Assembly: GCF_026625125.1 (NCBI RefSeq)
Contig: NZ_CP113097.1
Span: 372,001 to 436,000 of the forward strand
Length of the DNA: 64,000 bases
Direction: 5' to 3'
Source of the DNA: Pseudomonas putida
GTDB taxonomy: Bacteria; Pseudomonadota; Gammaproteobacteria; Pseudomonadales; Pseudomonadaceae
This document shows, piece after piece, positions 1 to 64,000 of the stretch. The notes below the pieces were generated by a model. The model was given only the letters and a program-made list of their open reading frames with translations. It was not told the DNA's origin and made no database searches. The position numbers were made by a program, and so were the translations under genes. The number at the start of each line of letters is the position of its first letter. Positions within the stretch are counted from its first letter, which is position 1.

Positions 1-46
1 GGCCGGCTGGCTCTGCCTGGGCATGGCGGCATGGCGCTTAGGCTGA
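1..46 (+). CDS. C-terminal tail of a small membrane protein, probably DUF423 family (partial)
   Basis: Frame 2 reads AGWLCLGMAAWRLG and stops at 44-46. Only 14 residues are visible; the gene begins outside the window. The hydrophobic tail and the position upstream of thiS fit the DUF423 (YgdD-like) inner-membrane protein that precedes thiS in Pseudomonas putida. The family call rests mainly on remembered gene order, so it is tentative. Confidence 0.45.
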   Translation, partial: AGWLCLGMAAWRLG

Positions 47-86
47 CCAAGCGGTCCACAATCACGACTAATGGCGTGCACTGCCC

Positions 87-116
87 TTGGGTTAACGCGT
101 TGATCGGCGCTAGAAT
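87..116 (+). promoter_or_regulatory. Candidate sigma70 promoter of thiS-thiG
   Basis: TTGGGT at 87-92 and TAGAAT at 111-116 are separated by 18 bp and would start transcription near 123, giving a leader of about 27 nt before thiS. The leader is far too short for a TPP riboswitch. Confidence 0.45.
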
Positions 117-149
117 GCTGGCCCCCAACGCACAATGGTGGCCGTGCGC

Positions 150-350
150 ATGCGCATTCAATTGAACGGTGAACCCTACGAATTGCCCGCTGGCGAAAGC
201 GTCGCGGCGCTGCTGACCCGCCTGGAACTTACCGGGCGCCGGGTGGCAGTGGAATTGAACCTGGATATCGTGCCGCGCAGTCAGCACGACAGCACGCAGC
301 TCAACGACGGCGACCAGGTCGAAGTGGTGCACGCCATTGGTGGCGGCTGA
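150..350 (+). CDS. thiS: ThiS, sulfur carrier protein for thiamin thiazole synthesis
   Basis: ThiS carries sulfur as a C-terminal thiocarboxylate to ThiG when the thiazole ring of thiamin is made in the cytoplasm. The 66-residue product has the ubiquitin-like fold length of the family and ends in the essential Gly-Gly (VVHAIGGG). I chose the ATG at 150 (MRIQLNGE), which matches the usual family length; an upstream ATG at 135 would add five residues, but the GGTGG at 137-141 is placed to serve the inner start. thiG follows 54 bp downstream, so the two are probably co-transcribed. Confidence 0.93.
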   Translation: MRIQLNGEPYELPAGESVAALLTRLELTGRRVAVELNLDIVPRSQHDSTQLNDGDQVEVVHAIGGG

Positions 351-404
351 TTCCGGCCTGGTGATTCACCTGCAAGCCCAGCAATCTATTCCAGAGGATC
401 TCTG

Positions 405-1199
405 ATGAGCAACGTTCGTAGCGACAAGCCCTTTACCCTGGCCGGGCGCACTTTCCAGTCGCGCCTGCTGGTTGGCACCGGCAAGTACCGTGACATGGAA
501 GAAACCCGCCTGGCCATCGAGGCCTCGGGCGCTGAAATCGTCACTGTCGCCGTGCGCCGCACCAACCTCGGCCAGAACCCGGGCGAGCCGAACCTGCTCG
601 ACGTGTTGCCGCCGGACCGCTACACCATTTTGCCGAACACCGCCGGCTGCTATGACGCCGTCGAAGCGGTGCGCACCTGCCGTCTGGCCCGTGAATTGCT
701 CGATGGCCATAACCTGGTCAAGCTGGAAGTCCTGGCAGACCAGAAGACTTTGTTCCCCAACGTGATCGAAACCCTCAAGGCCGCCGAAGTGCTGGTCAAG
801 GACGGCTTCGACGTGATGGTCTACACCAGCGATGACCCGATCATCGCTCGTCAACTGGCCGAAGCAGGCTGCATCGCGGTGATGCCGCTGGCCGGCCTTA
901 TCGGCACTGGCCTGGGCATCTGCAACCCGTACAACCTGCAGATCATCCTGGAAGAATCCAAGGTGCCGGTGCTGGTCGATGCCGGCGTGGGTACTGCCTC
1001 CGATGCCACCATCGCCATGGAAATGGGCTGTGAAGCGGTGCTGATGAACTCGGCCATCGCCCACGCCCAGCAGCCGGTGCTGATGGCCGAGGCCATGAAA
1101 CACGCAATCGTCGCCGGGCGCATGGCCTACCTGGCCGGGCGCATGCCGAAGAAACTCTATGCCAGCGCGTCTTCGCCGCTGGATGGTCTGATCAAGTAA
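405..1199 (+). CDS. thiG: ThiG, thiazole synthase
   Basis: ThiG condenses 1-deoxy-D-xylulose 5-phosphate, dehydroglycine and the ThiS thiocarboxylate into the thiazole phosphate of thiamin. The 264-residue protein is full length. It shows the family start [19 protein letters not shown], the Schiff-base lysine at about residue 106 (NLVKLEVL), and the phosphate-binding end with [11 protein letters not shown] and [12 protein letters not shown]. The GAGG-like site at 392-398 supports the ATG at 405. It sits between thiS and trmB in one direction, as in other pseudomonads. Confidence 0.96.
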
Positions 1200-1208
1200 G
1201 AGCTACTG

Positions 1209-1931
1209 ATGACTGAATCGCAAGATACGCCGATCACCACCGACGGCGAAGCGCGCCCACACCGCCGCATCAAGAGTTTCGTGATGCGCGCCGGGCGCAT
1301 GACCGAAGGCCAGCAACGTGGCCTGGACCAGGGTGGCCCGCTTTATATCCTGCCGCTGGCCGACAGTCCGGTGGACTACGACCAGGTGTTCGGCCGCTCG
1401 GCGCCGCGCACCCTGGAGATCGGCTTCGGCATGGGCCATTCCCTGTTGGAAATGGCCGCTGCCGCACCTGAACAAGACTTCATCGGTGTTGAAGTGCACC
1501 GCCCAGGTGTGGGTGCACTGCTGAACGGCGTGCTGACCGAAGGCCTGAAGAACCTGCGGGTCTACGATTGCGACGCCATCGAAGTGCTCAACCGCTGCGT
1601 GGCCGATAACAGCCTCGACCGCTTGATGCTGTTCTTCCCCGACCCATGGCACAAGGCGCGCCACCACAAGCGCCGTATCGTGCAGCTGGAGTTCGCCGAG
1701 CTGGTGCGTCGCAAGCTCAAGCCGGGTGGCGTATTCCATATGGCCACCGACTGGGAACCGTATGCCGAATACATGCTGGAAGTGATGAGCGCGGCTCCGG
1801 GATACCGCAACCTGGCAGCGGACGGGGCTTATGTACCGCGTCCCGAAGAACGTCCCATCACCAAGTTCGAGCGCCGTGGTGAGCGCTTGGGCCATGGGGT
1901 TTGGGATTTGAAGTTCGAGAAGGTCGATTGA
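1209..1931 (+). CDS. trmB: TrmB, tRNA (guanine-N7-)-methyltransferase
   Basis: TrmB methylates G46 in the variable loop of tRNAs using S-adenosylmethionine. The 240-residue product has the SAM-binding motif [15 protein letters not shown] near residue 67, the signature [14 protein letters not shown] near 147, and [11 protein letters not shown] near 180. It begins 10 bp after thiG, so it is likely in the thi transcript although unrelated in function. A hairpin with a TTCG loop follows the stop codon. Confidence 0.95.
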
Positions 1932-1973
1932 TTGGCCGTTTGAGCCTTTCGATTGTGCGCTGATCTGCCTGTG

Positions 1974-1994
1974 CAAGCCCTTCGGGGCTTGTTT
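1974..1994 (+). terminator. Probable intrinsic terminator after trmB
   Basis: A 7-bp stem CAAGCCC/GGGCTTG (1974-1980 and 1985-1991) closes a TTCG tetraloop and is followed by TTT. The T-tract is short, so termination may be partial. Confidence 0.55.
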
Positions 1995-2046
1995 GCATTC
2001 AAGGCCCGGGGTGATTTCATGCGGATCACTTCGGCGCACCCTGTAT

Positions 2047-2071
2047 GGGCAGCCCAGTGGTAGGGCTGCCC
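2047..2071. repeat. Perfect hairpin between convergent trmB and DUF3392 gene
   Basis: GGGCAGCCC at 2047-2055 and GGGCTGCCC at 2063-2071 form a 9-bp perfect stem with a 7-nt loop. There is no T-tract. It lies between two converging genes and may act as a transcription or mRNA 3'-end barrier. Confidence 0.45.
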
Positions 2072-2098
2072 TGATGCCGGGGCAGCGTCCAGTGAGCG

Positions 2099-2425
2099 TT
2101 ATCCCCGCCGATCAGCGACCACGCCAATCAACACCAGCACCACCAACAGCACCGGCGCCAACGCGTAGTTGTTGAACTGGCTCAGGCCCCTCACCACCCA
2201 CGGCGTGGCATAGATCAACGCCGCGCCGCTGCCGATCATCACCAGCAGCGCCATGAACGGCACCCGCAGGGCTCCTGCCAGGCCGCCCAGCCGTTGTTCC
2301 ACCCAGCCCTTGATGTCGGTACCAAACAGCACCAGCAGGCAGCCTACCAAGGCCAGCGAAATCTCAGACAGGTTGCTACGGCTCCAGCGGGAAACCGTTG
2401 CCAGCAGGTCAAGTACCAGATCCAT
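2099..2425 (-). CDS. DUF3392 family inner-membrane protein
   Basis: A 108-residue protein with an amphipathic N terminus (MDLVLDLLATVSRWSRSNL) and three predicted membrane segments at about residues 22-38, 54-76 and 84-104. Length and pattern fit the DUF3392 family of gammaproteobacterial membrane proteins, whose function is not known. It is the last gene of the leftward metX-hemW run, 9 bp after hemW. No catalytic motif is visible. Confidence 0.75.
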   Translation of the reverse strand: MDLVLDLLATVSRWSRSNLSEISLALVGCLLVLFGTDIKGWVEQRLGGLAGALRVPFMALLVMIGSGAALIYATPWVVRGLSQFNNYALAPVLLVVLVLIGVVADRRG

Positions 2426-2434
2426 GGGTCATCC

Positions 2435-3622
2435 TTAGGTCAAGAAATACTGCAGCAGGTCATTGAGGAACAACTGGCCGCGGGGCGTGGCCACCAACCG
2501 ATCCGGTTCGACCTGCAAAAGGCCTTTTTGTTCGGCGGCGCGGCGGGCCTCAGCCAGCTGTGCCAGTGGCAGGCCGGTACGCTGGCTGAACATCTGGGCT
2601 TCCACGCCATCGGTCAGGCGCAGGGCGTTCATCAGGAACTCGAACGGCAGTTCGTCCACCGGCAGCAGCTTCTCGCCAGCCTTGAACGGCTTGGCCAGGT
2701 TCAGGTAGTCCTTGGGCAGGCGGGTCTTCCAGGTGCGCAGGATGCGCCCATCGGCAAAGGTCAGCTTGCCGTGGGCGCCAGCGCCGATGCCGATGAAATC
2801 GCCAAAGCGCCAGTAGTTGAGGTTGTGCTTGGCGGCACGCCCAGCCTGGGCATAGGCCGAAACCTCGTACTGCTTGTAGCCGTGGGCCGCCATCAGGGCC
2901 TGGCCAGCCTCCTGGATGTCCCAAAGGATGTCGTCCTCGGGCAGTTCCGGTGGCTGGTTCCAGAACACCGTGTTTGGCTCCACGGTCAGTTGGTACCAGG
3001 ACAGGTGCGTCGGCCCCAGGTCGATGGCCTGGCGCAGGTCGCCCAGCGCATCGTCCAGCGACTGATCGGGCAGGCCGTGCATCAGGTCCATGTTGAAGTT
3101 GTCGAAGCCGGCTGCCCGGGCCATGCCCGCTGCGCGGATCGCTTCGTCGCCATTGTGGATGCGCCCGAGCGCTTGCAGTTTGGCCGGCTGGAAGCTCTGC
3201 ACGCCAATCGACAGGCGATTGATGCCCGTTTGCCGGTACGCCTTGAACTTCTCCTGCTCGAACGTCCCTGGGTTGGCTTCCAGCGTGATTTCAATGTCCG
3301 GGGCGAAGGGGATGCGTTGCTCCACGCCGCGCAGCAGCCTGCCGAGGGCATGGGCGCTGAACAGGCTCGGAGTGCCGCCGCCGAAGAAGATCGACGAAAT
3401 CGGCCTCCCCTGAACCGCTGGCAGCTCTTGGTCGAGGTCGGTCAGCAGGGCATCGACATAGGCCTCTTCCGGAAGCTCAGGCCCGGCCGCGTGGGAGTTG
3501 AAGTCGCAGTACGGGCATTTGCGTACGCACCACGGAATGTGGATGTACAGCGCCAAAGGCGGCAGCGTGGCGAAACCCGCCACGCCAGGCTGGCGCGGCT
3601 GGGTGGGCAGCACTTCGATCAT
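2435..3622 (-). CDS. hemW: HemW, heme chaperone (radical SAM, formerly HemN-like)
   Basis: HemW binds heme and a [4Fe-4S] cluster and is thought to deliver heme to membrane respiratory enzymes; it is not a true coproporphyrinogen dehydrogenase. The 395-residue product has the radical SAM motif CxxxCxxC at C32, C36 and C39 ([17 protein letters not shown]), followed by [10 protein letters not shown] and the HemW C-terminal domain. The extra cysteine and N-terminal extension of HemN are absent. Its ATG overlaps the end of rdgB by 4 nt, implying translational coupling. Confidence 0.93.
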
Positions 3623-4215
3623 GCCAGGCCCAGACGTTGGCGCAGCAGGACCATGGCCCGCGCGCGGTGGCTGAGCTGGTTCTTGTCGGCAGGCGCGAGA
3701 TCGGCGCTCGAGCAGTTGCGCTCAGGCACCCAGAACAGCGGGTCATAGCCAAACCCTTGATCGCCGCTGGCTTCGAACATGATGCGCCCATGCCACAGGC
3801 CTTCGCAGAGGATGGGCAGTGGGTCGTCGGCATGGCGTACCAGCGCCAGCACACAGACGAACTGGGCGCCGCGCTGATCTTGCGGGACATCCTTGAGTGC
3901 TTCGAGCAGTTTGGCGTTGTTTGCTGCATCGCCCTTACCGTCGGCATAACGCGCCGAGTAGATGCCTGGCGCGCCGCCGAGAAAGTCGACCGCCAGCCCG
4001 GAGTCGTCGGCCAGCGCCGGCAACCCGGAAATGCGTGCGGCATTACGCGCCTTGAGGATGGCGTTTTCGACGAACGACAGGCCGGTTTCTTCCGGCTCTA
4101 CCTGGCTGAACTCACCGATCGAGCGCAGTTGTACAGTCTGGCCGAGCATGGCCTGAAGTTCCTTGAGTTTGCCGGCATTGTGGCTGGCCAATACGAGTTG
4201 CTGGAGATTCATCAT
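3619..4215 (-). CDS. rdgB: RdgB, dITP/XTP pyrophosphatase
   Basis: RdgB hydrolyses non-canonical purine triphosphates (ITP, dITP, XTP) to monophosphates, keeping them out of DNA and RNA. The 198-residue product has the Ham1-family start [13 protein letters not shown], the metal/nucleotide motif [21 protein letters not shown], and the C-terminal SHRARAM. It overlaps hemW and the DUF4426 gene by 4 nt on each side, so the three are translated as a block. Confidence 0.95.
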
Positions 4216-4646
4216 TCGCCTGGGAACACTTCCTGGTTGAAGCTGAGTTTATGACTGATCCCGCCGGTTTCGACATTCAGGTCGAAGGTCAGCGTCTCGG
4301 CCTGGTCGATCTTGAACTGGGCGATATAGTAGATCGCGCCGCGATCGGTGATTTGCTTGAACGATAACGGGTTGCTGCGCCCGGTGAGGTCTTTCACCGT
4401 GCCGCTGACCACCGCCATGGCGGGTTTGCTGGCCTTGAGCACGGCAATGTTGAGCACCCCCTGATTCTTGCTGCGTACAAGCCCAGTGGCGGCGGCAATG
4501 TCCGGCTGCAGCATGCTGGAGGTGAAGGCGCTGTAGTGCACCGTCACGTCGCCGAACACCTCCTTGCGCTCGGCTTTGGCGGCATCGGCCGCCAGTGCCG
4601 GCAGCGCCAGGCACAGGCTGATCAGGAACAGGGCTAGGCGACGCAT
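4212..4646 (-). CDS. DUF4426 family periplasmic protein
   Basis: A 144-residue protein with a clear signal peptide (hydrophobic residues 4-18, cleavage after about LPALA). The mature part has the DUF4426 signature around [19 protein letters not shown] and ends in [13 protein letters not shown]. The family is always found beside metW/rdgB in pseudomonads and relatives, but its role is unknown. It lies 22 bp after metW and overlaps rdgB by 4 nt. Confidence 0.8.
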
Positions 4647-4668
4647 GGGGCGATTCCTCTGCTGGGCG

Positions 4669-5289
4669 TCAGACCGCGAGCGGGTGCTCCTGCAGGCCTG
4701 GGCTACTGACGCGGTAGATGCCGATTTCCCCTAACAGATTAGGCCAAAGCCGGCCGCCCCACCCGTTGCGGTGCAAGTGGTCGACGGCCAGGCGGTCCAG
4801 GACTTTGGCGCGGCGCTCATGGCACAGCTGTTCGAAGTCGGCGAATGTGCAGAAGTGGATGTTCGGCGTGTTGTACCAGGTGTACGGCATGAAGTCCGAA
4901 ACCGGCATGCGGCCTTTGGTTGCCAGGTACCAGCGGCAACGCCAGTGGCCGAAGTTCGGGAAGGTGATGATGCACTGGCGGCCCACCCGAAGCATCTCGT
5001 CGAGAATGCGGTCGGGGTACTCCACGGCCTGCAGGGCCTGGGTCATGATCACAACGTCGAAGCTGTTGCTGGCGAAGTTGCCCAGGCCTTTGTCCAGGTC
5101 CTGTTCGATGACGTTGACGCCTTTGGCCACGCACGCGGCGATGTTGTCGGGGTCGATTTCCAGCCCGTAGCCTGTAACCTGCTTGCGGTCACGCAGCGAA
5201 GCCAGCAGCTCGCCACTGCCGCAGCCCAGGTCGAGTACCCGGCTGCCGGCGGGAATCCAGTCGTGGATGATTTCCAGATCGGCTCTCAT
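4669..5289 (-). CDS. metW: MetW, methionine biosynthesis partner of MetX
   Basis: MetW is a small methyltransferase-fold protein that works with MetX in the homoserine acylation step of methionine synthesis; in several bacteria MetX needs MetW for activity. The 206-residue product has the SAM-fold motif VLDLGCGSGELLASL near residue 18, the family sequence VIEQDLDKGL, and NIHFCTFADFEQLC. It follows metX by 7 bp in the same operon, the usual proteobacterial pairing. Confidence 0.94.
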   Translation of the reverse strand: MRADLEIIHDWIPAGSRVLDLGCGSGELLASLRDRKQVTGYGLEIDPDNIAACVAKGVNVIEQDLDKGLGNFASNSFDVVIMTQALQAVEYPDRILDEMLRVGRQCIITFPNFGHWRCRWYLATKGRMPVSDFMPYTWYNTPNIHFCTFADFEQLCHERRAKVLDRLAVDHLHRNGWGGRLWPNLLGEIGIYRVSSPGLQEHPLAV

Positions 5290-5296
5290 GCTGTCC

Positions 5297-6436
5297 TCAG
5301 ATGGCGATGCGGTTCATGTAGTTCGCGAAACCCTGCATGTAGCGAGGCGTGGGAATCAGGAAGGCATCGTGCCCGTAAGGGGAATCGATCTCCAGGTAAC
5401 AGACGTTCTTGCGTGCCGCCATCAGGGCATTGACGATCTCACGCGAGCGAGCCGGCGAGAACCGCCAGTCGGTGGTGAACGACATGATGCAGTAGTCGGC
5501 TGTGACGTGGGCCAGGGTCGCGGCCAGGTCGCCGCCATTGGCTGCCGCCGGGTCGAAGTAGTCCAGCGCCTTGGTCATCAGCAGGTAGGTGTTGGCGTCG
5601 AAGCGCCCGGAGAACTCTTCGCCCTGATAGCGCAGGTAGCTCTCTACCTGGAATTCCACGCTGTGGAAGTCGTAATTGAGCTTGTCGCTCTTGAGCTCCC
5701 GGCCAAACTTTTCACCCATCGAGTCGTCGGACAGGTAGGTGATATGCCCGACCATGCGCGCCAGCATCAGACCACGCTTGGGGATCACGCCCTGGTCCTG
5801 GAACGAGCCGCCGTGGAATTCAGGGTCGGTGAGGATGGCCTGGCGCGCCACTTCGTTGAAGGCGATGTTCTGCGCCGACAACTTAGGTGCCGAGGCAATG
5901 TCGACGCAATGGCGCACGCGGTCGGGGTAGGTCATGGTCCACTGCAGGGCCTGCATGCCGCCGAGGCTTCCGCCGACGATGGCCGCCCACTGCTGGATGC
6001 CCAGGCGATCGGCCAGGCGTGCCTGGCTGTGTACCCAGTCTTCGACGGTCAATACCGGGAAATCGGCGCCATACGGCTTGCCGGTGGCGGGGTTGACGCT
6101 GCTGGGGCCAGTGCTGCCGTTGCAGCCACCGAGGTTGTTCAGGCTGACCACGAAGAAACGGTTGGTGTCGATCGGCTTGCCGGGGCCGATGCAGCTGTCC
6201 CACCAGCCGGGCTTGCGGTCGGTGGCAGCGTGGTAGCCGGCCGCGTGATGGTGGCCAGACAGCGCATGGCAGATCAGCACAGCATTGCTGGCGTTGGTAT
6301 TGAGGGTGCCATAGGTCTCGTAGACCAGCTCGTAGCTGGCCAGGGAGCGGCCACAGGCCAAGGCCAGCGGTTCATCGAACCGGGCTATTTGCGGTGTAAC
6401 CAGACCGACGGAATCTTCGGGAAGGACAGTGGACAT
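5297..6436 (-). CDS. metX: MetX, homoserine O-acyltransferase (probably succinyltransferase)
   Basis: MetX acylates L-homoserine in the first committed step of methionine synthesis. This 379-residue alpha/beta hydrolase-fold protein has the nucleophile Ser157 in the elbow [25 protein letters not shown] near residue 57 and the catalytic His in [11 protein letters not shown] close to the C terminus. Pseudomonas MetX enzymes mostly use succinyl-CoA although the fold is shared with acetyltransferases; the sequence alone does not settle which donor is used. No SAM riboswitch is seen in the short upstream gap. Confidence 0.93.
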
Positions 6437-6486
6437 CGACCCTGCTCACGCTTGACGGAGGCGTAAGTCTAAAGAGCGCTACCCCC

Positions 6487-6510
6487 AGCGGCAAGCAAAG
6501 GCTTGCCGCT
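6487..6510. repeat. Perfect 10-bp hairpin between yggT and metX
   Basis: AGCGGCAAGC (6487-6496) and GCTTGCCGCT (6501-6510) pair around an AAAG loop. No T-tract follows in either direction. The arm sequence is the same GCAAGC/GCTTGC unit that makes up the heptamer clusters elsewhere in the window. Confidence 0.5.
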
Positions 6511-6524
6511 GAGAACAACAGGGG

Positions 6525-7115
6525 TCAGATCATCCGCCACAGTTCCTGCGGCATGCCGGCATAGGCTGCCAGCGGGGGCATGACGAACGATTGCAGCACC
6601 TGGATCGCGATGAAGGCGAAGATCGGCGAAATGTCCATGCCGCCCAGGTTGGGTACGATGCGGCGGAACGGCGCCAGCACGGGTTCGCTGATCTGGTAGG
6701 CCAGCTCGGCCGCTGGGTTGTGGCTGTTCGGCGCCACCCAGGACACGATCACCATGACGATCATCGCGACCCAGAAAATCTTCAGGAACAGCGAGGTGAT
6801 GCCGATGATCGCCCACATCAGCAGGTGCAGCACATCACCGAAGGTGCCGTAGGTCACCATCAGCACGAAGCCCATCAGCAGAGCCTGGATCACCACTGCC
6901 AGCAGCAGCGACGAGGTATCCAGGCCGCCGACGCTTGGGATGATGCGACGGATCGGCTTGAGCAGCGGTTGCGTGGCGCGCACCGCGAATTGGCACAGCG
7001 GGTTGTAGAAGTTGGCCTTTACCAGCTGTAGCACGAAACGCAGCAGGACGATCACCAGGTACAGGCTGACCAGGGTTTGCACCACGAAGATCGCGGCGCC
7101 GGACAATGCATTCAT
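6525..7115 (-). CDS. YggT family membrane protein
   Basis: A 196-residue integral membrane protein with two copies of the YGGT module, each holding a pair of hydrophobic segments and a NP/NPL turn motif (FYNPLCQFAVRATQPLLKP and NSHNPAAELAYQISEPVLAP). YggT proteins are linked to osmotic shock tolerance and, in some lineages, to membrane protein placement, but the mechanism is not defined. It follows proC by 10 bp, the widespread yggS-proC-yggT order. Confidence 0.9.
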   Translation of the reverse strand: MNALSGAAIFVVQTLVSLYLVIVLLRFVLQLVKANFYNPLCQFAVRATQPLLKPIRRIIPSVGGLDTSSLLLAVVIQALLMGFVLMVTYGTFGDVLHLLMWAIIGITSLFLKIFWVAMIVMVIVSWVAPNSHNPAAELAYQISEPVLAPFRRIVPNLGGMDISPIFAFIAIQVLQSFVMPPLAAYAGMPQELWRMI

Positions 7116-7125
7116 CTAAGACTCC

Positions 7126-7944
7126 TTATTTGCCCAATTGCTCGGCCAGCTCGGCAGAACGCTTCGCTGCGGCGGCCAGTGCCTGCTCGACAATGGCTTC
7201 GAAACCGTTGCTCTGGAACGACTTGATCGCGGCCTCTGTGGTGCCGGCTGGCGAAGTGACCCGGCGGCGCAGCTCGGCGGCGTCAACGTCGCTGGCCACC
7301 GCCATGTGCGCGGCACCCAGTGCGGTCTGCAGGGTCAGCTGGGTAGCGGTTTCGCGTGGCAGACCAAGCTTCTCGCCGGCGGCAGTCATGGCTTCGATCA
7401 GCAGGAAGAAATAGGCCGGACCGCTGCCCGAAACCGCTGTCACGGCATCGAGCTGGTGTTCGTGCTCAAGCCACAAGGCGGTGCCCACGGCCGATAGCAG
7501 CTGCTCGGCCTGCTGGTGCTGTGTGCTGGTGACTTCGGCGGTGGCATACAGCCCGCTGACGCCTTGGCGCAGCAGGGCCGGCGTGTTGGGCATGCAACGT
7601 ACCACCGGGCGGGCGCCTAGCCAGGCCTGAAGGCTGGCGCAGGTGATGCCGGCGGCAATCGAAACGATCAGTTGGCCATCCTGCAGGTTCGGCTGCAGGG
7701 CCTCGCAGACGGTTTTCATCACCTGCGGTTTGACTGCCAGGACGATCACGTCGGCCCCGGCGGTGGCTTGTGCGTTGTCTTCGAATACCTCGATACCGTG
7801 CTCGGCCTGGACCCGGGTGCGGGTTTCGGCGCCTGGATCGCTGGCGCGGATCTGCGTGGCGTCCAGGCCTTGGGCGCGCAGGCCGCCGATCAGGCTGGCA
7901 GCCATGTTGCCGGCGCCGATGAAAGCAATACGTGTCTTGCTCAT
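7126..7944 (-). CDS. proC: ProC, pyrroline-5-carboxylate reductase
   Basis: ProC reduces 1-pyrroline-5-carboxylate to L-proline with NAD(P)H, the last step of proline synthesis. The 272-residue product is full length, with the N-terminal dinucleotide motif FIGAGNMAASLIGG, AVKPQVM near residue 75, CMPNTPALLRQGVSGLYA, and the C-terminal dimer-domain signature with SGSGPAYFFLLIEAM and LRRRVTSPAGTTEAA. It lies 38 bp downstream of yggS. Confidence 0.96.
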   Translation of the reverse strand: MSKTRIAFIGAGNMAASLIGGLRAQGLDATQIRASDPGAETRTRVQAEHGIEVFEDNAQATAGADVIVLAVKPQVMKTVCEALQPNLQDGQLIVSIAAGITCASLQAWLGARPVVRCMPNTPALLRQGVSGLYATAEVTSTQHQQAEQLLSAVGTALWLEHEHQLDAVTAVSGSGPAYFFLLIEAMTAAGEKLGLPRETATQLTLQTALGAAHMAVASDVDAAELRRRVTSPAGTTEAAIKSFQSNGFEAIVEQALAAAAKRSAELAEQLGK

Positions 7945-7982
7945 GTCAGGTCCTTGAGGGAAAGAGTGAGTAAAGCATGGAA

Positions 7983-8669
7983 TCAGACGGGGCCGTAGCT
8001 GCGGGCCCCGAACAGGGCGGTGCCGATACGCACCCAGGTCGCACCCTGCGCGATGGCGGCTTCCAAGTCATGGCTCATGCCCATGGACAGGGTATCAAGG
8101 CCAAGATTCAGGCCCTCCTGCAGCTGGCGCAGGCTGGCAAAGGCGGCTTCTTGCTCGGCGCGGTCTTCGCTGGGTTCGGGGATGGCCATCAGCCCGCGCA
8201 GGCGCAGGTTGGGCAGTGTGGCCACGGCATTGGCCAGGCCCGGCAAGTCCTCGGGCGCATAGCCCGATTTGCTGGCCTCGCCGCTGACATTCACCTGCAG
8301 GCAGATGTTCAGTGGCGGCAGGCTGGGTGGGCGCTGTTCAGACAGGCGTTGGGCGATCTTCAGGCGGTCCACGGAGTGTACCCAGTCGAAATGCTCGGCA
8401 ATGGCTTTGGTCTTGTTCGACTGAATGGGGCCGATGAAGTGCCAGATCAAGGGCAAGTCCTGCAGGTCCTGCTGTTTGGCCAGGGCTTCCTGCAGGTAGT
8501 TCTCACCGAAATCGCATACCCCTGCGGCATGCAGCTCGCGGATGGCACTGGCCGGTTTGGTCTTGCTGACTGCCAGCAACGTGAGGCTGGCCGGGTCGCG
8601 CCCAGCCGCCTTGGCTGCGCTATCGATACGGGCGGCAAGGGCGCGAAGGTTGTCTGCTATGGTGGACAT
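7983..8669 (-). CDS. yggS: YggS/PipY family pyridoxal-phosphate homeostasis protein (PLPBP)
   Basis: PLPBP proteins bind PLP without known enzymatic turnover and keep vitamin B6 and amino/keto acid pools balanced. The 228-residue product has the PLP lysine at about residue 36 (LLAVSKTKPASAI), FGENYLQEAL, WHFIGPIQSNK and the C-terminal SMGMSHDLEAAI with VRIGTALFGAR. It is the first gene of the leftward run and is divergent from pilT. Confidence 0.95.
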   Translation of the reverse strand: MSTIADNLRALAARIDSAAKAAGRDPASLTLLAVSKTKPASAIRELHAAGVCDFGENYLQEALAKQQDLQDLPLIWHFIGPIQSNKTKAIAEHFDWVHSVDRLKIAQRLSEQRPPSLPPLNICLQVNVSGEASKSGYAPEDLPGLANAVATLPNLRLRGLMAIPEPSEDRAEQEAAFASLRQLQEGLNLGLDTLSMGMSHDLEAAIAQGATWVRIGTALFGARSYGPV

Positions 8670-8734
8670 GGATCGATGCCGTTGGCTCAGGAGTCAGCGG
8701 CATTCTACCTGCTTGATGGCCGTTGGGGAGTCTC

Positions 8735-9733
8735 ATGGACGTGACTGACCTGTTGGCTCGGGCTGGCGATGCAGGGGCGAGCGACCTGCACCTGGCCGCG
8801 GGCGAGATACCGATGCTGCGCGTGGAGGGTGAACTGCGGCGCATGGCGCTACCGAGCATGACGCCTTTGGCGTTGACCAATGCCCTGGCGCCGCTGCTCG
8901 ATGAGCGCCGGCGCCAGCAGTGGGCGCAAGGTGACGAGCAGGACCTGGCACTGGAACTGCCCCCGCTTGGGCGCTTTCGCCTGAACCTGTTTCGCCAGTT
9001 GAATGGCCCGGCGGCCACCTTTCGCTTGATCCCGAAGCGGATCGCGACACTCGACGAGCTCGACCTTGAAGATGTGTTTCGTTCTGTTGCGCAGTGGACT
9101 GACGGCCTGATTCTGCTCGGTGGGCCTACCGGCAGTGGTAAGTCCAGCACGTTGGCGGCGCTGGTCGATCAGCTGAACCGGCAGCGGCCCTTGCACATCA
9201 TCACCCTCGAAGACCCTGTCGAAGTTATCCACAGCAGCCAGCGAAGCCTGGTCAATCAGCGTGAGATCGGTCGACACTGCCGCGATTTTTCCCAAGGGTT
9301 GCGCAGCGCCTTGCGTCAGGACCCGGACGTGATCGTCATAGGCGAATTGCGCGACCTGGAGACGATTCGCCTGGCGTTGCGGGCTTCGGAGACCGGGCAC
9401 CTGGTGTTGGCAACCGTACATACGCGCTCGGCTGCCGGTAGTGTCGACCGGCTGGTGGACGTGTTTGCCGCCGAGGAGAAACCGCTGGTGCGGGCGATGT
9501 TGGCGGAGTCATTGCGCATGGTGGTTGCGCAGGTGCTGGTCAAGCGTGCGGGGGGCGGGCGGGTGGCAGCCCGGGAGGTGCTGGTGGGTACGTCTGCGGT
9601 GCGCAACCTCATCCGCGAGGGGCGCATGGCGCAATTGAATTCGGTGATGCAGGCGGGTGCTGCGCAGGGTATGCGCACGATGGAGGGGGCATTGCAGCGA
9701 TTGAAGGCGCAGGGATTGATCGGGGCCGTGTAG
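8735..9733 (+). CDS. pilT: PilT, type IV pilus retraction ATPase
   Basis: PilT powers pilus retraction and DNA-uptake-type motion as a hexameric cytoplasmic ATPase. The 332-residue product shows LLARAGDAGASDLHL at the N terminus, Walker A GGPTGSGKSSTL, an Asp box around ITLEDPVEVIH, Walker B IVIGELRDLETI and His box HLVLATVHTRSA. I start at ATG 8735, behind GGGGAG at 8725-8730, rather than at the TTG four codons upstream. In P. aeruginosa the same position next to yggS holds pilT followed by pilU; here no pilU follows. Confidence 0.93.
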   Translation: MDVTDLLARAGDAGASDLHLAAGEIPMLRVEGELRRMALPSMTPLALTNALAPLLDERRRQQWAQGDEQDLALELPPLGRFRLNLFRQLNGPAATFRLIPKRIATLDELDLEDVFRSVAQWTDGLILLGGPTGSGKSSTLAALVDQLNRQRPLHIITLEDPVEVIHSSQRSLVNQREIGRHCRDFSQGLRSALRQDPDVIVIGELRDLETIRLALRASETGHLVLATVHTRSAAGSVDRLVDVFAAEEKPLVRAMLAESLRMVVAQVLVKRAGGGRVAAREVLVGTSAVRNLIREGRMAQLNSVMQAGAAQGMRTMEGALQRLKAQGLIGAV

Positions 9734-9768
9734 CGGTGGCCCCAGCAATCGATGGGTCGCCTGGCAGG

Positions 9769-10395
9769 TCAGCGCTTGGCCAGAGCCAACTGCTGCGGCT
9801 GCTTCGGCAGCACCCGCTTGGCCACGACGTAATGCTTCTGCCAGTAAGGCTTGCTCAGGTTGTCGATGCTCACCCGCTTGCCGCGGCGCGGTGCGTGGAT
9901 GAAGCGATCGTTGCCCAGGTAGATGGCGACGTGGTTGACGCGGCGGCTCTTGATGTTGAAAAAGATCAGGTCGCCAGGCTTCAGGTCGCTTTTGGCCACC
10001 TTCACGCCGTGGCCCTTGGCCATGGCATTGGAGGTGCGCGGCAGGTCGACGTCAGCCACCTCGTTGAAGGCATACTTGACCAGCCCGCTGCAATCGAACC
10101 CTTTTTTAGGGCTGCTGCCGCCCCAAACATAAGGTGTGCCGAGCACATTCACGGCGCGGCTAAGCACGTCGCTGCTCTGTTTCGGCGACATGGCGGCGAC
10201 CGGCAGGTTGTGCACCTGGCCAGCGTTAGTGGCGCGTGCACGCATCGCGATGTGCTTGCTCGGTGCGCGTTTCACCGTGGCATTGGTGGTATAGCCGGTG
10301 AAACCATTTGGAAGACGTTGCTCACGGTTGGTGGCGTGGGCGGCCAGGGGCAATAATAGGCAGAGGGTCAGCCATGTCTTTAACAAAGGCGGCAT
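9769..10395 (-). CDS. NlpC/P60 family cell-wall peptidase
   Basis: A 208-residue secreted protein with a signal peptide (MPPLLKTWLTLCLLLPLAAHA) and a C-terminal NlpC/P60 domain from about residue 80. The catalytic Cys sits in KGFDCSGLVKYAF, the first His in VNHVAIYLG and the third polar residue in RFIHAPRRGK, so the Cys-His-His triad looks intact. Such enzymes cleave D-Glu-mDAP bonds in peptidoglycan stem peptides. It converges on pilT with a 35-bp gap. A GATCAA/TTGATC inverted repeat at 10463-10477 lies upstream. Confidence 0.88.
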   Translation of the reverse strand: MPPLLKTWLTLCLLLPLAAHATNREQRLPNGFTGYTTNATVKRAPSKHIAMRARATNAGQVHNLPVAAMSPKQSSDVLSRAVNVLGTPYVWGGSSPKKGFDCSGLVKYAFNEVADVDLPRTSNAMAKGHGVKVAKSDLKPGDLIFFNIKSRRVNHVAIYLGNDRFIHAPRRGKRVSIDNLSKPYWQKHYVVAKRVLPKQPQQLALAKR

Positions 10396-10571
10396 AGATG
10401 AAGCTCTTGTGAAGTTTTAATAGTGGTTTTGGTGTTGGCGCGCAACTTTATAACAGCTTTTCGATCAATTTTTGATCCGTTGGTCGATTGTCATGTTGCC
10501 GTACGTCGGCCTGCCGCGAAAAAGTCACATTTTTTTTTAGAAAATTTTCGGCTAACCCATGGGGGCTATGA

Positions 10572-10991
10572 ATGAACAGTTATGAACACGGGGCGCCGTT
10601 TCACGACACCCACAGCAAGGTCATTGGCTACCTGTTGTGGATTTTCGGCTTCACCGGCTCGCACCGCTTCTACTACGGCAAGCCGATCACCGGGACCATT
10701 TGGTTCTTCACGCTGGGCTTGCTGGGCATAGGCTGGCTGATCGACCTGTTCCTGATCCCGTCGATGGACCGGGAGGCCGACTTACGCTTCCAGTCTGGGC
10801 GCATCGACTACAACATTGCCTGGGTACTGCTGACCTTCCTCGGCATTTTTGGCGTGCATCGCCTGTACCAGGGCAAGTGGATCACCGCGATCATCTACTT
10901 CTTTACCGGTGGCCTGTTCCTGGTGGGTGTGCTGTATGACTTCTGGACGCTGAACGGCCAGATTTCCCAGGCCAACGCCGAGCGCCGTTGA
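10572..10991 (+). CDS. Membrane protein with two tandem TM2 domains
   Basis: A 139-residue protein built of two similar TM2 modules: the first runs from WIFGFTGSHRFYYGK to GWLIDLFLIP (about residues 25-66), the second from LGIFGVHRLYQGKW to VGVLYDFWTL (about 85-128). Each has the TM2 G-x-H-R-x-Y motif between two hydrophobic helices. Function is unknown. GGGGG at 10561-10565 supports the ATG at 10572. A strong bidirectional terminator follows. Confidence 0.85.
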   Translation: MNSYEHGAPFHDTHSKVIGYLLWIFGFTGSHRFYYGKPITGTIWFFTLGLLGIGWLIDLFLIPSMDREADLRFQSGRIDYNIAWVLLTFLGIFGVHRLYQGKWITAIIYFFTGGLFLVGVLYDFWTLNGQISQANAERR

Positions 10992-10996
10992 GCACA

Positions 10997-11033
10997 AAAA
11001 AGGCCTTGTCACGCTGAGCGACAAGGCCTTTTT
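10997..11033. terminator. Bidirectional intrinsic terminator
   Basis: A perfect 14-bp stem (10997-11010 with 11020-11033, core AAAGGCCTTGTC) carries A-tracts on one side and T-tracts on the other, so it can stop both the TM2 gene and the converging SPOR gene, whose stop codon is 3 bp away. Confidence 0.9.
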
Positions 11034-11035
11034 CG

Positions 11036-11734
11036 TTACTGGCGGGTCTGCCGCTGCTGCAGTAGCAGGTTGCTGAACCCTGCGCCGGCCAGTTGCTTCT
11101 GCGCACCGGTCAACTGCTCGCGGTTGCTGTAGGGGCCGACCAGCACGCGGTACCAGGTTTCATCCTTGACCGTGCCTGATTCCACCTTCACCGTCTGGCC
11201 CAGCAGGATGATCTGCGCCCGCACCCTGTCGGCGTCAGCCTGCTTGCGGAACGAGCCCGCCTGAAGGAAGTACTGCGTGGTGGCTGCAGGTTTGATCACT
11301 GGTGGCGCCGGCGGTGGCGTCTGGCCCAGCAGTGCGGCCTGGGCGCGCGCAGTGTCGATTTTCGCCGCTTCGGCAGGTGTGACCGGGGTCACCGGCTGGG
11401 CTGGGACAGGCGGCGTCTTCTCAGGCACGGCTTCTGGCGGCACGATCACTTCCGACTCGGGCAGCAGGGTGTAGAAGTCATACTTGGGCTTTACCGGCTG
11501 CTGCGTCGTGGCCGTCGCGGTCTTGCCCGCTTCGGCCACTTTCGCGGGCTTCTGCTGATCGGGCTGGGCGCGCTTGATGTCGCCGCCCCCAGGCTCGAGC
11601 TTCATCAGGAAGACGATGAAGGCGCCGACCGTCAGGCCGACTGCCAGCCATATCCAGCCGGGAATCGGCTGTTTGGCCGGTGCCTGGGTGCGGCTTGCGC
11701 CGCGCTTCGGAGCTGGTTTTTTCTTGGCAGCCAA
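11036..11734 (-). CDS. SPOR domain protein, FtsN-like
   Basis: A 232-residue bitopic protein. It has a basic cytoplasmic start (MAAKKKPAPKRGASRTQAP), one membrane segment at about residues 27-44, a Pro/Ala/Lys-rich periplasmic linker, and a C-terminal SPOR domain from TQYFLQAGSFRKQADADR to GAGFSNLLLQ. SPOR domains bind denuded glycan strands at the division septum. Its place just downstream of argS, close to priA and rpmE, is the usual site for the FtsN-like protein in pseudomonads. It begins 1 bp after argS ends. Confidence 0.85.
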   Translation of the reverse strand: MAAKKKPAPKRGASRTQAPAKQPIPGWIWLAVGLTVGAFIVFLMKLEPGGGDIKRAQPDQQKPAKVAEAGKTATATTQQPVKPKYDFYTLLPESEVIVPPEAVPEKTPPVPAQPVTPVTPAEAAKIDTARAQAALLGQTPPPAPPVIKPAATTQYFLQAGSFRKQADADRVRAQIILLGQTVKVESGTVKDETWYRVLVGPYSNREQLTGAQKQLAGAGFSNLLLQQRQTRQ

Positions 11735-11735
11735 C

Positions 11736-13472
11736 TTACATGCGCTCCAGGGTTTCCAGGCCGAGCAGCTCCAGACCTTGCTTCAGGGTGCGCCCCGTCA
11801 GGGCCGCCAGGCGCAGGCGGCTCTGCTGTTGCTCGGGGGTTTCGGCGGCGAGGATCGGGCAATTCTCGTAGAAGCTGGAGAACAGGCCGGCCAGGTCGTA
11901 CAGGTAGGTGCACAACACGTGCGGGGTGCCTTTCTCGGCAACGTTGTTGAGGACTTCACCGAACTGCGCCAGGCGTGCAGCCAGGTCCTGCTCGTGGGCA
12001 GCCTGCAGCACGATGTGGCCATCCACCTCGTCAAAGCCCTTGCCCAGCTTGCGGAACACGCCGGCCACGCGGGTGTAGGCGTACAGCAGGTAAGGCGCGG
12101 TATTGCCTTCGAAGTTGAGCATCAGCTCGAAGTTGAAGCTGTAGTCGCTGGTACGGTGCTTCGACAGGTCTGCGTATTTCACCGCGCCGATACCGACCAC
12201 TTCACCGATGCGGCGCAGTTCGTCCTCGGCCAGGCTCGGGTTTTTCTCCTTGACCAGGGCGTAGGCACGGTCCTTGGCCTCGGTGAGCAGGTCGATCAGC
12301 TTCACGGTGCCGCCATCGCGGGTCTTGAATGGGCGGCCATCGGCGCCGTTCATGGTGCCGAAGCCCATGTGTTCCATCTGCATCGGGTGGCCGACGAAAC
12401 CGGCGCGGCGCGCCACTTCGAACACCTGGTTGAAATGCAGGGCCTGGCGTTGATCGACGAAGTACAGCGCGCGGTCGGCCTTGAGCACATTGCTGCGATA
12501 GCGCACGGCTGCCAGGTCGGTGGTGGCGTACAGGTAGCCGCCGTCGGCCTTCTGGACGATCACGGGCAACGGCTCGCCTTCGCTGTTCTTGAACTCTTCG
12601 AGGAACACGCACTGGGCGCCTTGGTCCTCGACCAGCAGGCCTTTGGCCTTGAGGTCGGCCACCACGTTGGCGAGGTCGGCGTTGTAGGCGCTTTCGCCCA
12701 TCACGTCGGCCATGGTCAGTTTGACGTTGAGCAGCTCGTAGGTTTTCTGGCAGTGCGACAGTGAAATGTCCTTGAAGCGCGTCCACAGCGCCATGCACTC
12801 GGGGTCGCCGGCCTGCAGCTTGACCACCAGGCCTCGGGCGCGAGTGGCGAAATCCTCGGACTCGTCGAAGCGCTTCTTGGCCGCGCGGTAGAAGTTTTCC
12901 AGATCAGACAGCTCGTCGCTGGTGATCGGGTTTTCTTCCAGATAGGCCAGCAGCATGCCGAACTGAGTACCCCAGTCGCCCACGTGGTTCTGGCGGATGA
13001 CCTCATCACCCAGGAACTCCAGGACGCGGGCGACGCTGTCACCGATGATGGTCGAGCGCAGGTGCCCGACGTGCATCTCCTTGGCCAGGTTCGGCGCCGA
13101 TAGGTCGATCACGACCTTCTGCGTAGGGCCAGCCTTGCGCGCACCCAGGTGTGCATCGGCCAGGGCGGCATCCAGGCGGTTGGCCAGGGCGTCGGTGTTC
13201 TGGAAGAAGTTGAGGAAACCTGGGCCGGCGATCTCGACCTTGCTGATGTCGCTACTGGCCGGCAGGGCTGCAATCAGCTTTTCGGCCAGGTCGCGTGGTT
13301 TCATGCCGGCCGGCTTGGCCAGCATCATCGCGATGTTGCTGGCGAAGTCGCCGTGGGTCTTGTCCCGGGCGTTTTCCACCTGGATCGCCGGCGACAGCCC
13401 TTCAGGCAGCACACCGTCGGTGACGAGTTGGGTGAGGGCTTGCTGGATCAGCTGGCGAATGGTGTCTTTCAT
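11736..13472 (-). CDS. argS: ArgS, arginyl-tRNA synthetase
   Basis: ArgS charges tRNA-Arg with arginine. The 578-residue class I synthetase has the HIGH-type motif in [11 protein letters not shown] near residue 127 and the degenerate KMSK region typical of ArgS around [11 protein letters not shown], plus the C-terminal DALR anticodon domain ending in [17 protein letters not shown] use ATG 13472 (MKDTIRQL), which has AGAGATC upstream and the normal length; a further ATG 33 codons upstream would include the promoter at 13536-13564. Confidence 0.96.
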
Positions 13473-13535
13473 TGGGATCTCTTTTCGACCGCTAGCGCGG
13501 AGGAGCGCCTGGGTGCGCAGGTGGAAAAACTGGGC

Positions 13536-13564
13536 ATTATCCGTTGCTGGGCTCGGGTTGCCAA
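13536..13564 (-). promoter_or_regulatory. Candidate sigma70 promoter of argS
   Basis: On the minus strand TTGGCA (13564-13559) and GATAAT (13541-13536) are 17 bp apart, placing the transcript start near 13529, about 57 nt before the argS ATG. Confidence 0.6.
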
Positions 13565-13722
13565 GCTTCAAGCTTCAAGCCGCAAGCCGCAAGCCGCAAG
13601 CCGCAAGCCGCAAGCCGCAAGCCGCAAGCCGCAAGCCTCAAGCTGCAAGCTGCAAGAAAAAGCGCGATCGCCACCGGCCTGCTCTTGCTTGCCGCTTGCA
13701 GCTTGCCGCTTGCCGCTCAATA
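13563..13722. repeat. Inverted cluster of 7-bp repeats between argS and priA
   Basis: From 13563 to 13656 the sequence is a tandem 7-mer array with eight perfect copies of CGCAAGC at 13581-13636, flanked by degenerate units (TTCAAGC, TGCAAGC). After a 28-bp spacer, inverted units (GCTTGCC, GCTTGCA) run from 13685 to 13716 and end on the priA stop codon. The two sides could pair as a long imperfect hairpin. No coding potential is evident. Confidence 0.85.
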
Positions 13723-15936
13723 GAGGTCAACCGGGTCGACATCCAGCGACCAGCGTACTTGCCGGCCGCCTGGAAGCTGCTCCAGCACCAGTAGCCAGGC
13801 ACTGATCAGACGATGCAGTGGTGCCCGGGTTTCGGCCTGTATCAATAGCTGCGCACGGAAGCGCCCGGCTTTGCGCTCCATCGGAGCAGGCACCGGGCCC
13901 AACAGTTCAATGCCAGGCAAGTGTTGCTCCGTCACCAGGCGCTGCGCTGCGCTGCAGGCTTCGTCCAAGAAGCCTTCGGCCTGCCCGGGCTTGTGCGCTT
14001 CGGCGCGCAGCAGGGCAAGGTGGGAATACGGTGGCAGGCCGGCGGCGCGGCGTTCGTCCAGGGCCTGTTCGGCAAAGGCGAAATAGCCTTGCTCGGTCAA
14101 CTGCACCAACAGCGGGTGGTCGGCCAGGTGCGTCTGGATGACCACCTTGCCGGGCTCCTCGGCACGCCCGGCGCGCCCGGCCACCTGCACGATCAGTTGT
14201 GCCATGCGCTCGGTGGCGCGGAAGTCACCAGAGAACAGCCCGCCATCGGCATCGAGAATCGCGACCAAGGTAACCCGGGGGAAGTGATGCCCCTTGGCCA
14301 GCATCTGCGTCCCGACCAGGATGCTCGGCTGGCCGCGCTGGATGGTGCTGAACAAATTGTGCATGGCGTCCTTGCGGGCCGTGCTGTCGCGGTCGACCCG
14401 CAGGATCGGGTAATCGGGGAACAAGACCTTCAGGCGTTCCTCGGCGCGCTCGGTACCTGCACCTACCGGGCGCAAGTCGACATGGTTGCACTTGGGGCAC
14501 TGGTGCGGCAGGCGTTCGTCGTAGCCGCAATGGTGGCAGCGCAGTACGCCGGCGCGCTGATGCACGGTCATGCGCGCATCGCAGCGCGGGCATTCGCTGA
14601 GCCAGCCGCAGTCGTGGCACAGCAGCGTCGGGGCGAAGCCACGGCGGTTGAGGAAAACCAGCACTTGCTGGCCTGCTTCCAGTGTCTGGCGGATGGCCTG
14701 TTGCAGCGGGCCGCTGATGCCGCTGTCCAGCGGCAGGCTTTTCACATCCAGGCGTAGCATGCGTGGTGGGCGCGCGCCTCCGGCGCGCTGGTTCATGCGC
14801 AGCAGGCGGTAGCGACCGGTCAGGGCATTGTGCAGGGTTTCCAGCGACGGGGTGGCCGAGCCGAGCAGGATCGGGATGTTTTCCTGGTGCGCGCGCACCA
14901 TCGCCAGGTCGCGGGCGTGGTAGCGCAGGCCTTCCTGCTGTTTATAGGAGCCGTCATGCTCCTCGTCGATGATGATCAGGCCCGGGTTCTTCATCGGCGT
15001 GAACAGCGCCGAACGCGTGCCGATGATGATATCGGCCTCGCCATCTCGCGCCGCCAGCCAGGCGTCGAGGCGTTCGCGGTCATTGACGGCCGAATGCACC
15101 AGGGCGATGCGTGCGTTGAAACGCTGTTCGAAACGCGCCAGGGTTTGCGGGCCGAGGTTGATTTCCGGGATCAGCACCAGCGCCTGCTTTCCAGCCTCCA
15201 GGGTTTCGCGGATCAGTTGCAGGTAGACCTCGGTCTTGCCGCTGCCGGTAACGCCAGCCAGCAGAAACGCATTGAAGCCGTCAAAGCCATCGCGCACGGC
15301 CTCGAAGGCCACTCGCTGCTCTTCGTTTAGCGGCAGTTCCGGCTGGGCCAGCCAGTGCTCATGGCGCTGTTCCGGCAGGTGACGGCGTGTTTCGAGCTGA
15401 ACCAGGTCCTTGGCCAGTAACAGGTCAAGGCTGTCCTTGTTGAGGTTGAGCTTGCTCAGCAGGCTGTGCGCGACGCCGTGCGGGTGCTGCGCCAGCGTTC
15501 TGAGAGCGTCCCGCTGGCGCGGTGCGCGGGCGATGCGCGGGTCTTCCAGGCGGGCGCCTGGGGCCACGTGCCAGAAGCGCTCCTGGCGCATCTCGGCCGG
15601 CTCGCCTTGGCGCAGCAAGGTCGGCAAAGCCCAGCTCAGGGTGTCGCCGAGGCTGTGCTGGTAGTATTGGGCTGTCCACAGGCACAGCTTGAACAGCGGT
15701 GCAGGGACCGGTGAAACCGGGTCGAGCAGGGCGCTGGCCGGCTTCAGCTTGTCGGCAGGGACCTCGCTGTGGTCGCAGACCTCCACCAGCACGCCGATCA
15801 TCTCGCGGCGGCCGAACGGCACGCGGATGCGCATTCCGGGGGTCAGTGCCTGGCGCGCCATGCTCGCCGGCGCCCTGTAATCGAACAGGCGACGCAGGGG
15901 GGAAGGCAGGGCAAGGCGTAGAATGACGTCGGACAC
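13717..15936 (-). CDS. priA: PriA, primosomal replication restart helicase
   Basis: PriA recognises stalled forks and D-loops and reloads the replicative helicase. The 739-residue protein has an N-terminal DNA-binding domain, Walker [16 protein letters not shown], the DEEH box in [15 protein letters not shown], the eight-cysteine zinc module ([17 protein letters not shown] through CPKC), and motif VI with [13 protein letters not shown]. The start [14 protein letters not shown] matches the family. It is divergent from rpmE, as in many gammaproteobacteria. Confidence 0.96.
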
Positions 15937-16005
15937 GCGTAAGGTCTCGCAGGGCGTTTCAAAGACTGGCGAGCCTAGCAGACGACAGTCGGTGCAAGCG
16001 ACAAC

Positions 16006-16033
16006 TTGCGTCGAGGCGGCGCTCTGGTATTAT
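16006..16033 (+). promoter_or_regulatory. Candidate sigma70 promoter of rpmE
   Basis: TTGCGT at 16006-16011 and TATTAT at 16028-16033 with a 16-bp spacer. Transcription would start near 16041, leaving a leader of about 63 nt before rpmE. Confidence 0.55.
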
Positions 16034-16103
16034 TCCCCGCCTAATTACGTGCGGTATTCAACAATTGGTGTTGGGTGGCGGCACGCAGCTCGAGGAAGTG
16101 ACC

Positions 16104-16319
16104 ATGAAAGCTGATATTCATCCGAACTACGAAGCAGTTGCTGTGACCTGCAGCTGCGGCAACAAATTCGAAACCCGTTCGACCCTGGGCAACACCCTGG
16201 CGATCGACGTTTGCAACCTGTGCCACCCGTTCTACACCGGTAAGCAGAAAGTGCTGGACACCGGTGGCCGCGTTCAGCGCTTCGCCGATCGCTTCGGTAT
16301 GTTCGGTACCAAGAAGTAA
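16104..16319 (+). CDS. rpmE: RpmE, 50S ribosomal protein L31 (zinc-binding form)
   Basis: L31 bridges the large and small ribosomal subunits. The 71-residue product begins [10 protein letters not shown] and keeps the four zinc-ligand cysteines of the C+ form (CSC near residue 16 and CNLC near 37), then HPFYTGKQK and [16 protein letters not shown] just upstream supports ATG 16104 over a longer GTG frame. A strong terminator lies 42 bp after the stop, inside the next reading frame. Confidence 0.97.
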
Positions 16320-16321
16320 TC

Positions 16322-17143
16322 ATGCGCATGGCGAACCCTTCGGGTTTCGCGTTGTTGCTGAAAAAGGCGCCCCTTGTGGGCGCCTTTTTTGTGGGCGCTC
16401 TTTGGCAGATGTCGGCCCTGGCGTTTTGCCCGTTGCCGGACGGGCCGCAGAGCGCGGCGGTGCGCCAGGTGGTCGATGGCGACACGCTGCGCCTTACCGA
16501 CGGTCGCAGTGTGCGCATGATTGGCATCAACGCCCCGGAGGTCGGGCGTAAGGGGCGCGCCAGCGAGCCTTTTGCAGTGACTGCCAAGCAGCGTTTGCAA
16601 GCGCTGGTCAAGGCCAGCGACGGCCGTGTCTGGTTGGTGCCCGGCGTCGAGCCCAAGGACAAGTATGGGCGGACCCTGGCGCACGTTTACGCCCGCAATG
16701 GCGACAATCTTGAAGCGCGGTTGCTTAGCGAGGGGCTTGGTTACCGCGTCGCGGTTGCGCCCAATGTGCGCCTGGTGGCCTGCCAACAGCTGGCCGAGCA
16801 ATCAGCGCGCAAGGCAGGCGCTGGCCTTTGGCGCAGTTCACCGGTGCTGCGCGCCAGCCAGGTCCGCCAGTCGGGCTTTGCGGTGATCGGCGGCAGTATT
16901 CGCAATATTGCGCGCAATCGTGGTGGCATCTGGCTGGAGCTGGAAACCGACGTGGTGTTGCAGGTTCCCGCTCGTCTGCAACGCAACTTCCCCGCCGGCT
17001 TCTTCGATAACCTCAAAGGACGCCAGGTCGAGGCGCGTGGCTGGGTGCTGGATCGTTCCCGCAAGGGTGGGCTCAAGCCGGGGCAGCGACGCTGGGTGTT
17101 ACCAATCACCGATCCGAGCATGCTTGAACGTATTTCGAGCTGA
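16322..17143 (+). CDS. Staphylococcal nuclease-like (SNase) secreted protein
   Basis: A thermonuclease-fold protein of up to 273 residues. The SNase domain spans about residues 47-155, with VVDGDTLRL, VRMIGINAPEVG, KDKYGRTLAHVY and the second catalytic-type Arg in that loop, followed by a C-terminal region of unknown type (IRNIARNRGGIWLELETD). The N terminus reads as a signal peptide ending near WQMSALAF. The start is uncertain because the rpmE terminator (16361-16390) lies within the first 25 codons; GTG 16391 is the in-frame alternative but leaves only a short hydrophobic segment. Confidence 0.8.
   Translation: MRMANPSGFALLLKKAPLVGAFFVGALWQMSALAFCPLPDGPQSAAVRQVVDGDTLRLTDGRSVRMIGINAPEVGRKGRASEPFAVTAKQRLQALVKASDGRVWLVPGVEPKDKYGRTLAHVYARNGDNLEARLLSEGLGYRVAVAPNVRLVACQQLAEQSARKAGAGLWRSSPVLRASQVRQSGFAVIGGSIRNIARNRGGIWLELETDVVLQVPARLQRNFPAGFFDNLKGRQVEARGWVLDRSRKGGLKPGQRRWVLPITDPSMLERISS
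16361..16390 (+). terminator. Intrinsic terminator of rpmE
   Basis: AAAAAGGCGCCC (16361-16372) pairs with GGGCGCCTTTTT (16378-16389) around a 5-nt loop, followed by a T-tract. It overlaps the first codons of the SNase reading frame. Confidence 0.9.
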
Positions 17144-17322
17144 AAAGATGTAGACATTTCGCTGTTAGATTGTACACACTGTAGTTCGAATGCCCCCGTG
17201 TGTTATAGCGTAAAGTCTTAGGCTAAAGGCCTTGACACAAGTGACCGGCCAGTCTTGTGGCTCCCCGGCTCTTTGCGTATCCTCGGCGGTCCGTCAGAAC
17301 AGTAAATAGCGGAATGCCCACC

Positions 17323-18591
17323 ATGTCAGACCTGAAAACCGCCGCTCTCGAATACCACGCTCAACCTCGTCCGGGGAAACTGAGCGTCGAGCTCTCCAAG
17401 CCCACTGCCACCGCCCGTGATCTCGCCCTGGCCTACAGCCCAGGCGTTGCAGAACCGGTGCGTGAAATTGGCCGTGATCCTGAGCTGGCCTACAAATACA
17501 CTGGCAAGGGCAACCTTGTTGCAGTTATTTCTGATGGCACCGCCATCCTCGGTCTGGGTGACCTTGGCCCACTGGCTTCCAAGCCGGTCATGGAAGGCAA
17601 GGGCGTTCTGTTCAAGCGTTTCGCCGGTATCGACGTATTCGATATCGAAGTCGAGTCGGAAAGCCCGCAAGCGTTCATCGACACCGTTCGCCGCATCTCG
17701 ATCACCTTCGGTGGCATCAACCTCGAAGACATCAAGGCGCCAGAGTGCTTCGAGATCGAGCGCACCCTGATCGAGCAGTGCGACATCCCTGTGTTCCACG
17801 ATGACCAGCACGGCACCGCTATCGTTACCGCGGCCGGCATGATCAACGCCCTGGAAATCGCGGGCAAGAAGCTTGAAGACGCCAAGATCGTCTGCCTGGG
17901 GGCTGGCGCTGCCGCCATCTCTTGCATGAAGCTGCTGGTCAGCATGGGTGCCAAGGTCGAAAACATCTTCATGATCGACCGCAGCGGCGTTATCCACGCT
18001 GGCCGTGACGATCTGAACCAGTACAAGGCCCAGTTCGCTCACGCTACCGACAAGCGCACCCTGGCTGATGCACTGGACGGCGCCGATGTATTCGTTGGCC
18101 TGTCCGGCCCGAACCTGCTGAGCGCGGAAGGCCTGAAGTCGATGGCTGCCAACCCGATCGTGTTCGCCTGCTCGAACCCGGACCCGGAGATCTCGCCAGA
18201 GCTGGCTCATGCCACCCGCAGCGACGTGATCATGGCGACCGGTCGTTCCGACTACCCGAACCAAGTCAACAACGTGCTGGGCTTCCCGTTCATCTTCCGT
18301 GGTGCCCTGGACGTTCGCGCCAAGCGTATCAACGAAGAAATGAAGATCGCCGCAGCCATCGCACTGAAGGACCTGGCCAAGCTGCCGGTGCCTAAGGAAG
18401 TTTGCGAAGCCTATGGCGTGGAAGGCCTGGAGTTCGGTCGTGAGTACATCATTCCGAAGCCACTGGACGCCCGCCTGATCACCGTCGTTTCCGATGCCGT
18501 AGCCAAGGCTGCCATCGAATCCGGCGTAGCTACCCTGCCATATCCGAAGCACTACCCGCTCAACAGCGTGGACGAAGTGTTCAACGGCTGA
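17323..18591 (+). CDS. maeB: Malic enzyme (short form, oxaloacetate-decarboxylating)
   Basis: Malic enzyme converts L-malate to pyruvate and CO2 while reducing NAD(P)+. The 422-residue protein has the malic N-terminal domain (ALAYSPGVAEPVREI, KGNLVAVISDGTAILGLG, FHDDQHGTAIV) and the NAD(P)-binding domain (VCLGAGAAAISCMKLL), but lacks the phosphotransacetylase-like C-terminal domain of E. coli MaeB. I choose ATG 17323 with GCGGA 9 nt upstream. A perfect terminator follows. The cofactor cannot be fixed from motifs I can see. Confidence 0.92.
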   Translation: MSDLKTAALEYHAQPRPGKLSVELSKPTATARDLALAYSPGVAEPVREIGRDPELAYKYTGKGNLVAVISDGTAILGLGDLGPLASKPVMEGKGVLFKRFAGIDVFDIEVESESPQAFIDTVRRISITFGGINLEDIKAPECFEIERTLIEQCDIPVFHDDQHGTAIVTAAGMINALEIAGKKLEDAKIVCLGAGAAAISCMKLLVSMGAKVENIFMIDRSGVIHAGRDDLNQYKAQFAHATDKRTLADALDGADVFVGLSGPNLLSAEGLKSMAANPIVFACSNPDPEISPELAHATRSDVIMATGRSDYPNQVNNVLGFPFIFRGALDVRAKRINEEMKIAAAIALKDLAKLPVPKEVCEAYGVEGLEFGREYIIPKPLDARLITVVSDAVAKAAIESGVATLPYPKHYPLNSVDEVFNG

Positions 18592-18608
18592 AGCAAGGCG
18601 CAAAAAAG

Positions 18609-18638
18609 AACCGGCTCAAATGAGCCGGTTTTTTTTTG
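18609..18638 (+). terminator. Intrinsic terminator of maeB
   Basis: AACCGGCTCA (18609-18618) pairs perfectly with TGAGCCGGTT (18621-18630) and is followed by eight more T residues. Confidence 0.93.
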
Positions 18639-18639
18639 C

Positions 18640-18870
18640 TTCGAGCTGCAAGCTGCAAGCTGCAAGCTTCAAGCTGCAAGCTACAAGCCTGACCGCGTCA
18701 GCATTGACTGGCGCGGTGGGTCAGTCAGCCGAGAACAGCTTGCCGCTTGCCGCTTGCAGCTTGCAGCTCAAGATACAAGCTACAAGCCTGACCGCGTCAG
18801 CATTGACTGGCGCGGTGGGTCAGTCAGCCGAGAACAGCTTGCCGCTTGCCGCTTGAGGCTTGCCGCTTAA
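18640..18870. repeat. Heptamer repeat cluster between maeB and mrcA
   Basis: TGCAAGC units run from about 18646 to 18688, inverted GCTTGCC/GCTTGCA units from 18738 to 18768, then a second set of forward and inverted units up to the mrcA stop region. It resembles the argS-priA and gltB-gltD clusters and fills the whole gap between the converging genes. Confidence 0.85.
18677..18855 (+). repeat. Perfect 80-bp direct duplication inside the heptamer cluster
   Basis: 18677-18756 and 18776-18855 are identical over 80 bp (period 99 bp). Each copy carries a forward heptamer edge, a unique 45-bp centre that can itself fold (ACCGCG/CGCGGT), and an inverted GCTTGCC edge. Confidence 0.92.
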
Positions 18871-21320
18871 AACAGATCCATGGGCGCCGCTTCGTCGGCT
18901 GGGAGGGGGCTGCCCGGGGCTGCTCCGTTGCCGAGTTCGTCAACCGAGGGGGGCGAATCTTCAGCTTTGAACAGCTCGAAATAGGCGTTAGGCGTGCTCG
19001 GGGAGGCGGCGCGGCCGCTCACCGGGTCGACCCGCAGGCTGAGGATGCCTTCCGGTTCTGCAGGCGGATGGTTGGGTTTGTCCTTGAGCGCCGCGCCCAT
19101 GAAGCTCATCCAGATCGGCAGTGCAGCCGTCCCGCCATATTCGCGGCGGCCCAGGGTTTCCGGCTGGTCGAAACCTACCCACACGGTAGTGACGTAATCG
19201 GCATTGTAGCCAGAGAACCAGGCATCCTTGGACTCGTTGGTGGTGCCGGTCTTGCCCGCCAGGTCCGTACGGCCCAAGGCCAGGGCACGGCGCCCGGTGC
19301 CGCGTTTGATTACGTCCTGCAGCATGCTGGTCAGGATATAGGTGGTACGGCCATCGATGATCTGCTCGGCGGTTACCGGCACTTGTGGAGCAGGGGCCGG
19401 CTGGTTCGCAGCCGACTGCCCCTCACCTGGCAGCGACGCCGTGCTGATCGGTTGCTCTGGTGCAGCGAGGCCCGCATCGTCCTCGGCGCCCTGCGGCACG
19501 CGCGCAGGGTTGGCGGTGAACAGCGTCTCACCGTTGCGGCTCTCGATGCGCTCGATCAGGTACGGGTTGATCTTGTAACCACCGTTGGCGAAGGTGCTCC
19601 AGCCGGTGGCGATTTCCATCGGCGTCAGGGTCGCGGTGCCCAATGCCAGCGAAAGGTTGGGCGGCAAGTCCTGCTTGTTGAAGCCGAACTTGGTGATGTA
19701 GTCGATGGTGCGGCCTACGCCCATGGCCTGCAGCAGGCGGATCGATACCAGGTTGCGCGACTTGTACAGCGCTTCGCGCATACGAATCGGGCCGAGGAAG
19801 GTGTTGGTGTCATTCTTGGGCCGCCATTCCTTGTCCAGGGATTCGTCGACGAACACGATCGGCGCGTCGTTGACCAAGCTGGAGGCGGTATACCCGCTGT
19901 CCAGTGCCGCACTATAGATGAAGGGCTTGAAGCTCGAACCGGGCTGGCGCTTGGCCTGCATGGCGCGGTTGTAGTTGCTCTGCTCGAACGAGAAGCCGCC
20001 AACCAGTGCACGAATGGCGCCGTTGTAAGGGTCCAGCGTGATCAGCGCGCTCTGCGCTGCCGGCACCTGGCTGAATTTGAGTGTGCCGTCGTCCAGGCGC
20101 TGCACGCGTATCAGGTCGCCGACCTGGGCCACATCCGCCGGCGATTGTGGCGCCCGGCCCTGAGCATTGCTATTGATGAACGGCCGCGCCCACTTCATGG
20201 TGTCCCAGGCGATGTCTTCTTCCTTGCCGCCACGGGTCAGCACCTTCAGGCCACTCTTCTCGACCTGGGTGACGATGGCCGGTTCCAGCCCGCCCAAGGT
20301 GCGCTGCTTGTTCAATTCCTGCAGCCAGGCAGCCTGGCCTTTGCCCGGGAAGCGCGATTCAGGGCCGCGGTAGCCGTGGCGCTCATCATAATCGGACAGG
20401 CCACCGTGAACGGCCTTGTTGGCCATTTCCTGCATGTCGCTCGGCACGGTGGTGGTGACGCGGAAGCCCTCGGTATACGCCTCGCTGCCATAGCGGCCGA
20501 CCATTTCAGCCCGGGCCATCTCGGCGATGTAGGGCGCATTCACCTCTGGTGCCGATACGTGGTAGCTGGCGTTGAGCGGTTCGGCCAGGGCGGCCTGGTA
20601 GCTCGCCTCGTCGATCTTGCCGAGCTTGTACATGCGGCCCAGGATCCAGTCGCGGCGCTCTTTTGCGCGCGCCGGGTTGGCCAGAGGGTTGAAGCGCGAC
20701 GGCGCCTTGGGCAGGCCAGCGATCATCGCCATCTGCGCCAGGCTCACGTCACGGATCGACTTGCCATAGTAAACCTGTGCGGCAGCGTCGATGCCGTAGG
20801 CGCGGTTGCCCAGGTAGATCTTGTTCACGTACAGCTCAAGGATCTCGTCCTTGGTCAGTTCGCGCTCGATCTGCAGGGCCAGCAGAATCTCGTTGGTCTT
20901 GCGCGAGAAGCTGCGCTCGCTGGTGAGGAAGTAGTTCTTCGCCACCTGCATGGTAATTGTGCTGCCGCCGGTCTGTATGTGACCGGTTTTCACCAGTTGG
21001 GTCGCGGCGCGCATCAGGCTGCCCGGGTCGACGCCGTAGTGATTGAGGAAATTGTCGTCCTCGGCTGACAGAAGCGCCTGTATGAATTGCGGGGGAATGT
21101 CCGCGAAGCGGATGGGCGAGCGGCGCATTTCGCCAAATTCAGCGATCAGCTTGCCATCGCTGCTGTACACCCTCAGGGGTATCTGCAACTGGATGCTTCT
21201 GAGCGAATCGACCGACGGCAGGTTGGGGCTAAGATACAGAAACGCACCGCTCACACCGAGTACGAGCGCGCAGATGACTGCGACGAAAGACCACCAGAAG
21301 AACTTCAGCAGGCGTATCAA
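18867..21320 (-). CDS. mrcA: PBP1A, bifunctional peptidoglycan synthase
   Basis: Class A penicillin-binding protein (PonA/MrcA) that polymerises glycan strands and cross-links peptides in the periplasm. It has one N-terminal membrane anchor (LLKFFWWSFVAVICALVLG), a GT51 domain with the catalytic Glu in LLSAEDDNFLNHYGVD, an OB-like insert, and a transpeptidase domain with SxxK (QPGSSFKPF), SxN (SRN) and KTG (LAGKTGTTNES). With the TTG start at 21320 it has 817 residues, the Pseudomonas norm; an upstream ATG at 21449 lies behind the -10 box at 21387-21392 and so is unlikely. Confidence 0.93.
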   Translation of the reverse strand: MIRLLKFFWWSFVAVICALVLGVSGAFLYLSPNLPSVDSLRSIQLQIPLRVYSSDGKLIAEFGEMRRSPIRFADIPPQFIQALLSAEDDNFLNHYGVDPGSLMRAATQLVKTGHIQTGGSTITMQVAKNYFLTSERSFSRKTNEILLALQIERELTKDEILELYVNKIYLGNRAYGIDAAAQVYYGKSIRDVSLAQMAMIAGLPKAPSRFNPLANPARAKERRDWILGRMYKLGKIDEASYQAALAEPLNASYHVSAPEVNAPYIAEMARAEMVGRYGSEAYTEGFRVTTTVPSDMQEMANKAVHGGLSDYDERHGYRGPESRFPGKGQAAWLQELNKQRTLGGLEPAIVTQVEKSGLKVLTRGGKEEDIAWDTMKWARPFINSNAQGRAPQSPADVAQVGDLIRVQRLDDGTLKFSQVPAAQSALITLDPYNGAIRALVGGFSFEQSNYNRAMQAKRQPGSSFKPFIYSAALDSGYTASSLVNDAPIVFVDESLDKEWRPKNDTNTFLGPIRMREALYKSRNLVSIRLLQAMGVGRTIDYITKFGFNKQDLPPNLSLALGTATLTPMEIATGWSTFANGGYKINPYLIERIESRNGETLFTANPARVPQGAEDDAGLAAPEQPISTASLPGEGQSAANQPAPAPQVPVTAEQIIDGRTTYILTSMLQDVIKRGTGRRALALGRTDLAGKTGTTNESKDAWFSGYNADYVTTVWVGFDQPETLGRREYGGTAALPIWMSFMGAALKDKPNHPPAEPEGILSLRVDPVSGRAASPSTPNAYFELFKAEDSPPSVDELGNGAAPGSPLPADEAAPMDLF

Positions 21321-21386
21321 GGCTTTTGGGTGTCCAGGTTGAGGGGTGAGTTGCGCACGGAGCCGGCGGACGAAAAAACGCTGGGC

Positions 21387-21392
21387 ATTATA
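21387..21392 (-). promoter_or_regulatory. Candidate -10 box of mrcA
   Basis: A consensus TATAAT on the minus strand, about 65 nt before the TTG start. The -35 region is weak (around CACCCG). Its position argues against translation beginning at ATG 21449. Confidence 0.45.
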
Positions 21393-21498
21393 AGCATTTT
21401 TCGCCTCGCCGGGTGACCGGCCGGGCAGCCCGCTGCACCGTCTGGCCATCGAGCCTGGGTGCTGGTGCGGGTTTCAGGGCTGACACAGAGGAGCAGCG

Positions 21499-22347
21499 AT
21501 GCTTGGACGCATGGGCAAGGATGCCGGTTCACTGTTGGGGGTTGAAATCGCCGCCGATTCGGTTCGGCTTGTACAACTGCAACGCAGAAAAGGGCGCTGC
21601 GAGCGTCTTGCCTGGGAGGCCGAGCCGTTCGAGCCCGCAGGTGCTGGTGAGTGGTGGCAGGTGCCCGATCGCGTAGTGGCGGCGCTGCATCGCGCTTGCC
21701 GGCGCAGTGGCAGCCGCCAGCGGCGGGCCGCAGTGGCGCTGCCTGCCTCGCAGGTGATCTGCAAGTTGTGCCAGCTACCGGCCGACCAGCCGGTGGCCGA
21801 GATGGAGGCGCAACTCTTGGCTGATGCGGACAGGTTGTTTCCTTTTCCGCTGGAAGAGTTGGTGATGGACTTCCAGGTTTTGGGGCCTTCCTGTGGTCAG
21901 GCTGACGCGCGTGATGTTCTGGTGGTGGCTTGCCGGCAGACCGTGCTGCAGCCGTTGGAAGCGCTGTTCGACGAGGCCGGCCTGCTGCTGGAGGTCGTGG
22001 AGGTCGACAGCATCGCCTTGTGGCGAATGATGCCGCAACCGCGTGCAGACGGCTCCGCGCTGCTGCGCCTCGAACCTGGTAGCGCTACGCTGCATGGCTG
22101 GTCTGAAGGTGTGTTGCCGCAGCGGCGCGAAGTGCCCTTGGCCCGGCTGGATGAACTGTTTGTCGATAACCCGCAGGTGCAGGACCTGCTTCTGACTGGA
22201 AGCCTGCTGCTTGAGCAAGGTCGGCTCGATCAGTTGTGCAGCCAGTTGAATAGGCCTTGCCGGCCATTGCCGCAGGTGGCTGGCCTTGCATGCCACGACG
22301 GCGACATGGCACTGGCGACTGCCCTGGCGCTGGGGGCTTTGCGCTGA
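21499..22347 (+). CDS. pilM: PilM-like actin-fold assembly protein (short form)
   Basis: PilM is the cytoplasmic actin-like member of the type IV pilus alignment complex and binds the N terminus of PilN. The 282-residue product has the family start GSLLGVEIAADSVRLVQL and ALPASQVICKLCQLP, but is about 70 residues shorter than P. aeruginosa PilM and closer in size to E. coli HofM. GAGGAG precedes the ATG. It is divergent from mrcA, the classic arrangement, and overlaps pilN by one base. Confidence 0.85.
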   Translation: MLGRMGKDAGSLLGVEIAADSVRLVQLQRRKGRCERLAWEAEPFEPAGAGEWWQVPDRVVAALHRACRRSGSRQRRAAVALPASQVICKLCQLPADQPVAEMEAQLLADADRLFPFPLEELVMDFQVLGPSCGQADARDVLVVACRQTVLQPLEALFDEAGLLLEVVEVDSIALWRMMPQPRADGSALLRLEPGSATLHGWSEGVLPQRREVPLARLDELFVDNPQVQDLLLTGSLLLEQGRLDQLCSQLNRPCRPLPQVAGLACHDGDMALATALALGALR

Positions 22348-22883
22348 TGCTGCGTATCAATCTTCTGCCCTGGCGCGAGCAGCAGCGCCAGGCAGCACTT
22401 CGCCGCTTTCAATTCAGGCTGATTGGCGGCGTGGTGCTGGCGCTTTGTGTGGTGTTGTTGATGGACCAGCTGGCACGCCAGCGCGCGCAGCATCAGTTGG
22501 CTGCCAACCTGGGCCGGCAGGCCGCCATCGCTGGTCTCGATACGCAGTTGCAGCAGCTTGACGTCATTCACCAGGCCCTCGACGCAGCACAGGCCCAAAC
22601 CGCTCTGCTGGACGCTCTGTTCGCTGATCGAGGGTATCTGACGGCGCTGTTCAGCGCGCTGGAGCGGGCATTACCCGAGGGCGTTCAGGTGGTCGAACTG
22701 AAGGTCGAGGGTGAGCGGTTGCACGTGGTCGGGCTGGCTGCGTCCAGTGCTGTGATAGCGCAATTGATGCGCGATCTCGGGCGCTCCGGGGTATTGCTCG
22801 ACCTGGAGCTGAAGCGGATCGAGAGCTTGCCTGCTGGCGAGAAGTTTTTGCTGCAGGCGCGGATGTCGGCCTCTTGGTCGTGA
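22347..22883 (+). CDS. pilN: PilN-like inner-membrane assembly protein
   Basis: A 178-residue bitopic protein. It begins MLRINLLPWREQQRQ, which carries the INLLPWR motif that docks into PilM, followed by one membrane helix at about residues 24-40, a coiled-coil and a small periplasmic ferredoxin-like domain. The ATG overlaps the pilM stop by one base (TGATG), and the next gene starts with a 4-nt GTGA overlap, so translation is coupled through pilM-N-O. Confidence 0.87.
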   Translation: MLRINLLPWREQQRQAALRRFQFRLIGGVVLALCVVLLMDQLARQRAQHQLAANLGRQAAIAGLDTQLQQLDVIHQALDAAQAQTALLDALFADRGYLTALFSALERALPEGVQVVELKVEGERLHVVGLAASSAVIAQLMRDLGRSGVLLDLELKRIESLPAGEKFLLQARMSASWS

Positions 22884-23896
22884 AACTGCGCACCCGTCTG
22901 GACTGGCAGGCGCTCGTGGCGCGCTCGCGCCTGTTCCGGTGTGCCCTGCCGATAGCTGCGGGGTGCCTGGTCGTTGCGGCAGGCTGCCTGATGCGTTGGC
23001 CGGAATGGCGGCAACTGCAGCACACAGCGCAGGCAAACCAAAAGGCCCTTGATGACAAGCACCAGGCCAAGGCCGCCCAGGTATCGGCTCGTGTGCATGC
23101 TCCGCAAGCGCTGAGCGACGCCCAGCGGCACTTGGACGATATGCGATGGCGGCTGGCGGCCGGCGGCGAAATCAGCGATCTGCTCGACCAATTGGCCGCA
23201 TCGGGGCATGTGCATGGGCTGCATTTCGAGCGGCTTGAGGTACTGGATGAGCAGAATCAGCCAGGTTTTGGCCGAACACCGCTGGATGTGCAGGTCGTGG
23301 GGCGTTACGCGGCACTGCGAATGTGGCTCGATGATTGGCTTGGGCAGGTTCGCCTGCTGCGTGCCGGTGATATGCATCTGGCCAGTGCTCATGGCAGGCC
23401 GGGCGTGTTGAGGTTAAGGCTGCGTGTCGACGCCTTCCACGCCGATGGGGCGGTGGCAGAGCCGGAATCACTGGCTTGGCTGCCTGCGCGTGATCAGGTC
23501 AGGCCAGCTGTGGCCGACCCCTTTTCAAGCTGGTCGGGCCGCGCTGTCAGGCAAGGGCTCGCCAACATACCGCTCGCTCAGCTGGAAATGGTCGGCAGCT
23601 TGTCCCGAGGCATGCAGCACGAGGCTCTGCTGTTGTCTGCAGGGCGGCTCTATCGCGTGCGTTCCGGTGACCGGCTGGGGCGCGATGAGGGGGTGGTGGT
23701 GCGCGTGGACGCGCAACAGGTCGAGGTGTGCGAACGGTTGTTCGTGGGGGGCATTTGGCGCGAGCGCACCACAGTGCTGACACTCAGGAAGGGCGTGGAC
23801 AGGGAGATCACGCGGGACAATGAACGGGATGATGAAGTGGCTGGTGGCGGCCTTGCTGCCGATGCCTTCGCTGGCAGCGACGCCTTATCAGGGTGA
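22880..23896 (+). CDS. PilO-PilP fusion protein
   Basis: A single 338-residue frame holds both partners that are normally separate. Residues 1-190 are PilO-like: short cytoplasmic tail, membrane helix at about 21-37, coiled-coil, and a ferredoxin-like fold. Residues 213-302 are PilP-like: DPFSSW, then LANIPLAQLEMVGSL, GRLYRVRSGDRLG and IWRERTTVLTL. The PilP part has no signal peptide or lipobox, so it would be held in the membrane by the PilO helix. The last 26 codons overlap pilQ in another frame. I start at GTG 22880, overlapping pilN by 4 nt. Confidence 0.82.
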   Translation: MKLRTRLDWQALVARSRLFRCALPIAAGCLVVAAGCLMRWPEWRQLQHTAQANQKALDDKHQAKAAQVSARVHAPQALSDAQRHLDDMRWRLAAGGEISDLLDQLAASGHVHGLHFERLEVLDEQNQPGFGRTPLDVQVVGRYAALRMWLDDWLGQVRLLRAGDMHLASAHGRPGVLRLRLRVDAFHADGAVAEPESLAWLPARDQVRPAVADPFSSWSGRAVRQGLANIPLAQLEMVGSLSRGMQHEALLLSAGRLYRVRSGDRLGRDEGVVVRVDAQQVEVCERLFVGGIWRERTTVLTLRKGVDREITRDNERDDEVAGGGLAADAFAGSDALSG

Positions 23897-25088
23897 ACCG
23901 GTTTCGCTGAACTTCCAGGACGTGGAAGTGCGCCTTGTGTTGCAGGTGCTGGCCGATTATGCCGGCATCAACCTGGTCGCCAGCGACACGGTGCAGGGCA
24001 GTATCACCTTGCGTCTGCAGGATGTTCCGTGGGATCAGGCGCTGGAATTGGTGCTGCGCAGCAAGGGGCTGGCCCGGCGGGAAGAAGGCAAGGTACTGGT
24101 GGTGGCGCCAGCGGCTGAGCTGGCCGAACAGGCGCTGGGGGCGCGTATGGGGTTGGAGTTGGAGGCCCAGTCGCAGCCGTTGCGCCGGGAGTTGCTGCCG
24201 ATACAACACGCCGCGGCCCCAGAACTTGCCGAGTTGCTGCTGGCTACGTTGGCCGATGACGGCATTCTGACTGGGCGCGGTAGTTTGCATGTGGATGTGC
24301 GCACCAATACGCTGGTCGCTCACCAGCCTGAGGGCCGGCTTGCCGAGTTGCGCCAGTTGGTTGCGCAGCTGGATGTGCCTGTACGGCAGGTCGAGATCGA
24401 GGCCCGCATCGTGGAGGCCAATGTCGATTACGAGCACAGCCTTGGGGTGCGCTGGGGCCCGCGTCTCTATGGCGAAGCCCCTGCGTTGGGCGCGGACGTA
24501 TTTGTCGATCTTGGGGTGGAGCGGGCCGGTTCCAGCATCGGCTTGGGCGTATTGCGCGGGGGCGTGCTGCTGGACCTTGAACTCAGCGCCATGGAGAAGA
24601 CCGGTAATGGCGAAATCATCTCCCAGCCCAAGGTGGTAACGGCCAATAACGAGACTGCCCGTATCCTCAAAGGCACAGAAGTCCCTTACCAGGAGACCTC
24701 TAAGAGTGGCGCTACGTCGGTTGCATTCCGCGAGGCGTCGCTGTCGCTGGAGGTCACGCCGCAGATTACGCCGGACGGCAAGGTGATCATGACGGTCAAG
24801 GTGACCAAGGACGAGCCTGATTTCGTCAATGCCTTGAACGATGTGCCGCCGATCCGCAAGAACGAGGTCAATGCCAAGGTCCGGGTAGCGGATGGGGAAA
24901 CCATCGTCATTGGCGGTGTGTACTCGACCACGCAAAACAATGTGGTCGACAAGGTGCCATTTTTCGGCGATCTGCCGTATGTTGGGCGGCTGTTTCGACG
25001 CGATGTATTACAAGAGAAAAAATCCGAGCTGCTGGTCTTCCTGACTCCGCGTATCATGAGTGACCAGGCGATTGCTGTGAGTCGTTGA
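23820..25088 (+). CDS. pilQ: PilQ/HofQ-type secretin (short)
   Basis: Outer-membrane secretin through which pili or DNA pass. The 422-residue product has a signal peptide ([19 protein letters not shown]), an STN/N0 domain ([20 protein letters not shown]), an N1/KH domain ([17 protein letters not shown]) and the secretin barrel with [20 protein letters not shown] and [10 protein letters not shown]. The N-terminal AMIN domains of long PilQ (over 700 residues) are absent, so the size matches E. coli HofQ. It overlaps the upstream fusion gene by 77 bp and ends 4 bp before aroK. Confidence 0.88.
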
Positions 25089-25092
25089 TTCT

Positions 25093-25611
25093 GTGCGAAA
25101 TTTGATACTTGTAGGGCCCATGGGCGCTGGAAAAAGCACCATCGGGCGCCTGTTGGCCAAAGAGCTGCGCCTGCTGTTCAAAGATTCCGACAAGGAAATC
25201 GAACTGCGAACCGGCGCCAATATCCCGTGGATCTTCGACAAAGAAGGCGAGCCGGGTTTCCGTGACCGTGAGCAGGCGATGATCGCCGAGCTCTGCGCGC
25301 TCGATGGCGTGGTCGTGGCGACCGGCGGCGGTGCGGTCATGCGCGAGGCCAACCGCCACGCGCTGCACCATGGCGGCCGGGTGATCTACCTGCATGCCTC
25401 GGTGGAGCAGCAAGTGGGGCGTACTGCGCGCGATCGCAATCGGCCATTGCTGCGTACCGCCAATCCGGAGGCGACCTTGCGTAACCTGCTCGAGGCGCGC
25501 GACCCGCTGTACCGTGAGATCGCCGACATCGTGGTGGAAACCGACGAACGGCCGCCGCGCATGGTCGTACTGGATATTCTCGAACGCTTGCAGCAATTGC
25601 CGCCCCGGTAG
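25093..25611 (+). CDS. aroK: AroK, shikimate kinase
   Basis: AroK phosphorylates shikimate at the 3-hydroxyl in the pathway to chorismate. The 172-residue P-loop kinase has [17 protein letters not shown], the shikimate-binding [16 protein letters not shown], the GGGAV motif ([11 protein letters not shown]) and the lid region DRNRPLL. Translation begins at GTG 25093, 4 bp after pilQ. The pilQ-aroK-aroB order is conserved widely in gammaproteobacteria. Confidence 0.95.
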
Positions 25612-25705
25612 GCCGGGACTATTCTCGGCCAGGGCCGAGGTGAGGTTCAACGTTACCGCGTGGGTCGCTCAGCCGGCGCCGCGCCCAAGTACATTGTGGG
25701 GATAC

Positions 25706-26803
25706 ATGCAGACACTTAAGGTCGACCTGGGCGAGCGTAGCTACCCGATCTACATTGGCGAAGGCCTGCTTGACCAGCCAGAACTGCTGGCGCCGCATAT
25801 TGCCGGCCGGCAGGTTGCCATCGTTTCCAACGAGACCGTCGCGCCCCTGTATCTCGAACGTCTGAGCAAGACGCTGGGTGCCTATTCGGTGCTGCCAGTG
25901 ATTCTTCCGGATGGCGAAGCCCACAAGAACTGGGAAACCCTGCAGTTGATCTTCGACGGCCTGCTGCGCGCCCGGCACGACCGCCGCACCACGGTGGTGG
26001 CGCTCGGTGGTGGCGTTATCGGCGACATGGCCGGCTTCGCTGCCGCGTGCTATCAGCGTGGCGTCGATTTCATCCAGGTCCCCACCACCCTGCTTTCCCA
26101 GGTCGACTCCTCTGTTGGAGGCAAGACCGGCATCAACCACCCGCTGGGCAAGAACATGGTAGGTGCGTTCTATCAGCCCAATGCCGTGCTGATCGACACC
26201 GCCACCCTCAAGACCCTGCCCGAGCGCGAGCTGTCGGCGGGCCTTGCCGAAGTGATCAAGTACGGGCTGATCTGCGACAAGCCCTTCCTCGGTTGGCTCG
26301 AAGACAATATCAAGGCCTTGCGCGCCCTTGAACCTGCGGCGCTGACCGAAGCGATCCAGCGCTCATGTGCAGCCAAGGCCGCCGTGGTCGGGGCTGATGA
26401 ACGTGAGTCCGGTGTGCGCGCGACGCTCAACCTGGGGCATACCTTCGGGCATGCCATCGAAACGCACATGGGCTACGGTGTCTGGTTGCACGGCGAAGCC
26501 GTGGCAGCGGGCACGGTGATGGCTCTGGAGATGTCGATGCGCCTGGGCTGGATCGACCAGTCCGAGCGCGATCGCGCAATCCGCCTGCTGCAGGATGCAG
26601 GTTTGCCGGTGGTGCCACCACAGGAAATGACCCCGGCGCATTTCATGGAGCATATGGCGGTCGACAAGAAGGTGATCGATGGGCGTTTGCGTCTGGTGCT
26701 CCTGCGCCAGATGGGCGAAGCCGTGGTGACCGACGACTATCCGAAAGAGGTTCTTCAGGCCACGCTGTCGGCGGATTACCGCGCGATCGTGGCCCAGCTT
26801 TGA
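25706..26803 (+). CDS. aroB: AroB, 3-dehydroquinate synthase
   Basis: AroB cyclises DAHP to 3-dehydroquinate using NAD+ and a divalent metal. The 365-residue product begins [20 protein letters not shown] and has [36 protein letters not shown], and the metal-ligand histidines in [12 protein letters not shown] and [10 protein letters not shown]. The frame is open far upstream but ATG 25706 is the family start. Aromatic precursors from aroK/aroB would also feed the aryl starter of the cluster further right. Confidence 0.96.
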
Positions 26804-26818
26804 GGTTGTGACAGCGCA

Positions 26819-28411
26819 ATGACCAGTTTGCATGCCGATGAGGCGTTTCTCGACCATTACCAGTTGAGCCACGATCCGTTCGCGCCGCGTGTGCCCGGCT
26901 TCAAGTTTTTCCCTGCCCAGCGCAAGCCTGTGCTCGGCCAACTGCACCACCTGGCCCGTTACAGCCAGCTGATGCTGGTGGTTACAGGGCCTGTAGGCAG
27001 TGGTAAAACCTTGCTGCGCCAGGCCTTGGTGGCCAGCACCAACAAGCAGTCGGTGCAGAGCGTAGTGGTCTCGGCCCGTAGCGCCAGCGATGCCGCCAGT
27101 GTGCTGGGCCAGGTGGCCCAGGCGCTTGAGCTGGCCACGGCGGACGTTCAGGCGATCCTCTCCAAGGTAGTCCAGCTTGCCCTCACCGGGCAGGAAGTCT
27201 ATTTACTGGTGGACGATGCGGAACAACTCGACGAGTCGGCACTCCAAGCGTTGCTGGAGCTGGCTGCAGGTGTCCCGGAGGGGCGCCCGCACGTGTTCCT
27301 GTTCGGCGAAGCGTCGCTGATCGCCGGGTTGGACGAGATCCCTGTCGAGGAAGAGCGTTTCCACGTCATTGAACTCGCGCCCTACAGCGAGGAAGAGACC
27401 CGCGAGTACCTGGAGCAGCGCCTGGAAGGGGCAGGCCGGGGCATCGAGGTGTTCACCCATGAGCAGATCGTCGATATTCACGAACACTCCGACGGGTGGC
27501 CCGGCAATATCAACCAGGTTGCCCGCGATACTTTGATCGAAGCCATGATCGCCAGCCGTAGTTCGGCGAAGCGACCAACCATGGGGTTCAAAATGCCTAA
27601 GAAACACGTGCTCGCGCTGTCCGCTGTCGTTGTGGTCGCCGTTGCTGCTGCGGTTCTCATGCCCAAGAAAAGCGACAAGGCGGCCACGGATGCGCCGACG
27701 GCCCAAGCCCAATTGCCGCTGGGGGAAGGAAAGCCTGCTGACCCGGCGATCGAGTTCTCAGGGTCGTCGCAGCCGATGCCACTGCCGCTGGTTGGCCAGT
27801 CGCAGCCGGTGATGCGCGAGCCTCTGGCGCAGGCCGCCGGCATGGGGGATGGTGAAGAAGGTGGCCCGGCGGACAGCACTGCGCTGCAGCCGGGCAATCC
27901 GCCGACGGTCACGACCATCGCACCACCGCAGGGTGAGGCTGCCGGCCCTGCACCCACCATGGCCCAGGCCGCTACCAGCGCGCCGCCGGCTCAGCCGGTT
28001 GCTCCTGCGCAGAAGCCGGTAGCAACCCAGCCGGCCAAGCCGGTTGCACCTGCCAAGCCTGCTCCGGCACCGACCCAGGTTGCCACCGCCAAGCCCGCCG
28101 CCAAACCGGCTGGCGGGAGCGGTAACAGCGGCTGGTATACCGGGCAGAAGCCTGGCAACTATGTCGTGCAGATCCTTGGTACCAGCTCCGAAGCGTCGGC
28201 GCAGGCCTTCGTCAAGGCGCAGGGTGGCGACTATCGCTACTTCAAGAAAACCCTGCAGGGCAAGCCGCTTTACGTGGTCACTTATGGTAGCTTCGCCAAC
28301 CGCGATGCAGCGGTTGCGGCAATCAAGAACTTGCCAGCGAAGGTTCAGGCTGGTAAACCTTGGCCACGTACTGTAGCCAGCGTCCAACAAGAGCTGGCCA
28401 CGGCCCGCTGA
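26819..28411 (+). CDS. DamX-like protein: AAA ATPase domain, membrane helix, SPOR domain
   Basis: A 530-residue protein in the damX position after aroB. Residues about 20-245 form an ExeA/GspA-like ATPase with Walker A TGPVGSGKT (56-64) and Walker B VYLLVDDAEQL. A single membrane helix lies near 262-281 (VLALSAVVVVAVAAAVL), then a long Pro/Ala-rich linker, then a SPOR domain from about 443 (NYVVQILGTSSEASAQAF) to the C terminus. This suggests a cytoplasmic ATPase tied to a septal peptidoglycan-binding domain. A terminator follows 60 bp downstream. Confidence 0.88.
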   Translation: MTSLHADEAFLDHYQLSHDPFAPRVPGFKFFPAQRKPVLGQLHHLARYSQLMLVVTGPVGSGKTLLRQALVASTNKQSVQSVVVSARSASDAASVLGQVAQALELATADVQAILSKVVQLALTGQEVYLLVDDAEQLDESALQALLELAAGVPEGRPHVFLFGEASLIAGLDEIPVEEERFHVIELAPYSEEETREYLEQRLEGAGRGIEVFTHEQIVDIHEHSDGWPGNINQVARDTLIEAMIASRSSAKRPTMGFKMPKKHVLALSAVVVVAVAAAVLMPKKSDKAATDAPTAQAQLPLGEGKPADPAIEFSGSSQPMPLPLVGQSQPVMREPLAQAAGMGDGEEGGPADSTALQPGNPPTVTTIAPPQGEAAGPAPTMAQAATSAPPAQPVAPAQKPVATQPAKPVAPAKPAPAPTQVATAKPAAKPAGGSGNSGWYTGQKPGNYVVQILGTSSEASAQAFVKAQGGDYRYFKKTLQGKPLYVVTYGSFANRDAAVAAIKNLPAKVQAGKPWPRTVASVQQELATAR

Positions 28412-28471
28412 TACCTTCCGGGCGGCACCACCCCGCCGCCCAGTTGCTGAGCGATAACTGACTTTCGTCTA

Positions 28472-28501
28472 GCCTGCTGCGCCCGAGCGCGGCAGGCTTT
28501 T
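28472..28501 (+). terminator. Intrinsic terminator of the pil-aro-damX operon
   Basis: GCCTGCTGCG (28472-28481) pairs with CGCGGCAGGC (28488-28497), with one G-T pair, and is followed by TTTT. Confidence 0.8.
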
Positions 28502-28599
28502 CTGTCCCAGGCTGCCGGCCACAAGCCAATCTTGCAGTCAGGGCTGAAACGCTTCAGACTCAAGCCAAGGCGCTATCACGGCGCATGGCGTAAAACATT

Positions 28600-28642
28600 C
28601 AATATTGCGACATAAATTTTCAATGGTGAGACATGAAAATTT
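28600..28642 (+). promoter_or_regulatory. AT-rich palindromes upstream of gltB (candidate operator)
   Basis: The 373-bp gap before gltB holds the terminator above and, from 28600, CAATATTG (perfect 8-bp palindrome, 28600-28607) and a 9-bp inverted repeat AAATTTTCA (28614-28622) / TGAAAATTT (28634-28642) with 11-bp spacing. This is unusually AT-rich for the genome and lies 142 bp before the gltB start. The rest of the gap shows nothing I can name. Confidence 0.45.
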
Positions 28643-28783
28643 GTGGGCATCGCTGTCGCTGTGCAACAATGGTTTTCCATGGCCACCGCAAAAAAGCTGG
28701 CATTTGATCGGCGTGGATGGTAAGTGGTTGTTAAAAAAGAGATTTGCCTCCGGTTGAGAGGTGAACCTGGTGAGAAAGTGTCT

Positions 28784-31700
28784 ATGAAAACAGGTCTGTA
28801 CCATCCCGAAGAATTCAAGGACAACTGTGGTTTTGGCCTGATCGCCCATATGACGGGCGAACCGAGCCACCACCTTCTGCAAACTGCCATGCAGGCCCTG
28901 ACTTGCATGACCCACCGCGGCGGTATCAACGCCGACGGCAAGACCGGTGACGGTTGCGGTCTGCTCATGCAGAAACCCGATCAATTCCTGCGTGCCGTAG
29001 CCGAGGAACATTTTGCCGTCGAGCTGCCAAAGCAGTACGCCGTTGGCATGGTGTTCTTCAACCAGGACCCGGTAAAAGCCGAAGCTGCTCGCGCCAACAT
29101 GGACCGCGAAATCATCGCTGCCGGCCTGACCCTGGTTGGCTGGCGCAAAGTCCCGATCGACACCAGCGTGCTCGGCCGCCTGGCGCTGGAGCGCCTGCCG
29201 CAGATCGAACAGGTGTTCATCGGCGGTGAAGGCCTGAGCGATCAGGAATTCGCCATCAAGCTGTTCAGTGCCCGTCGCCGTTCGTCCGTGGCCAACGCCC
29301 ACGACGCCGACCACTACATCTGCAGCTTCTCGCACAAGACCATCATCTACAAAGGCCTGATGATGCCGCGCGATCTCGCGGCCTTCTATCCGGACCTGGA
29401 CGACGAGCGCCTGCAAACCGCGATCTGCGTGTTCCACCAGCGCTTCTCCACCAACACCCTGCCGAAATGGCCGCTGGCGCAGCCGTTCCGCTTCCTCGCC
29501 CACAATGGCGAGATCAATACCATCACCGGTAACCGCAACTGGGCCATGGCCCGTCGCACCAAGTTCGCCAACGACCAGATCCCCGACCTCGAAGAGCTCG
29601 GCCCGCTGGTCAACCGCGTTGGTTCCGACTCCTCGAGCATGGACAACATGCTGGAGCTGATGGTCACCGGCGGCATCGACCTGTTCCGCGGCGTGCGCAT
29701 GCTGGTACCGCCAGCCTGGCAGAACGTCGAGACCATGGACGCCGACCTGCGCGCGTTCTATGAATACAACTCCATGCACATGGAGCCGTGGGATGGCCCG
29801 GCCGGCATCGTCATGACCGAAGGCCGCCATGCGGTGTGCCTGCTTGACCGCAACGGCCTGCGCCCGGCGCGCTGGGTGACCACCAAGAATGGCTATATCA
29901 CCCTGGCGTCGGAAATCGGCGTCTGGGACTACAAGCCTGAAGATGTCATCGCCAAGGGGCGTGTCGGCCCAGGCCAGATCTTCGCCGTGGACACCGAGAC
30001 CGGTCACATCCTCGACACCGATGCCATCGACAACCGGCTGAAGTCGCGCCACCCGTACAAGCGCTGGCTGCGTCAGCACGCCTTGCGCATCCAGGCGACC
30101 CTCACCGACGACCAGGGCGCGGCCAGCTACGACGCTGACCAGCTGAAGCAGTACATGAAGATGTTCCAGGTCACGTTCGAAGAGCGTGACCAGGTACTGC
30201 GCCCACTCGGCGAGCAAGGCCAGGAAGCGGTCGGTTCGATGGGTGACGACACGCCAATGGCTGTCCTGTCGCAGCGCGTGCGTTCGCCTTACGACTTCTT
30301 CCGCCAGCAGTTCGCCCAGGTTACCAACCCGCCGATCGACCCGCTGCGCGAAGCGATCGTCATGTCGCTGGAGATCTGCCTGGGTGCCGAGCGCAACATC
30401 TTCCAGGAATCTCCCGAGCATGCCTCGCGGGTAATCCTCAGCTCCCCGGTCATCTCGCCCGCCAAATGGCGTTCGTTGATGAACCTGGAGCGCGAAGGCT
30501 TCGACCGTCAGCTGATCGACCTCAACTATGAGGAAAGCATCGGCCTGGAAGCGGCCATCCGCAATATTGCCGATCAGGCAGAAGAAGCGGTTCGCGCAGG
30601 CAAGACCCAGCTGGTGCTCAGCGACCGCTATATCGCCCCGGGCAAGCTGCCGGTGCATGCTTCGTTCGCCGTTGGCGCGGTCCATCACCGCCTGACGGAA
30701 AAAGGCCTGCGTTGCGACAGCAACATCCTGGTCGAAACCGCCACTGCCCGTGATCCGCACCACTTCGCGGTACTGCTGGGCTTCGGCGCCTCTGCGGTAT
30801 ACCCGTACCTGGCGTATGAAGTGCTGGCCGACCTGATCCGCACCGGCGAAGTGCTGGGCGATCTGGACGAAGTGTTCAAGTACTACCGCAAAGGCATCTC
30901 CAAGGGCCTGCTGAAGATCCTGTCGAAGATGGGCATCTCCACCATCGCCTCTTACCGTGGCGCCCAGCTGTTCGAAGCGGTGGGCCTGGCCGAAGAAGTG
31001 GTCGGCTTGAGCTTCAAAGGCGTGTCCAGCCGCATCAAGGGCGCGCGTTTCGTCGACCTTGAGGGCGACCAGAAGCTGCTCGCCGCTGAGGCCTGGAGCG
31101 CGCGCAAGCCGATCCAGCAGGGCGGTCTGCTCAAGTTCGTCCACGGCGGCGAGTACCACGCCTACAACCCGGATGTGGTCAATACGCTGCAGGCTGCCGT
31201 GCAGCAGGGCGACTACGCCAAGTTCAAGGAATACACCACGCTGGTCGACCAGCGCCCGGTATCGATGATCCGCGACCTGCTGAAGGTGAAGGTGGCCGAT
31301 CAGGCCCTGCCGCTGGATCAGATCGAGCCGCTGGAGGCGATCCTCAAGCGCTTCGACTCTGCTGGTATCTCGCTGGGCGCGCTGTCGCCAGAGGCTCACG
31401 AAGCGCTGGCCGAGGCGATGAACCGCCTGGGCGCGCGCTCCAACTCCGGTGAGGGCGGTGAAGACCCGTCGCGCTATGGCACCATCCGTAGCTCCAAGAT
31501 CAAGCAGGTGGCCACCGGCCGCTTCGGTGTGACTCCGGAATACCTGGTCAATGCCGAAGTGCTGCAGATCAAGGTTGCCCAAGGCGCCAAACCGGGCGAG
31601 GGTGGGCAGTTGCCAGGCGGCAAGGTCAACGGCCTGATCGCCAAGCTGCGCTATGCGGTACCGGGCGTGACCCTGATTTCGCCGCCGCCACACCACGATA

Positions 31701-33229
31701 TCTACTCGATCGAAGACCTGGCCCAGCTGATTTATGACCTCAAGCAGGTCAACCCTCAGGCCCTGGTGTCGGTCAAGCTGGTGGCAGAAGCAGGCGTGGG
31801 TACCATCGCCGCTGGCGTGGCCAAGGCCTATGCCGACCTGATCACCATCTCCGGTTACGACGGTGGTACCGGTGCTTCGCCGCTGACCTCGATCAAGTAC
31901 GCCGGCGCCCCGTGGGAACTGGGCCTGGCCGAAACCCACCAGACCCTGCGCGGCAACGACCTGCGCGGCAAGGTACGGGTACAGACCGACGGTGGCCTGA
32001 AAACCGGCCTGGACGTGATCAAGGCTGCCATCCTGGGTGCCGAGAGCTTTGGCTTCGGTACCGCACCGATGATCGCCCTGGGCTGCAAGTACCTGCGCAT
32101 CTGCCACCTGAACAACTGCGCCACCGGCGTGGCCACGCAGAACGACAAGCTGCGCAAGGACCATTACATCGGCACCGTCGACATGGTGATCAACTTCTTC
32201 ACCTTCGTTGCCGAAGAAACCCGCGAGTGGCTGGCCAAGCTGGGTGTGCGTAGCCTGGGCGAGCTGATCGGCCGGACCGACCTGCTCGACGTGCTGCCAG
32301 GCGATACCGAGCGCCAGCACCACCTTGACCTGTCGCCGCTGCTGGGCAGCTCGCACATTCCGGCCGACAAGCCGCAGTTCTGCGAAGTCGACAAGAACCC
32401 GCCGTTCGACAAGGGCGAACTGGCCGAGAAGATGGTCGAAATGGCCCTGCCGGCCATCCGCGATCAGGCCGGTGGCGAGTTCGCGCTCGACATCTGCAAC
32501 TGTGACCGCTCCATCGGTGCGCGCATCTCCGGCGAAATCGCCAAGTTGCACGGCAACCAGGGCATGGCCGCAGCGCCGATCACCTTCCGCTTCAAGGGCA
32601 CTGCAGGCCAGAGCTTCGGCGTGTGGAACGCCGGTGGCCTGAACCTGTACCTGGAAGGTGACGCCAACGACTACGTCGGCAAAGGCATGACCGGTGGCAA
32701 GGTCACCATCGTGCCGCCAGCCGGCAGCCCGTTCGAAACCCAGCACAGCGCCATTGTCGGCAACACCTGCCTCTATGGCGCCACGGGCGGCAAGCTGTTC
32801 GCCGCCGGCACCGCGGGCGAGCGCTTCGCTGTGCGTAACTCCGGCGCCCACGCTGTTGTCGAGGGTACTGGCGATCACTGCTGTGAATACATGACCGGCG
32901 GCTTTGTCTGCGTCCTGGGCAAGACCGGTTACAACTTCGGCTCTGGCATGACTGGCGGCTTCGCCTACGTGCTCGACATGGACAACAGCTTCGTCGACAA
33001 GCTCAACCACGAACTGGTGGAAATCCAGCGTATCAGTGGTGAAGCGATGGAAGCCTACCGTAGCCACCTGGCGCGGGTCCTTGGCGAATACGTGGAAGAA
33101 ACCGGCAGCGAGTGGGGGCGTGAGCTCTCGGAGAACCTGGACGATTACGTGCGACGCTTCTGGTTGGTCAAGCCGAAGGCGGCCAATCTCAAGCAACTGC
33201 TGTCCAGTACCCGTGCCAACCCGCAGTAA
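28784..33229 (+). CDS. gltB: GltB, glutamate synthase large subunit
   Basis: GltB takes the amide of glutamine and makes two glutamates from glutamine and 2-oxoglutarate in ammonia assimilation. The 1481-residue product has a 14-residue propeptide before the glutaminase nucleophile Cys15 (DNCGFGLI), the class II amidotransferase domain, the central domain, the FMN domain ([38 protein letters not shown]), [3Fe-4S] cysteines in [18 protein letters not shown], and the beta-helix C terminus ([20 protein letters not shown]). ATG 28784 gives the normal start [11 protein letters not shown]. Confidence 0.97.
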
Positions 33230-33230
33230 A

Positions 33231-33337
33231 AACAGCTGCAAGTGGCAAGCCTCAAGCTGCAAGTAAGAGCAGCTCGAGGTTTGCCCGGCTTAAGTGATCG
33301 TCTTGCGGCTTGCAGCTTGTAGCTTGCAGCTGCTGTT
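33231..33337. repeat. Heptamer repeat hairpin between gltB and gltD
   Basis: The left arm 33231-33263 (AACAGCTGCAAG with CAAGC units) and the right arm 33302-33337 (CTTGC units ending CTGCTGTT) are imperfect inverted copies about 33 nt long. They fill the space between two genes of one operon and end 15 bp before gltD. Confidence 0.8.
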
Positions 33338-33349
33338 AAGAGGTTTTGA

Positions 33350-34771
<1,422 letters not shown>

Positions 34772-34776
34772 TCGGC

Positions 34777-34810
34777 CCGATGGGGCCGCACAGCGGCCTC
34801 ATCGGTTTTT
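34777..34810 (+). terminator. Intrinsic terminator of gltBD
   Basis: A 13-bp stem (34777-34789 with 34793-34805, one G-T pair) with a 3-nt ACA loop and TTTTT tail begins 5 bp after the gltD stop. Confidence 0.9.
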
Positions 34811-34820
34811 GTATACAAAA
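34807..34820. promoter_or_regulatory. 14-bp perfect palindrome upstream of hemE
   Basis: TTTTGTATACAAAA is a perfect palindrome 103 bp before the hemE ATG, overlapping the T-tail of the gltD terminator. The GTATAC-centred form is of the kind bound by GntR-type repressors, but no cognate regulator is visible here. Confidence 0.45.
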
Positions 34821-34922
34821 TTGCTTGATCCACGGCACCCAATAGACAAAACGCATGGTCTCAACCGTGCCTTTTGCGCTGGCGTCTGAGAAAATGCCCG
34901 CACTTTTTTGCCGGATGCCGAC

Positions 34923-35987
34923 ATGACTGCCCTGAAGAACGATCGTTTCCTGCGTGCACTGCTCAAGCAACCCGTAGACGTCACCCCTGTATGGATGATG
35001 CGCCAGGCCGGCCGTTACCTGCCGGAATACCGCGCCAGCCGCGCCAAGGCCGGTGACTTCATGAGCCTGTGCATGAACCCCCAGTTCGCCTGTGAGGTCA
35101 CCTTGCAGCCGCTGGAACGCTACCCGCTTGACGCAGCGATCCTGTTCTCGGACATCCTCACCATTCCCGATGCCATGGGCCTTGGCCTTTACTTCGAGAC
35201 CGGCGAAGGCCCGCGTTTCAAGAAGGTCATCAGCACCCCGGCCGACATCGAAGCGTTGGCCATCCCTGATCCGCAGAAAGACCTCGGCTACGTGATGGAT
35301 GCCGTCAGCACCATTCGGCGCGAGCTCAACGGCCGTGTGCCGCTGATCGGTTTCTCCGGCAGCCCATGGACCCTGGCCACCTACATGGTCGAAGGTGGCT
35401 CGTCCAAAGACTTCCGCAAGACCAAGGCGATGGCCTACGACAACCCGCAAGCCCTGCACATGCTGCTGGACAAGCTGGCACAGTCGGTCACCAGCTACCT
35501 CAACGGGCAGATCCTGGCCGGTGCCCAGGCCGTGCAGATCTTCGACACCTGGGGCGGCAACCTGTCGGCGGCGGCGTATCAGGAGTTCTCCCTGGCCTAC
35601 ATGCGCAAGATCGTCAGTGGCCTGATCCGTGAGCACGATGGGCGCAAGGTGCCGGTAATCCTGTTCACCAAGAATGGCGGCCTGTGGCTGGAGAGCATCG
35701 CTGAAGCCGGCGCTGATGCACTGGGCCTGGACTGGACCTGCGAGATCGGCGACGCCCGCCGCCGCGTGGGTGACAAGGTTGCCCTGCAAGGCAACATGGA
35801 CCCGACCGTGCTGTACGCCAAGCCCGAGGCCATCCGCAACGAAGTGGCACGGATCCTGGCGAGCTATGGCAAGGGTACCGGCCATGTGTTCAACCTGGGT
35901 CACGGCATTACGCCGGAGGTCGACCCGGAGCATGCGGGCGTGTTCATCAACGCCGTGCATGAACTGTCCGCGCAGTACCACCAGTGA
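34923..35987 (+). CDS. hemE: HemE, uroporphyrinogen decarboxylase
   Basis: HemE decarboxylates the four acetate side chains of uroporphyrinogen III to give coproporphyrinogen III in heme synthesis. The 354-residue product has the family signature [16 protein letters not shown] near residue 21, the catalytic Asp in [31 protein letters not shown], and [17 protein letters not shown] near the C terminus. ATG 34923 is the normal start; the TTG five codons upstream is in frame but unneeded. Confidence 0.96.
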
Positions 35988-36014
35988 TCTGAGTGCTGGC
36001 CAGTCAAGCGAATC

Positions 36015-36155
36015 GGGGCCGCTTTGCGGCCCATCGCCGGCAAGCCAGCTCCCACAGGGGCCGCGCCAGCTTTTAGCAGTTGCGCAAGACAGTTACTCCC
36101 ACGAGGTGCGGTCAACTGTGGCTGGCTTGCCGGCGATCACTGGCAAAGCCGGTGC
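36015..36155. repeat. Pair of inverted REP elements after hemE
   Basis: One REP (36015-36057, GGGGCCGCTTTGCGGCCC then GCCGGCAAGCCAGCTCCCAC) and an inverted one (36116-36155, GGCTGGCTTGCCGGCGATC) flank a 58-bp centre. They fill most of the 254-bp gap between hemE and the BOF gene. Confidence 0.8.
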
Positions 36156-36241
36156 CATGCCCTGGTTTTGTTGCATTAAGTTTTAATTCAGCGATCGTCG
36201 CTAATCTGGTCCCATCGAAACCGAAACAGGACCCGAACCTC

Positions 36242-36589
36242 ATGAAAGCTCGCTACTTCGCTCTGATTCTCGCCCCCTTGTTCAGTACCGCTGCCTTGGC
36301 CGCCGGTTACACCGGCCCAGGCGCTCAGGCGGTGACTACCGTCGCCGCGGCCAATGACGCAGCCGATGACACCCCCGTAGTGCTGCAGGGGTATGTCACC
36401 AAGAAGGTCAACAATGACGACAAGTACGAATTCAAGGACAACACCGGCACCATCTCCGTCGAGATCGACGATGAAGACCTGCCGCCGACGCCGTTCAACG
36501 ACAAGACCAAGGTCAAGCTGACCGGTGAGGTGGAAAAGCACCTGATGAGCCGTGAAGTGGATGTGGACATCGTCGAGATCGTGAACTGA
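36242..36589 (+). CDS. BOF (bacterial OB-fold) periplasmic protein, YgiW/NirD family
   Basis: A 115-residue exported protein with signal peptide (MKARYFALILAPLFSTAALA). The mature part is a YgiW-type OB-fold domain: PVVLQGYVTKKVNNDDKYEF, NTGTISVEIDDED, KVKLTGEVEKHLMSREVDVD. YgiW-like proteins respond to stress (peroxide, antimicrobial peptides) and may bind small cationic ligands; the ligand is unknown. It converges with an MFS gene, with a 13-bp hairpin between them. Confidence 0.88.
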   Translation: MKARYFALILAPLFSTAALAAGYTGPGAQAVTTVAAANDAADDTPVVLQGYVTKKVNNDDKYEFKDNTGTISVEIDDEDLPPTPFNDKTKVKLTGEVEKHLMSREVDVDIVEIVN

Positions 36590-36596
36590 CCTGAGG

Positions 36597-36626
36597 GCCC
36601 AATCGTCGGCAAACCGGCGATTGGGC
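36597..36626. terminator. Hairpin between convergent BOF and MFS genes
   Basis: A 13-bp stem (36597-36609 with 36614-36626, one T-G pair) with a CAAA loop. There is no T-tract on either side, so it may be a weak or Rho-aided terminator. Confidence 0.5.
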
Positions 36627-36642
36627 TGCAGCGCAACCCTGT

Positions 36643-37887
36643 TCAGGCAGCCTTGGGCGCCAGCTTGCTGAGGTGCAATGCCACCAGCAACGCCACCGTC
36701 AGCAGGCTGCCGATGAACAGCCCGATACCACTCCAGCCCCACTGATGCCAGAACACCCCACCTGCGGTGCCCGCCACACTCGACCCCGCGTAATAGCAGA
36801 ACAGGTACAACGAAGAAGCCTGGCCCTTGGCCTTCAGCGCTCGCCGGCCGATCCAGCTGCTGGCCACCGAATGCGCTCCGAAAAAGCCGAAGGTAAAGAT
36901 CAGCATCCCCACGATAATCATCACCAAGGGGCTGGCCAATGTCAGCAACAGCCCGCCCGCCATGACCAGAATGCTCGCCCAGAACACCCGCCGGCGTCCC
37001 AGTTTATCTGCCAGCGCCCCCACTTGCGCCGAGCTGTAGATACCCGACAGGTAAACCACCGATAGCAGGCCGACCAGCGCTTGGTTCATGTGATAGGGCT
37101 CGGCCAGCAGCCGATAGCCGATGTAGTTGAACAGGGTGACGAACGCGCCCATCAGCAGGAACGCTTCGAGGAACAACCAGGGCAGGCCCGCGTCCTTGAA
37201 GTGCATGGCGAAGCCGTCCAGCAGGCTGCGCGGTTTCAGCGTCTGCGCCCTGAAATTGCGCGATTCGGGTAGCACCTTCCAGAACACCAGCGCTGCGATC
37301 AGGGCCAGGCCACCGATGGTCAGCATTGCCGTGTGCCAGCTGACGAAGTCGATCAGCACGCCGGTGATCAGGCGACCGCTCATGCCGCCGATGGCGTTGC
37401 CACCGATATACAAGCCCATGGCCAGGCCGATGTGCTGGGGGTGGATTTCTTCGCTCAGGTAGGTCATCGCCACAGCTGCCAGGCCGCTCAGCGACAGGCC
37501 GACCAGCGCCCGCGTGGCGAGTACGCCTTCCCAGGTCGGCATCACCGCGCTGACGATGGTCGATAACGCGGCGCAGAGCAGGGCAAACACCATCACCGGC
37601 TTGCGCCCGATGCGGTCGGAAATCGGCCCGGTGATCAGCAGGCCGAACGCCAGCATGCCGGTCGACACCGACAGTACCAGGCTGCTCTGCGCGGCATTGA
37701 TCGAAAACTCCTGCGACAGCAGCGGCATCATCGGCTGCACGCAATACAGCAGGGCGAAGGTCGCGAAGCCACCGCTGAACAGGGCCAGTACGGTCTTCAT
37801 GAAGGCAGGGGTGCCTTTCTCGATCCAGATGTCGTTCAGCGGGGCAGGCTCGGGCTCAGCAGGAAGGGGGGCTACAGCAGTCTTCAC
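36643..37887 (-). CDS. MFS transporter (YnfM/NimT-like exporter family)
   Basis: A 414-residue major facilitator with 12 predicted helices after a soluble 35-residue N terminus. The loop 2-3 motif GPISDRIGRKPVM and the helix-5 region GLSLSGLAAVAMTYLSEEI fit the drug/metabolite H+ antiporter families of the YnfM type. Substrate unknown. I start at GTG 37887, which has TGAGGT about 9 nt upstream; an ATG 11 codons earlier is possible. It is divergent from a LysR regulator, the usual arrangement for a regulated exporter. Confidence 0.85.
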   Translation of the reverse strand: MKTAVAPLPAEPEPAPLNDIWIEKGTPAFMKTVLALFSGGFATFALLYCVQPMMPLLSQEFSINAAQSSLVLSVSTGMLAFGLLITGPISDRIGRKPVMVFALLCAALSTIVSAVMPTWEGVLATRALVGLSLSGLAAVAMTYLSEEIHPQHIGLAMGLYIGGNAIGGMSGRLITGVLIDFVSWHTAMLTIGGLALIAALVFWKVLPESRNFRAQTLKPRSLLDGFAMHFKDAGLPWLFLEAFLLMGAFVTLFNYIGYRLLAEPYHMNQALVGLLSVVYLSGIYSSAQVGALADKLGRRRVFWASILVMAGGLLLTLASPLVMIIVGMLIFTFGFFGAHSVASSWIGRRALKAKGQASSLYLFCYYAGSSVAGTAGGVFWHQWGWSGIGLFIGSLLTVALLVALHLSKLAPKAA

Positions 37888-37929
37888 GGGTGGGTACCTC
37901 AGATGCAATGAAAAAATCATATAGCTGCC

Positions 37930-37952
37930 TAATGATTAGATCCAATATATTG
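37930..37952. promoter_or_regulatory. Palindromes in the MFS-LysR divergent promoter region
   Basis: TAATGATTA (37930-37938) and the perfect palindrome CAATATATTG (37943-37952) lie centrally between the two divergent starts. They are the best candidates for binding of the adjacent LysR regulator. Confidence 0.4.
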
Positions 37953-37995
37953 TTCGACCTATTTAAGATGTTTGACGACTTGTTCTGGAGGGCCC

Positions 37996-38889
37996 ATGGA
38001 ACTGCGCCACCTGCGTTACTTCATTGCAGTTGCCGAAGAGCTGCACTTTGGGCGGGCGGCCCAGCAATTAGGCATTTCTCAGCCACCCCTGAGCCAACAG
38101 ATCCAGGCCTTGGAACAGGAGTTGGGCGCGCGCCTGTTCGAACGTACCAATCGTCGGGTCGAGCTGAGTGAGGCCGGCCGGCTGTTCCTCGAGGAAGCGC
38201 GTCAGGTACTCGCGCAGGTTGAGAAGGCGGCTGATGTCGCGCGCCGTGCGCAGTTGGGTGAACTGGGCGAAATGAAGATCGGCTTTACGTCGTCTGCCCC
38301 CTTCACCTCGAAAATTCCCAAGGCTATTCATGCCTTCCGCCAGCGTTTCCCGGCAGTGCACCTGAACCTCAAGGAAATGAGCAGCCGCGATGTCGCCGAG
38401 GGGGTGTTCGATGAGTCCATCGAGGTCGGGCTGATGCGGCCCATGCCCTTGCCGGAAGGGCTGGTGGCCACGGAGTTGTTTCGCGAACCATTGGTGGCGG
38501 TGATCAATGCCTCGCATGCGCTGGCCGAAGGGACCGAGCACGGTGTGCACATGGCGGCGCTGGCCCACGAACCGTTCGTGTTCTTCCCGCGCAGTTACGG
38601 CAGTGGTTTGCACGCCCAGTTGCTCAGCCTGGCGCGGCAGGCGGGGTTCAATCCGCATTTTGCTCAAGAAGCGGGGGAGGCCATGACCATCATTGGGCTG
38701 GTGTCGGCGGGTTTGGGGGTTTCGGTCCTGCCGGCGTCATTCCAACGCATGCGCATCGAGGGCGTGGTGTACCGCACCTTGCTGGATGAAGAGGCGACGT
38801 CAGCGGTGTGGCTGGTGCAGCGCGAACGAGGCGGGTCGGCGATGGCCAGAGCGTTTGCCGAGTTGGTGACCGGGCAGGTATACGGCTAG
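37996..38889 (+). CDS. LysR family transcriptional regulator (BenM/CatM-like)
   Basis: A 297-residue LysR protein. The winged-helix DNA-binding domain is at residues 1-60 (MELRHLRYFIAVAEELHFGRAAQ... QLGISQPPLSQQI), followed by the linker helix and a type 2 periplasmic-binding-like effector domain (about 90-295). The ELRHLRYF start and FGRAAQ motif place it near the BenM/CatM/TfdR branch, which often senses aromatic acids. GGAGGG supports ATG 37996. It probably controls the divergent MFS exporter and itself. Confidence 0.9.
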   Translation: MELRHLRYFIAVAEELHFGRAAQQLGISQPPLSQQIQALEQELGARLFERTNRRVELSEAGRLFLEEARQVLAQVEKAADVARRAQLGELGEMKIGFTSSAPFTSKIPKAIHAFRQRFPAVHLNLKEMSSRDVAEGVFDESIEVGLMRPMPLPEGLVATELFREPLVAVINASHALAEGTEHGVHMAALAHEPFVFFPRSYGSGLHAQLLSLARQAGFNPHFAQEAGEAMTIIGLVSAGLGVSVLPASFQRMRIEGVVYRTLLDEEATSAVWLVQRERGGSAMARAFAELVTGQVYG

Positions 38890-38925
38890 GCGGGCAAAAG
38901 CGGGCACGATTGGACTGGCCTGCGC

Positions 38926-39101
38926 GCACCGGCGAGAGCTGGCTTGCCAGCGATGGGCTGCATAGCAGCCCTAATGGAGCTGACTCACTGGAATTGACCT
39001 GGAGATGGCACTGCTAAAAGTGCCAAACCTGAAGGCTGATGCCGGTCTTTTAGCGATTCAGGGCCGCTTTGCGGCCCATCGCCGGCAAGCCGGCTCACAC
39101 A
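38926..39101. repeat. Inverted REP pair between lysR and the aryl polyene operon
   Basis: One REP-like copy (38926-38973, GAGAGCTGGCTTGCCAGCGA) and an inverted copy (39060-39101, GGGCCGCTTTGCGGCCC then GCCGGCAAGCCGGCTC) flank a centre with a small TGGCAC/GTGCCA hairpin (39006-39024). They mark the 3' border of the accessory operon. Confidence 0.75.
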
Positions 39102-39124
39102 TTTTTTCAGGTTTGCAGAACAGA

Positions 39125-39571
39125 TCAGTTCACGCGCGCCAGGTCACCCTTGAGCGCCACACCCGCGATCACCGCGCCAGCATGGCACTCGTAGGTCGCA
39201 GCATCCTTGCGCTCGTTCTTCTTGTAGTAGCTGGCGATATTGGTCACCGCGTTGGCGTTCACCTTGCGCGCGGCGTCCTGCAGCGTCAGCAGGGCCGATT
39301 GCAACGCCCATTCGCAGGCCGCTTCGTCGCTTTTGTTGAAGGCATTGGTCTTCTTGTTGGTGACCGCGTTGGCGCTGATCACATTGACCTTGCCGCGTGG
39401 CTGTACGCCAGCCAGGTAGAACTTCACCGAGCCATCGAGCTTCTTCTCGTTGAGCATCTGCTGCACAACTTTCTCGAAGGGTAGGTACAGGGCGGTGTCA
39501 CGGGCCTGGCTGACGCCCGGCAGGGCGCAGAGCAGCAGGGCGGTGGCAGCGGTCCAGGTTTTCAGGCGCAT
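39125..39571 (-). CDS. Small exported protein of aryl polyene clusters (often mislabelled excinuclease subunit)
   Basis: A 148-residue protein with a signal peptide (LKTWTAATALLLCALPGVSQA) and two cysteines (CEWAL, YECHAG) that could form a disulfide. The mature sequence has KLDGSVKFYLAG, KTNAFNKSDEAACEWALQSAL and GANA-like VNANAVTNIASYYKKNE. Proteins like this recur at the end of aryl polyene operons and in databases often carry the erroneous name excinuclease ATPase subunit; there is no UvrA feature. Role unknown, presumably in the cell envelope. It follows the last ketosynthase by 35 bp. Confidence 0.7.
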   Translation of the reverse strand: MRLKTWTAATALLLCALPGVSQARDTALYLPFEKVVQQMLNEKKLDGSVKFYLAGVQPRGKVNVISANAVTNKKTNAFNKSDEAACEWALQSALLTLQDAARKVNANAVTNIASYYKKNERKDAATYECHAGAVIAGVALKGDLARVN

Positions 39572-39606
39572 CGGGTCTTCCTTGGTTTCAGTGGGGTTGG
39601 GTTGCG

Positions 39607-40833
39607 TCAGTGCCAGCGACGGAAGATCAACGAGGTGTTGACCCCGCCGAAGGCGAAGTTGTTGTTCATCACATATTGATGGTTCATGGCGCGGAACTCG
39701 CCGCGCAGGTAGTCCAGTTCACCGCAGCGCGGGTCGACATTATCGAGGTTGAGCGTGTGTACGTAGCGGTCGCTGTTGAGCATCTCGATGCTGAACCAGG
39801 ACTCCAATGCACCGCAGGCACCGAGGGTGTGGCCGAGGAAACTCTTTTGCGAGCTGATCGGCATACGCGGGCCGAACAGGCTGCTGGTGGCCAGCGTCTC
39901 GGCGATATCGCCCTGCTCTGTAGCGGTGCCGTGGCCGTTGACGTAGCCGATGGCCTCGGGCGGCAAGTTTGCGTCCTCCAACGCCAGCTCCATCGCGCGG
40001 CGCATGGTCAGCTGCTCAGGGCGGGTGGTGTGCTGGCCGTCGGCATTGCTGCCGAAACCGACGATTTCGGCGTGGATCTTCGCCCCACGGGCCAGGGCAT
40101 GTTCCAGTTCCTCCAGCACCAGCATGCCGCCGCCCTCGCCGATCACCAGGCCGTCGCGGCCGCTGTCGTAGGGGCGCGGGCTCAGGTGGGGTGTGTCGTT
40201 CTTCAGGCTGGTGGCGTACAGCGCGTCGAACACCATCGCCTCGGTCGGGCACAGCTCCTCGGCGCCGCCCGCGAGCATCAGCGGCAGGCGGCCGAACTTG
40301 ATCGCCTCGTAGGCGTAGCCAATGCCCTGACTGCCGCTGGTGCAGGCGCTGGAGGTGGGGATCAGGCGCCCAGTGAGGCCGAAGAAGATGCTGATGTTGG
40401 CGGCGGTGGTGTGCGGCATCATGCGCACATAGGAGTTGGCGTTCAGGCCATCAGCCACCGAGTTCAGCAGCATGTTGCCGAACGCCTTGATTTCGTCGGT
40501 GCTGCCGGTGGACGAACCGCAGGCCACGCCCATGCGCCCATCGCGGATGCTCGGGTCGCCGAGCAGCCCGGCATCCTCCAGGGCACGCTCGGCGGCAGCC
40601 ACTGCGAGGCGCGAAACCCGGCCCATGCTGCGCAGTTGTTTGCGGGTCCAGTGGCTTGGCACCTTGAAATCATCGATGGGGCCCGCCAGGCGTGTGTTCA
40701 ACTCCTCGAAACGGTCCCATTCGTCCATGCGGCGGATGCCGCTGCGCTGGTTGGCGAAATGCCCGCTGATGCTCGCCCAGTCGCTGCCCAGGGCGGTGAT
40801 CCCGGCCATGCCGGTGACGACGACGCGGCGCAT
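39607..40833 (-). CDS. Beta-ketoacyl-ACP synthase of the aryl polyene cluster (ApeR-like)
   Basis: A 408-residue FabF-type condensing enzyme with all three catalytic residues: Cys164 (SSACTSGSQG), His301 (NGHGTATEQGD) and His335 (FLGHTLGACGALE). In aryl polyene pathways a second ketosynthase of this kind acts beside the main elongating enzyme. The order of this gene, ketoreductase, dehydratase and other ketosynthase is the apeR-Q-P-O order of characterised clusters. GGGGGG 8 nt upstream favours ATG 40833, overlapping the ketoreductase stop by one base. Confidence 0.88.
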   Translation of the reverse strand: MRRVVVTGMAGITALGSDWASISGHFANQRSGIRRMDEWDRFEELNTRLAGPIDDFKVPSHWTRKQLRSMGRVSRLAVAAAERALEDAGLLGDPSIRDGRMGVACGSSTGSTDEIKAFGNMLLNSVADGLNANSYVRMMPHTTAANISIFFGLTGRLIPTSSACTSGSQGIGYAYEAIKFGRLPLMLAGGAEELCPTEAMVFDALYATSLKNDTPHLSPRPYDSGRDGLVIGEGGGMLVLEELEHALARGAKIHAEIVGFGSNADGQHTTRPEQLTMRRAMELALEDANLPPEAIGYVNGHGTATEQGDIAETLATSSLFGPRMPISSQKSFLGHTLGACGALESWFSIEMLNSDRYVHTLNLDNVDPRCGELDYLRGEFRAMNHQYVMNNNFAFGGVNTSLIFRRWH

Positions 40834-41561
40834 CAGCATAGCCCCCCGTTCACCGCCAGGACCTGGCGGGTGATGTACGCCGCCTCGGGCGACATCAGGA
40901 AATTCACCGCGCCGGCCACCTCGTCCGGTGTGCCCATGCGCCCGGCGGGGATCATCTTCAGCAGCTCGTCCACCGGCACGTGTTCGTCGAGCATGGCCGT
41001 GTCGATCAGCCCGGGGGCCACGCAATTGACGGTGATGCGTCGTTTGCCCAGTTCTATTGCCAGGGCCTTGGCGGCGCCGATCAGGCCCGCTTTGGAGGCG
41101 CTGTAGTTGACTTGGCCTCGGTTGCCGATCAGCCCCGACACCGAGGTGATACAGACGATGCGCCCCGGCGCGCGGCGGCGGATCATCGGCATGGTCAGTG
41201 GCTGCAGGACGTTGTAGAAGCCGTCGAGGTTGGTGCGCAACACCTGGTCCCAGTCTTCGTCTGTGAGCGCCGGGAAGGCGCCGTCGCGGGTCAGGCCGGC
41301 GTTGCAGACCACGCCGTAGTAGGCACCGAAGCGTTCCACGTCGCTTTCGAGAATGGCCCGGCAGGCAGCGCGATCGCTGATGTCGAACTGCAGCACCCGT
41401 ACCTGCTGGCCCAGCGCGCGGATTTCCTCGGCCACTGCATGGGCCTCGGCCAGGCCGCTGCGGCAGTGCAGCACCAGGTCGTAGCCGGCCCGGGCCAGGC
41501 GCAGGGCGATGGCGCGGCCGATGCCCCGGCTCGAGCCGGTGACCAGAATGGTATCAGTCAT
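40833..41561 (-). CDS. 3-ketoacyl-ACP reductase, FabG-type SDR (ApeQ-like)
   Basis: A 242-residue short-chain dehydrogenase that would reduce the beta-keto group after each chain extension. It has the nucleotide motif TGSSRGIG (residues 8-15), CNAG near 86-89, and the Ser140-Tyr153-Lys157 triad (ITSVSG and NYSASKAG), then the C-terminal VNGGLC. FabG-like sequence with NADPH preference is expected. Its ATG overlaps the dehydratase gene by 8 nt. Confidence 0.9.
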   Translation of the reverse strand: MTDTILVTGSSRGIGRAIALRLARAGYDLVLHCRSGLAEAHAVAEEIRALGQQVRVLQFDISDRAACRAILESDVERFGAYYGVVCNAGLTRDGAFPALTDEDWDQVLRTNLDGFYNVLQPLTMPMIRRRAPGRIVCITSVSGLIGNRGQVNYSASKAGLIGAAKALAIELGKRRITVNCVAPGLIDTAMLDEHVPVDELLKMIPAGRMGTPDEVAGAVNFLMSPEAAYITRQVLAVNGGLC

Positions 41562-42024
41562 GGGAAGGTTCCTCTGGGCGTGCTTCGGCCAGGTAGCTGG
41601 CCGCTTGGGGCGGGCGGTAGACGTTCAGGCGGGCACTGGCATGGATACCGGGGCCGCGCAGGTGGCATTCGAACACGCCCATGCCGTTCTCGTCTTCGAG
41701 CGAACGCAGGGCGTGGATGTGCAGTTCGGCGCCGGCCGGGAAGTGCTCGACATCACATTCGAACTTGCGCGTGCCGAGCAGAAAGCCCAGTTCCACCGGC
41801 TGACCCTTGCGCCGCGCCCGGCAACCGGCATAGGCCGCCACGCTCTGGGCCATCAGCTCGACGCCGAGCCAGGCCGGCAGGCTGCCATCGGCGCGGTTGA
41901 ACAGGCCGCCGGGGCGCACGGTAGCGCGGGTGTGGATCTGCTCGTCGTCGCAGCTGTCGACCTGGTCGATCAGAATCATGTCGCCGGCGTGGGGCAGCAG
42001 CTCGGCCAGTGGCCAGGGGATCAT
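41554..42024 (-). CDS. Hotdog-fold 3-hydroxyacyl-ACP dehydratase (ApeP-like)
   Basis: A 156-residue single hotdog domain. The predicted catalytic pair is His12 in LLPHAGDMILID and Glu56 in WLGVELMAQSVAAYAG, the same layout as ApeP-type dehydratases. It would remove water from the 3-hydroxyacyl chain to build conjugated double bonds, probably together with the hotdog domain fused to the AMP ligase upstream. ATG 42024 overlaps the preceding ketosynthase stop by 4 nt. Confidence 0.85.
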   Translation of the reverse strand: MIPWPLAELLPHAGDMILIDQVDSCDDEQIHTRATVRPGGLFNRADGSLPAWLGVELMAQSVAAYAGCRARRKGQPVELGFLLGTRKFECDVEHFPAGAELHIHALRSLEDENGMGVFECHLRGPGIHASARLNVYRPPQAASYLAEARPEEPSHD

Positions 42025-43214
42025 GGGGTGTCTCCGAGAATCAGGCTGACGTTGTTGCCGCCGAAGGCGAACGAGTTGCTCATCAAACGGCGTGGGCGTT
42101 GTGTGCCCATGCGCTGGCTGCCGTCGACCAAGGTCAGGGCCGGCAGTGCCGGGTCCTGTTGGCGGTCCCATACATGCGGCGGCAGCAACCCCTCGGGGTT
42201 GTGCCCGCTCAGGCTCAACCAGCAGAACGCCGCTTCCAGCGCGCCGGCGGCGCCAAGCGTGTGGCCGGTCATCGGTTTGCTCGACGAGCAGGGCAGCGTG
42301 GCGCCGAACAGCGTATGCACGGCCAGGCTTTCCATGGCGTCGTTATGCGCCGTGGCGGTGCCGTGCAAGTTCAGGTAATCGATCTGCGCGGGTGCAAGGC
42401 CGGCATTGTCCAGTGCTTTGCCCATGCACTGCAAGGCGCCAGTGCCGGTCGGGTCGGGGGCAGAGATGTGGTGGGCGTCGGAGCTGGCCCCGGCACCCAG
42501 CAATGCGATGTGACTGCCTGCGGCGTTGCCCTCGCGGGTCATCAGGAACAATGCCGCGGCCTCGCCGATGTTGATGCCGTTGCGGTTGACCGAGAACGGG
42601 TTGCAGCGCTGCTCGCTGATCGCCTCCAGGGCGCTGAAGCCATTGAGGGTCAGGCCGCACAGGCTGTCGACGCCGCCGCACAGCACCGCGTCGCACAGGC
42701 CCAGGTCGAGCAGGCGCCGGGCGCTGAGCAGGGCACGGCCACTGGAGGTGCAGGCGGTGGAAATCACGTAGGCCGGGCCGCTCAGCTGCAACCAGTCGGC
42801 GAGGAAGTTGGCCGGTGCGCTCAGCTCTTGCTCGGCGTAGCGGTAATTGGCAGGGAACTGCCCGCTTTGCAGGTACTGCGAAAAGCCTGCGCTGGCTTCG
42901 GCGATGCCAGAGGTGCTGGTGCCAAGGATCACCGCGACGCGGTGCGCGCCATACCGGGCGATGGCCTGGCGGATGGCCGGCTCGATCTGCAGGGCTGCGG
43001 TGTACAGCAACTGGTTGTTGCGGCTGTGCTGCTCGGGCAGCGGCACGGCGGGCAGGGCGCCGATGACCGCCCCGACCGGTGGCTGGCGCTCGGGGATCCA
43101 GCCCGCTGCCGGCTGCATGCCGGAGCAGTCGCCGGCGAACAGGCGCGCGGCCACTTCGGCCTGCCCTTGGCCAAGGGCGCAGACCAGGCCGAGGGCATTG
43201 AGGTAGGCGGTCAT
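42021..43214 (-). CDS. Beta-ketoacyl-ACP synthase (ApeO-like)
   Basis: A 397-residue condensing enzyme with Cys155 (STACTSSGRAL), His284 (LHGTATAHND) and His318 (MTGHTLGAAGALEAA), so it is predicted active. In studied aryl polyene systems ApeO is the elongating ketosynthase that pairs with the chain-length factor (here at 55896-56612). It overlaps the lipoprotein gene and the dehydratase gene by 4 nt each. Confidence 0.88.
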   Translation of the reverse strand: MTAYLNALGLVCALGQGQAEVAARLFAGDCSGMQPAAGWIPERQPPVGAVIGALPAVPLPEQHSRNNQLLYTAALQIEPAIRQAIARYGAHRVAVILGTSTSGIAEASAGFSQYLQSGQFPANYRYAEQELSAPANFLADWLQLSGPAYVISTACTSSGRALLSARRLLDLGLCDAVLCGGVDSLCGLTLNGFSALEAISEQRCNPFSVNRNGINIGEAAALFLMTREGNAAGSHIALLGAGASSDAHHISAPDPTGTGALQCMGKALDNAGLAPAQIDYLNLHGTATAHNDAMESLAVHTLFGATLPCSSSKPMTGHTLGAAGALEAAFCWLSLSGHNPEGLLPPHVWDRQQDPALPALTLVDGSQRMGTQRPRRLMSNSFAFGGNNVSLILGDTP

Positions 43215-43696
43215 GGGGTGTCCTCGCGGGGCAGAGGGTCGACTGAATAACGCAGGCCATCACCGAGGTTCAAGTCGAAAGCGTCGGCGGCGCGATAGCG
43301 GACCTGCCAGCGATCGCCCAGCCAGCGCCGCTCATTCTGCTGGCGCGCCTGCGGGTAAAGCTGCGGCAGTTGCTCGGCCGGGGTCAGGGCAAACAGCACG
43401 GCGGCGAACAGCTCGCGCGCGGCCGGGTTCGGCGGCAGCAGGCCATCGGCATGCCACTGCTGGCCATCGAGCAGCTGACGCGCCTGGGGAATGCCCAGCA
43501 GGTCGAGCAGCGACCAGCGCAGGTAGCCGTGCTCGCCCTGGATCACCAGCAGCCAGTCCTGGCGCTGGCCAGCCTGTTCACGTTCGACATGCAGCTGCTG
43601 CGGCAGTTGCAGCGCAGGCATGTGCGCCGGCAGCGGCGGGCGTGCGGCGCAGGCGCCGAGCAGCAGGCACAGGGCCAGGGCCAGCAGGTGCTTCAT
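43211..43696 (-). CDS. DUF3261 lipoprotein of the aryl polyene cluster
   Basis: A 161-residue protein with a lipoprotein signal: MKHLLALALCLLLGAC, lipobox LGAC with Cys16 as the lipidated residue. The mature part (LHVEREQAGQRQDWLLVIQ, LLDLLGIPQARQLLDG) fits the DUF3261 family found in aryl polyene operons, beside the MMPL exporter and LolA-like gene. It probably helps transport or place the polyene lipid at the outer membrane. ATGA overlaps join it to both neighbours. Confidence 0.82.
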   Translation of the reverse strand: MKHLLALALCLLLGACAARPPLPAHMPALQLPQQLHVEREQAGQRQDWLLVIQGEHGYLRWSLLDLLGIPQARQLLDGQQWHADGLLPPNPAARELFAAVLFALTPAEQLPQLYPQARQQNERRWLGDRWQVRYRAADAFDLNLGDGLRYSVDPLPREDTP

Positions 43697-44424
43697 GGCT
43701 GCTCCAGGGGCTTGCGCGCCACCACGTTGACCAGCGTCTCTTCGCGCTGGCCGACCGCAGGTGGCGTGCGCAGGCCCAGGCGTTCGAGCAGGCCGAAGTC
43801 CGTGGCGCGACTCCACCACAGGTAGGGATACGAGACGTTGCGCGGGCCGAACTGGAAGCCTTGCTGGCGCAGCATCTGCAAGTACCCCTCGGCGCTCTTT
43901 TGCACGTGCATGGGGTGGCGGAAGAACCAGCGGATCACCCAGGTATCGATGTAGGCTTCGGTGGACTCGGCGAACAGCAGGTAGCCGCCAGGCTTGAGCA
44001 CCCGGTAGAACTCGGCCAGGGCCTTTTCCTGCTCCACCAGATGGTGGAAGGTCTGGTGGCAGAACAGGATATCGACGCTGGCATCCGGGTACTGCAGGCG
44101 GGCGCAGTCGCTGCCGCGCAGCTCCACCTCAAGGCCCAGGCGGCGGGCCTCGGCGGCGCTCAGCTCAAGGCTGTGCGGGTCGGCATCGGTGCCCATCAGC
44201 TTTGCCGGGGCGAACACCTGTTGCAGGTGCTTGAACGACTTGCCCTGGCCGCAGCCGGCGTCGAGCAGCACCGGCGCCTGCGGCGGCTCACCGTCGAACA
44301 GTTGGCGCAGGTCATTGATCGCCACGCGCAGCACATGGTGCTGCCAGACGTGGCTGGCAAGGAAGCGGAAACCGATTCGGGTTTCTTCGACGTAGGTGTC
44401 GCTGAGGAACGGGCGCTGGTTCAT
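43693..44424 (-). CDS. SAM-dependent methyltransferase (class I)
   Basis: A 243-residue methyltransferase with motif I VLLDAGCGQGKSF near residue 52, an acidic residue after beta-2 (MGTDADPHSLELS), motif II DASVDILFCHQTFHHL and post-motif VLKPGGYLLFAEST. The UbiE-like fold and cluster context suggest O- or C-methylation of the aryl head group, which is a known aryl polyene decoration, but the target is inferred. ATG 44424 overlaps the flavoenzyme stop by 4 nt. Confidence 0.85.
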   Translation of the reverse strand: MNQRPFLSDTYVEETRIGFRFLASHVWQHHVLRVAINDLRQLFDGEPPQAPVLLDAGCGQGKSFKHLQQVFAPAKLMGTDADPHSLELSAAEARRLGLEVELRGSDCARLQYPDASVDILFCHQTFHHLVEQEKALAEFYRVLKPGGYLLFAESTEAYIDTWVIRWFFRHPMHVQKSAEGYLQMLRQQGFQFGPRNVSYPYLWWSRATDFGLLERLGLRTPPAVGQREETLVNVVARKPLEQP

Positions 44425-45668
44425 GCAGGGGCTCTCGCGCACAGCTCGGCCAGCGTGCGCAGGCGCCGCCTCGGCTCGGCGACGAAGGGGTTGCGGGCGT
44501 CCCAGGCGTAGCCGGCGAGGATCGAGCTGATCATGGCGCGGATCTCCGGCGAGCTGCCGGGGTGGTAGATGACGTCCTGGAAGCTGCCGTCGTACCAGCC
44601 TTCCACGTACACGCGGAAGGTATCGACGCCACGCTTGAGCGGTTCGGCGAACTCGCCCTGCCAGTCCACCGCCTCGCCTTGCAGTTGGCGGTGCAGCAGG
44701 CCGGCGGCCATGCTCGCCGAACGCATGGCGATGGTCACGCCCGAGGAGAACACCGGGTCGAGGAATTCGGCGGCGTTGCCGAGCAAGGCGTAGCCCTTGC
44801 CGTGCAGGGCCTTGACGTTGGCCGAGTAGCCACCGATGGTGCGCGCTGGGGTGTCCCACACCGCGTTGGCCAAGACCTTGGCCAAGCTTGGGGTCTGCGC
44901 CACGAAGTGCTTGAGGCAGGCATCCAGGTCCTTGGGCGCGGCGGCGAAGCGCTCGGCGGCGGCGACCACGCCCAGCGACGTGCGGCCATCGCTGAAGGGG
45001 ATGGTCCAGAACCAGATGTCGCGGTGCTGGGGGTGAGTGGTGATGAGGATCTTGTCGCGGTCGAAGCCTGGGTGGTCGATGCGGTCCTCGATGTGGGTGA
45101 ACACTGCCTGGCGCACAGGGAAGTTCGACGGTGCCTCGAGGTCGAGCAGGCGCGGCAGTACGCGGCCATAGCCGCTGGCGTCGAGCACGAACTGCGCCTG
45201 CACGTCGTATTCGCTGCCATCCGGGCGACGGGCGCGCACCTGCGGCCGTTCACCGCTCATGTCGGCGCTGACGATCTCGTGCTCGTAGCGGATTTCGACG
45301 CCCTGAGCCTCGGCCTGGTCGGCCAGCAGCTTGTCGAAGCGCCCGCGCTGCACCTGAAAGGTGCTCGGCTTGCCTTGGCTGAAGGTCTGGCCGAAATCGA
45401 AGGCGGTGTATTCCTCGCCCCAGGCGAAGGCTGCGCCGTTCTTGTGCTGGAAGCCGGCTGCTTGCAGGGCATCGAGCATGCCCGCTTCCTCGACGAAGTC
45501 GAGGCAGTGGGACAGCAGGCTTTCGCCGATGGAGAAACGTGGGAAACGCTGGCGTTCGATCACCAGCACGTCGTGGCCCTGGCGCTTGAGCAGCGCGGCG
45601 GCGATGGCGCCGGACGGGCCGGCACCGATCACCAGCACCTGGCGTTGTTGCAGTTCAATGTTCGGCAT
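44421..45668 (-). CDS. Flavin-dependent halogenase-like monooxygenase
   Basis: A 415-residue FAD enzyme of the tryptophan-halogenase-like family. It has the FAD motif VLVIGAGPSG (residues 11-20), the halogenase signature WxWxIP as W219-F-W221-T-I-P224, and Lys76 in FQHKNGAAF where halogenases keep the catalytic Lys. The C-terminal ALLGNAAEFLDPVFSSGV is the second FAD-binding region. It may halogenate or hydroxylate the aryl ring; xanthomonadins are brominated aryl polyenes. Plain hydroxylation or ring oxidation cannot be excluded. GGAG precedes ATG 45668. Confidence 0.82.
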   Translation of the reverse strand: MPNIELQQRQVLVIGAGPSGAIAAALLKRQGHDVLVIERQRFPRFSIGESLLSHCLDFVEEAGMLDALQAAGFQHKNGAAFAWGEEYTAFDFGQTFSQGKPSTFQVQRGRFDKLLADQAEAQGVEIRYEHEIVSADMSGERPQVRARRPDGSEYDVQAQFVLDASGYGRVLPRLLDLEAPSNFPVRQAVFTHIEDRIDHPGFDRDKILITTHPQHRDIWFWTIPFSDGRTSLGVVAAAERFAAAPKDLDACLKHFVAQTPSLAKVLANAVWDTPARTIGGYSANVKALHGKGYALLGNAAEFLDPVFSSGVTIAMRSASMAAGLLHRQLQGEAVDWQGEFAEPLKRGVDTFRVYVEGWYDGSFQDVIYHPGSSPEIRAMISSILAGYAWDARNPFVAEPRRRLRTLAELCARAPA

Positions 45669-45795
45669 GAGGGCTCCTTGCCATGGAAACGGAATTCGAA
45701 AGGATGTGTTGGGCCAGTGCGGCGACACGGCGCAGGCCGAGCACCCACAGGGCGAACAGACACAGGGCCATGGCCCAGAGCGAGAGCGGGGTCAT
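45655..45795 (-). CDS. 46-residue single-pass membrane peptide (small gene)
   Basis: A small frame fills the gap between the MMPL exporter and the flavoenzyme. Its ATG overlaps the exporter stop codon by 4 nt (ATGA), and its end overlaps the flavoenzyme by 14 nt, the same coupling used by the other genes here. The peptide starts MTPLSLWAMALCLFALWVLG, a strong membrane helix of about 20 residues, then LRRVAALAQH and a polar tail. I know of no family for it. Without it there would be an unexplained 123-bp gap in an otherwise gapless operon. Confidence 0.6.
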   Translation of the reverse strand: MTPLSLWAMALCLFALWVLGLRRVAALAQHILSNSVSMARSPHAEH

Positions 45796-48119
45796 GGGTG
45801 CGGTTGCGCTCCATCACGGGGGGCCGCCCAGGGGGCCAGGAGGAAACTGAACGCCAGGCCCAGGCTCACGGCCAGGCCGAAACTGCTCACTGCCGGTGTG
45901 CTCGACAGCGCCAGCAGGCCGAACGACAGCCAGGTGGTCAGCGCCGCCAGCAAGGTGCCGAGCAGGCTAACCGCCGCGCCGCCGATGCGCTCGTGCATGA
46001 GGATCGCGTAGTCGACGCTGATGGCGGTCACCAGCAGCAGGCCGAACAGGCTGAACAGGGTCAGCGGTTGCCCGAGCCAGCCGAGGCTGGCCAGGCTGCA
46101 CAGCGCCGCCAAGAGCGGCAGGGCGACGATACGCAGTGAACCACGCAAGCCGAACGGCGGCACCAGCAGCAGCAGGATCAGCGCGCAGGACAGCAACTTG
46201 AGCTCCGCCGCACTGACCTGGGTAGCGGCGAACAGCTGGTTCAGTTCACCGAGGCGGTCGATCAGTTGTACGCCATCGAGGCCATCGGTCTGCAGGTGCA
46301 GCCGCGTGGTGTCGCTCAAGCCTTGCAGGCTGACGATGGCGGCTACCCCGCTGTCTTGCTGGCCCAGCCACAACGGCCGCCAGGCTTCGCCGAGCGGGCC
46401 GGCCAGGACGTGCTCGATGGCCTGGTCCGGCAGTTGGCGCAGCTGATCAGCCTGCGCGGCCAGCGCGGCCTGCGGAACGCCCAGGGCCAGCAGTGGCTGC
46501 CAGTGTTGCGGCAGTACGGCCAGTGCCTGGCGTACCTGGCCTTGAGCGGCCGGGCTGGCAACCAACTGGCTGAGGCTCATGAAACCCTTGAGCTTGCCCA
46601 GCTCGACCAGCTCTTGAAGCTTGCCGGACAGCGCCTCGAGGCGGCCCAGCAGTTGTTGTTGATCGGCCCCGCGTACCAGGTAGAACTGGCTGGTGGGCTG
46701 GTAGCCGGTGATGCGCGCCACCGCCTGGGCTTCTTCCATCAGTGGCGGCGGGGTGCCAACCCACTGGCGGATGTCGTTGTGGGTTTGCAGCTGCCACAGG
46801 CCAGCGGCGCAGAACGACAGCGCCAGAGCCAGCAAGGCGCCGCTGGGCACCTTGCGCAGCAATTGCTCACGCCAGGTGGTGAGGGTTTCGGCGATGCGCA
46901 GCGGCCATTGCGCCGGTTGCAGGTCGACCGTGGCCAGCAGCGCCGGCAGCAGGCACACCGCGCTCAGGTAGGCGCCGACCAGGCCGGCTGCCGAGAACGC
47001 GGCGATCTGGGTCAGTGCCGGGAACGGCGTGAAGGCCAGGGCCAGGTAGCCGATGCAACTGGTGGCCAGGCTCAGGCTCATGCCCGGCAAGGTCAGGCGC
47101 ATAGCTGGCCAGCTGCGCCAGGGCTTGAGGCTCCAGCCCTTGGACAGGTAGTGCAGCGGGTAGTCGACCGCCACGCCGATCAGGCTGGAACCGAGTACCA
47201 GGGTCATTACGTGCATCTGGCCGAACAGCGCTACGCACACCACCGAGCCGAACAGCATGCCCACCAGTACCGGGACGAACGCCAGCCACGCACGCCAACG
47301 GCGGAAGGTCAGCAGCAACAGCAACAGGATGCCCAGTGTGGCGCCACCCCCGACCCAGGTGATTTCCCGGCTGGCCTGTTGCTGGCCGGCAGCGGCGTGC
47401 AGCAGGCCGCTGGCTGCCAGCAGGTGGGCACCGGCCTGGCCGGCCTGGGCGCGGCTCTGCCTGAGCAGTTCGGCTACCTGCAAGGGCAGGTGCAGGTCGA
47501 AGGCGTTGCCCACGGTGCGCGCGCGCAGCAGCACCCAGGCCTGGCCGTTGGCCTGGGCGACCAGTGCGCCGCTGGTGGTATCCAGTTCGACATTGGCCGG
47601 CTTCGGCTGGCTGTTCTGGATACGCCCGGTAAGGCCCAGCCAGTCGTCCTGGTTGGGCACCAGGCTGAAACCGGTGAAGGGGTCGAACAGGCTTTGCACG
47701 CGTTGCTCGATAAAGGCGTCCGGGTGCTCGACCAGCTGTTTCCGGTCCTCGGCCGCCAGCATCGCCAGGCGGCCTTGCAGCAGTTGTTCACGCACCGCCT
47801 GCAGGTCGGTCTGCAGGCTCCACTGGACCTTTTCGAACAGGCCGCTGGCCTGCCATTGCCCGGCCAGTTTCTGCGCCATGGCCAGCGCCTGCTGGCGGTC
47901 GGCATGGCCGACCAGCACCAGCAGCTCGCGGTTGAGCGGCTCCTGCATGCGTTGTTCGGCGTGCTTGACCAGTGGGTCCTCGGTGGCCCCGGGCACCAGG
48001 GTCATCAGGTCGGCGGACAGCGGCGCGCCGCGATGCCACTGCCAAGCGGCAATCGCCAGCATGGCCAGCAGCAGGCAGACGAACAGGCGCGGCAACAGGC
48101 GTTCAGTTGGCAAAATCAC
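45792..48119 (-). CDS. MMPL family lipid exporter (ApeM-like)
   Basis: A 775-residue RND-superfamily MMPL transporter with a first helix at about residues 9-27, a large periplasmic domain, then two sets of membrane helices around 245-420 and 650-770, with GVAVDYPLHYLSKGW and the repeat SVDYAILMHERIGG, the Asp-Tyr motifs used for proton relay in MMPL proteins. It would move the polyene lipid across the inner membrane to the LolA-like carrier. Start is GTG 48119 behind GGAG, overlapping the upstream gene by 17 nt. Confidence 0.86.
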   Translation of the reverse strand: MILPTERLLPRLFVCLLLAMLAIAAWQWHRGAPLSADLMTLVPGATEDPLVKHAEQRMQEPLNRELLVLVGHADRQQALAMAQKLAGQWQASGLFEKVQWSLQTDLQAVREQLLQGRLAMLAAEDRKQLVEHPDAFIEQRVQSLFDPFTGFSLVPNQDDWLGLTGRIQNSQPKPANVELDTTSGALVAQANGQAWVLLRARTVGNAFDLHLPLQVAELLRQSRAQAGQAGAHLLAASGLLHAAAGQQQASREITWVGGGATLGILLLLLLTFRRWRAWLAFVPVLVGMLFGSVVCVALFGQMHVMTLVLGSSLIGVAVDYPLHYLSKGWSLKPWRSWPAMRLTLPGMSLSLATSCIGYLALAFTPFPALTQIAAFSAAGLVGAYLSAVCLLPALLATVDLQPAQWPLRIAETLTTWREQLLRKVPSGALLALALSFCAAGLWQLQTHNDIRQWVGTPPPLMEEAQAVARITGYQPTSQFYLVRGADQQQLLGRLEALSGKLQELVELGKLKGFMSLSQLVASPAAQGQVRQALAVLPQHWQPLLALGVPQAALAAQADQLRQLPDQAIEHVLAGPLGEAWRPLWLGQQDSGVAAIVSLQGLSDTTRLHLQTDGLDGVQLIDRLGELNQLFAATQVSAAELKLLSCALILLLLVPPFGLRGSLRIVALPLLAALCSLASLGWLGQPLTLFSLFGLLLVTAISVDYAILMHERIGGAAVSLLGTLLAALTTWLSFGLLALSSTPAVSSFGLAVSLGLAFSFLLAPWAAPRDGAQPHP

Positions 48120-48777
48120 GGCGCTCCGCGTCGCTCAGGGCAGCGCTGCCACTGCTGTCGGGCATGCGCAGCACGGTGCTGTCACCCTGGGTTTCGCTCA
48201 GCACGATGCGCTCGACATAGCGCCCCCCGCTGATGTCGATGTGGGTGAAGACCTGCTTGAGCAGCAACGAACGGGGCGTCAGGCGCAATTGCCACTGCTC
48301 GGCCTCGCCGCTCAGGCTCAACTCGAAGTCCCGTTGCAGGCCGCTGCTGTCGCCTTGCAGCACAGCGAAGAACAGGCGGTTCTGCTCGGCCCCGGCGCTG
48401 CGGCTGGGCAGGGTTTGCCAGCCACTCGGGTCGCGCCGGGCAATGCCTTGGGCGTCGATGCGGTAATCCTGGCGCAGTGGCGTTTGCAGCAGCCACAGCA
48501 GGCCAAGGTCGCGGGCCAGCACGAAGCGGCCCTTGCTCAACAAGGGCTGGGGCAGGGCACGCAGATGCTTTTCCTGGATGAACGAACCCTTGATCACCGC
48601 CGGCGCGCTCAGTTGCTTTTGCAGGTCGTCGAGGCCGAAGGCGAAGGCCAGAGGGCTGATGAGCGACATCACGATTGCAGCGAGGATCTTGCGGGAGCGG
48701 GCTTGTGATCGCGCTGATCTGCCCGAGTTCGAGCCAGGGCGCAGTGCCGAGAATGACCGGTACAGGCTGTGTTTCAT
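48103..48777 (-). CDS. LolA-like outer-membrane lipid carrier protein
   Basis: A 224-residue protein whose mature region resembles LolA: GSFIQEKHLRALPQPLLSKG, RFVLARDLGLLWLLQTPLR, then a beta-rich half (LLLKQVFTHIDISGG). It would carry the polyene lipid through the periplasm. The signal peptide is preceded by an unusual 30-residue basic extension (RSARSQARSRK before the hydrophobic ILAAIVMSLISPLAFA). This stretch contains a REP-like sequence, so the true start may be internal. ATG 48777 overlaps the thioesterase stop by 4 nt. Confidence 0.8.
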   Translation of the reverse strand: MKHSLYRSFSALRPGSNSGRSARSQARSRKILAAIVMSLISPLAFAFGLDDLQKQLSAPAVIKGSFIQEKHLRALPQPLLSKGRFVLARDLGLLWLLQTPLRQDYRIDAQGIARRDPSGWQTLPSRSAGAEQNRLFFAVLQGDSSGLQRDFELSLSGEAEQWQLRLTPRSLLLKQVFTHIDISGGRYVERIVLSETQGDSTVLRMPDSSGSAALSDAERRDFAN

Positions 48778-49199
48778 GCCAGCACCTGCTGCACGGCGTC
48801 GAGCATCACCTGCGGCGAGGCCAACTGCATCTCGCCGCTGTCGATATGCACCGCGACCTGCACGGTGCTGGCCCGGGTCATGCGTTCGCCGGTCATGGCG
48901 TCGCTGATCAGGTAGTGGATCTTCAGGCGGTTTTCCCACTCCACCAGGCTGGCGCGCACGGTAAGGCGCTGGCCGAAGGTGGCGCCGCGGATGTAGCGCA
49001 GTTGCAGGTCGATCACCGGCCACGCGTAGCCGCTGGCCTGCATCTGCAGGTAGTTGTGGGCCAGGCGGTCGAGCAGGGCGCAGCGGGCCACCTCCAGGTA
49101 CTTCACGTAATGGCCGTGCCAGACGATGTGCATGATATCGACGTCGAAGAAGGGAACGACGATCTCGCTGTCGACATGGAAGACCCCGGGGTTACGCAT
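48774..49199 (-). CDS. 4-hydroxybenzoyl-CoA-type acyl thioesterase (ApeK-like)
   Basis: A 141-residue hotdog thioesterase. The 4HBT signature VPFFDVDIMHIVWHGHYVKY includes the catalytic-type Asp21, followed by the long helix YLEVARCALLDRL. It may release stalled or mis-primed chains from the carrier proteins, or hydrolyse the finished polyene. It overlaps the ammonia-lyase gene by 8 nt (ATGCGTAA). Confidence 0.85.
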   Translation of the reverse strand: MRNPGVFHVDSEIVVPFFDVDIMHIVWHGHYVKYLEVARCALLDRLAHNYLQMQASGYAWPVIDLQLRYIRGATFGQRLTVRASLVEWENRLKIHYLISDAMTGERMTRASTVQVAVHIDSGEMQLASPQVMLDAVQQVLA

Positions 49200-50736
49200 G
49201 CAACCTCCAGTGGCGCTGGGCGATACGCTGCAGACAGTGGCGCAGGTCGCTTTCCAGGGCGCGGTCTTCGATGACTGGAGCGAAGTCCGCCAGCAGTGCT
49301 TCGTGCATGTGCGCCAGGGCTGGCGGCAGTGGCCGTGCGTCGGCCTGGCGGCTGCGCAGCCAGACACCTTGGTTGGCGGCCAGCAGCGAGGCGGCGGCAA
49401 CCTGTTCGGTCAGCTCCAGCACCCGCAGGGCATCGCGTGCGGCGATGGTGCCCATGCTCACTTTGTCCTGGTTGTGGCACTCGGTGGAGCGCGAGAACAC
49501 GCTGGCCGGCATGGTCTGCTTCAGGGCCTCTGCAGTCCAGGCGCTGGCGCCGATCTGCACGGCCTTGAAACCGTGGTTGATCATCGCTCGCTCGGCGTCG
49601 GCGCCGGAAAGGTTGCTCGGCAGGCCGTGGTTGTAGCGCACGTCCACCAGCAGCGCCAGCTGGCGGTCGAGCAGGTCGGCGACGTTGGCCACCAGGGTTT
49701 TCAGGCTGTCCATGGCAAACGCGATATGCCCGCCATAGAAGTGCCCGCCGTGCAGCACACGCTCAGCGTCGCCATCGATGATCGGGTTGTCGTTGGCGCT
49801 GTTCAGTTCGGTTTCGATGAACCCGCGCAACCACCCCAGGCTGTCGGCCAGCACGCCGAGCACATGCGGGGCGCAGCGCAGCGAGTAGCGGTCCTGCAGG
49901 CGGTGCAGTGGTGGCAGCGGCGCGTCGATGGCCAGGTCCTGGCGCAGCCAGGCGGCGACCTGGGTCTGGCCGGGGTGCGGCTTGGCGGCGAACAGGCGTT
50001 CGTCGAAGTGCTCCGGGTTGCCCTGCAGGCCGATCACATTGAGCGCGGTGATGCGCGTGGCCAACTGCAGCAAGTAATCGGCACGGGCATAGGCCAGGCA
50101 GGCCAGGCCGGTCATGACCGCGGTGCCGTTCATCAGCGCCAAGGCTTCCTTGGGGCGCAGTACCAGCGGTTGCCAGCCCAGCTCGCGGTGCACATCGGCA
50201 CTGCTGCGGCGCTGGCCCTGGTACATCACCTCACGCTCGCCGGACAGGGTCGCTGCCACGTACGACAAGGGTGTCAGGTCCCCGCTGGCGCCCACCGAGC
50301 CTTCCTCGGGGATCAGCGGCAGGATGTCGTGGGCGAGAAAGTCGCGCAGGCGCTCGAGCAGTTCCAGGCGAACACCGGAAACGCCGTGGCTCAGCGAACG
50401 CAGGCGGGCGGCCAGCACCGCGCGGGTGGCGGGGGCGTCGAGCAGCTTGCCCAGCCCGCAGCCATGGAACGTGTACAGATGCTGTGGCAGGGCCTCCACG
50501 TGTTCCAGCGGCACGGCCACCACGCAGGAGTCGCCGTAGCCGGTGGTGACGCCGTAGATCACCCCTTCCTTGTCGAGCAGGGTGTCGAGAAAGCGCGCAC
50601 CGCGGGCGATGCGTTCACGGTAGGCAGCGTCGTTCTGCAGCGCTACCTGCGCGCGGTGCTCGGCCAGGGCCAGGACATCTTCGATTGCCAGCGGCGATTC
50701 GCCGAAGGTGACAGGCTCATGCGGATGCATCGTCAT
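49192..50736 (-). CDS. MIO-type aromatic amino acid ammonia-lyase (HAL/TAL family)
   Basis: A 514-residue ammonia-lyase. The MIO cofactor forms from Ala150-Ser151-Gly152 in GSVGASGDLTPLSY, and the catalytic Tyr61 lies in GVIYGVTTGYGDS. The residues that set substrate choice are Phe90-His91 (LYTFHGCGLG), unlike the Ser-His of true histidine lyase. No hut genes are near, so it most likely makes cinnamate or coumarate as aryl starter. I chose ATG 50736 behind GGAAG; ATG 50730 is also possible. Substrate is inference. Confidence 0.85.
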   Translation of the reverse strand: MTMHPHEPVTFGESPLAIEDVLALAEHRAQVALQNDAAYRERIARGARFLDTLLDKEGVIYGVTTGYGDSCVVAVPLEHVEALPQHLYTFHGCGLGKLLDAPATRAVLAARLRSLSHGVSGVRLELLERLRDFLAHDILPLIPEEGSVGASGDLTPLSYVAATLSGEREVMYQGQRRSSADVHRELGWQPLVLRPKEALALMNGTAVMTGLACLAYARADYLLQLATRITALNVIGLQGNPEHFDERLFAAKPHPGQTQVAAWLRQDLAIDAPLPPLHRLQDRYSLRCAPHVLGVLADSLGWLRGFIETELNSANDNPIIDGDAERVLHGGHFYGGHIAFAMDSLKTLVANVADLLDRQLALLVDVRYNHGLPSNLSGADAERAMINHGFKAVQIGASAWTAEALKQTMPASVFSRSTECHNQDKVSMGTIAARDALRVLELTEQVAAASLLAANQGVWLRSRQADARPLPPALAHMHEALLADFAPVIEDRALESDLRHCLQRIAQRHWRLHA

Positions 50737-51655
50737 CGGTCTTCCAGAAAGGGTAGAAATTGAACCACTGCAATGGCGCCTGGACGCAGTAGTGCCCCAG
50801 GCGTGCGGCATAGCGCGTGGCCCACTCGGCGATCACTTGGTCACGCTGGCCGCGCCGCCATTGCAGGCGTTCGGCGAAGGGTTCGAGGGTGATGTGGTAG
50901 CGGCCCTGGTGCTTGAGGCAGAACAGCAGGTTGAGCGGGCATTCGAGCATGCCGGCGAGTAGCCAGGGGCCTTGCGGGAAGGCCGCCGGGTGGCCGAGAA
51001 AATCCACCTCGACGGTGCGTGCGCCGTGCAAGGGCACGCGGTCGCCGGCGATCGCCAGCCACTCGCCGCGCTCCAGTCGCTCGGACAGCTGCAGCATCAC
51101 CGCCGGGTCCAGCTCGCTGACCTGAATCAGCCGCAGGTTGGTGGCACCCGCCTCGCCGAGCAGGCGGTTGAAGCGCTCGGCATGGCGGGTGTGCACCAGC
51201 ACGTTCATGGTCACCTGTTCGCCAATCTCGGCCAGGGCCCGGCACACTTCGAGGTTGCCCAAATGCGCACCGACCAGCATCTGCCCGCGTGCACCGCGCA
51301 GTTGCTGGCGCAGGTTGGCGGGGTCGTGGATCTCGATGTCCTCGATGCGCAGCTTGCCGTTCCACACATCGAGCTTGTCCAACAGTGCCTCGGCAAACGC
51401 CATGAACTGGCGAAACACCTGCCAATGGTTGGGCGCAGCGGTTTGCCCGGCGTTCCATTGATGCAGCCGCTGTTGGTACTGGCGGGCGCTGCGCCGGGCG
51501 CGGCGGCCAAACAGGAAGAAGTAGGCGACGATGAGGTGGATCAGCGGGCTGAGTACGCGGCGCCCGAGCAGGCGCACCAGGGTCGCGGTCAGCTTCATCA
51601 ACCAGAAGCTGCCCCGTTCCTGGTGCTCGGCCCAGTGTTGTGGCTGTTCGCTCAT
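50717..51655 (-). CDS. LpxL/HtrB-like acyltransferase
   Basis: A 312-residue lysophospholipid/lipid A-type acyltransferase: one N-terminal membrane segment (SPLIHLIVAYFFLFG, about residues 34-48) and the HX4E active-site motif in VGAHLGNLEVCRAL, then GDRVPLHGARTVEVDFLG and GPWLLAGMLECP. In E. coli-type clusters a glycosyltransferase and an acyltransferase of this type occur in one protein (ApeJ); here they are adjacent separate genes with an ATGA overlap. It probably helps attach the polyene to its lipid anchor. Confidence 0.83.
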   Translation of the reverse strand: MSEQPQHWAEHQERGSFWLMKLTATLVRLLGRRVLSPLIHLIVAYFFLFGRRARRSARQYQQRLHQWNAGQTAAPNHWQVFRQFMAFAEALLDKLDVWNGKLRIEDIEIHDPANLRQQLRGARGQMLVGAHLGNLEVCRALAEIGEQVTMNVLVHTRHAERFNRLLGEAGATNLRLIQVSELDPAVMLQLSERLERGEWLAIAGDRVPLHGARTVEVDFLGHPAAFPQGPWLLAGMLECPLNLLFCLKHQGRYHITLEPFAERLQWRRGQRDQVIAEWATRYAARLGHYCVQAPLQWFNFYPFWKTDDDASA

Positions 51656-52386
51656 GCGCGCCACCTGCGCCAGAGTATCAGCGGTGCGCGCAGCAACATG
51701 CCGAAGAACAGCTTGGCGTGCATCTTCGAGATCAGCGCATTGTCGTGGAACAGGCGAAAGTGCGAGAGACCGTCCTGTGGGTAGTGCACGCGGGTCGGCA
51801 GCCACTTCATGGGCTGGTTGCGCCAGGCCAGGCGCACCAGAATCTCCGGGTCGAAATCCATGCGTTTGCCCAACTTGACGCTGTCGATCATCGCCAGGGT
51901 CGCCGGCAGCGGGTATACCCGAAAGCCGCACATGGAGTCAGGTATCTGCAGCGACAGGCTGTTGATCCACACCCACACGTGGGTCAGGTAGCGGGCGTAC
52001 AGGCGGCCCTTGGGCACGCTGGCATCGTACTGTGGATAACCGCACACCAGCGCCTGTGGATAAGCTTGCGACTGCTCGACGAAGCGGCCGACATCGGCGA
52101 GATCGTGCTGACCGTCGGCGTCCACTTGCAGGGCATGGCTGAAACCGAGCCGTGCGGCTTCGCGCAGGCCGGCCATGACTGCGCCGCCCTTGCCCTGGTT
52201 GACCGCCAGGGTCACCAGGTGCACGTCAGGCTGGCCAGCCAGGCGCCCCAGCACCTGGGCGCAGGGCGCGTAGCTGGCGTCATCTACCAGCACGCAGGGA
52301 AGGCCTGCGCGCAGCAGGTCGGCGACCACGGCCGGCACTGCCTGCTCGTGGTTGTACACCGGGATCACCGCACAGGGCTTATGCAC
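51652..52386 (-). CDS. Family 2 glycosyltransferase
   Basis: A 244-residue GT2 enzyme with the nucleotide-sugar fold: AVIPVYNHEQAVPAVV, the first acidic motif CVLVDDAS, QGKGGAVMAGLREA, and the metal motif QVDADGQHDL. Dolichol-phosphate-mannose-synthase-like in length, with no clear membrane helices. It would add a sugar to the lipid anchor or polyene. Start is GTG 52386, overlapping the AMP ligase gene by 8 nt; it overlaps the acyltransferase gene by 4 nt. Confidence 0.85.
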   Translation of the reverse strand: MHKPCAVIPVYNHEQAVPAVVADLLRAGLPCVLVDDASYAPCAQVLGRLAGQPDVHLVTLAVNQGKGGAVMAGLREAARLGFSHALQVDADGQHDLADVGRFVEQSQAYPQALVCGYPQYDASVPKGRLYARYLTHVWVWINSLSLQIPDSMCGFRVYPLPATLAMIDSVKLGKRMDFDPEILVRLAWRNQPMKWLPTRVHYPQDGLSHFRLFHDNALISKMHAKLFFGMLLRAPLILWRRWRA

Positions 52387-54058
52387 AGACGGCCTCCAGC
52401 AGAATACGGCCACTGGAGCAGGGCAACCCAGCGCAGGTGAAGGTGAAGTACAGCTTGCCGCGCGCGCTGTCCCAGCGCAGGGTCAGCGCCAGTTCATCGC
52501 CTGGGCGCACCAACTGCTGGAACTTGAGCACTTCCATGCCGCTGAAGCGCCGCTCGCAATCGAGCAGTTCGCCGCCAAGGTCGATGGCCCAGTCGATCTG
52601 GACCACGCCCGGCAATACCGGGGTCTGCGGGAAGTGCCCGGGGAAACACGCCAGGTCCAGCGGCACGGCCAGGCGCAGGTGCAGTTCGTCGCCCTCGCGG
52701 CGCTGTTCCAGCACCTCGGGCGCCAGGCTGCGCTGGGCCAGCAGCAGGGCCTGCAAGTTGGCCTGGGGCAGCTTGCCCTGGCTGTTCAGCGGCAGGCGGC
52801 GCAGCAACCGCCAACGGCGTGGCAGGGCCAGCGCTTCGCAGTGGCTGGCCAGGTGCGTGCGCAGGCCGTCGACCAGCGCCCGACGGCCAAGGTTGCGCAA
52901 TGTGTGCAGGCCGGCCGGGCTTGGCACCAGCAGCGCGCCAAGGAAGGCGCGGCCTTCCTCGATCATGCCCAGGCGCGCTTCGGCGACCCACGGGTGGCTG
53001 CACAGGGCCTGTTCGAGCATCGGCAGGGAGATACGCTTTTCTTCTAGCTTGACGATACGGTCCAGGCGCCCGAGCAGGCGGAAGCGCCCGCCTTCGACGA
53101 ACTCGACGGCATCGGCGCTCTGCTCGACATGGCCGGCCGGCAAGTAGCTGGAGGCGATGCGCAAGGCTCCTTGCTCATCCTGGCTCAGTTGCACATCGGC
53201 GAACGGGCTCCACAGCTCTTCGCCCTGGCGCCAGGCGATGCCGCCGGTTTCCGAGCTGCCGAGGATTTCCGCCGGCCACTGGCCCAGGCGCTGGTGCAGG
53301 CGCTCGCCAGCCTCCGCCGGCAGTTCGCCGCCGGACGAAAACACCTGGCGCACCGGGCGCAGGGCCGGCCAGTCGAGGTTGTCGCCCATGCGCTTGAGGA
53401 GCGCCGGGCTGGCCACCCAGGCAAACGCCGGGTGTTCGCGGCTGGCACGTTGCAGGTCTTCGGGGAAGGGTAGCGGGCGGCGCTCGAAGCCACGCCCGGC
53501 GCACAGGGGCCAGAGCACGCGGAACAGCAGCCCATAGATGTGCTGGGTGGCGACGCTGCCGATGATCCACGCATCGCCCAAGGTGCTGCCCCAGAGTCGT
53601 TCCAGGGCGGTCACTTCGTTGGCCAGTTGGCGCAGCTGCTTGTCGATGCGCTTGGGCTCGCCGCTGGAGCCGGAGGTGCAGAGGCTGATCCGGCACTGCG
53701 CCAGATCCAGGTCGGCAGGTTCCAGGGCGTTGCCCAGCAAGGCCTCCAGCGTGGCATCGCCTGGCTGATCGCTGAGCCACAAGTCGACCTGGGCATTCCA
53801 GCGCTCGCGGGTTGCCGGTTGCAGGTCGGCGGGCAGCAGCACCTCGACCCCGGCACGCCAGGCGCCCAGCAGTGCGGCCGCCAGTTGCGCGGCGTCTTCC
53901 AGATGCACTGCCAGGCGTTTGACCCCACGCTGGCGCAGGCCACCGGCCAACTGCAGGGCCTGCCGGCACAGTGCGGCGTGGTCCAGGGCCGGCGCCTGGG
54001 TCACCTGGCGCGGCGCTTCCAGCGGGCGCAGCAGGTGTTCGAGGTTGATCCAGTTCAT
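52379..54058 (-). CDS. AMP-dependent acyl ligase fused to a FabZ-like dehydratase (ApeH-ApeI type)
   Basis: A 559-residue two-part protein. Residues 1-445 are an acyl-adenylating ligase: P-loop LCTSGSSGEPKRIDKQ, GSSETGGIAWR, and the hinge LLGRLDRIVKLEEKRIS. Residues about 460-559 are a hotdog dehydratase with CFPGHFPQTPVLPGVVQ (His475). The ligase would load the aryl acid onto a carrier protein, and the dehydratase would act during elongation. In Xenorhabdus/E. coli clusters these are separate apeH and apeI genes. ATGA overlap with the next membrane protein gene. Confidence 0.87.
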   Translation of the reverse strand: MNWINLEHLLRPLEAPRQVTQAPALDHAALCRQALQLAGGLRQRGVKRLAVHLEDAAQLAAALLGAWRAGVEVLLPADLQPATRERWNAQVDLWLSDQPGDATLEALLGNALEPADLDLAQCRISLCTSGSSGEPKRIDKQLRQLANEVTALERLWGSTLGDAWIIGSVATQHIYGLLFRVLWPLCAGRGFERRPLPFPEDLQRASREHPAFAWVASPALLKRMGDNLDWPALRPVRQVFSSGGELPAEAGERLHQRLGQWPAEILGSSETGGIAWRQGEELWSPFADVQLSQDEQGALRIASSYLPAGHVEQSADAVEFVEGGRFRLLGRLDRIVKLEEKRISLPMLEQALCSHPWVAEARLGMIEEGRAFLGALLVPSPAGLHTLRNLGRRALVDGLRTHLASHCEALALPRRWRLLRRLPLNSQGKLPQANLQALLLAQRSLAPEVLEQRREGDELHLRLAVPLDLACFPGHFPQTPVLPGVVQIDWAIDLGGELLDCERRFSGMEVLKFQQLVRPGDELALTLRWDSARGKLYFTFTCAGLPCSSGRILLEAVCA

Positions 54059-54600
54059 GAGCGTCCTCGCACACGTTGTCTTATCAGCCATTCGATGGCG
54101 AACAGCAGGCCCATCGCGGCATAGGCGATCACGCCGTTGTACAGGGTCCACCAGCGCAGTGGCGCCCACAGCGTGAGGCTGGCGGCGATCAGGCCGTTGC
54201 ACAGAAAGAACAGGCTCCACGCCTCGGTCACCCGGCGCGTGTAGCGCACGGCCCGGGGTGGCAGTTCAGGGTCACGCAGGCGCGCCAGGCGCTCGGCCAT
54301 GGGCATGCCGTGCAGCAGGGTGCTGCCGAACAGGGCGAGCATGAAGGCGCTGATCAGCACCGGGTACCAGCGCAGCAGTTGCTGGCTGTCGGACAGCCCC
54401 AGCACGCCACAGAATGCCAGCGCCGCCAGCGCCATCCACAGGCTGCCCGGGCGGCGCGGCGCGCTCAGGGCGCGGGCCAGCCAGAGGGCGCCAAGCAGCA
54501 GGCCGAATTGCCAGGGGGCGAAATGGGCCATGCCGAAATGCACGGCAAACGGATACAGCAGGCCGGCCAACAGCAGACCGAGGCCGATCAGGCGTTTCAT
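54055..54600 (-). CDS. COG4648-type membrane protein of the aryl polyene cluster (ApeG-like)
   Basis: A 181-residue integral membrane protein with about six hydrophobic segments (IGLGLLLAGLLYPFAVHF, LLLGALWLARAL, WMALAALAFCGVLGL, VLISAFMLALFGS, FLCNGLIAASLTLW, GVIAYAAMGLLFAIEWL). This uncharacterised family is a steady member of aryl polyene operons between the carrier proteins and the ligase. Function unknown; it could anchor the synthase complex. Joined to both neighbours by ATGA overlaps. Confidence 0.83.
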   Translation of the reverse strand: MKRLIGLGLLLAGLLYPFAVHFGMAHFAPWQFGLLLGALWLARALSAPRRPGSLWMALAALAFCGVLGLSDSQQLLRWYPVLISAFMLALFGSTLLHGMPMAERLARLRDPELPPRAVRYTRRVTEAWSLFFLCNGLIAASLTLWAPLRWWTLYNGVIAYAAMGLLFAIEWLIRQRVRGRS

Positions 54601-54851
54601 GCCGCCGGGTTTACCAGGCGGAACACGGCCTCGACCACGTCATTGACGGTACGTACCGACTTGAAATCGTCAGCGGCGATCTTCTTGCCGGTCTGGCGCT
54701 TGATGTGGTCGATCAGGTCGACGGCGTCGATGCTGTCGATTTCCAGGTCCTGGTACAGGTTGGATTGCAGAGAGATGCTGGCCGGCTCCAGTTCGAACAG
54801 TTCGACCAGAGCGTCGCGCAGGATGTTGAAGATGTCTTCGCGGGTTTGCAT
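54597..54851 (-). CDS. Acyl carrier protein (ApeF-like)
   Basis: An 84-residue carrier protein with the phosphopantetheine Ser40 in QDLEIDSIDAVDLIDHI. Acidic and helical throughout. Aryl polyene systems use two carriers, one for the aryl starter and one for chain elongation; which role this one has cannot be told from sequence alone. It follows the other carrier by 9 bp and overlaps the membrane protein gene by 4 nt. Confidence 0.92.
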   Translation of the reverse strand: MQTREDIFNILRDALVELFELEPASISLQSNLYQDLEIDSIDAVDLIDHIKRQTGKKIAADDFKSVRTVNDVVEAVFRLVNPAA

Positions 54852-54860
54852 GGTACGTTC

Positions 54861-55133
54861 TCAGGCGGCCTGACGGGCGGTGACGAATGCCGCCAGCGTG
54901 GCGACGTTGCTGAAGTGGTTGCGGGTGTCCTTGGCATCGGCGTCGATCTTGAAGCCGTAGCGCTTCTGGATCGCCAGGCCGAGTTCCAGTGCGTCTACCG
55001 AGTCCAGGCCCAGGCCTTCGCCGAACAGGGGTTGTTCATCGTCGATGTCCTGAACGCTGATGTCTTCCAGGCCCAGGGCGTCGATGATCAGCTGTTTGAG
55101 GTCACGGTTCAGGTCTTGCTGTGGCACGCTCAT
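54861..55133 (-). CDS. Acyl carrier protein (ApeE-like)
   Basis: A 90-residue carrier protein with the phosphopantetheine Ser45 in GEGLGLDSVDALELGLAIQ. The helix II region is longer than in the neighbouring carrier and has KRYGFKID after it. ATG 55133 lies within the end of the acyltransferase gene (32-nt overlap), which is consistent with coupling. Confidence 0.92.
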   Translation of the reverse strand: MSVPQQDLNRDLKQLIIDALGLEDISVQDIDDEQPLFGEGLGLDSVDALELGLAIQKRYGFKIDADAKDTRNHFSNVATLAAFVTARQAA

Positions 55134-55920
55134 TGGCGGCGAGCTCCTTGATGAAGTAGTGGTGCAGATGGTCGTTGAGCAGCCGCGATGCCTTGGGGGC
55201 GGGGCCCAGGGCGGCGAAGGCCTGAGGATCGATATCGGCGCCGACCTTGAGGGTAAAGTGCACGCGGCGGCTGGGAATGCGGTACCAGGGTTCATTCTTG
55301 GTCAGCGTGGTGGGGCTGACCTGGATGGTCACCGGGGTGATGATCTTCGCACCGCGCAGGGCGATTGCGGCGGCGCCACGATGAAAGGCCGGCGCCTGGC
55401 CGGGGGAGGTGCGCGTGCCTTCGGGGAAGATCACCAGTGGCTGGCCCTGGCGCAGCGACTCCACGGCGGTGTCGAGCATGTCCAGGCTGCCGTCGTTGCC
55501 GATGTACTGGGCTTCGCTGACCGGACCGCGGGTGAATGGGTTGTCGAACAGGCTCTGCTTGACCACGCAGTTGGCCTGACGCACCAGGCCAATGAGGAAC
55601 ACCACGTCGATCAGCGACGGGTGGTTGGCGATGATCATCTGCCCCGGACGGCCGAGGCGCTCGGCGCCGTCGATCTGGTAAGTCAGCACGCCGGTGGCGT
55701 GCATGAACCGCACGAAACGCCAGAACAGCCAACTGATGGTGCGCCGCGCGCGCCGGCGATGGCGTTCGGCACCGCCTGGCAGGCAGGCCAGCAGCGGAAA
55801 GACCAGCAGGCGCAGGCACAAACCGCCCAGGCCGAACAGAAAGAAGCTCGCGGCGGTGGCCAGCAGACGCCAATAGTAAGCGTCGCGTGGCCGGCTCACG
55901 GCTGTCGTTGCCAGTTCCAT
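55102..55920 (-). CDS. 1-acyl-glycerol-3-phosphate-type acyltransferase (PlsC fold, ApeD-like)
   Basis: A 272-residue membrane-associated acyltransferase. It has a hydrophobic N-terminal region (LLATAASFFLFGLGGLCLRL and LLVFPLLACLPG), the HX4D motif in IIANHPSLIDVVFLIG, and the second motif VIFPEGTRTSPG. It probably acylates the glycerol or sugar anchor of the polyene lipid. The start is either ATG 55920 (GGAA upstream, 25-nt overlap with the chain-length factor) or GTG 55899 (4-nt overlap). Confidence 0.85.
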   Translation of the reverse strand: MELATTAVSRPRDAYYWRLLATAASFFLFGLGGLCLRLLVFPLLACLPGGAERHRRRARRTISWLFWRFVRFMHATGVLTYQIDGAERLGRPGQMIIANHPSLIDVVFLIGLVRQANCVVKQSLFDNPFTRGPVSEAQYIGNDGSLDMLDTAVESLRQGQPLVIFPEGTRTSPGQAPAFHRGAAAIALRGAKIITPVTIQVSPTTLTKNEPWYRIPSRRVHFTLKVGADIDPQAFAALGPAPKASRLLNDHLHHYFIKELAANERATARPEP

Positions 55921-56612
55921 GTACGACGATTCCAGGTGTGAGTGAAGGAAGTGCAGCCAGTCAGCATGGCTTTGAGCCAGCTGAGGCCGTGAGGCAATTC
56001 CACGGGAGGTGTTGCCAACGCCTGCCCGGGCGCGAGTTGCCATTGCTGGCCAGGGGTCAGCAGCAGGCCCAGGGCGTAGGCGAAGGGCACGTCGTCGATC
56101 CAAGGGCTGTAGGCCTCGGGGGGCAGTTCCTCGGTGACGATCAACAGCACGGCGGGTGCACCCTCTGCCAGCAGTGCCGCCGCCTCCAGCACGCCTTGCT
56201 CGAAGCCGTCGCCCGCGGCCGCCAGGGCGGTCATTTCGCTGGTCGAGCCGCGCAGGATCGACCACAGGCCGATGACCGCGTTGTGCACCGACAGGCTGAA
56301 CTGGGTGGGCGACAGCGGCTGGCGTGCGGCCAGCTCGCTGAGAATCGAAAAGGTGCGGGGCGTTTCACCGTGGCGCGATACGAACACCAGTGGCAACTGC
56401 TCGTGGCCCTCGGCCAATGGCCAACCCACGGCAAAGGCCATGCGCGCCAGGTGGCTGAGGCGACGGCGTTGCATGGCGGGCAGGAAGCTCACGTCAGGCG
56501 CCTGCGCATCGCTGCGTGGCGGCTGATGGCCATTTGCCCATAATTGCCAGTCGGCGTGTGTCGAGAGGCCAGGGGCCCACGCGCGCCATTGGCTGATGTC
56601 GAAGGTGATCAC
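55896..56612 (-). CDS. Beta-ketoacyl synthase chain-length factor (ApeC-like, no active-site Cys)
   Basis: A protein of about 238 residues from the truncated ketosynthase-like family (Ketoacyl-synt_2). It starts ITFDISQWRAWAPGL and has FSLSVHNAVIGLWSI where active synthases have the nucleophile Cys, so it cannot condense. It should pair with the ApeO-like ketosynthase and set chain length. The frame is open to ATG 56690, but the promoter at 56707-56735 would start the mRNA near 56700, leaving no room for a binding site there; GTG 56612 with GGGAAA upstream matches family N termini. Confidence 0.83.
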   Translation of the reverse strand: MITFDISQWRAWAPGLSTHADWQLWANGHQPPRSDAQAPDVSFLPAMQRRRLSHLARMAFAVGWPLAEGHEQLPLVFVSRHGETPRTFSILSELAARQPLSPTQFSLSVHNAVIGLWSILRGSTSEMTALAAAGDGFEQGVLEAAALLAEGAPAVLLIVTEELPPEAYSPWIDDVPFAYALGLLLTPGQQWQLAPGQALATPPVELPHGLSWLKAMLTGCTSFTHTWNRRTWNWQRQP

Positions 56613-56706
56613 GGTGCTTTGTTTCCCGCCCTGAGGGACTTCCATGCCGAGGGAATGACTCGGCGTAACGACCTGCCAGGGTTGGCGCATTCATCGAGTG
56701 GCGCGC

Positions 56707-56735
56707 ATTATCCCGGTGCCGGGGTCATGTATCAA
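56707..56735 (-). promoter_or_regulatory. Promoter of the aryl polyene operon
   Basis: On the minus strand TTGATA (56735-56730) and GATAAT (56712-56707) are exactly 17 bp apart, a near-consensus sigma70 pair. The predicted transcript start is close to 56700. No other strong promoter was seen inside the operon. The rest of the gap up to the ParA gene at 56925 shows no further clear signal. Confidence 0.65.
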
Positions 56736-56924
56736 TGCATAGTGGTTCAATCAGACATTGCCTTCGTCTGGACATGACATACGCTGATCGCCATGTACGC
56801 GGTTTCCGACAATCGGTCAGGGCAAGGTTGTCGGTCGGGAGGTGCACAACTTGAATGAAGAATGCTGGTCAACGCCGAGCGAGCGCCACATACTCGGGCA
56901 TTCGTTGATACACGGAGGTCTCTC

Positions 56925-57698
56925 ATGCGGCGCGTGGTGTTCAATCAGAAAGGTGGCGTGGGCAAGTCGAGCATCGCTTGCAACCTGGCTGCGGTCAGCG
57001 CCAGCGACGGCTATCGGACCCTGCTGATCGACCTGGATGCCCAGGCCAACTCGACTCAGTACCTGACCGGCCTCACCGGCGAAGACATCCCCATGGGTAT
57101 CGCCGACTTCTTCAAGCAAAGCCTCTCCAGCGGGCCGTTCAGCAAGAAGAACAAGGTCGATATCTACGAAACCCCGTTCGACAACCTGCATGTGGTCACC
57201 GCCACCGCGGAGCTGGCCGATTTGCAGCCCAAGCTCGAGGCCAAGCACAAGATCAACAAGCTGCGTAAGTTGCTCGACGAGCTCGACGAGGATTACGAGC
57301 GGATCTACATCGATACCCCGCCTGCACTCAACTTCTATGCGGTATCTGCGCTGATTGCGGCAGATCGCGTGCTGATCCCCTTCGACTGCGACAGTTTTTC
57401 GCGCCAGGCGCTGTACGGGCTGCTGGCTGAGATCGAAGAGTTGAAGGATGACCATAACGAAGAGCTGGTGGTCGAAGGCATTGTCGTCAACCAGTTCCAG
57501 TCCCGCGCCAGCCTGCCCCAGCAAATGCTCGACGAACTGCTGGCCGAAGGGCTGCCGGTATTGCCGATATACCTGAGCAGTTCGGTGAAGATGCGCGAGT
57601 CGCACCACGCCAGCTTACCGCTGATTCACCTGGAGCCACGGCACAAGCTGACCCAACAGTTTGTCGAGCTGCACTCGCTGCTCGAAGAAAACGCTTAA
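56925..57698 (+). CDS. Orphan ParA/MinD-type ATPase
   Basis: A 257-residue deviant Walker ATPase: FNQKGGVGKSSIACNLA at residues 6-22 (signature KGGVGKS), LLIDLDAQANST (about 35-46) and Walker B-like IYIDTPPAL. GGAGG precedes ATG 56925. There is no parB or DNA-binding partner beside it and it is too long for MipZ-type short forms, so it is a chromosomal orphan ParA that may position a protein cargo. Its stop overlaps the stop of trxC (TTAA). Confidence 0.88.
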   Translation: MRRVVFNQKGGVGKSSIACNLAAVSASDGYRTLLIDLDAQANSTQYLTGLTGEDIPMGIADFFKQSLSSGPFSKKNKVDIYETPFDNLHVVTATAELADLQPKLEAKHKINKLRKLLDELDEDYERIYIDTPPALNFYAVSALIAADRVLIPFDCDSFSRQALYGLLAEIEELKDDHNEELVVEGIVVNQFQSRASLPQQMLDELLAEGLPVLPIYLSSSVKMRESHHASLPLIHLEPRHKLTQQFVELHSLLEENA

Positions 57699-58129
57699 AT
57701 CCCTTGGCTGCGTAGCCACTCCAGCAGCGACTGCAGTGGAAACGCGCCCGCCTGGCGGCTGACTTCGCGGCCGTTCTTGAACAGGATCAGGCTGGGAATC
57801 GAACGGATACCCAACTGGCCAGCAAGGGTACGGTTGGCTTCGCTGTCGAGCTTGGCCAGGCGGCAGCGCCCCTCGAGTTGGCGGGCGGCCTGTTCGAAGG
57901 TGGGGGCGAAGGACTTGCAGGGGCCGCACCAGTCGGCCCAGACGTCGATCAGCAGCGGCAGGTCGCCTTTGATCTGGCTGGCGTAGTTGCGTTCGTTGAG
58001 TTCGAACGACTGGCCCAACAGCACCTGCTGTTTGCAGCGGCCGCATTTAGGCGCATCGCCCAGGCGGGTGGCAGGCAGGCGGTTGAGGCCGTCGCAGTGG
58101 GGGCAGGGGATTAGCAACGAGTCGGACAT
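57695..58129 (-). CDS. trxC: TrxC, thioredoxin 2
   Basis: Thioredoxin 2 reduces protein disulfides and is tuned for oxidative stress. The 144-residue product has the N-terminal zinc module (C9, C12, C29, C32 in IPCPHCD and PKCGRCK), then the thioredoxin domain with WADWCGPCK (C68, C71) and the cis-Pro in IRSIPSLILFK. AAGGAAA supports ATG 58129. It converges with the ParA gene, sharing 4 bp of stop codons. Confidence 0.95.
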   Translation of the reverse strand: MSDSLLIPCPHCDGLNRLPATRLGDAPKCGRCKQQVLLGQSFELNERNYASQIKGDLPLLIDVWADWCGPCKSFAPTFEQAARQLEGRCRLAKLDSEANRTLAGQLGIRSIPSLILFKNGREVSRQAGAFPLQSLLEWLRSQGI

Positions 58130-58239
58130 GTGGTTTCCTTGTGGTGTTTGGTCAGGCCCTGTCGCCGGCCACCGGTTTCGCCCAGGACCTGAGGCCAGGG
58201 GGCTGTGAAGCAACTGGCTTGCAGGCTCAGCGGTGCATG

Positions 58240-58333
58240 GCACCGGCTTCGCCGGTGATCGCCGGCAAGCCGGCTCCCACGGGAGCGGCGACAGTCGTTG
58301 GACTGCCGGCTTGCTGGCGATGGGGGACTGCGG
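58240..58333. repeat. Inverted REP pair between selO and trxC
   Basis: A REP copy at 58240-58283 (CACCGGCTTCGCCGGTG then GCCGGCAAGCCGGCTCCCAC) faces an inverted copy at about 58302-58333 (CTGCCGGCTTGCTGGCGATG). They end 7 bp before the selO stop codon. Confidence 0.8.
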
Positions 58334-58340
58334 CCAGCCA

Positions 58341-59810
<1,470 letters not shown>

Positions 59811-59846
59811 CTAGGGTTCAGCACAGAATAAAGCATTCGAGCCGTA

Positions 59847-62800
59847 TCAGGCCGGCGCAGTGCCATCGGGTTTTGGTTGTTCCACGGGAATCAGCTGCTG
59901 CTTGCCGCCCTGGGTGTCCATCAGGAATACCTCGACCTGGCGTACGGAGATCTTGATGTTGTGCGCCTTGAACTCACGGTTGATGTAGCGGTTGATCTCG
60001 TCCAGCGTCGGGTTGCGGTCGCCCAGGTCGCGTACGTGCATGCGCAGTTCGTGGTCCAGCGAGCTCTCGCCGAAGTTGAGGAAATACACCAGCGGTTCCG
60101 GGTCTTTGAGCACCCGTGGATTGTCGTGGGCGCCCTTGAGCAGCAGGTCGCGCACCAGGTCCAGGTCGGAGCCGTAGTCGATGCCCAGTTTCAGCGTGAC
60201 GCGGGTCACCGTGTCGGTCAGCGACCAGTTGATCAGTTGGCCGGTGATGAAGGTCTTGTTGGGGACGATGATGTCCTTGCGGTCGAAGTCGGTAATGGTA
60301 GTGGCGCGGATGCGGATCTTGCTCACGGTGCCGGACAGGTTGCCGATGGTGATGGTGTCGCCGATGCGCACCGGGCGTTCGAACAGGATCATGATGCCGG
60401 AGATGAAGTTGGCGAAGATCTCCTGCATGCCGAAACCCAGCCCGACCGACAGCGCTGCCACCAGCCACTGCAGCTTGTCCCAGCTCACGCCGAGGGTCGA
60501 CAGGGTACTGACGATACCTATACCGACGATGGTGTACGACAGCAGCGTGGTGGTGGCGTAGGCGCTGCCTTGGGCCAGGTTCAGCCGCGACAGCACCAGC
60601 ACCTCCAGCAAGCCCGGCAAGTTGCCGGCCAGGGCGAAGGTGATCCCGACGATCACCAGCGCACCGAGCAGGTCGCCGAGGCTGATCGGTACCATGCTGG
60701 CGGCCGTGCCGGTGCCGCTGGTGTATTCGTACAGGGTGAAGTTGTTGAGGTAGGCGAACACCGTGATCAAGTCCGCCCACACCCAGTACAGGCCGGCAAT
60801 GAAGCCACCGAGCAAGGCCAGGCGGATCAGGCGCAACGACTGCTGGTTGACCTGCTCGATGTCCAGCGTCGGCTCTTCGGTGATGACTTCGCCGTCCAGG
60901 CCTTCCTTGGCGGCCGCGCGCTTGCTCAGCGCACGCTGGTAGGCCAGGCGCCGCGCGGCGACCGATAGGCCACGTACGAATGCGGCCTCGATCACCAACC
61001 AGAACATCAGCAGGTAAAGGGTGTAGATCAGCCGGTCGGTGAGCTTCAGTGCGGTGTAGTAATAGCCAAAGCAGACCGCAACGAACAAGGCGATGGGCAA
61101 CGCCGTGAAGGCCAGCCCGACGGCCCGGCGGAACAGCGAAGCGTCGCGGTGCGCGGGGCTGCTCAGCAGCAGGCGGCTGAGCAGCCAGGCCATGAGTGCG
61201 TAACAGGTCAGTACAACGCCGATGCCCAGCACATCGTCGGCCAGTGCCGACGGCTGGTGCTCGGCCACTGCCACCACGCCGACCAGCGCCAGCACGACGG
61301 TACCCAGCCGGCGCACCCAGCCGCGCAGGAACTCGACTTGCGGTTTGTGCCAGCGGAAGTGGATTTCCGCCACCCCCCCTGGGGCGAGAATGCGGTAGGC
61401 GGTGTAGAACACGAGCCAGGCCTGGGCCAGTTGCCAGAGCGCGGAGCCAAGGTTGGCGTTTTGCCCACGGGCGTCGATCTGCAGGGCATAGCTGCACAGG
61501 GCAAGGCCCAGGCTCACTGGCATCGCCAGGAGAATGTTGATCAGGATCGCCTGGGGCGTGTGCCACTGGCTGTCACGGCGGAAATGGCCGATATCCTGGT
61601 GCACCTTGTTCAGCCGTTGGTAGAGGTATTTGCGGCGCCACAGCAGGGCACCGATCACCAGCAGCAATGGCAGGAAAAGCAATGGGCGCTGACTCAGCCC
61701 GTCGCCCAGCTCCTTCAGGCCAGAGCCCCAGGGCAGGTCTGAGACCTGTTTGGCAAAGCGCTCCGGCACCGTCTTCAACCAGTCCCAGTCCAGCGGCTTG
61801 TTGCTCGGGATCCAGAACATCTGCTCGTCGAGCGTGGTGCGCAGGCCTTGCGCGGTGCTGAGCAACTGCTTCTGGTTGAGCTGCAGGGTGATCGATTCGT
61901 TGAGCAGCGCCGACAGCTCGCGGTTAAGGCGTTCAAGCAGGTCGCTGCGGGTGATCGCTACCTCCAGCAGGGCCTTGCGCAAGGCTGGGGTGACGTCTTG
62001 CTGCGGCTGGTTGGCCAGCAGTTTGTCGACATAGGTCACCGGGCTGCTCATCTGCTCGCGCTGCTGGTTGATCTCGAACTGGTACAGACGGATGTCAGCG
62101 ATCTGGTCCGCCAGGTCACGGTCAAGCTTCAGGTGCGGCAGGGCCTGCTTCTGCTTGTAGAGGATCTTCGACAGCAACAGGCTGCCCTTGAGCACGCTGA
62201 TCTGCTCGTCCAGGGCTTGATCGGCCTGGGTCAGGCTGTCGAGCTGCTGTTTGGTGCGCAGGTTCTGCTGGGTCAATTCGTTGAGGCGGTCGGTGCTTTT
62301 GAGCAGGTAGTCGGAAAGCTTGAGGTTGGCTGCGCTTTCGCTGGCCAGCAGGCTGCTGCCGCCAGCCTTCTGCGCTTCGATCGACTGTTGGGTTACGGTT
62401 TGCTGGGACTGGGCCAGACGCTTCTCGTTGATCAGCGTCTGCAGGTCCTGGATTTCCTGTTCCAGACGTGCGGTGCGTTCGATCAGCAGGTCGTGGCGGG
62501 CGTTGCCCAGGTCTTGCAGCAGGCCGTTGCCGGCCAGTTCCTGGCGGCGCAGCAGGGTCAGGGCATTGAGCGAGGCCAGTTCGGCACTCAGTTGGTTGCG
62601 CTGGTCGGCATTGATCGATTTGCCGCCATCCTTGCCGCTCTTGAGGATGGTGTTGATTTGCTGGCTGCGTGTCTGGTTGTTGCTGATCTCGGCCTGGGCG
62701 CGCTCGGGGCGGGTCTGGGAATTGATGATCAGGCTGTTGGCATCGGACAGCGCTTTTTGCAGCTCACCCTGCAGCGTGTTGCGTTCGCTGAGCATCTGCT

Positions 62801-63155
62801 CGAGCTGCGGCACGCTCAGGCTGGCGTAGCGTTGAGCCACCGGTTGTGGCTTGCTGGCTTTGAGCTTGGCCAGTTCTTTCTGGCTGTCGCTGGTCTCTTT
62901 GGGCGCGCCAGCCAGCTGTTGCTTGAGCTCGGCAAGCTTCTTCTCGCTATCTTCCTTGTTGGCAAGCAGGCTCAGGGTTTGTTCGAGCACCTGCTGCAAG
63001 GCCTTCTGATCGGCCTCCGGCAGTTTGCGTTCGGCGATCTTGTCGAGGCTGTTCTGGATGCTGGCAGCGCTCGGAGCTTCGGCTGCAGCAGCGGCGAACG
63101 GCAGGGACAGGCACAGCCCGAGCAGGGCTGTGCGAAGGTACACGCGCAGGGACAT
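59847..63155 (-). CDS. mscK: MscK/KefA-type large mechanosensitive channel
   Basis: A 1102-residue channel. It has a signal peptide (VYLRTALLGLCLSLPFAAAAAE), a long Gln-rich periplasmic coiled-coil domain to about residue 480, about eleven membrane helices from 490 on, and a C-terminal MscS domain: pore helix region VALSVGLGFGMQEIFANFI, FERPVRIGDTITIGNLSG and the beta-domain IRIRATTITDFDRKDIIVPN. It opens under hypo-osmotic shock to release solutes. Exact naming (MscK versus MscM/YjeP) is less sure. It lies 35 bp downstream of the antiporter gene. Confidence 0.88.
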   Translation of the reverse strand: MSLRVYLRTALLGLCLSLPFAAAAAEAPSAASIQNSLDKIAERKLPEADQKALQQVLEQTLSLLANKEDSEKKLAELKQQLAGAPKETSDSQKELAKLKASKPQPVAQRYASLSVPQLEQMLSERNTLQGELQKALSDANSLIINSQTRPERAQAEISNNQTRSQQINTILKSGKDGGKSINADQRNQLSAELASLNALTLLRRQELAGNGLLQDLGNARHDLLIERTARLEQEIQDLQTLINEKRLAQSQQTVTQQSIEAQKAGGSSLLASESAANLKLSDYLLKSTDRLNELTQQNLRTKQQLDSLTQADQALDEQISVLKGSLLLSKILYKQKQALPHLKLDRDLADQIADIRLYQFEINQQREQMSSPVTYVDKLLANQPQQDVTPALRKALLEVAITRSDLLERLNRELSALLNESITLQLNQKQLLSTAQGLRTTLDEQMFWIPSNKPLDWDWLKTVPERFAKQVSDLPWGSGLKELGDGLSQRPLLFLPLLLVIGALLWRRKYLYQRLNKVHQDIGHFRRDSQWHTPQAILINILLAMPVSLGLALCSYALQIDARGQNANLGSALWQLAQAWLVFYTAYRILAPGGVAEIHFRWHKPQVEFLRGWVRRLGTVVLALVGVVAVAEHQPSALADDVLGIGVVLTCYALMAWLLSRLLLSSPAHRDASLFRRAVGLAFTALPIALFVAVCFGYYYTALKLTDRLIYTLYLLMFWLVIEAAFVRGLSVAARRLAYQRALSKRAAAKEGLDGEVITEEPTLDIEQVNQQSLRLIRLALLGGFIAGLYWVWADLITVFAYLNNFTLYEYTSGTGTAASMVPISLGDLLGALVIVGITFALAGNLPGLLEVLVLSRLNLAQGSAYATTTLLSYTIVGIGIVSTLSTLGVSWDKLQWLVAALSVGLGFGMQEIFANFISGIMILFERPVRIGDTITIGNLSGTVSKIRIRATTITDFDRKDIIVPNKTFITGQLINWSLTDTVTRVTLKLGIDYGSDLDLVRDLLLKGAHDNPRVLKDPEPLVYFLNFGESSLDHELRMHVRDLGDRNPTLDEINRYINREFKAHNIKISVRQVEVFLMDTQGGKQQLIPVEQPKPDGTAPA

Positions 63156-63190
63156 AGGCAGACTACTTATGGATCATGCAGAAACGAAGT

Positions 63191-64000
63191 TTAGAGGAAC
63201 AATCCTGGTCCGGGTCGCGTTCCTTCGGGGAATCTGACGCCCACTTTCTGGATCTTGTTCCCGTCCATGGTCGCCACGGTCCAGATCGTGCCGTGCCATT
63301 CCACCTGATCGCCCACTACTGGAGCGCCCCCGACCTTCTGTCGGATGAACTGCGCCAGTGGCATTTTCGCGTCCAGGCCGTCGAGTTTCAGGCCGTAAAG
63401 GGCTGCCACCGCGCCCAGTTCGGCATCGCCTTCGAGCACGAAATCGCCGAAAAAGCGCAGGTCCAGGCCGCGTTGCGGGGCCTGGCTGAACAGCTTGCCC
63501 AATGCTGGCAGGTTGTGTTCGTGGCCGATCACGCACAGCATGTCGCCGACTTCGAGCACGGTACTGCCGGAGGGGTGCAATAACTGTTCGCCACGGAACA
63601 GTGCGGCAATACGGGTGCCCTCGGGCATCTTCAATTCGCGCAGGGCGGCACCGATGCACCACTTCTCCGCGCCCAGGCGATAGACGAACAACTCCCACTC
63701 GCTGGTAACGTGCACTTCGAGGGCGGACCGCGAGATCGGTGCCGGGTCCGGTGGTACCGTGACTTTCAACAGCTTGGCCATCCACGGCAGGCTGGTGCCC
63801 TGCACCAGCAGCGATACCAGCACGATGAAGAATGCCAGGTTGAAGAACAGTTGCGCGTCAGGTAGCCCCGCCATCAGCGGGAACACCGCCAGGATGATGG
63901 GTACCGCGCCACGCAGGCCGACCCAGGAAATGAAGGCTTTCTCGCGGCCATGGAAGGCCTTGAACGGCAGCAGTGCGGCCACCACCGACAGCGGCCGCGC
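63191..64000 (-). CDS. nhaP2: NhaP2/CvrA-type K+/H+ antiporter, C-terminal part (truncated by window end)
   Basis: The frame runs off the right edge, so only the last 269 codons are present. Visible are the end of the CPA1 membrane domain ([22 protein letters not shown] and [14 protein letters not shown]), then an RCK_C/TrkA_C regulatory domain ([38 protein letters not shown]) and a CorC/HlyC-like C-terminal domain ([23 protein letters not shown]). It extrudes K+ in exchange for protons. Pairing with an osmotic channel gene suggests shared salt or turgor control. Confidence 0.9.

Follow-up and report, generated by a model that had tools for sequence, protein, structure and literature searches.

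Organization of the aryl polyene locus

The window analyzed here, a 64,000-nucleotide stretch of the Pseudomonas putida genome, contains an aryl polyene locus at positions 39125-56690, which the ORF list of the window resolves into 20 complete genes and one 46-codon open reading frame (ORF), all on the minus strand. By their coordinates, 18 of the 20 junctions among these 21 ORFs overlap, and an ORF check found all 20 genes to be open frames. Gene families were assigned by Pfam and NCBIfam profile scans at a threshold of E 0.001. Beginning at the high-coordinate end, the scans and accompanying sequence comparisons identify an ApeC-like chain-length factor (55896..56690; PF13723), an ApeD-like lysophospholipid acyltransferase of the AGPAT type (55102..55920; profile and sequence comparison), two acyl carrier proteins (ACPs; ApeE-like at 54861..55133, ApeF-like at 54597..54851), an ApeG-like membrane protein (54055..54600; 46% to the Escherichia coli CFT073 gene), an ApeH-like AMP ligase fused to an ApeI-like dehydratase (DH; 52379..54058; PF00501 and PF22818), a family 2 glycosyltransferase (51652..52413, start uncertain) and an LpxL-type acyltransferase (50717..51655), the last two matching the N-terminal and C-terminal parts, respectively, of a fused E. 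coli gene. These are followed by an aromatic amino acid ammonia-lyase (49192..50736; Lyase_aromatic, with the ASG triad A150-S151-G152), an ApeK-like thioesterase (48774..49199; 4HBT profile and sequence comparison), an ApeL-like LolA protein (48103..48777), an ApeM-like MMPL/RND exporter (45792..48119), the 46-codon ORF (45655..45795), a halogenase-like flavoenzyme (44421..45668; Trp_halogenase-like), a SAM methyltransferase (43693..44424; Methyltransf_11) and an ApeN-like lipoprotein (43211..43696), whose DUF3261 assignment is weak (PF11659, E 0.021, below the cut-off) and draws on a position shared with the E. coli, Pseudoalteromonas and Acinetobacter clusters. An ApeO-like ketosynthase (KS; 42021..43214), an ApeP-like DH (41554..42024; PF22817), an ApeQ-like, FabG-like ketoreductase (KR, FabG2; 40833..41561) and an ApeR-like KS (39607..40839) come next, and the locus closes with a 148-aa protein (39125..39571) that matches no Pfam or NCBIfam family at E 0.001. 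It is a homolog of a small protein, annotated as 'excinuclease', that the clusters of Pseudoalteromonas and Acinetobacter carry close to their end, and is 43-51% identical to its homologs in records L114-L117.

The original prediction had placed an aryl polyene operon with all core functions here, and both the families and the residues confirm it, with a weak profile for the exporter; the locus specifies an entire type II PKS system for aryl polyenes. The ApeO-like KS (best structure match 6qsp_A) retains the triad C155/H284/H318 exactly as proposed, and the triad given as C164/H301/H335 for the ApeR-like KS corresponds to C166/H303/H337, the proposed numbering following from a start two residues later. 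The KR, two DH domains, two carriers, ligase and LolA-like protein were likewise recovered by the profile scans. The chain-length factor, described as Cys-less, in fact holds one Cys, at residue 246 of 264. It aligns in structure-sequence comparisons with 6qsp_B and 7f28_A, which we take to be solved ApeC chains (their PDB names do not state this); because the alignment to 6qsp_B starts at residue 28, the true start of the protein may be internal. The exporter falls below the family cut-offs of both PF03176 (E 0.0033) and the HpnN profile (1.7e-8) and is 29% identical to its annotated CFT073 counterpart; these weak scores, its position and the E. coli counterpart hint at an MMPL protein. Aryl polyene clusters are recognized by an ApeO-type KS paired with the chain-length factor ApeC, by a second KS, a KR, two DHs, ACPs and an aryl ligase, and by LolA/RND export with acyltransferases; each of these was found in the window, the exporter with its profile below cut-off.

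The 46-codon ORF

Sequence comparison shows the 46-codon ORF to be what is left of a gene of ~385 codons, named sodium:proton antiporter in relatives. This name is a source annotation, some sources giving hypothetical protein or other names, and the antiporter-like protein returned no Pfam, NCBIfam or PDB match. The first 67 and last 43 bases of the ORF match both ends of the 385-codon gene in a relative, L119: the scores are 32 and 37, whereas 300 single-base shuffles reached at most 15 and 12. Of the 3' match, ~14 bases belong to the flavoenzyme gene and would be conserved in any case. The comparison with L124 gave scores of 29 and 25 against maxima of 18 and 14; with L120 the 3' end alone matches (25 against a maximum of 13), the 5' score of 9 lying inside the shuffle range. 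L121 carries a different shortened antiporter remnant, some other relatives retain a few codons or nothing clear, and the gene is also cut to 46 codons in a same-species genome. The small membrane peptide that had been proposed as a new part of the operon is most likely this ORF, and was rejected as such given the match of its ends to both ends of the L119 gene; of the 21 genes originally counted, the 20 complete ones stand.

Conservation within Pseudomonas

Of 298 genomes sampled across the genus, 236 carry an ortholog of the lyase, the genome of the window being one of them. Loci were fetched by means of this lyase and the best 80 of 590 confirmed stretches retained; these are titled Pseudomonas except for one Stutzerimonas, and some titles repeat a species (three P. 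costantinii, five P. viridiflava). Seven of the 80 were shorter than 21,500 bases and were dropped, leaving 73 full-length loci. Gene order and strand are identical in all 73 (from the best 80 of 590). Seventeen genes, i.e. all but the methyltransferase, the flavoenzyme and the 148-aa gene, are present in every one of them, presence being a tblastn match without a per-gene check of intactness and, for the lyase by which the loci were fetched, holding by construction. As most loci end before they reach the 148-aa gene, the 5/73 count for it is not a measure of presence. Within the same 73 loci from the best 80 of 590, the flavoenzyme was matched in 70, the methyltransferase in 64 and the antiporter-named gene in 46, with no match for the latter in 27. 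Forty loci carry all three genes, 23 are without the antiporter and six without the methyltransferase; of the rest, two carry none, one the flavoenzyme alone and one the methyltransferase alone. The antiporter/flavoenzyme/methyltransferase block is variable, and the remainder of the operon is fixed.

The reduction of the antiporter gene to 46 codons, both here and in the same-species genome, could be taken to mean that the operon is a decaying copy whose pigment production was lost together with this gene. We consider this highly improbable: the 27 of 73 loci (from the best 80 of 590) without an antiporter match still keep the 17 core genes, and the 20 window genes remain open.

Relationship to known clusters

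The APE_Ec cluster of E. coli CFT073 (c1186-c1204) holds counterparts for 15 of the 20 window proteins in a shared order, but has no match for the lyase or the flavoenzyme. In place of the window's Methyltransf_11 protein it carries a methyltransferase of another family (ApeB, nearest FlxJ), which gives no match to that of the window; moreover, ligase and ApeI are separate and glycosyltransferase and acyltransferase fused in E. coli, whereas the window shows the reverse. The APE_Ec sub-type is defined by the FlxJ-like ApeB and by having no ammonia-lyase; the window has a lyase, and a search of the genome found no FlxJ-type methyltransferase. Of the proposed additions to the E. coli set, the lyase, the flavoenzyme and the methyltransferase family are absent from the CFT073 cluster as claimed, although that cluster has a methyltransferase gene of its own; the small membrane peptide corresponds to the gene remnant described above. 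Three records, two of Pseudoalteromonas and one of Acinetobacter (L114-L116), share the order, with lyase and flavoenzyme in equivalent slots and the 148-aa homolog following the last KS. No methyltransferase of the window family was found in these cluster stretches, and in Pseudoalteromonas a MipA gene precedes the 148-aa homolog and ligase and DH are separate.

Pseudomonas clusters with an ammonia lyase have been classed as APE_Vf (PMC5851621 and PMC8719888, excerpts), the type represented by the Aliivibrio fischeri ES114 cluster (MIBiG BGC0000837). The antiSMASH or gene similarity of Pseudomonas clusters to it is only ~40% (excerpts of PMC5851621 and PMC5909648), which counts against the grouping; PMC5909648 lists a P. 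baetica cluster at 40%. An ammonia lyase and an acyltransferase beside the PKS genes, by which APE_Vf is recognized in the excerpted text of PMC8719888, are both found in the window. By published filing and gene set, we regard the locus as a very probable member of the APE_Vf type described from A. fischeri.

The enzyme set had been read as unusual, mixing features of xanthomonadin, flexirubin and aryl polyene clusters and hinting at a new structural variant. Some features are indeed common to these systems. According to excerpts of PMC3949708 and PMC3691225, xanthomonadin and arcuflavin clusters share the halogenase gene, and that of arcuflavin also LolA, acyltransferase, glycosyltransferase, methyltransferase and a Na/H antiporter gene; their starter, however, comes from a XanB2-type chorismatase rather than a lyase, and the arcuflavin polyene is joined to a dialkylresorcinol. 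The flexirubin cluster of Bacteroidetes has starter enzymes of a shared kind, a tyrosine ammonia-lyase and a 4-coumarate-CoA ligase, but its polyene is esterified to a dialkylresorcinol (PMC3992019, excerpt). Neither a XanB2 chorismatase nor dialkylresorcinol genes occur among the 20 window proteins, each of which belongs to another family or to none. We reject a novel hybrid, since the compared Pseudomonas loci correspond to this set ortholog for ortholog and other families share the order. With the lyase in 236/298 genomes, the same order usual in Pseudomonas loci and its slots shared with Pseudoalteromonas and Acinetobacter, the set is the usual one of the genus, and such clusters were already published as APE_Vf; a false lead is thereby removed, and the cluster type is a known one. 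Overall, the locus is very probably an aryl polyene operon of the APE_Vf type, complete and probably working, in the form usual for Pseudomonas. This cluster type, carried by most sampled Pseudomonas, is predicted to produce a carotenoid-like membrane pigment; for Pseudomonas clusters, no solved product was found in the literature searched.

Starter unit, decoration and proposed pathway

The ASG triad of the lyase is invariant in 127/127 aligned rows, many genomes being counted twice (L084-L098 are the same genomes as L099-L113). Its scores lie under the curated cut-off of every family matched, tyrosine- and histidine-lyases alike (BagA/FevW 409 of 1000 and FlxA 311 of 700 bits; hutH 385 of 539). 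At F90-H91, presumably the selectivity site, F is found in 118/127 and H in 127/127 rows, a pattern that does not discriminate between substrates. An E. coli-like start from 4-hydroxybenzoate, with the lyase as an accessory only, would agree with the pathway predicted for E. coli and with the in vitro loading of 4-hydroxybenzoate by Xenorhabdus ApeH (PMC8253772, excerpt). A 4-hydroxybenzoyl head group is also adopted in the Acinetobacter structure paper (PMC8358021, excerpt), yet the A. baumannii record has an in-cluster lyase gene. We regard this start as unlikely given the placement of the lyase within the operon and its invariant triad, and the precedent of FlxA, characterized as the tyrosine ammonia-lyase that starts the flexirubin polyene (PMC3992019, excerpt).

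Beyond the gene set, order, catalytic residues and conservation observed directly, we propose that the lyase would supply an aryl acrylate as the starter, most probably 4-coumarate derived from tyrosine, which the ligase would place on a carrier protein. Following the E. coli, Xenorhabdus and Acinetobacter literature (for E. coli, the scheme excerpted from PMC8253772), the ApeO-ApeC pair and ApeR would elongate it with malonyl units, and the KR and two DHs would yield the conjugated polyene. The methyltransferase and flavoenzyme may modify the aryl head, and the acyltransferases and glycosyltransferase may link the polyene to a lipid anchor. By the transport scheme of the same literature, the MMPL, LolA and ApeN-like proteins would carry the product to the outer membrane, where the pigment would act as an antioxidant.

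Flavin-dependent halogenases carry the motifs GxGxxG, a catalytic Lys, WxWxIP and FxxPxxSxG; here these read GxGxxG, K76, WFWTIP and FLDPVFSSG, and they are invariant in 98/98 aligned rows, some genomes being counted twice (L001 and L120 look the same). The nearest solved structure is 3nix, which is unassigned, with halogenases next-best. These features, together with a methyltransferase unlike the E. coli kind and the FlxJ-type enzyme not found in the genome, raise the tentative possibility that the product is an aryl polyene distinct from APE_Vf, bearing halogen and/or methyl groups. Against this, sequence motifs do not separate halogenases from related monooxygenases, and flavoenzyme orthologs also occur in the aryl polyene clusters of other families, namely those of Pseudoalteromonas and Acinetobacter. 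When the Acinetobacter flavoenzyme was used as a protein query, the 120 best rows all stayed within names of Acinetobacter/Moraxellaceae and did not extend to Vibrio. It is more speculative that the Pseudomonas form makes a halogenated, methylated product with the antiporter/flavoenzyme/methyltransferase block as a switchable decoration cassette, in which case otherwise identical operons in sister species would give differently decorated pigments. Loci with three, two, one or none of the block genes among close relatives would offer a natural series by which each gene could be tied to a change in pigment mass.

An ordinary, complete aryl polyene operon

The operon occupies the minus strand of the window from 56690 to 39125 and comprises 20 complete genes along with an ORF of 46 codons, with overlaps at 18 of the 20 junctions between its ORFs. 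Transcription begins with a chain-length factor, followed by an AGPAT-type acyltransferase, two acyl carrier proteins, an ApeG-like membrane protein, a ligase fused to an ApeI-like dehydratase (52379-54058), a glycosyltransferase, an LpxL-type acyltransferase, an ammonia-lyase (49192-50736), a thioesterase, LolA and an MMPL exporter. After the 46-codon ORF (45655-45795) come a halogenase-like flavoenzyme (44421-45668), a methyltransferase (43693-44424), a DUF3261-like lipoprotein, an ApeO-like ketosynthase (KS), an ApeP-like dehydratase, a ketoreductase, an ApeR-like KS and, last, a 148-aa protein. Family scans underlie all assignments other than the ApeG-like protein, the ORF and the 148-aa protein, with weak scores for the exporter and the DUF3261-like lipoprotein. 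The catalytic triads predicted for the ketosynthases were found in both. The ApeO/ApeC pair has as its top structural match the two chains of 6qsp, then 7f28, which we take to be the Xenorhabdus and Acinetobacter pairs, respectively. Structures of both pairs exist (PMC8358021). This is a real, complete and ordinary aryl polyene operon of known kind, whose elongation and export would follow the scheme known from E. coli and Xenorhabdus (PMC8253772).

Conservation within Pseudomonas

The original prediction considered the enzyme set unusual. This does not hold: a lyase orthologue (E <= 1e-150) occurs in 236 of 298 genus-sample genomes, the window's own included, and gene order is fixed across relatives. 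We compared the best 80 of 590 loci found via the lyase in named genomes (Pseudomonas by title apart from one Stutzerimonas), of which 73 were long enough to score; these are the window's closest relatives, some of the same species. Because the lyase was used to fetch them, its presence there is no evidence, and the genus-sample figure is what counts. Seventeen genes (all but the flavoenzyme, methyltransferase and 148-aa gene) are kept in 73/73 loci, in identical order and strand; the flavoenzyme is found in 70/73 and the methyltransferase in 64/73. Three contigs named P. costantinii (L070, L071, L072) each carry a lyase locus, reflecting triplication or an assembly matter.

Pseudomonas aryl polyene clusters have been defined by the Aliivibrio fischeri type (APE_Vf, BGC0000837), an ammonia lyase and an acyltransferase (PMC8719888), and a lyase-containing Pseudomonas cluster was filed under APE_Vf (PMC5851621). 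For P. baetica and three Pseudoalteromonas, the listed gene similarity to APE_Vf is 40-45% (PMC5909648, PMC6581688), and 177 arylpolyene clusters were reported in 225 P. viridiflava genomes (PMC13387001). The available portions of these five sources make no mention of the flavoenzyme or window-type methyltransferase in Pseudomonas. A mostly title-level literature search found no solved product of a Pseudomonas cluster.

Related clusters outside Pseudomonas

Two Pseudoalteromonas records and one Acinetobacter baumannii record share the window's gene order: the lyase is flanked by acyltransferase and thioesterase, the flavoenzyme by exporter and DUF3261 protein. A window-type methyltransferase was not found in these three stretches. 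Across the class sample, 16 of 369 genomes, the window's own included, carry a lyase relative (E <= 1e-90). Among the 15 other lyase stretches, some cut at contig ends, the flavoenzyme family was seen in eight (one at the very edge, on the other strand, at 35%) and not in seven, and the methyltransferase in two (47% and 30%). Caballeronia insecticola has the flavoenzyme (54%) and the methyltransferase (62%) on the far side of the KS genes.

Fifteen of the 20 window proteins have a counterpart in E. coli CFT073, which lacks matches to the window's lyase, flavoenzyme, methyltransferase and 148-aa gene. The DUF3261 gene has no BLAST match there either, yet E. coli carries an annotated DUF3261 gene at that position. 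For E. coli ApeB the closest family is the FlxJ methyltransferases, at 470 bits against a cut-off of 560; no match to that family was found in the window's own genome. The fused ligase and dehydratase are separate in E. coli and Pseudoalteromonas; conversely, the glycosyltransferase and acyltransferase form one fused gene in E. coli and two in the window.

Putative roles of the lyase and flavoenzyme

The lyase has the ASG triad, present in all aligned rows, and its score falls short of the curated cut-off for every family it matched. FlxA, the lyase of the flexirubin pathway, is a tyrosine ammonia-lyase (PMC3992019), and by this analogy our preferred reading is that the window lyase would convert tyrosine to 4-coumarate. 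Two more, adjacent aromatic-lyase genes lie outside the window (G000:C1:483338-486254, in the same genome) and presumably serve histidine use.

What we take to be the halogenase motifs of the flavoenzyme are retained in 98/98 aligned rows. Its closest solved relative, 3nix, is named only as a flavoprotein/dehydrogenase, and the next are halogenases; halogenation is possible.

A variable block and a probable vestige of an antiporter-like gene

The variable block of antiporter-like gene, flavoenzyme and methyltransferase is a minor but testable point in an otherwise ordinary operon. In 46 of the 73 scored loci (from the best 80 of 590), a gene of ~385 codons lies between exporter and flavoenzyme, and among the 12 next-best lyase genomes, 8 match it over nearly its full length. 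NCBI mostly names its relatives sodium:proton antiporter; the protein has no recognised match in Pfam, NCBIfam or PDB. In the window and a same-species genome, just 46 codons are left at this position. The short ORF begins on the exporter stop and ends in the flavoenzyme start, as does the full gene, and both its ends match the gene of L119, a relative, far above shuffles. These sequence features suggest that the ORF is a vestige of the antiporter-like gene. The arcuflavin cluster, too, has a gene described as a Na/H antiporter, a lead only (PMC3949708, PMC3691225).

The antiporter-like gene is repeatedly absent from this site, in the window and in loci L121, L033, L049 and L063, and the short leftovers differ between Pseudomonas lineages. 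In P. taiwanensis and P. vranovensis (L002, L007), all three genes of the block are unmatched and the other genes are present; the P. taiwanensis lyase is nevertheless 95% identical to that of the window.
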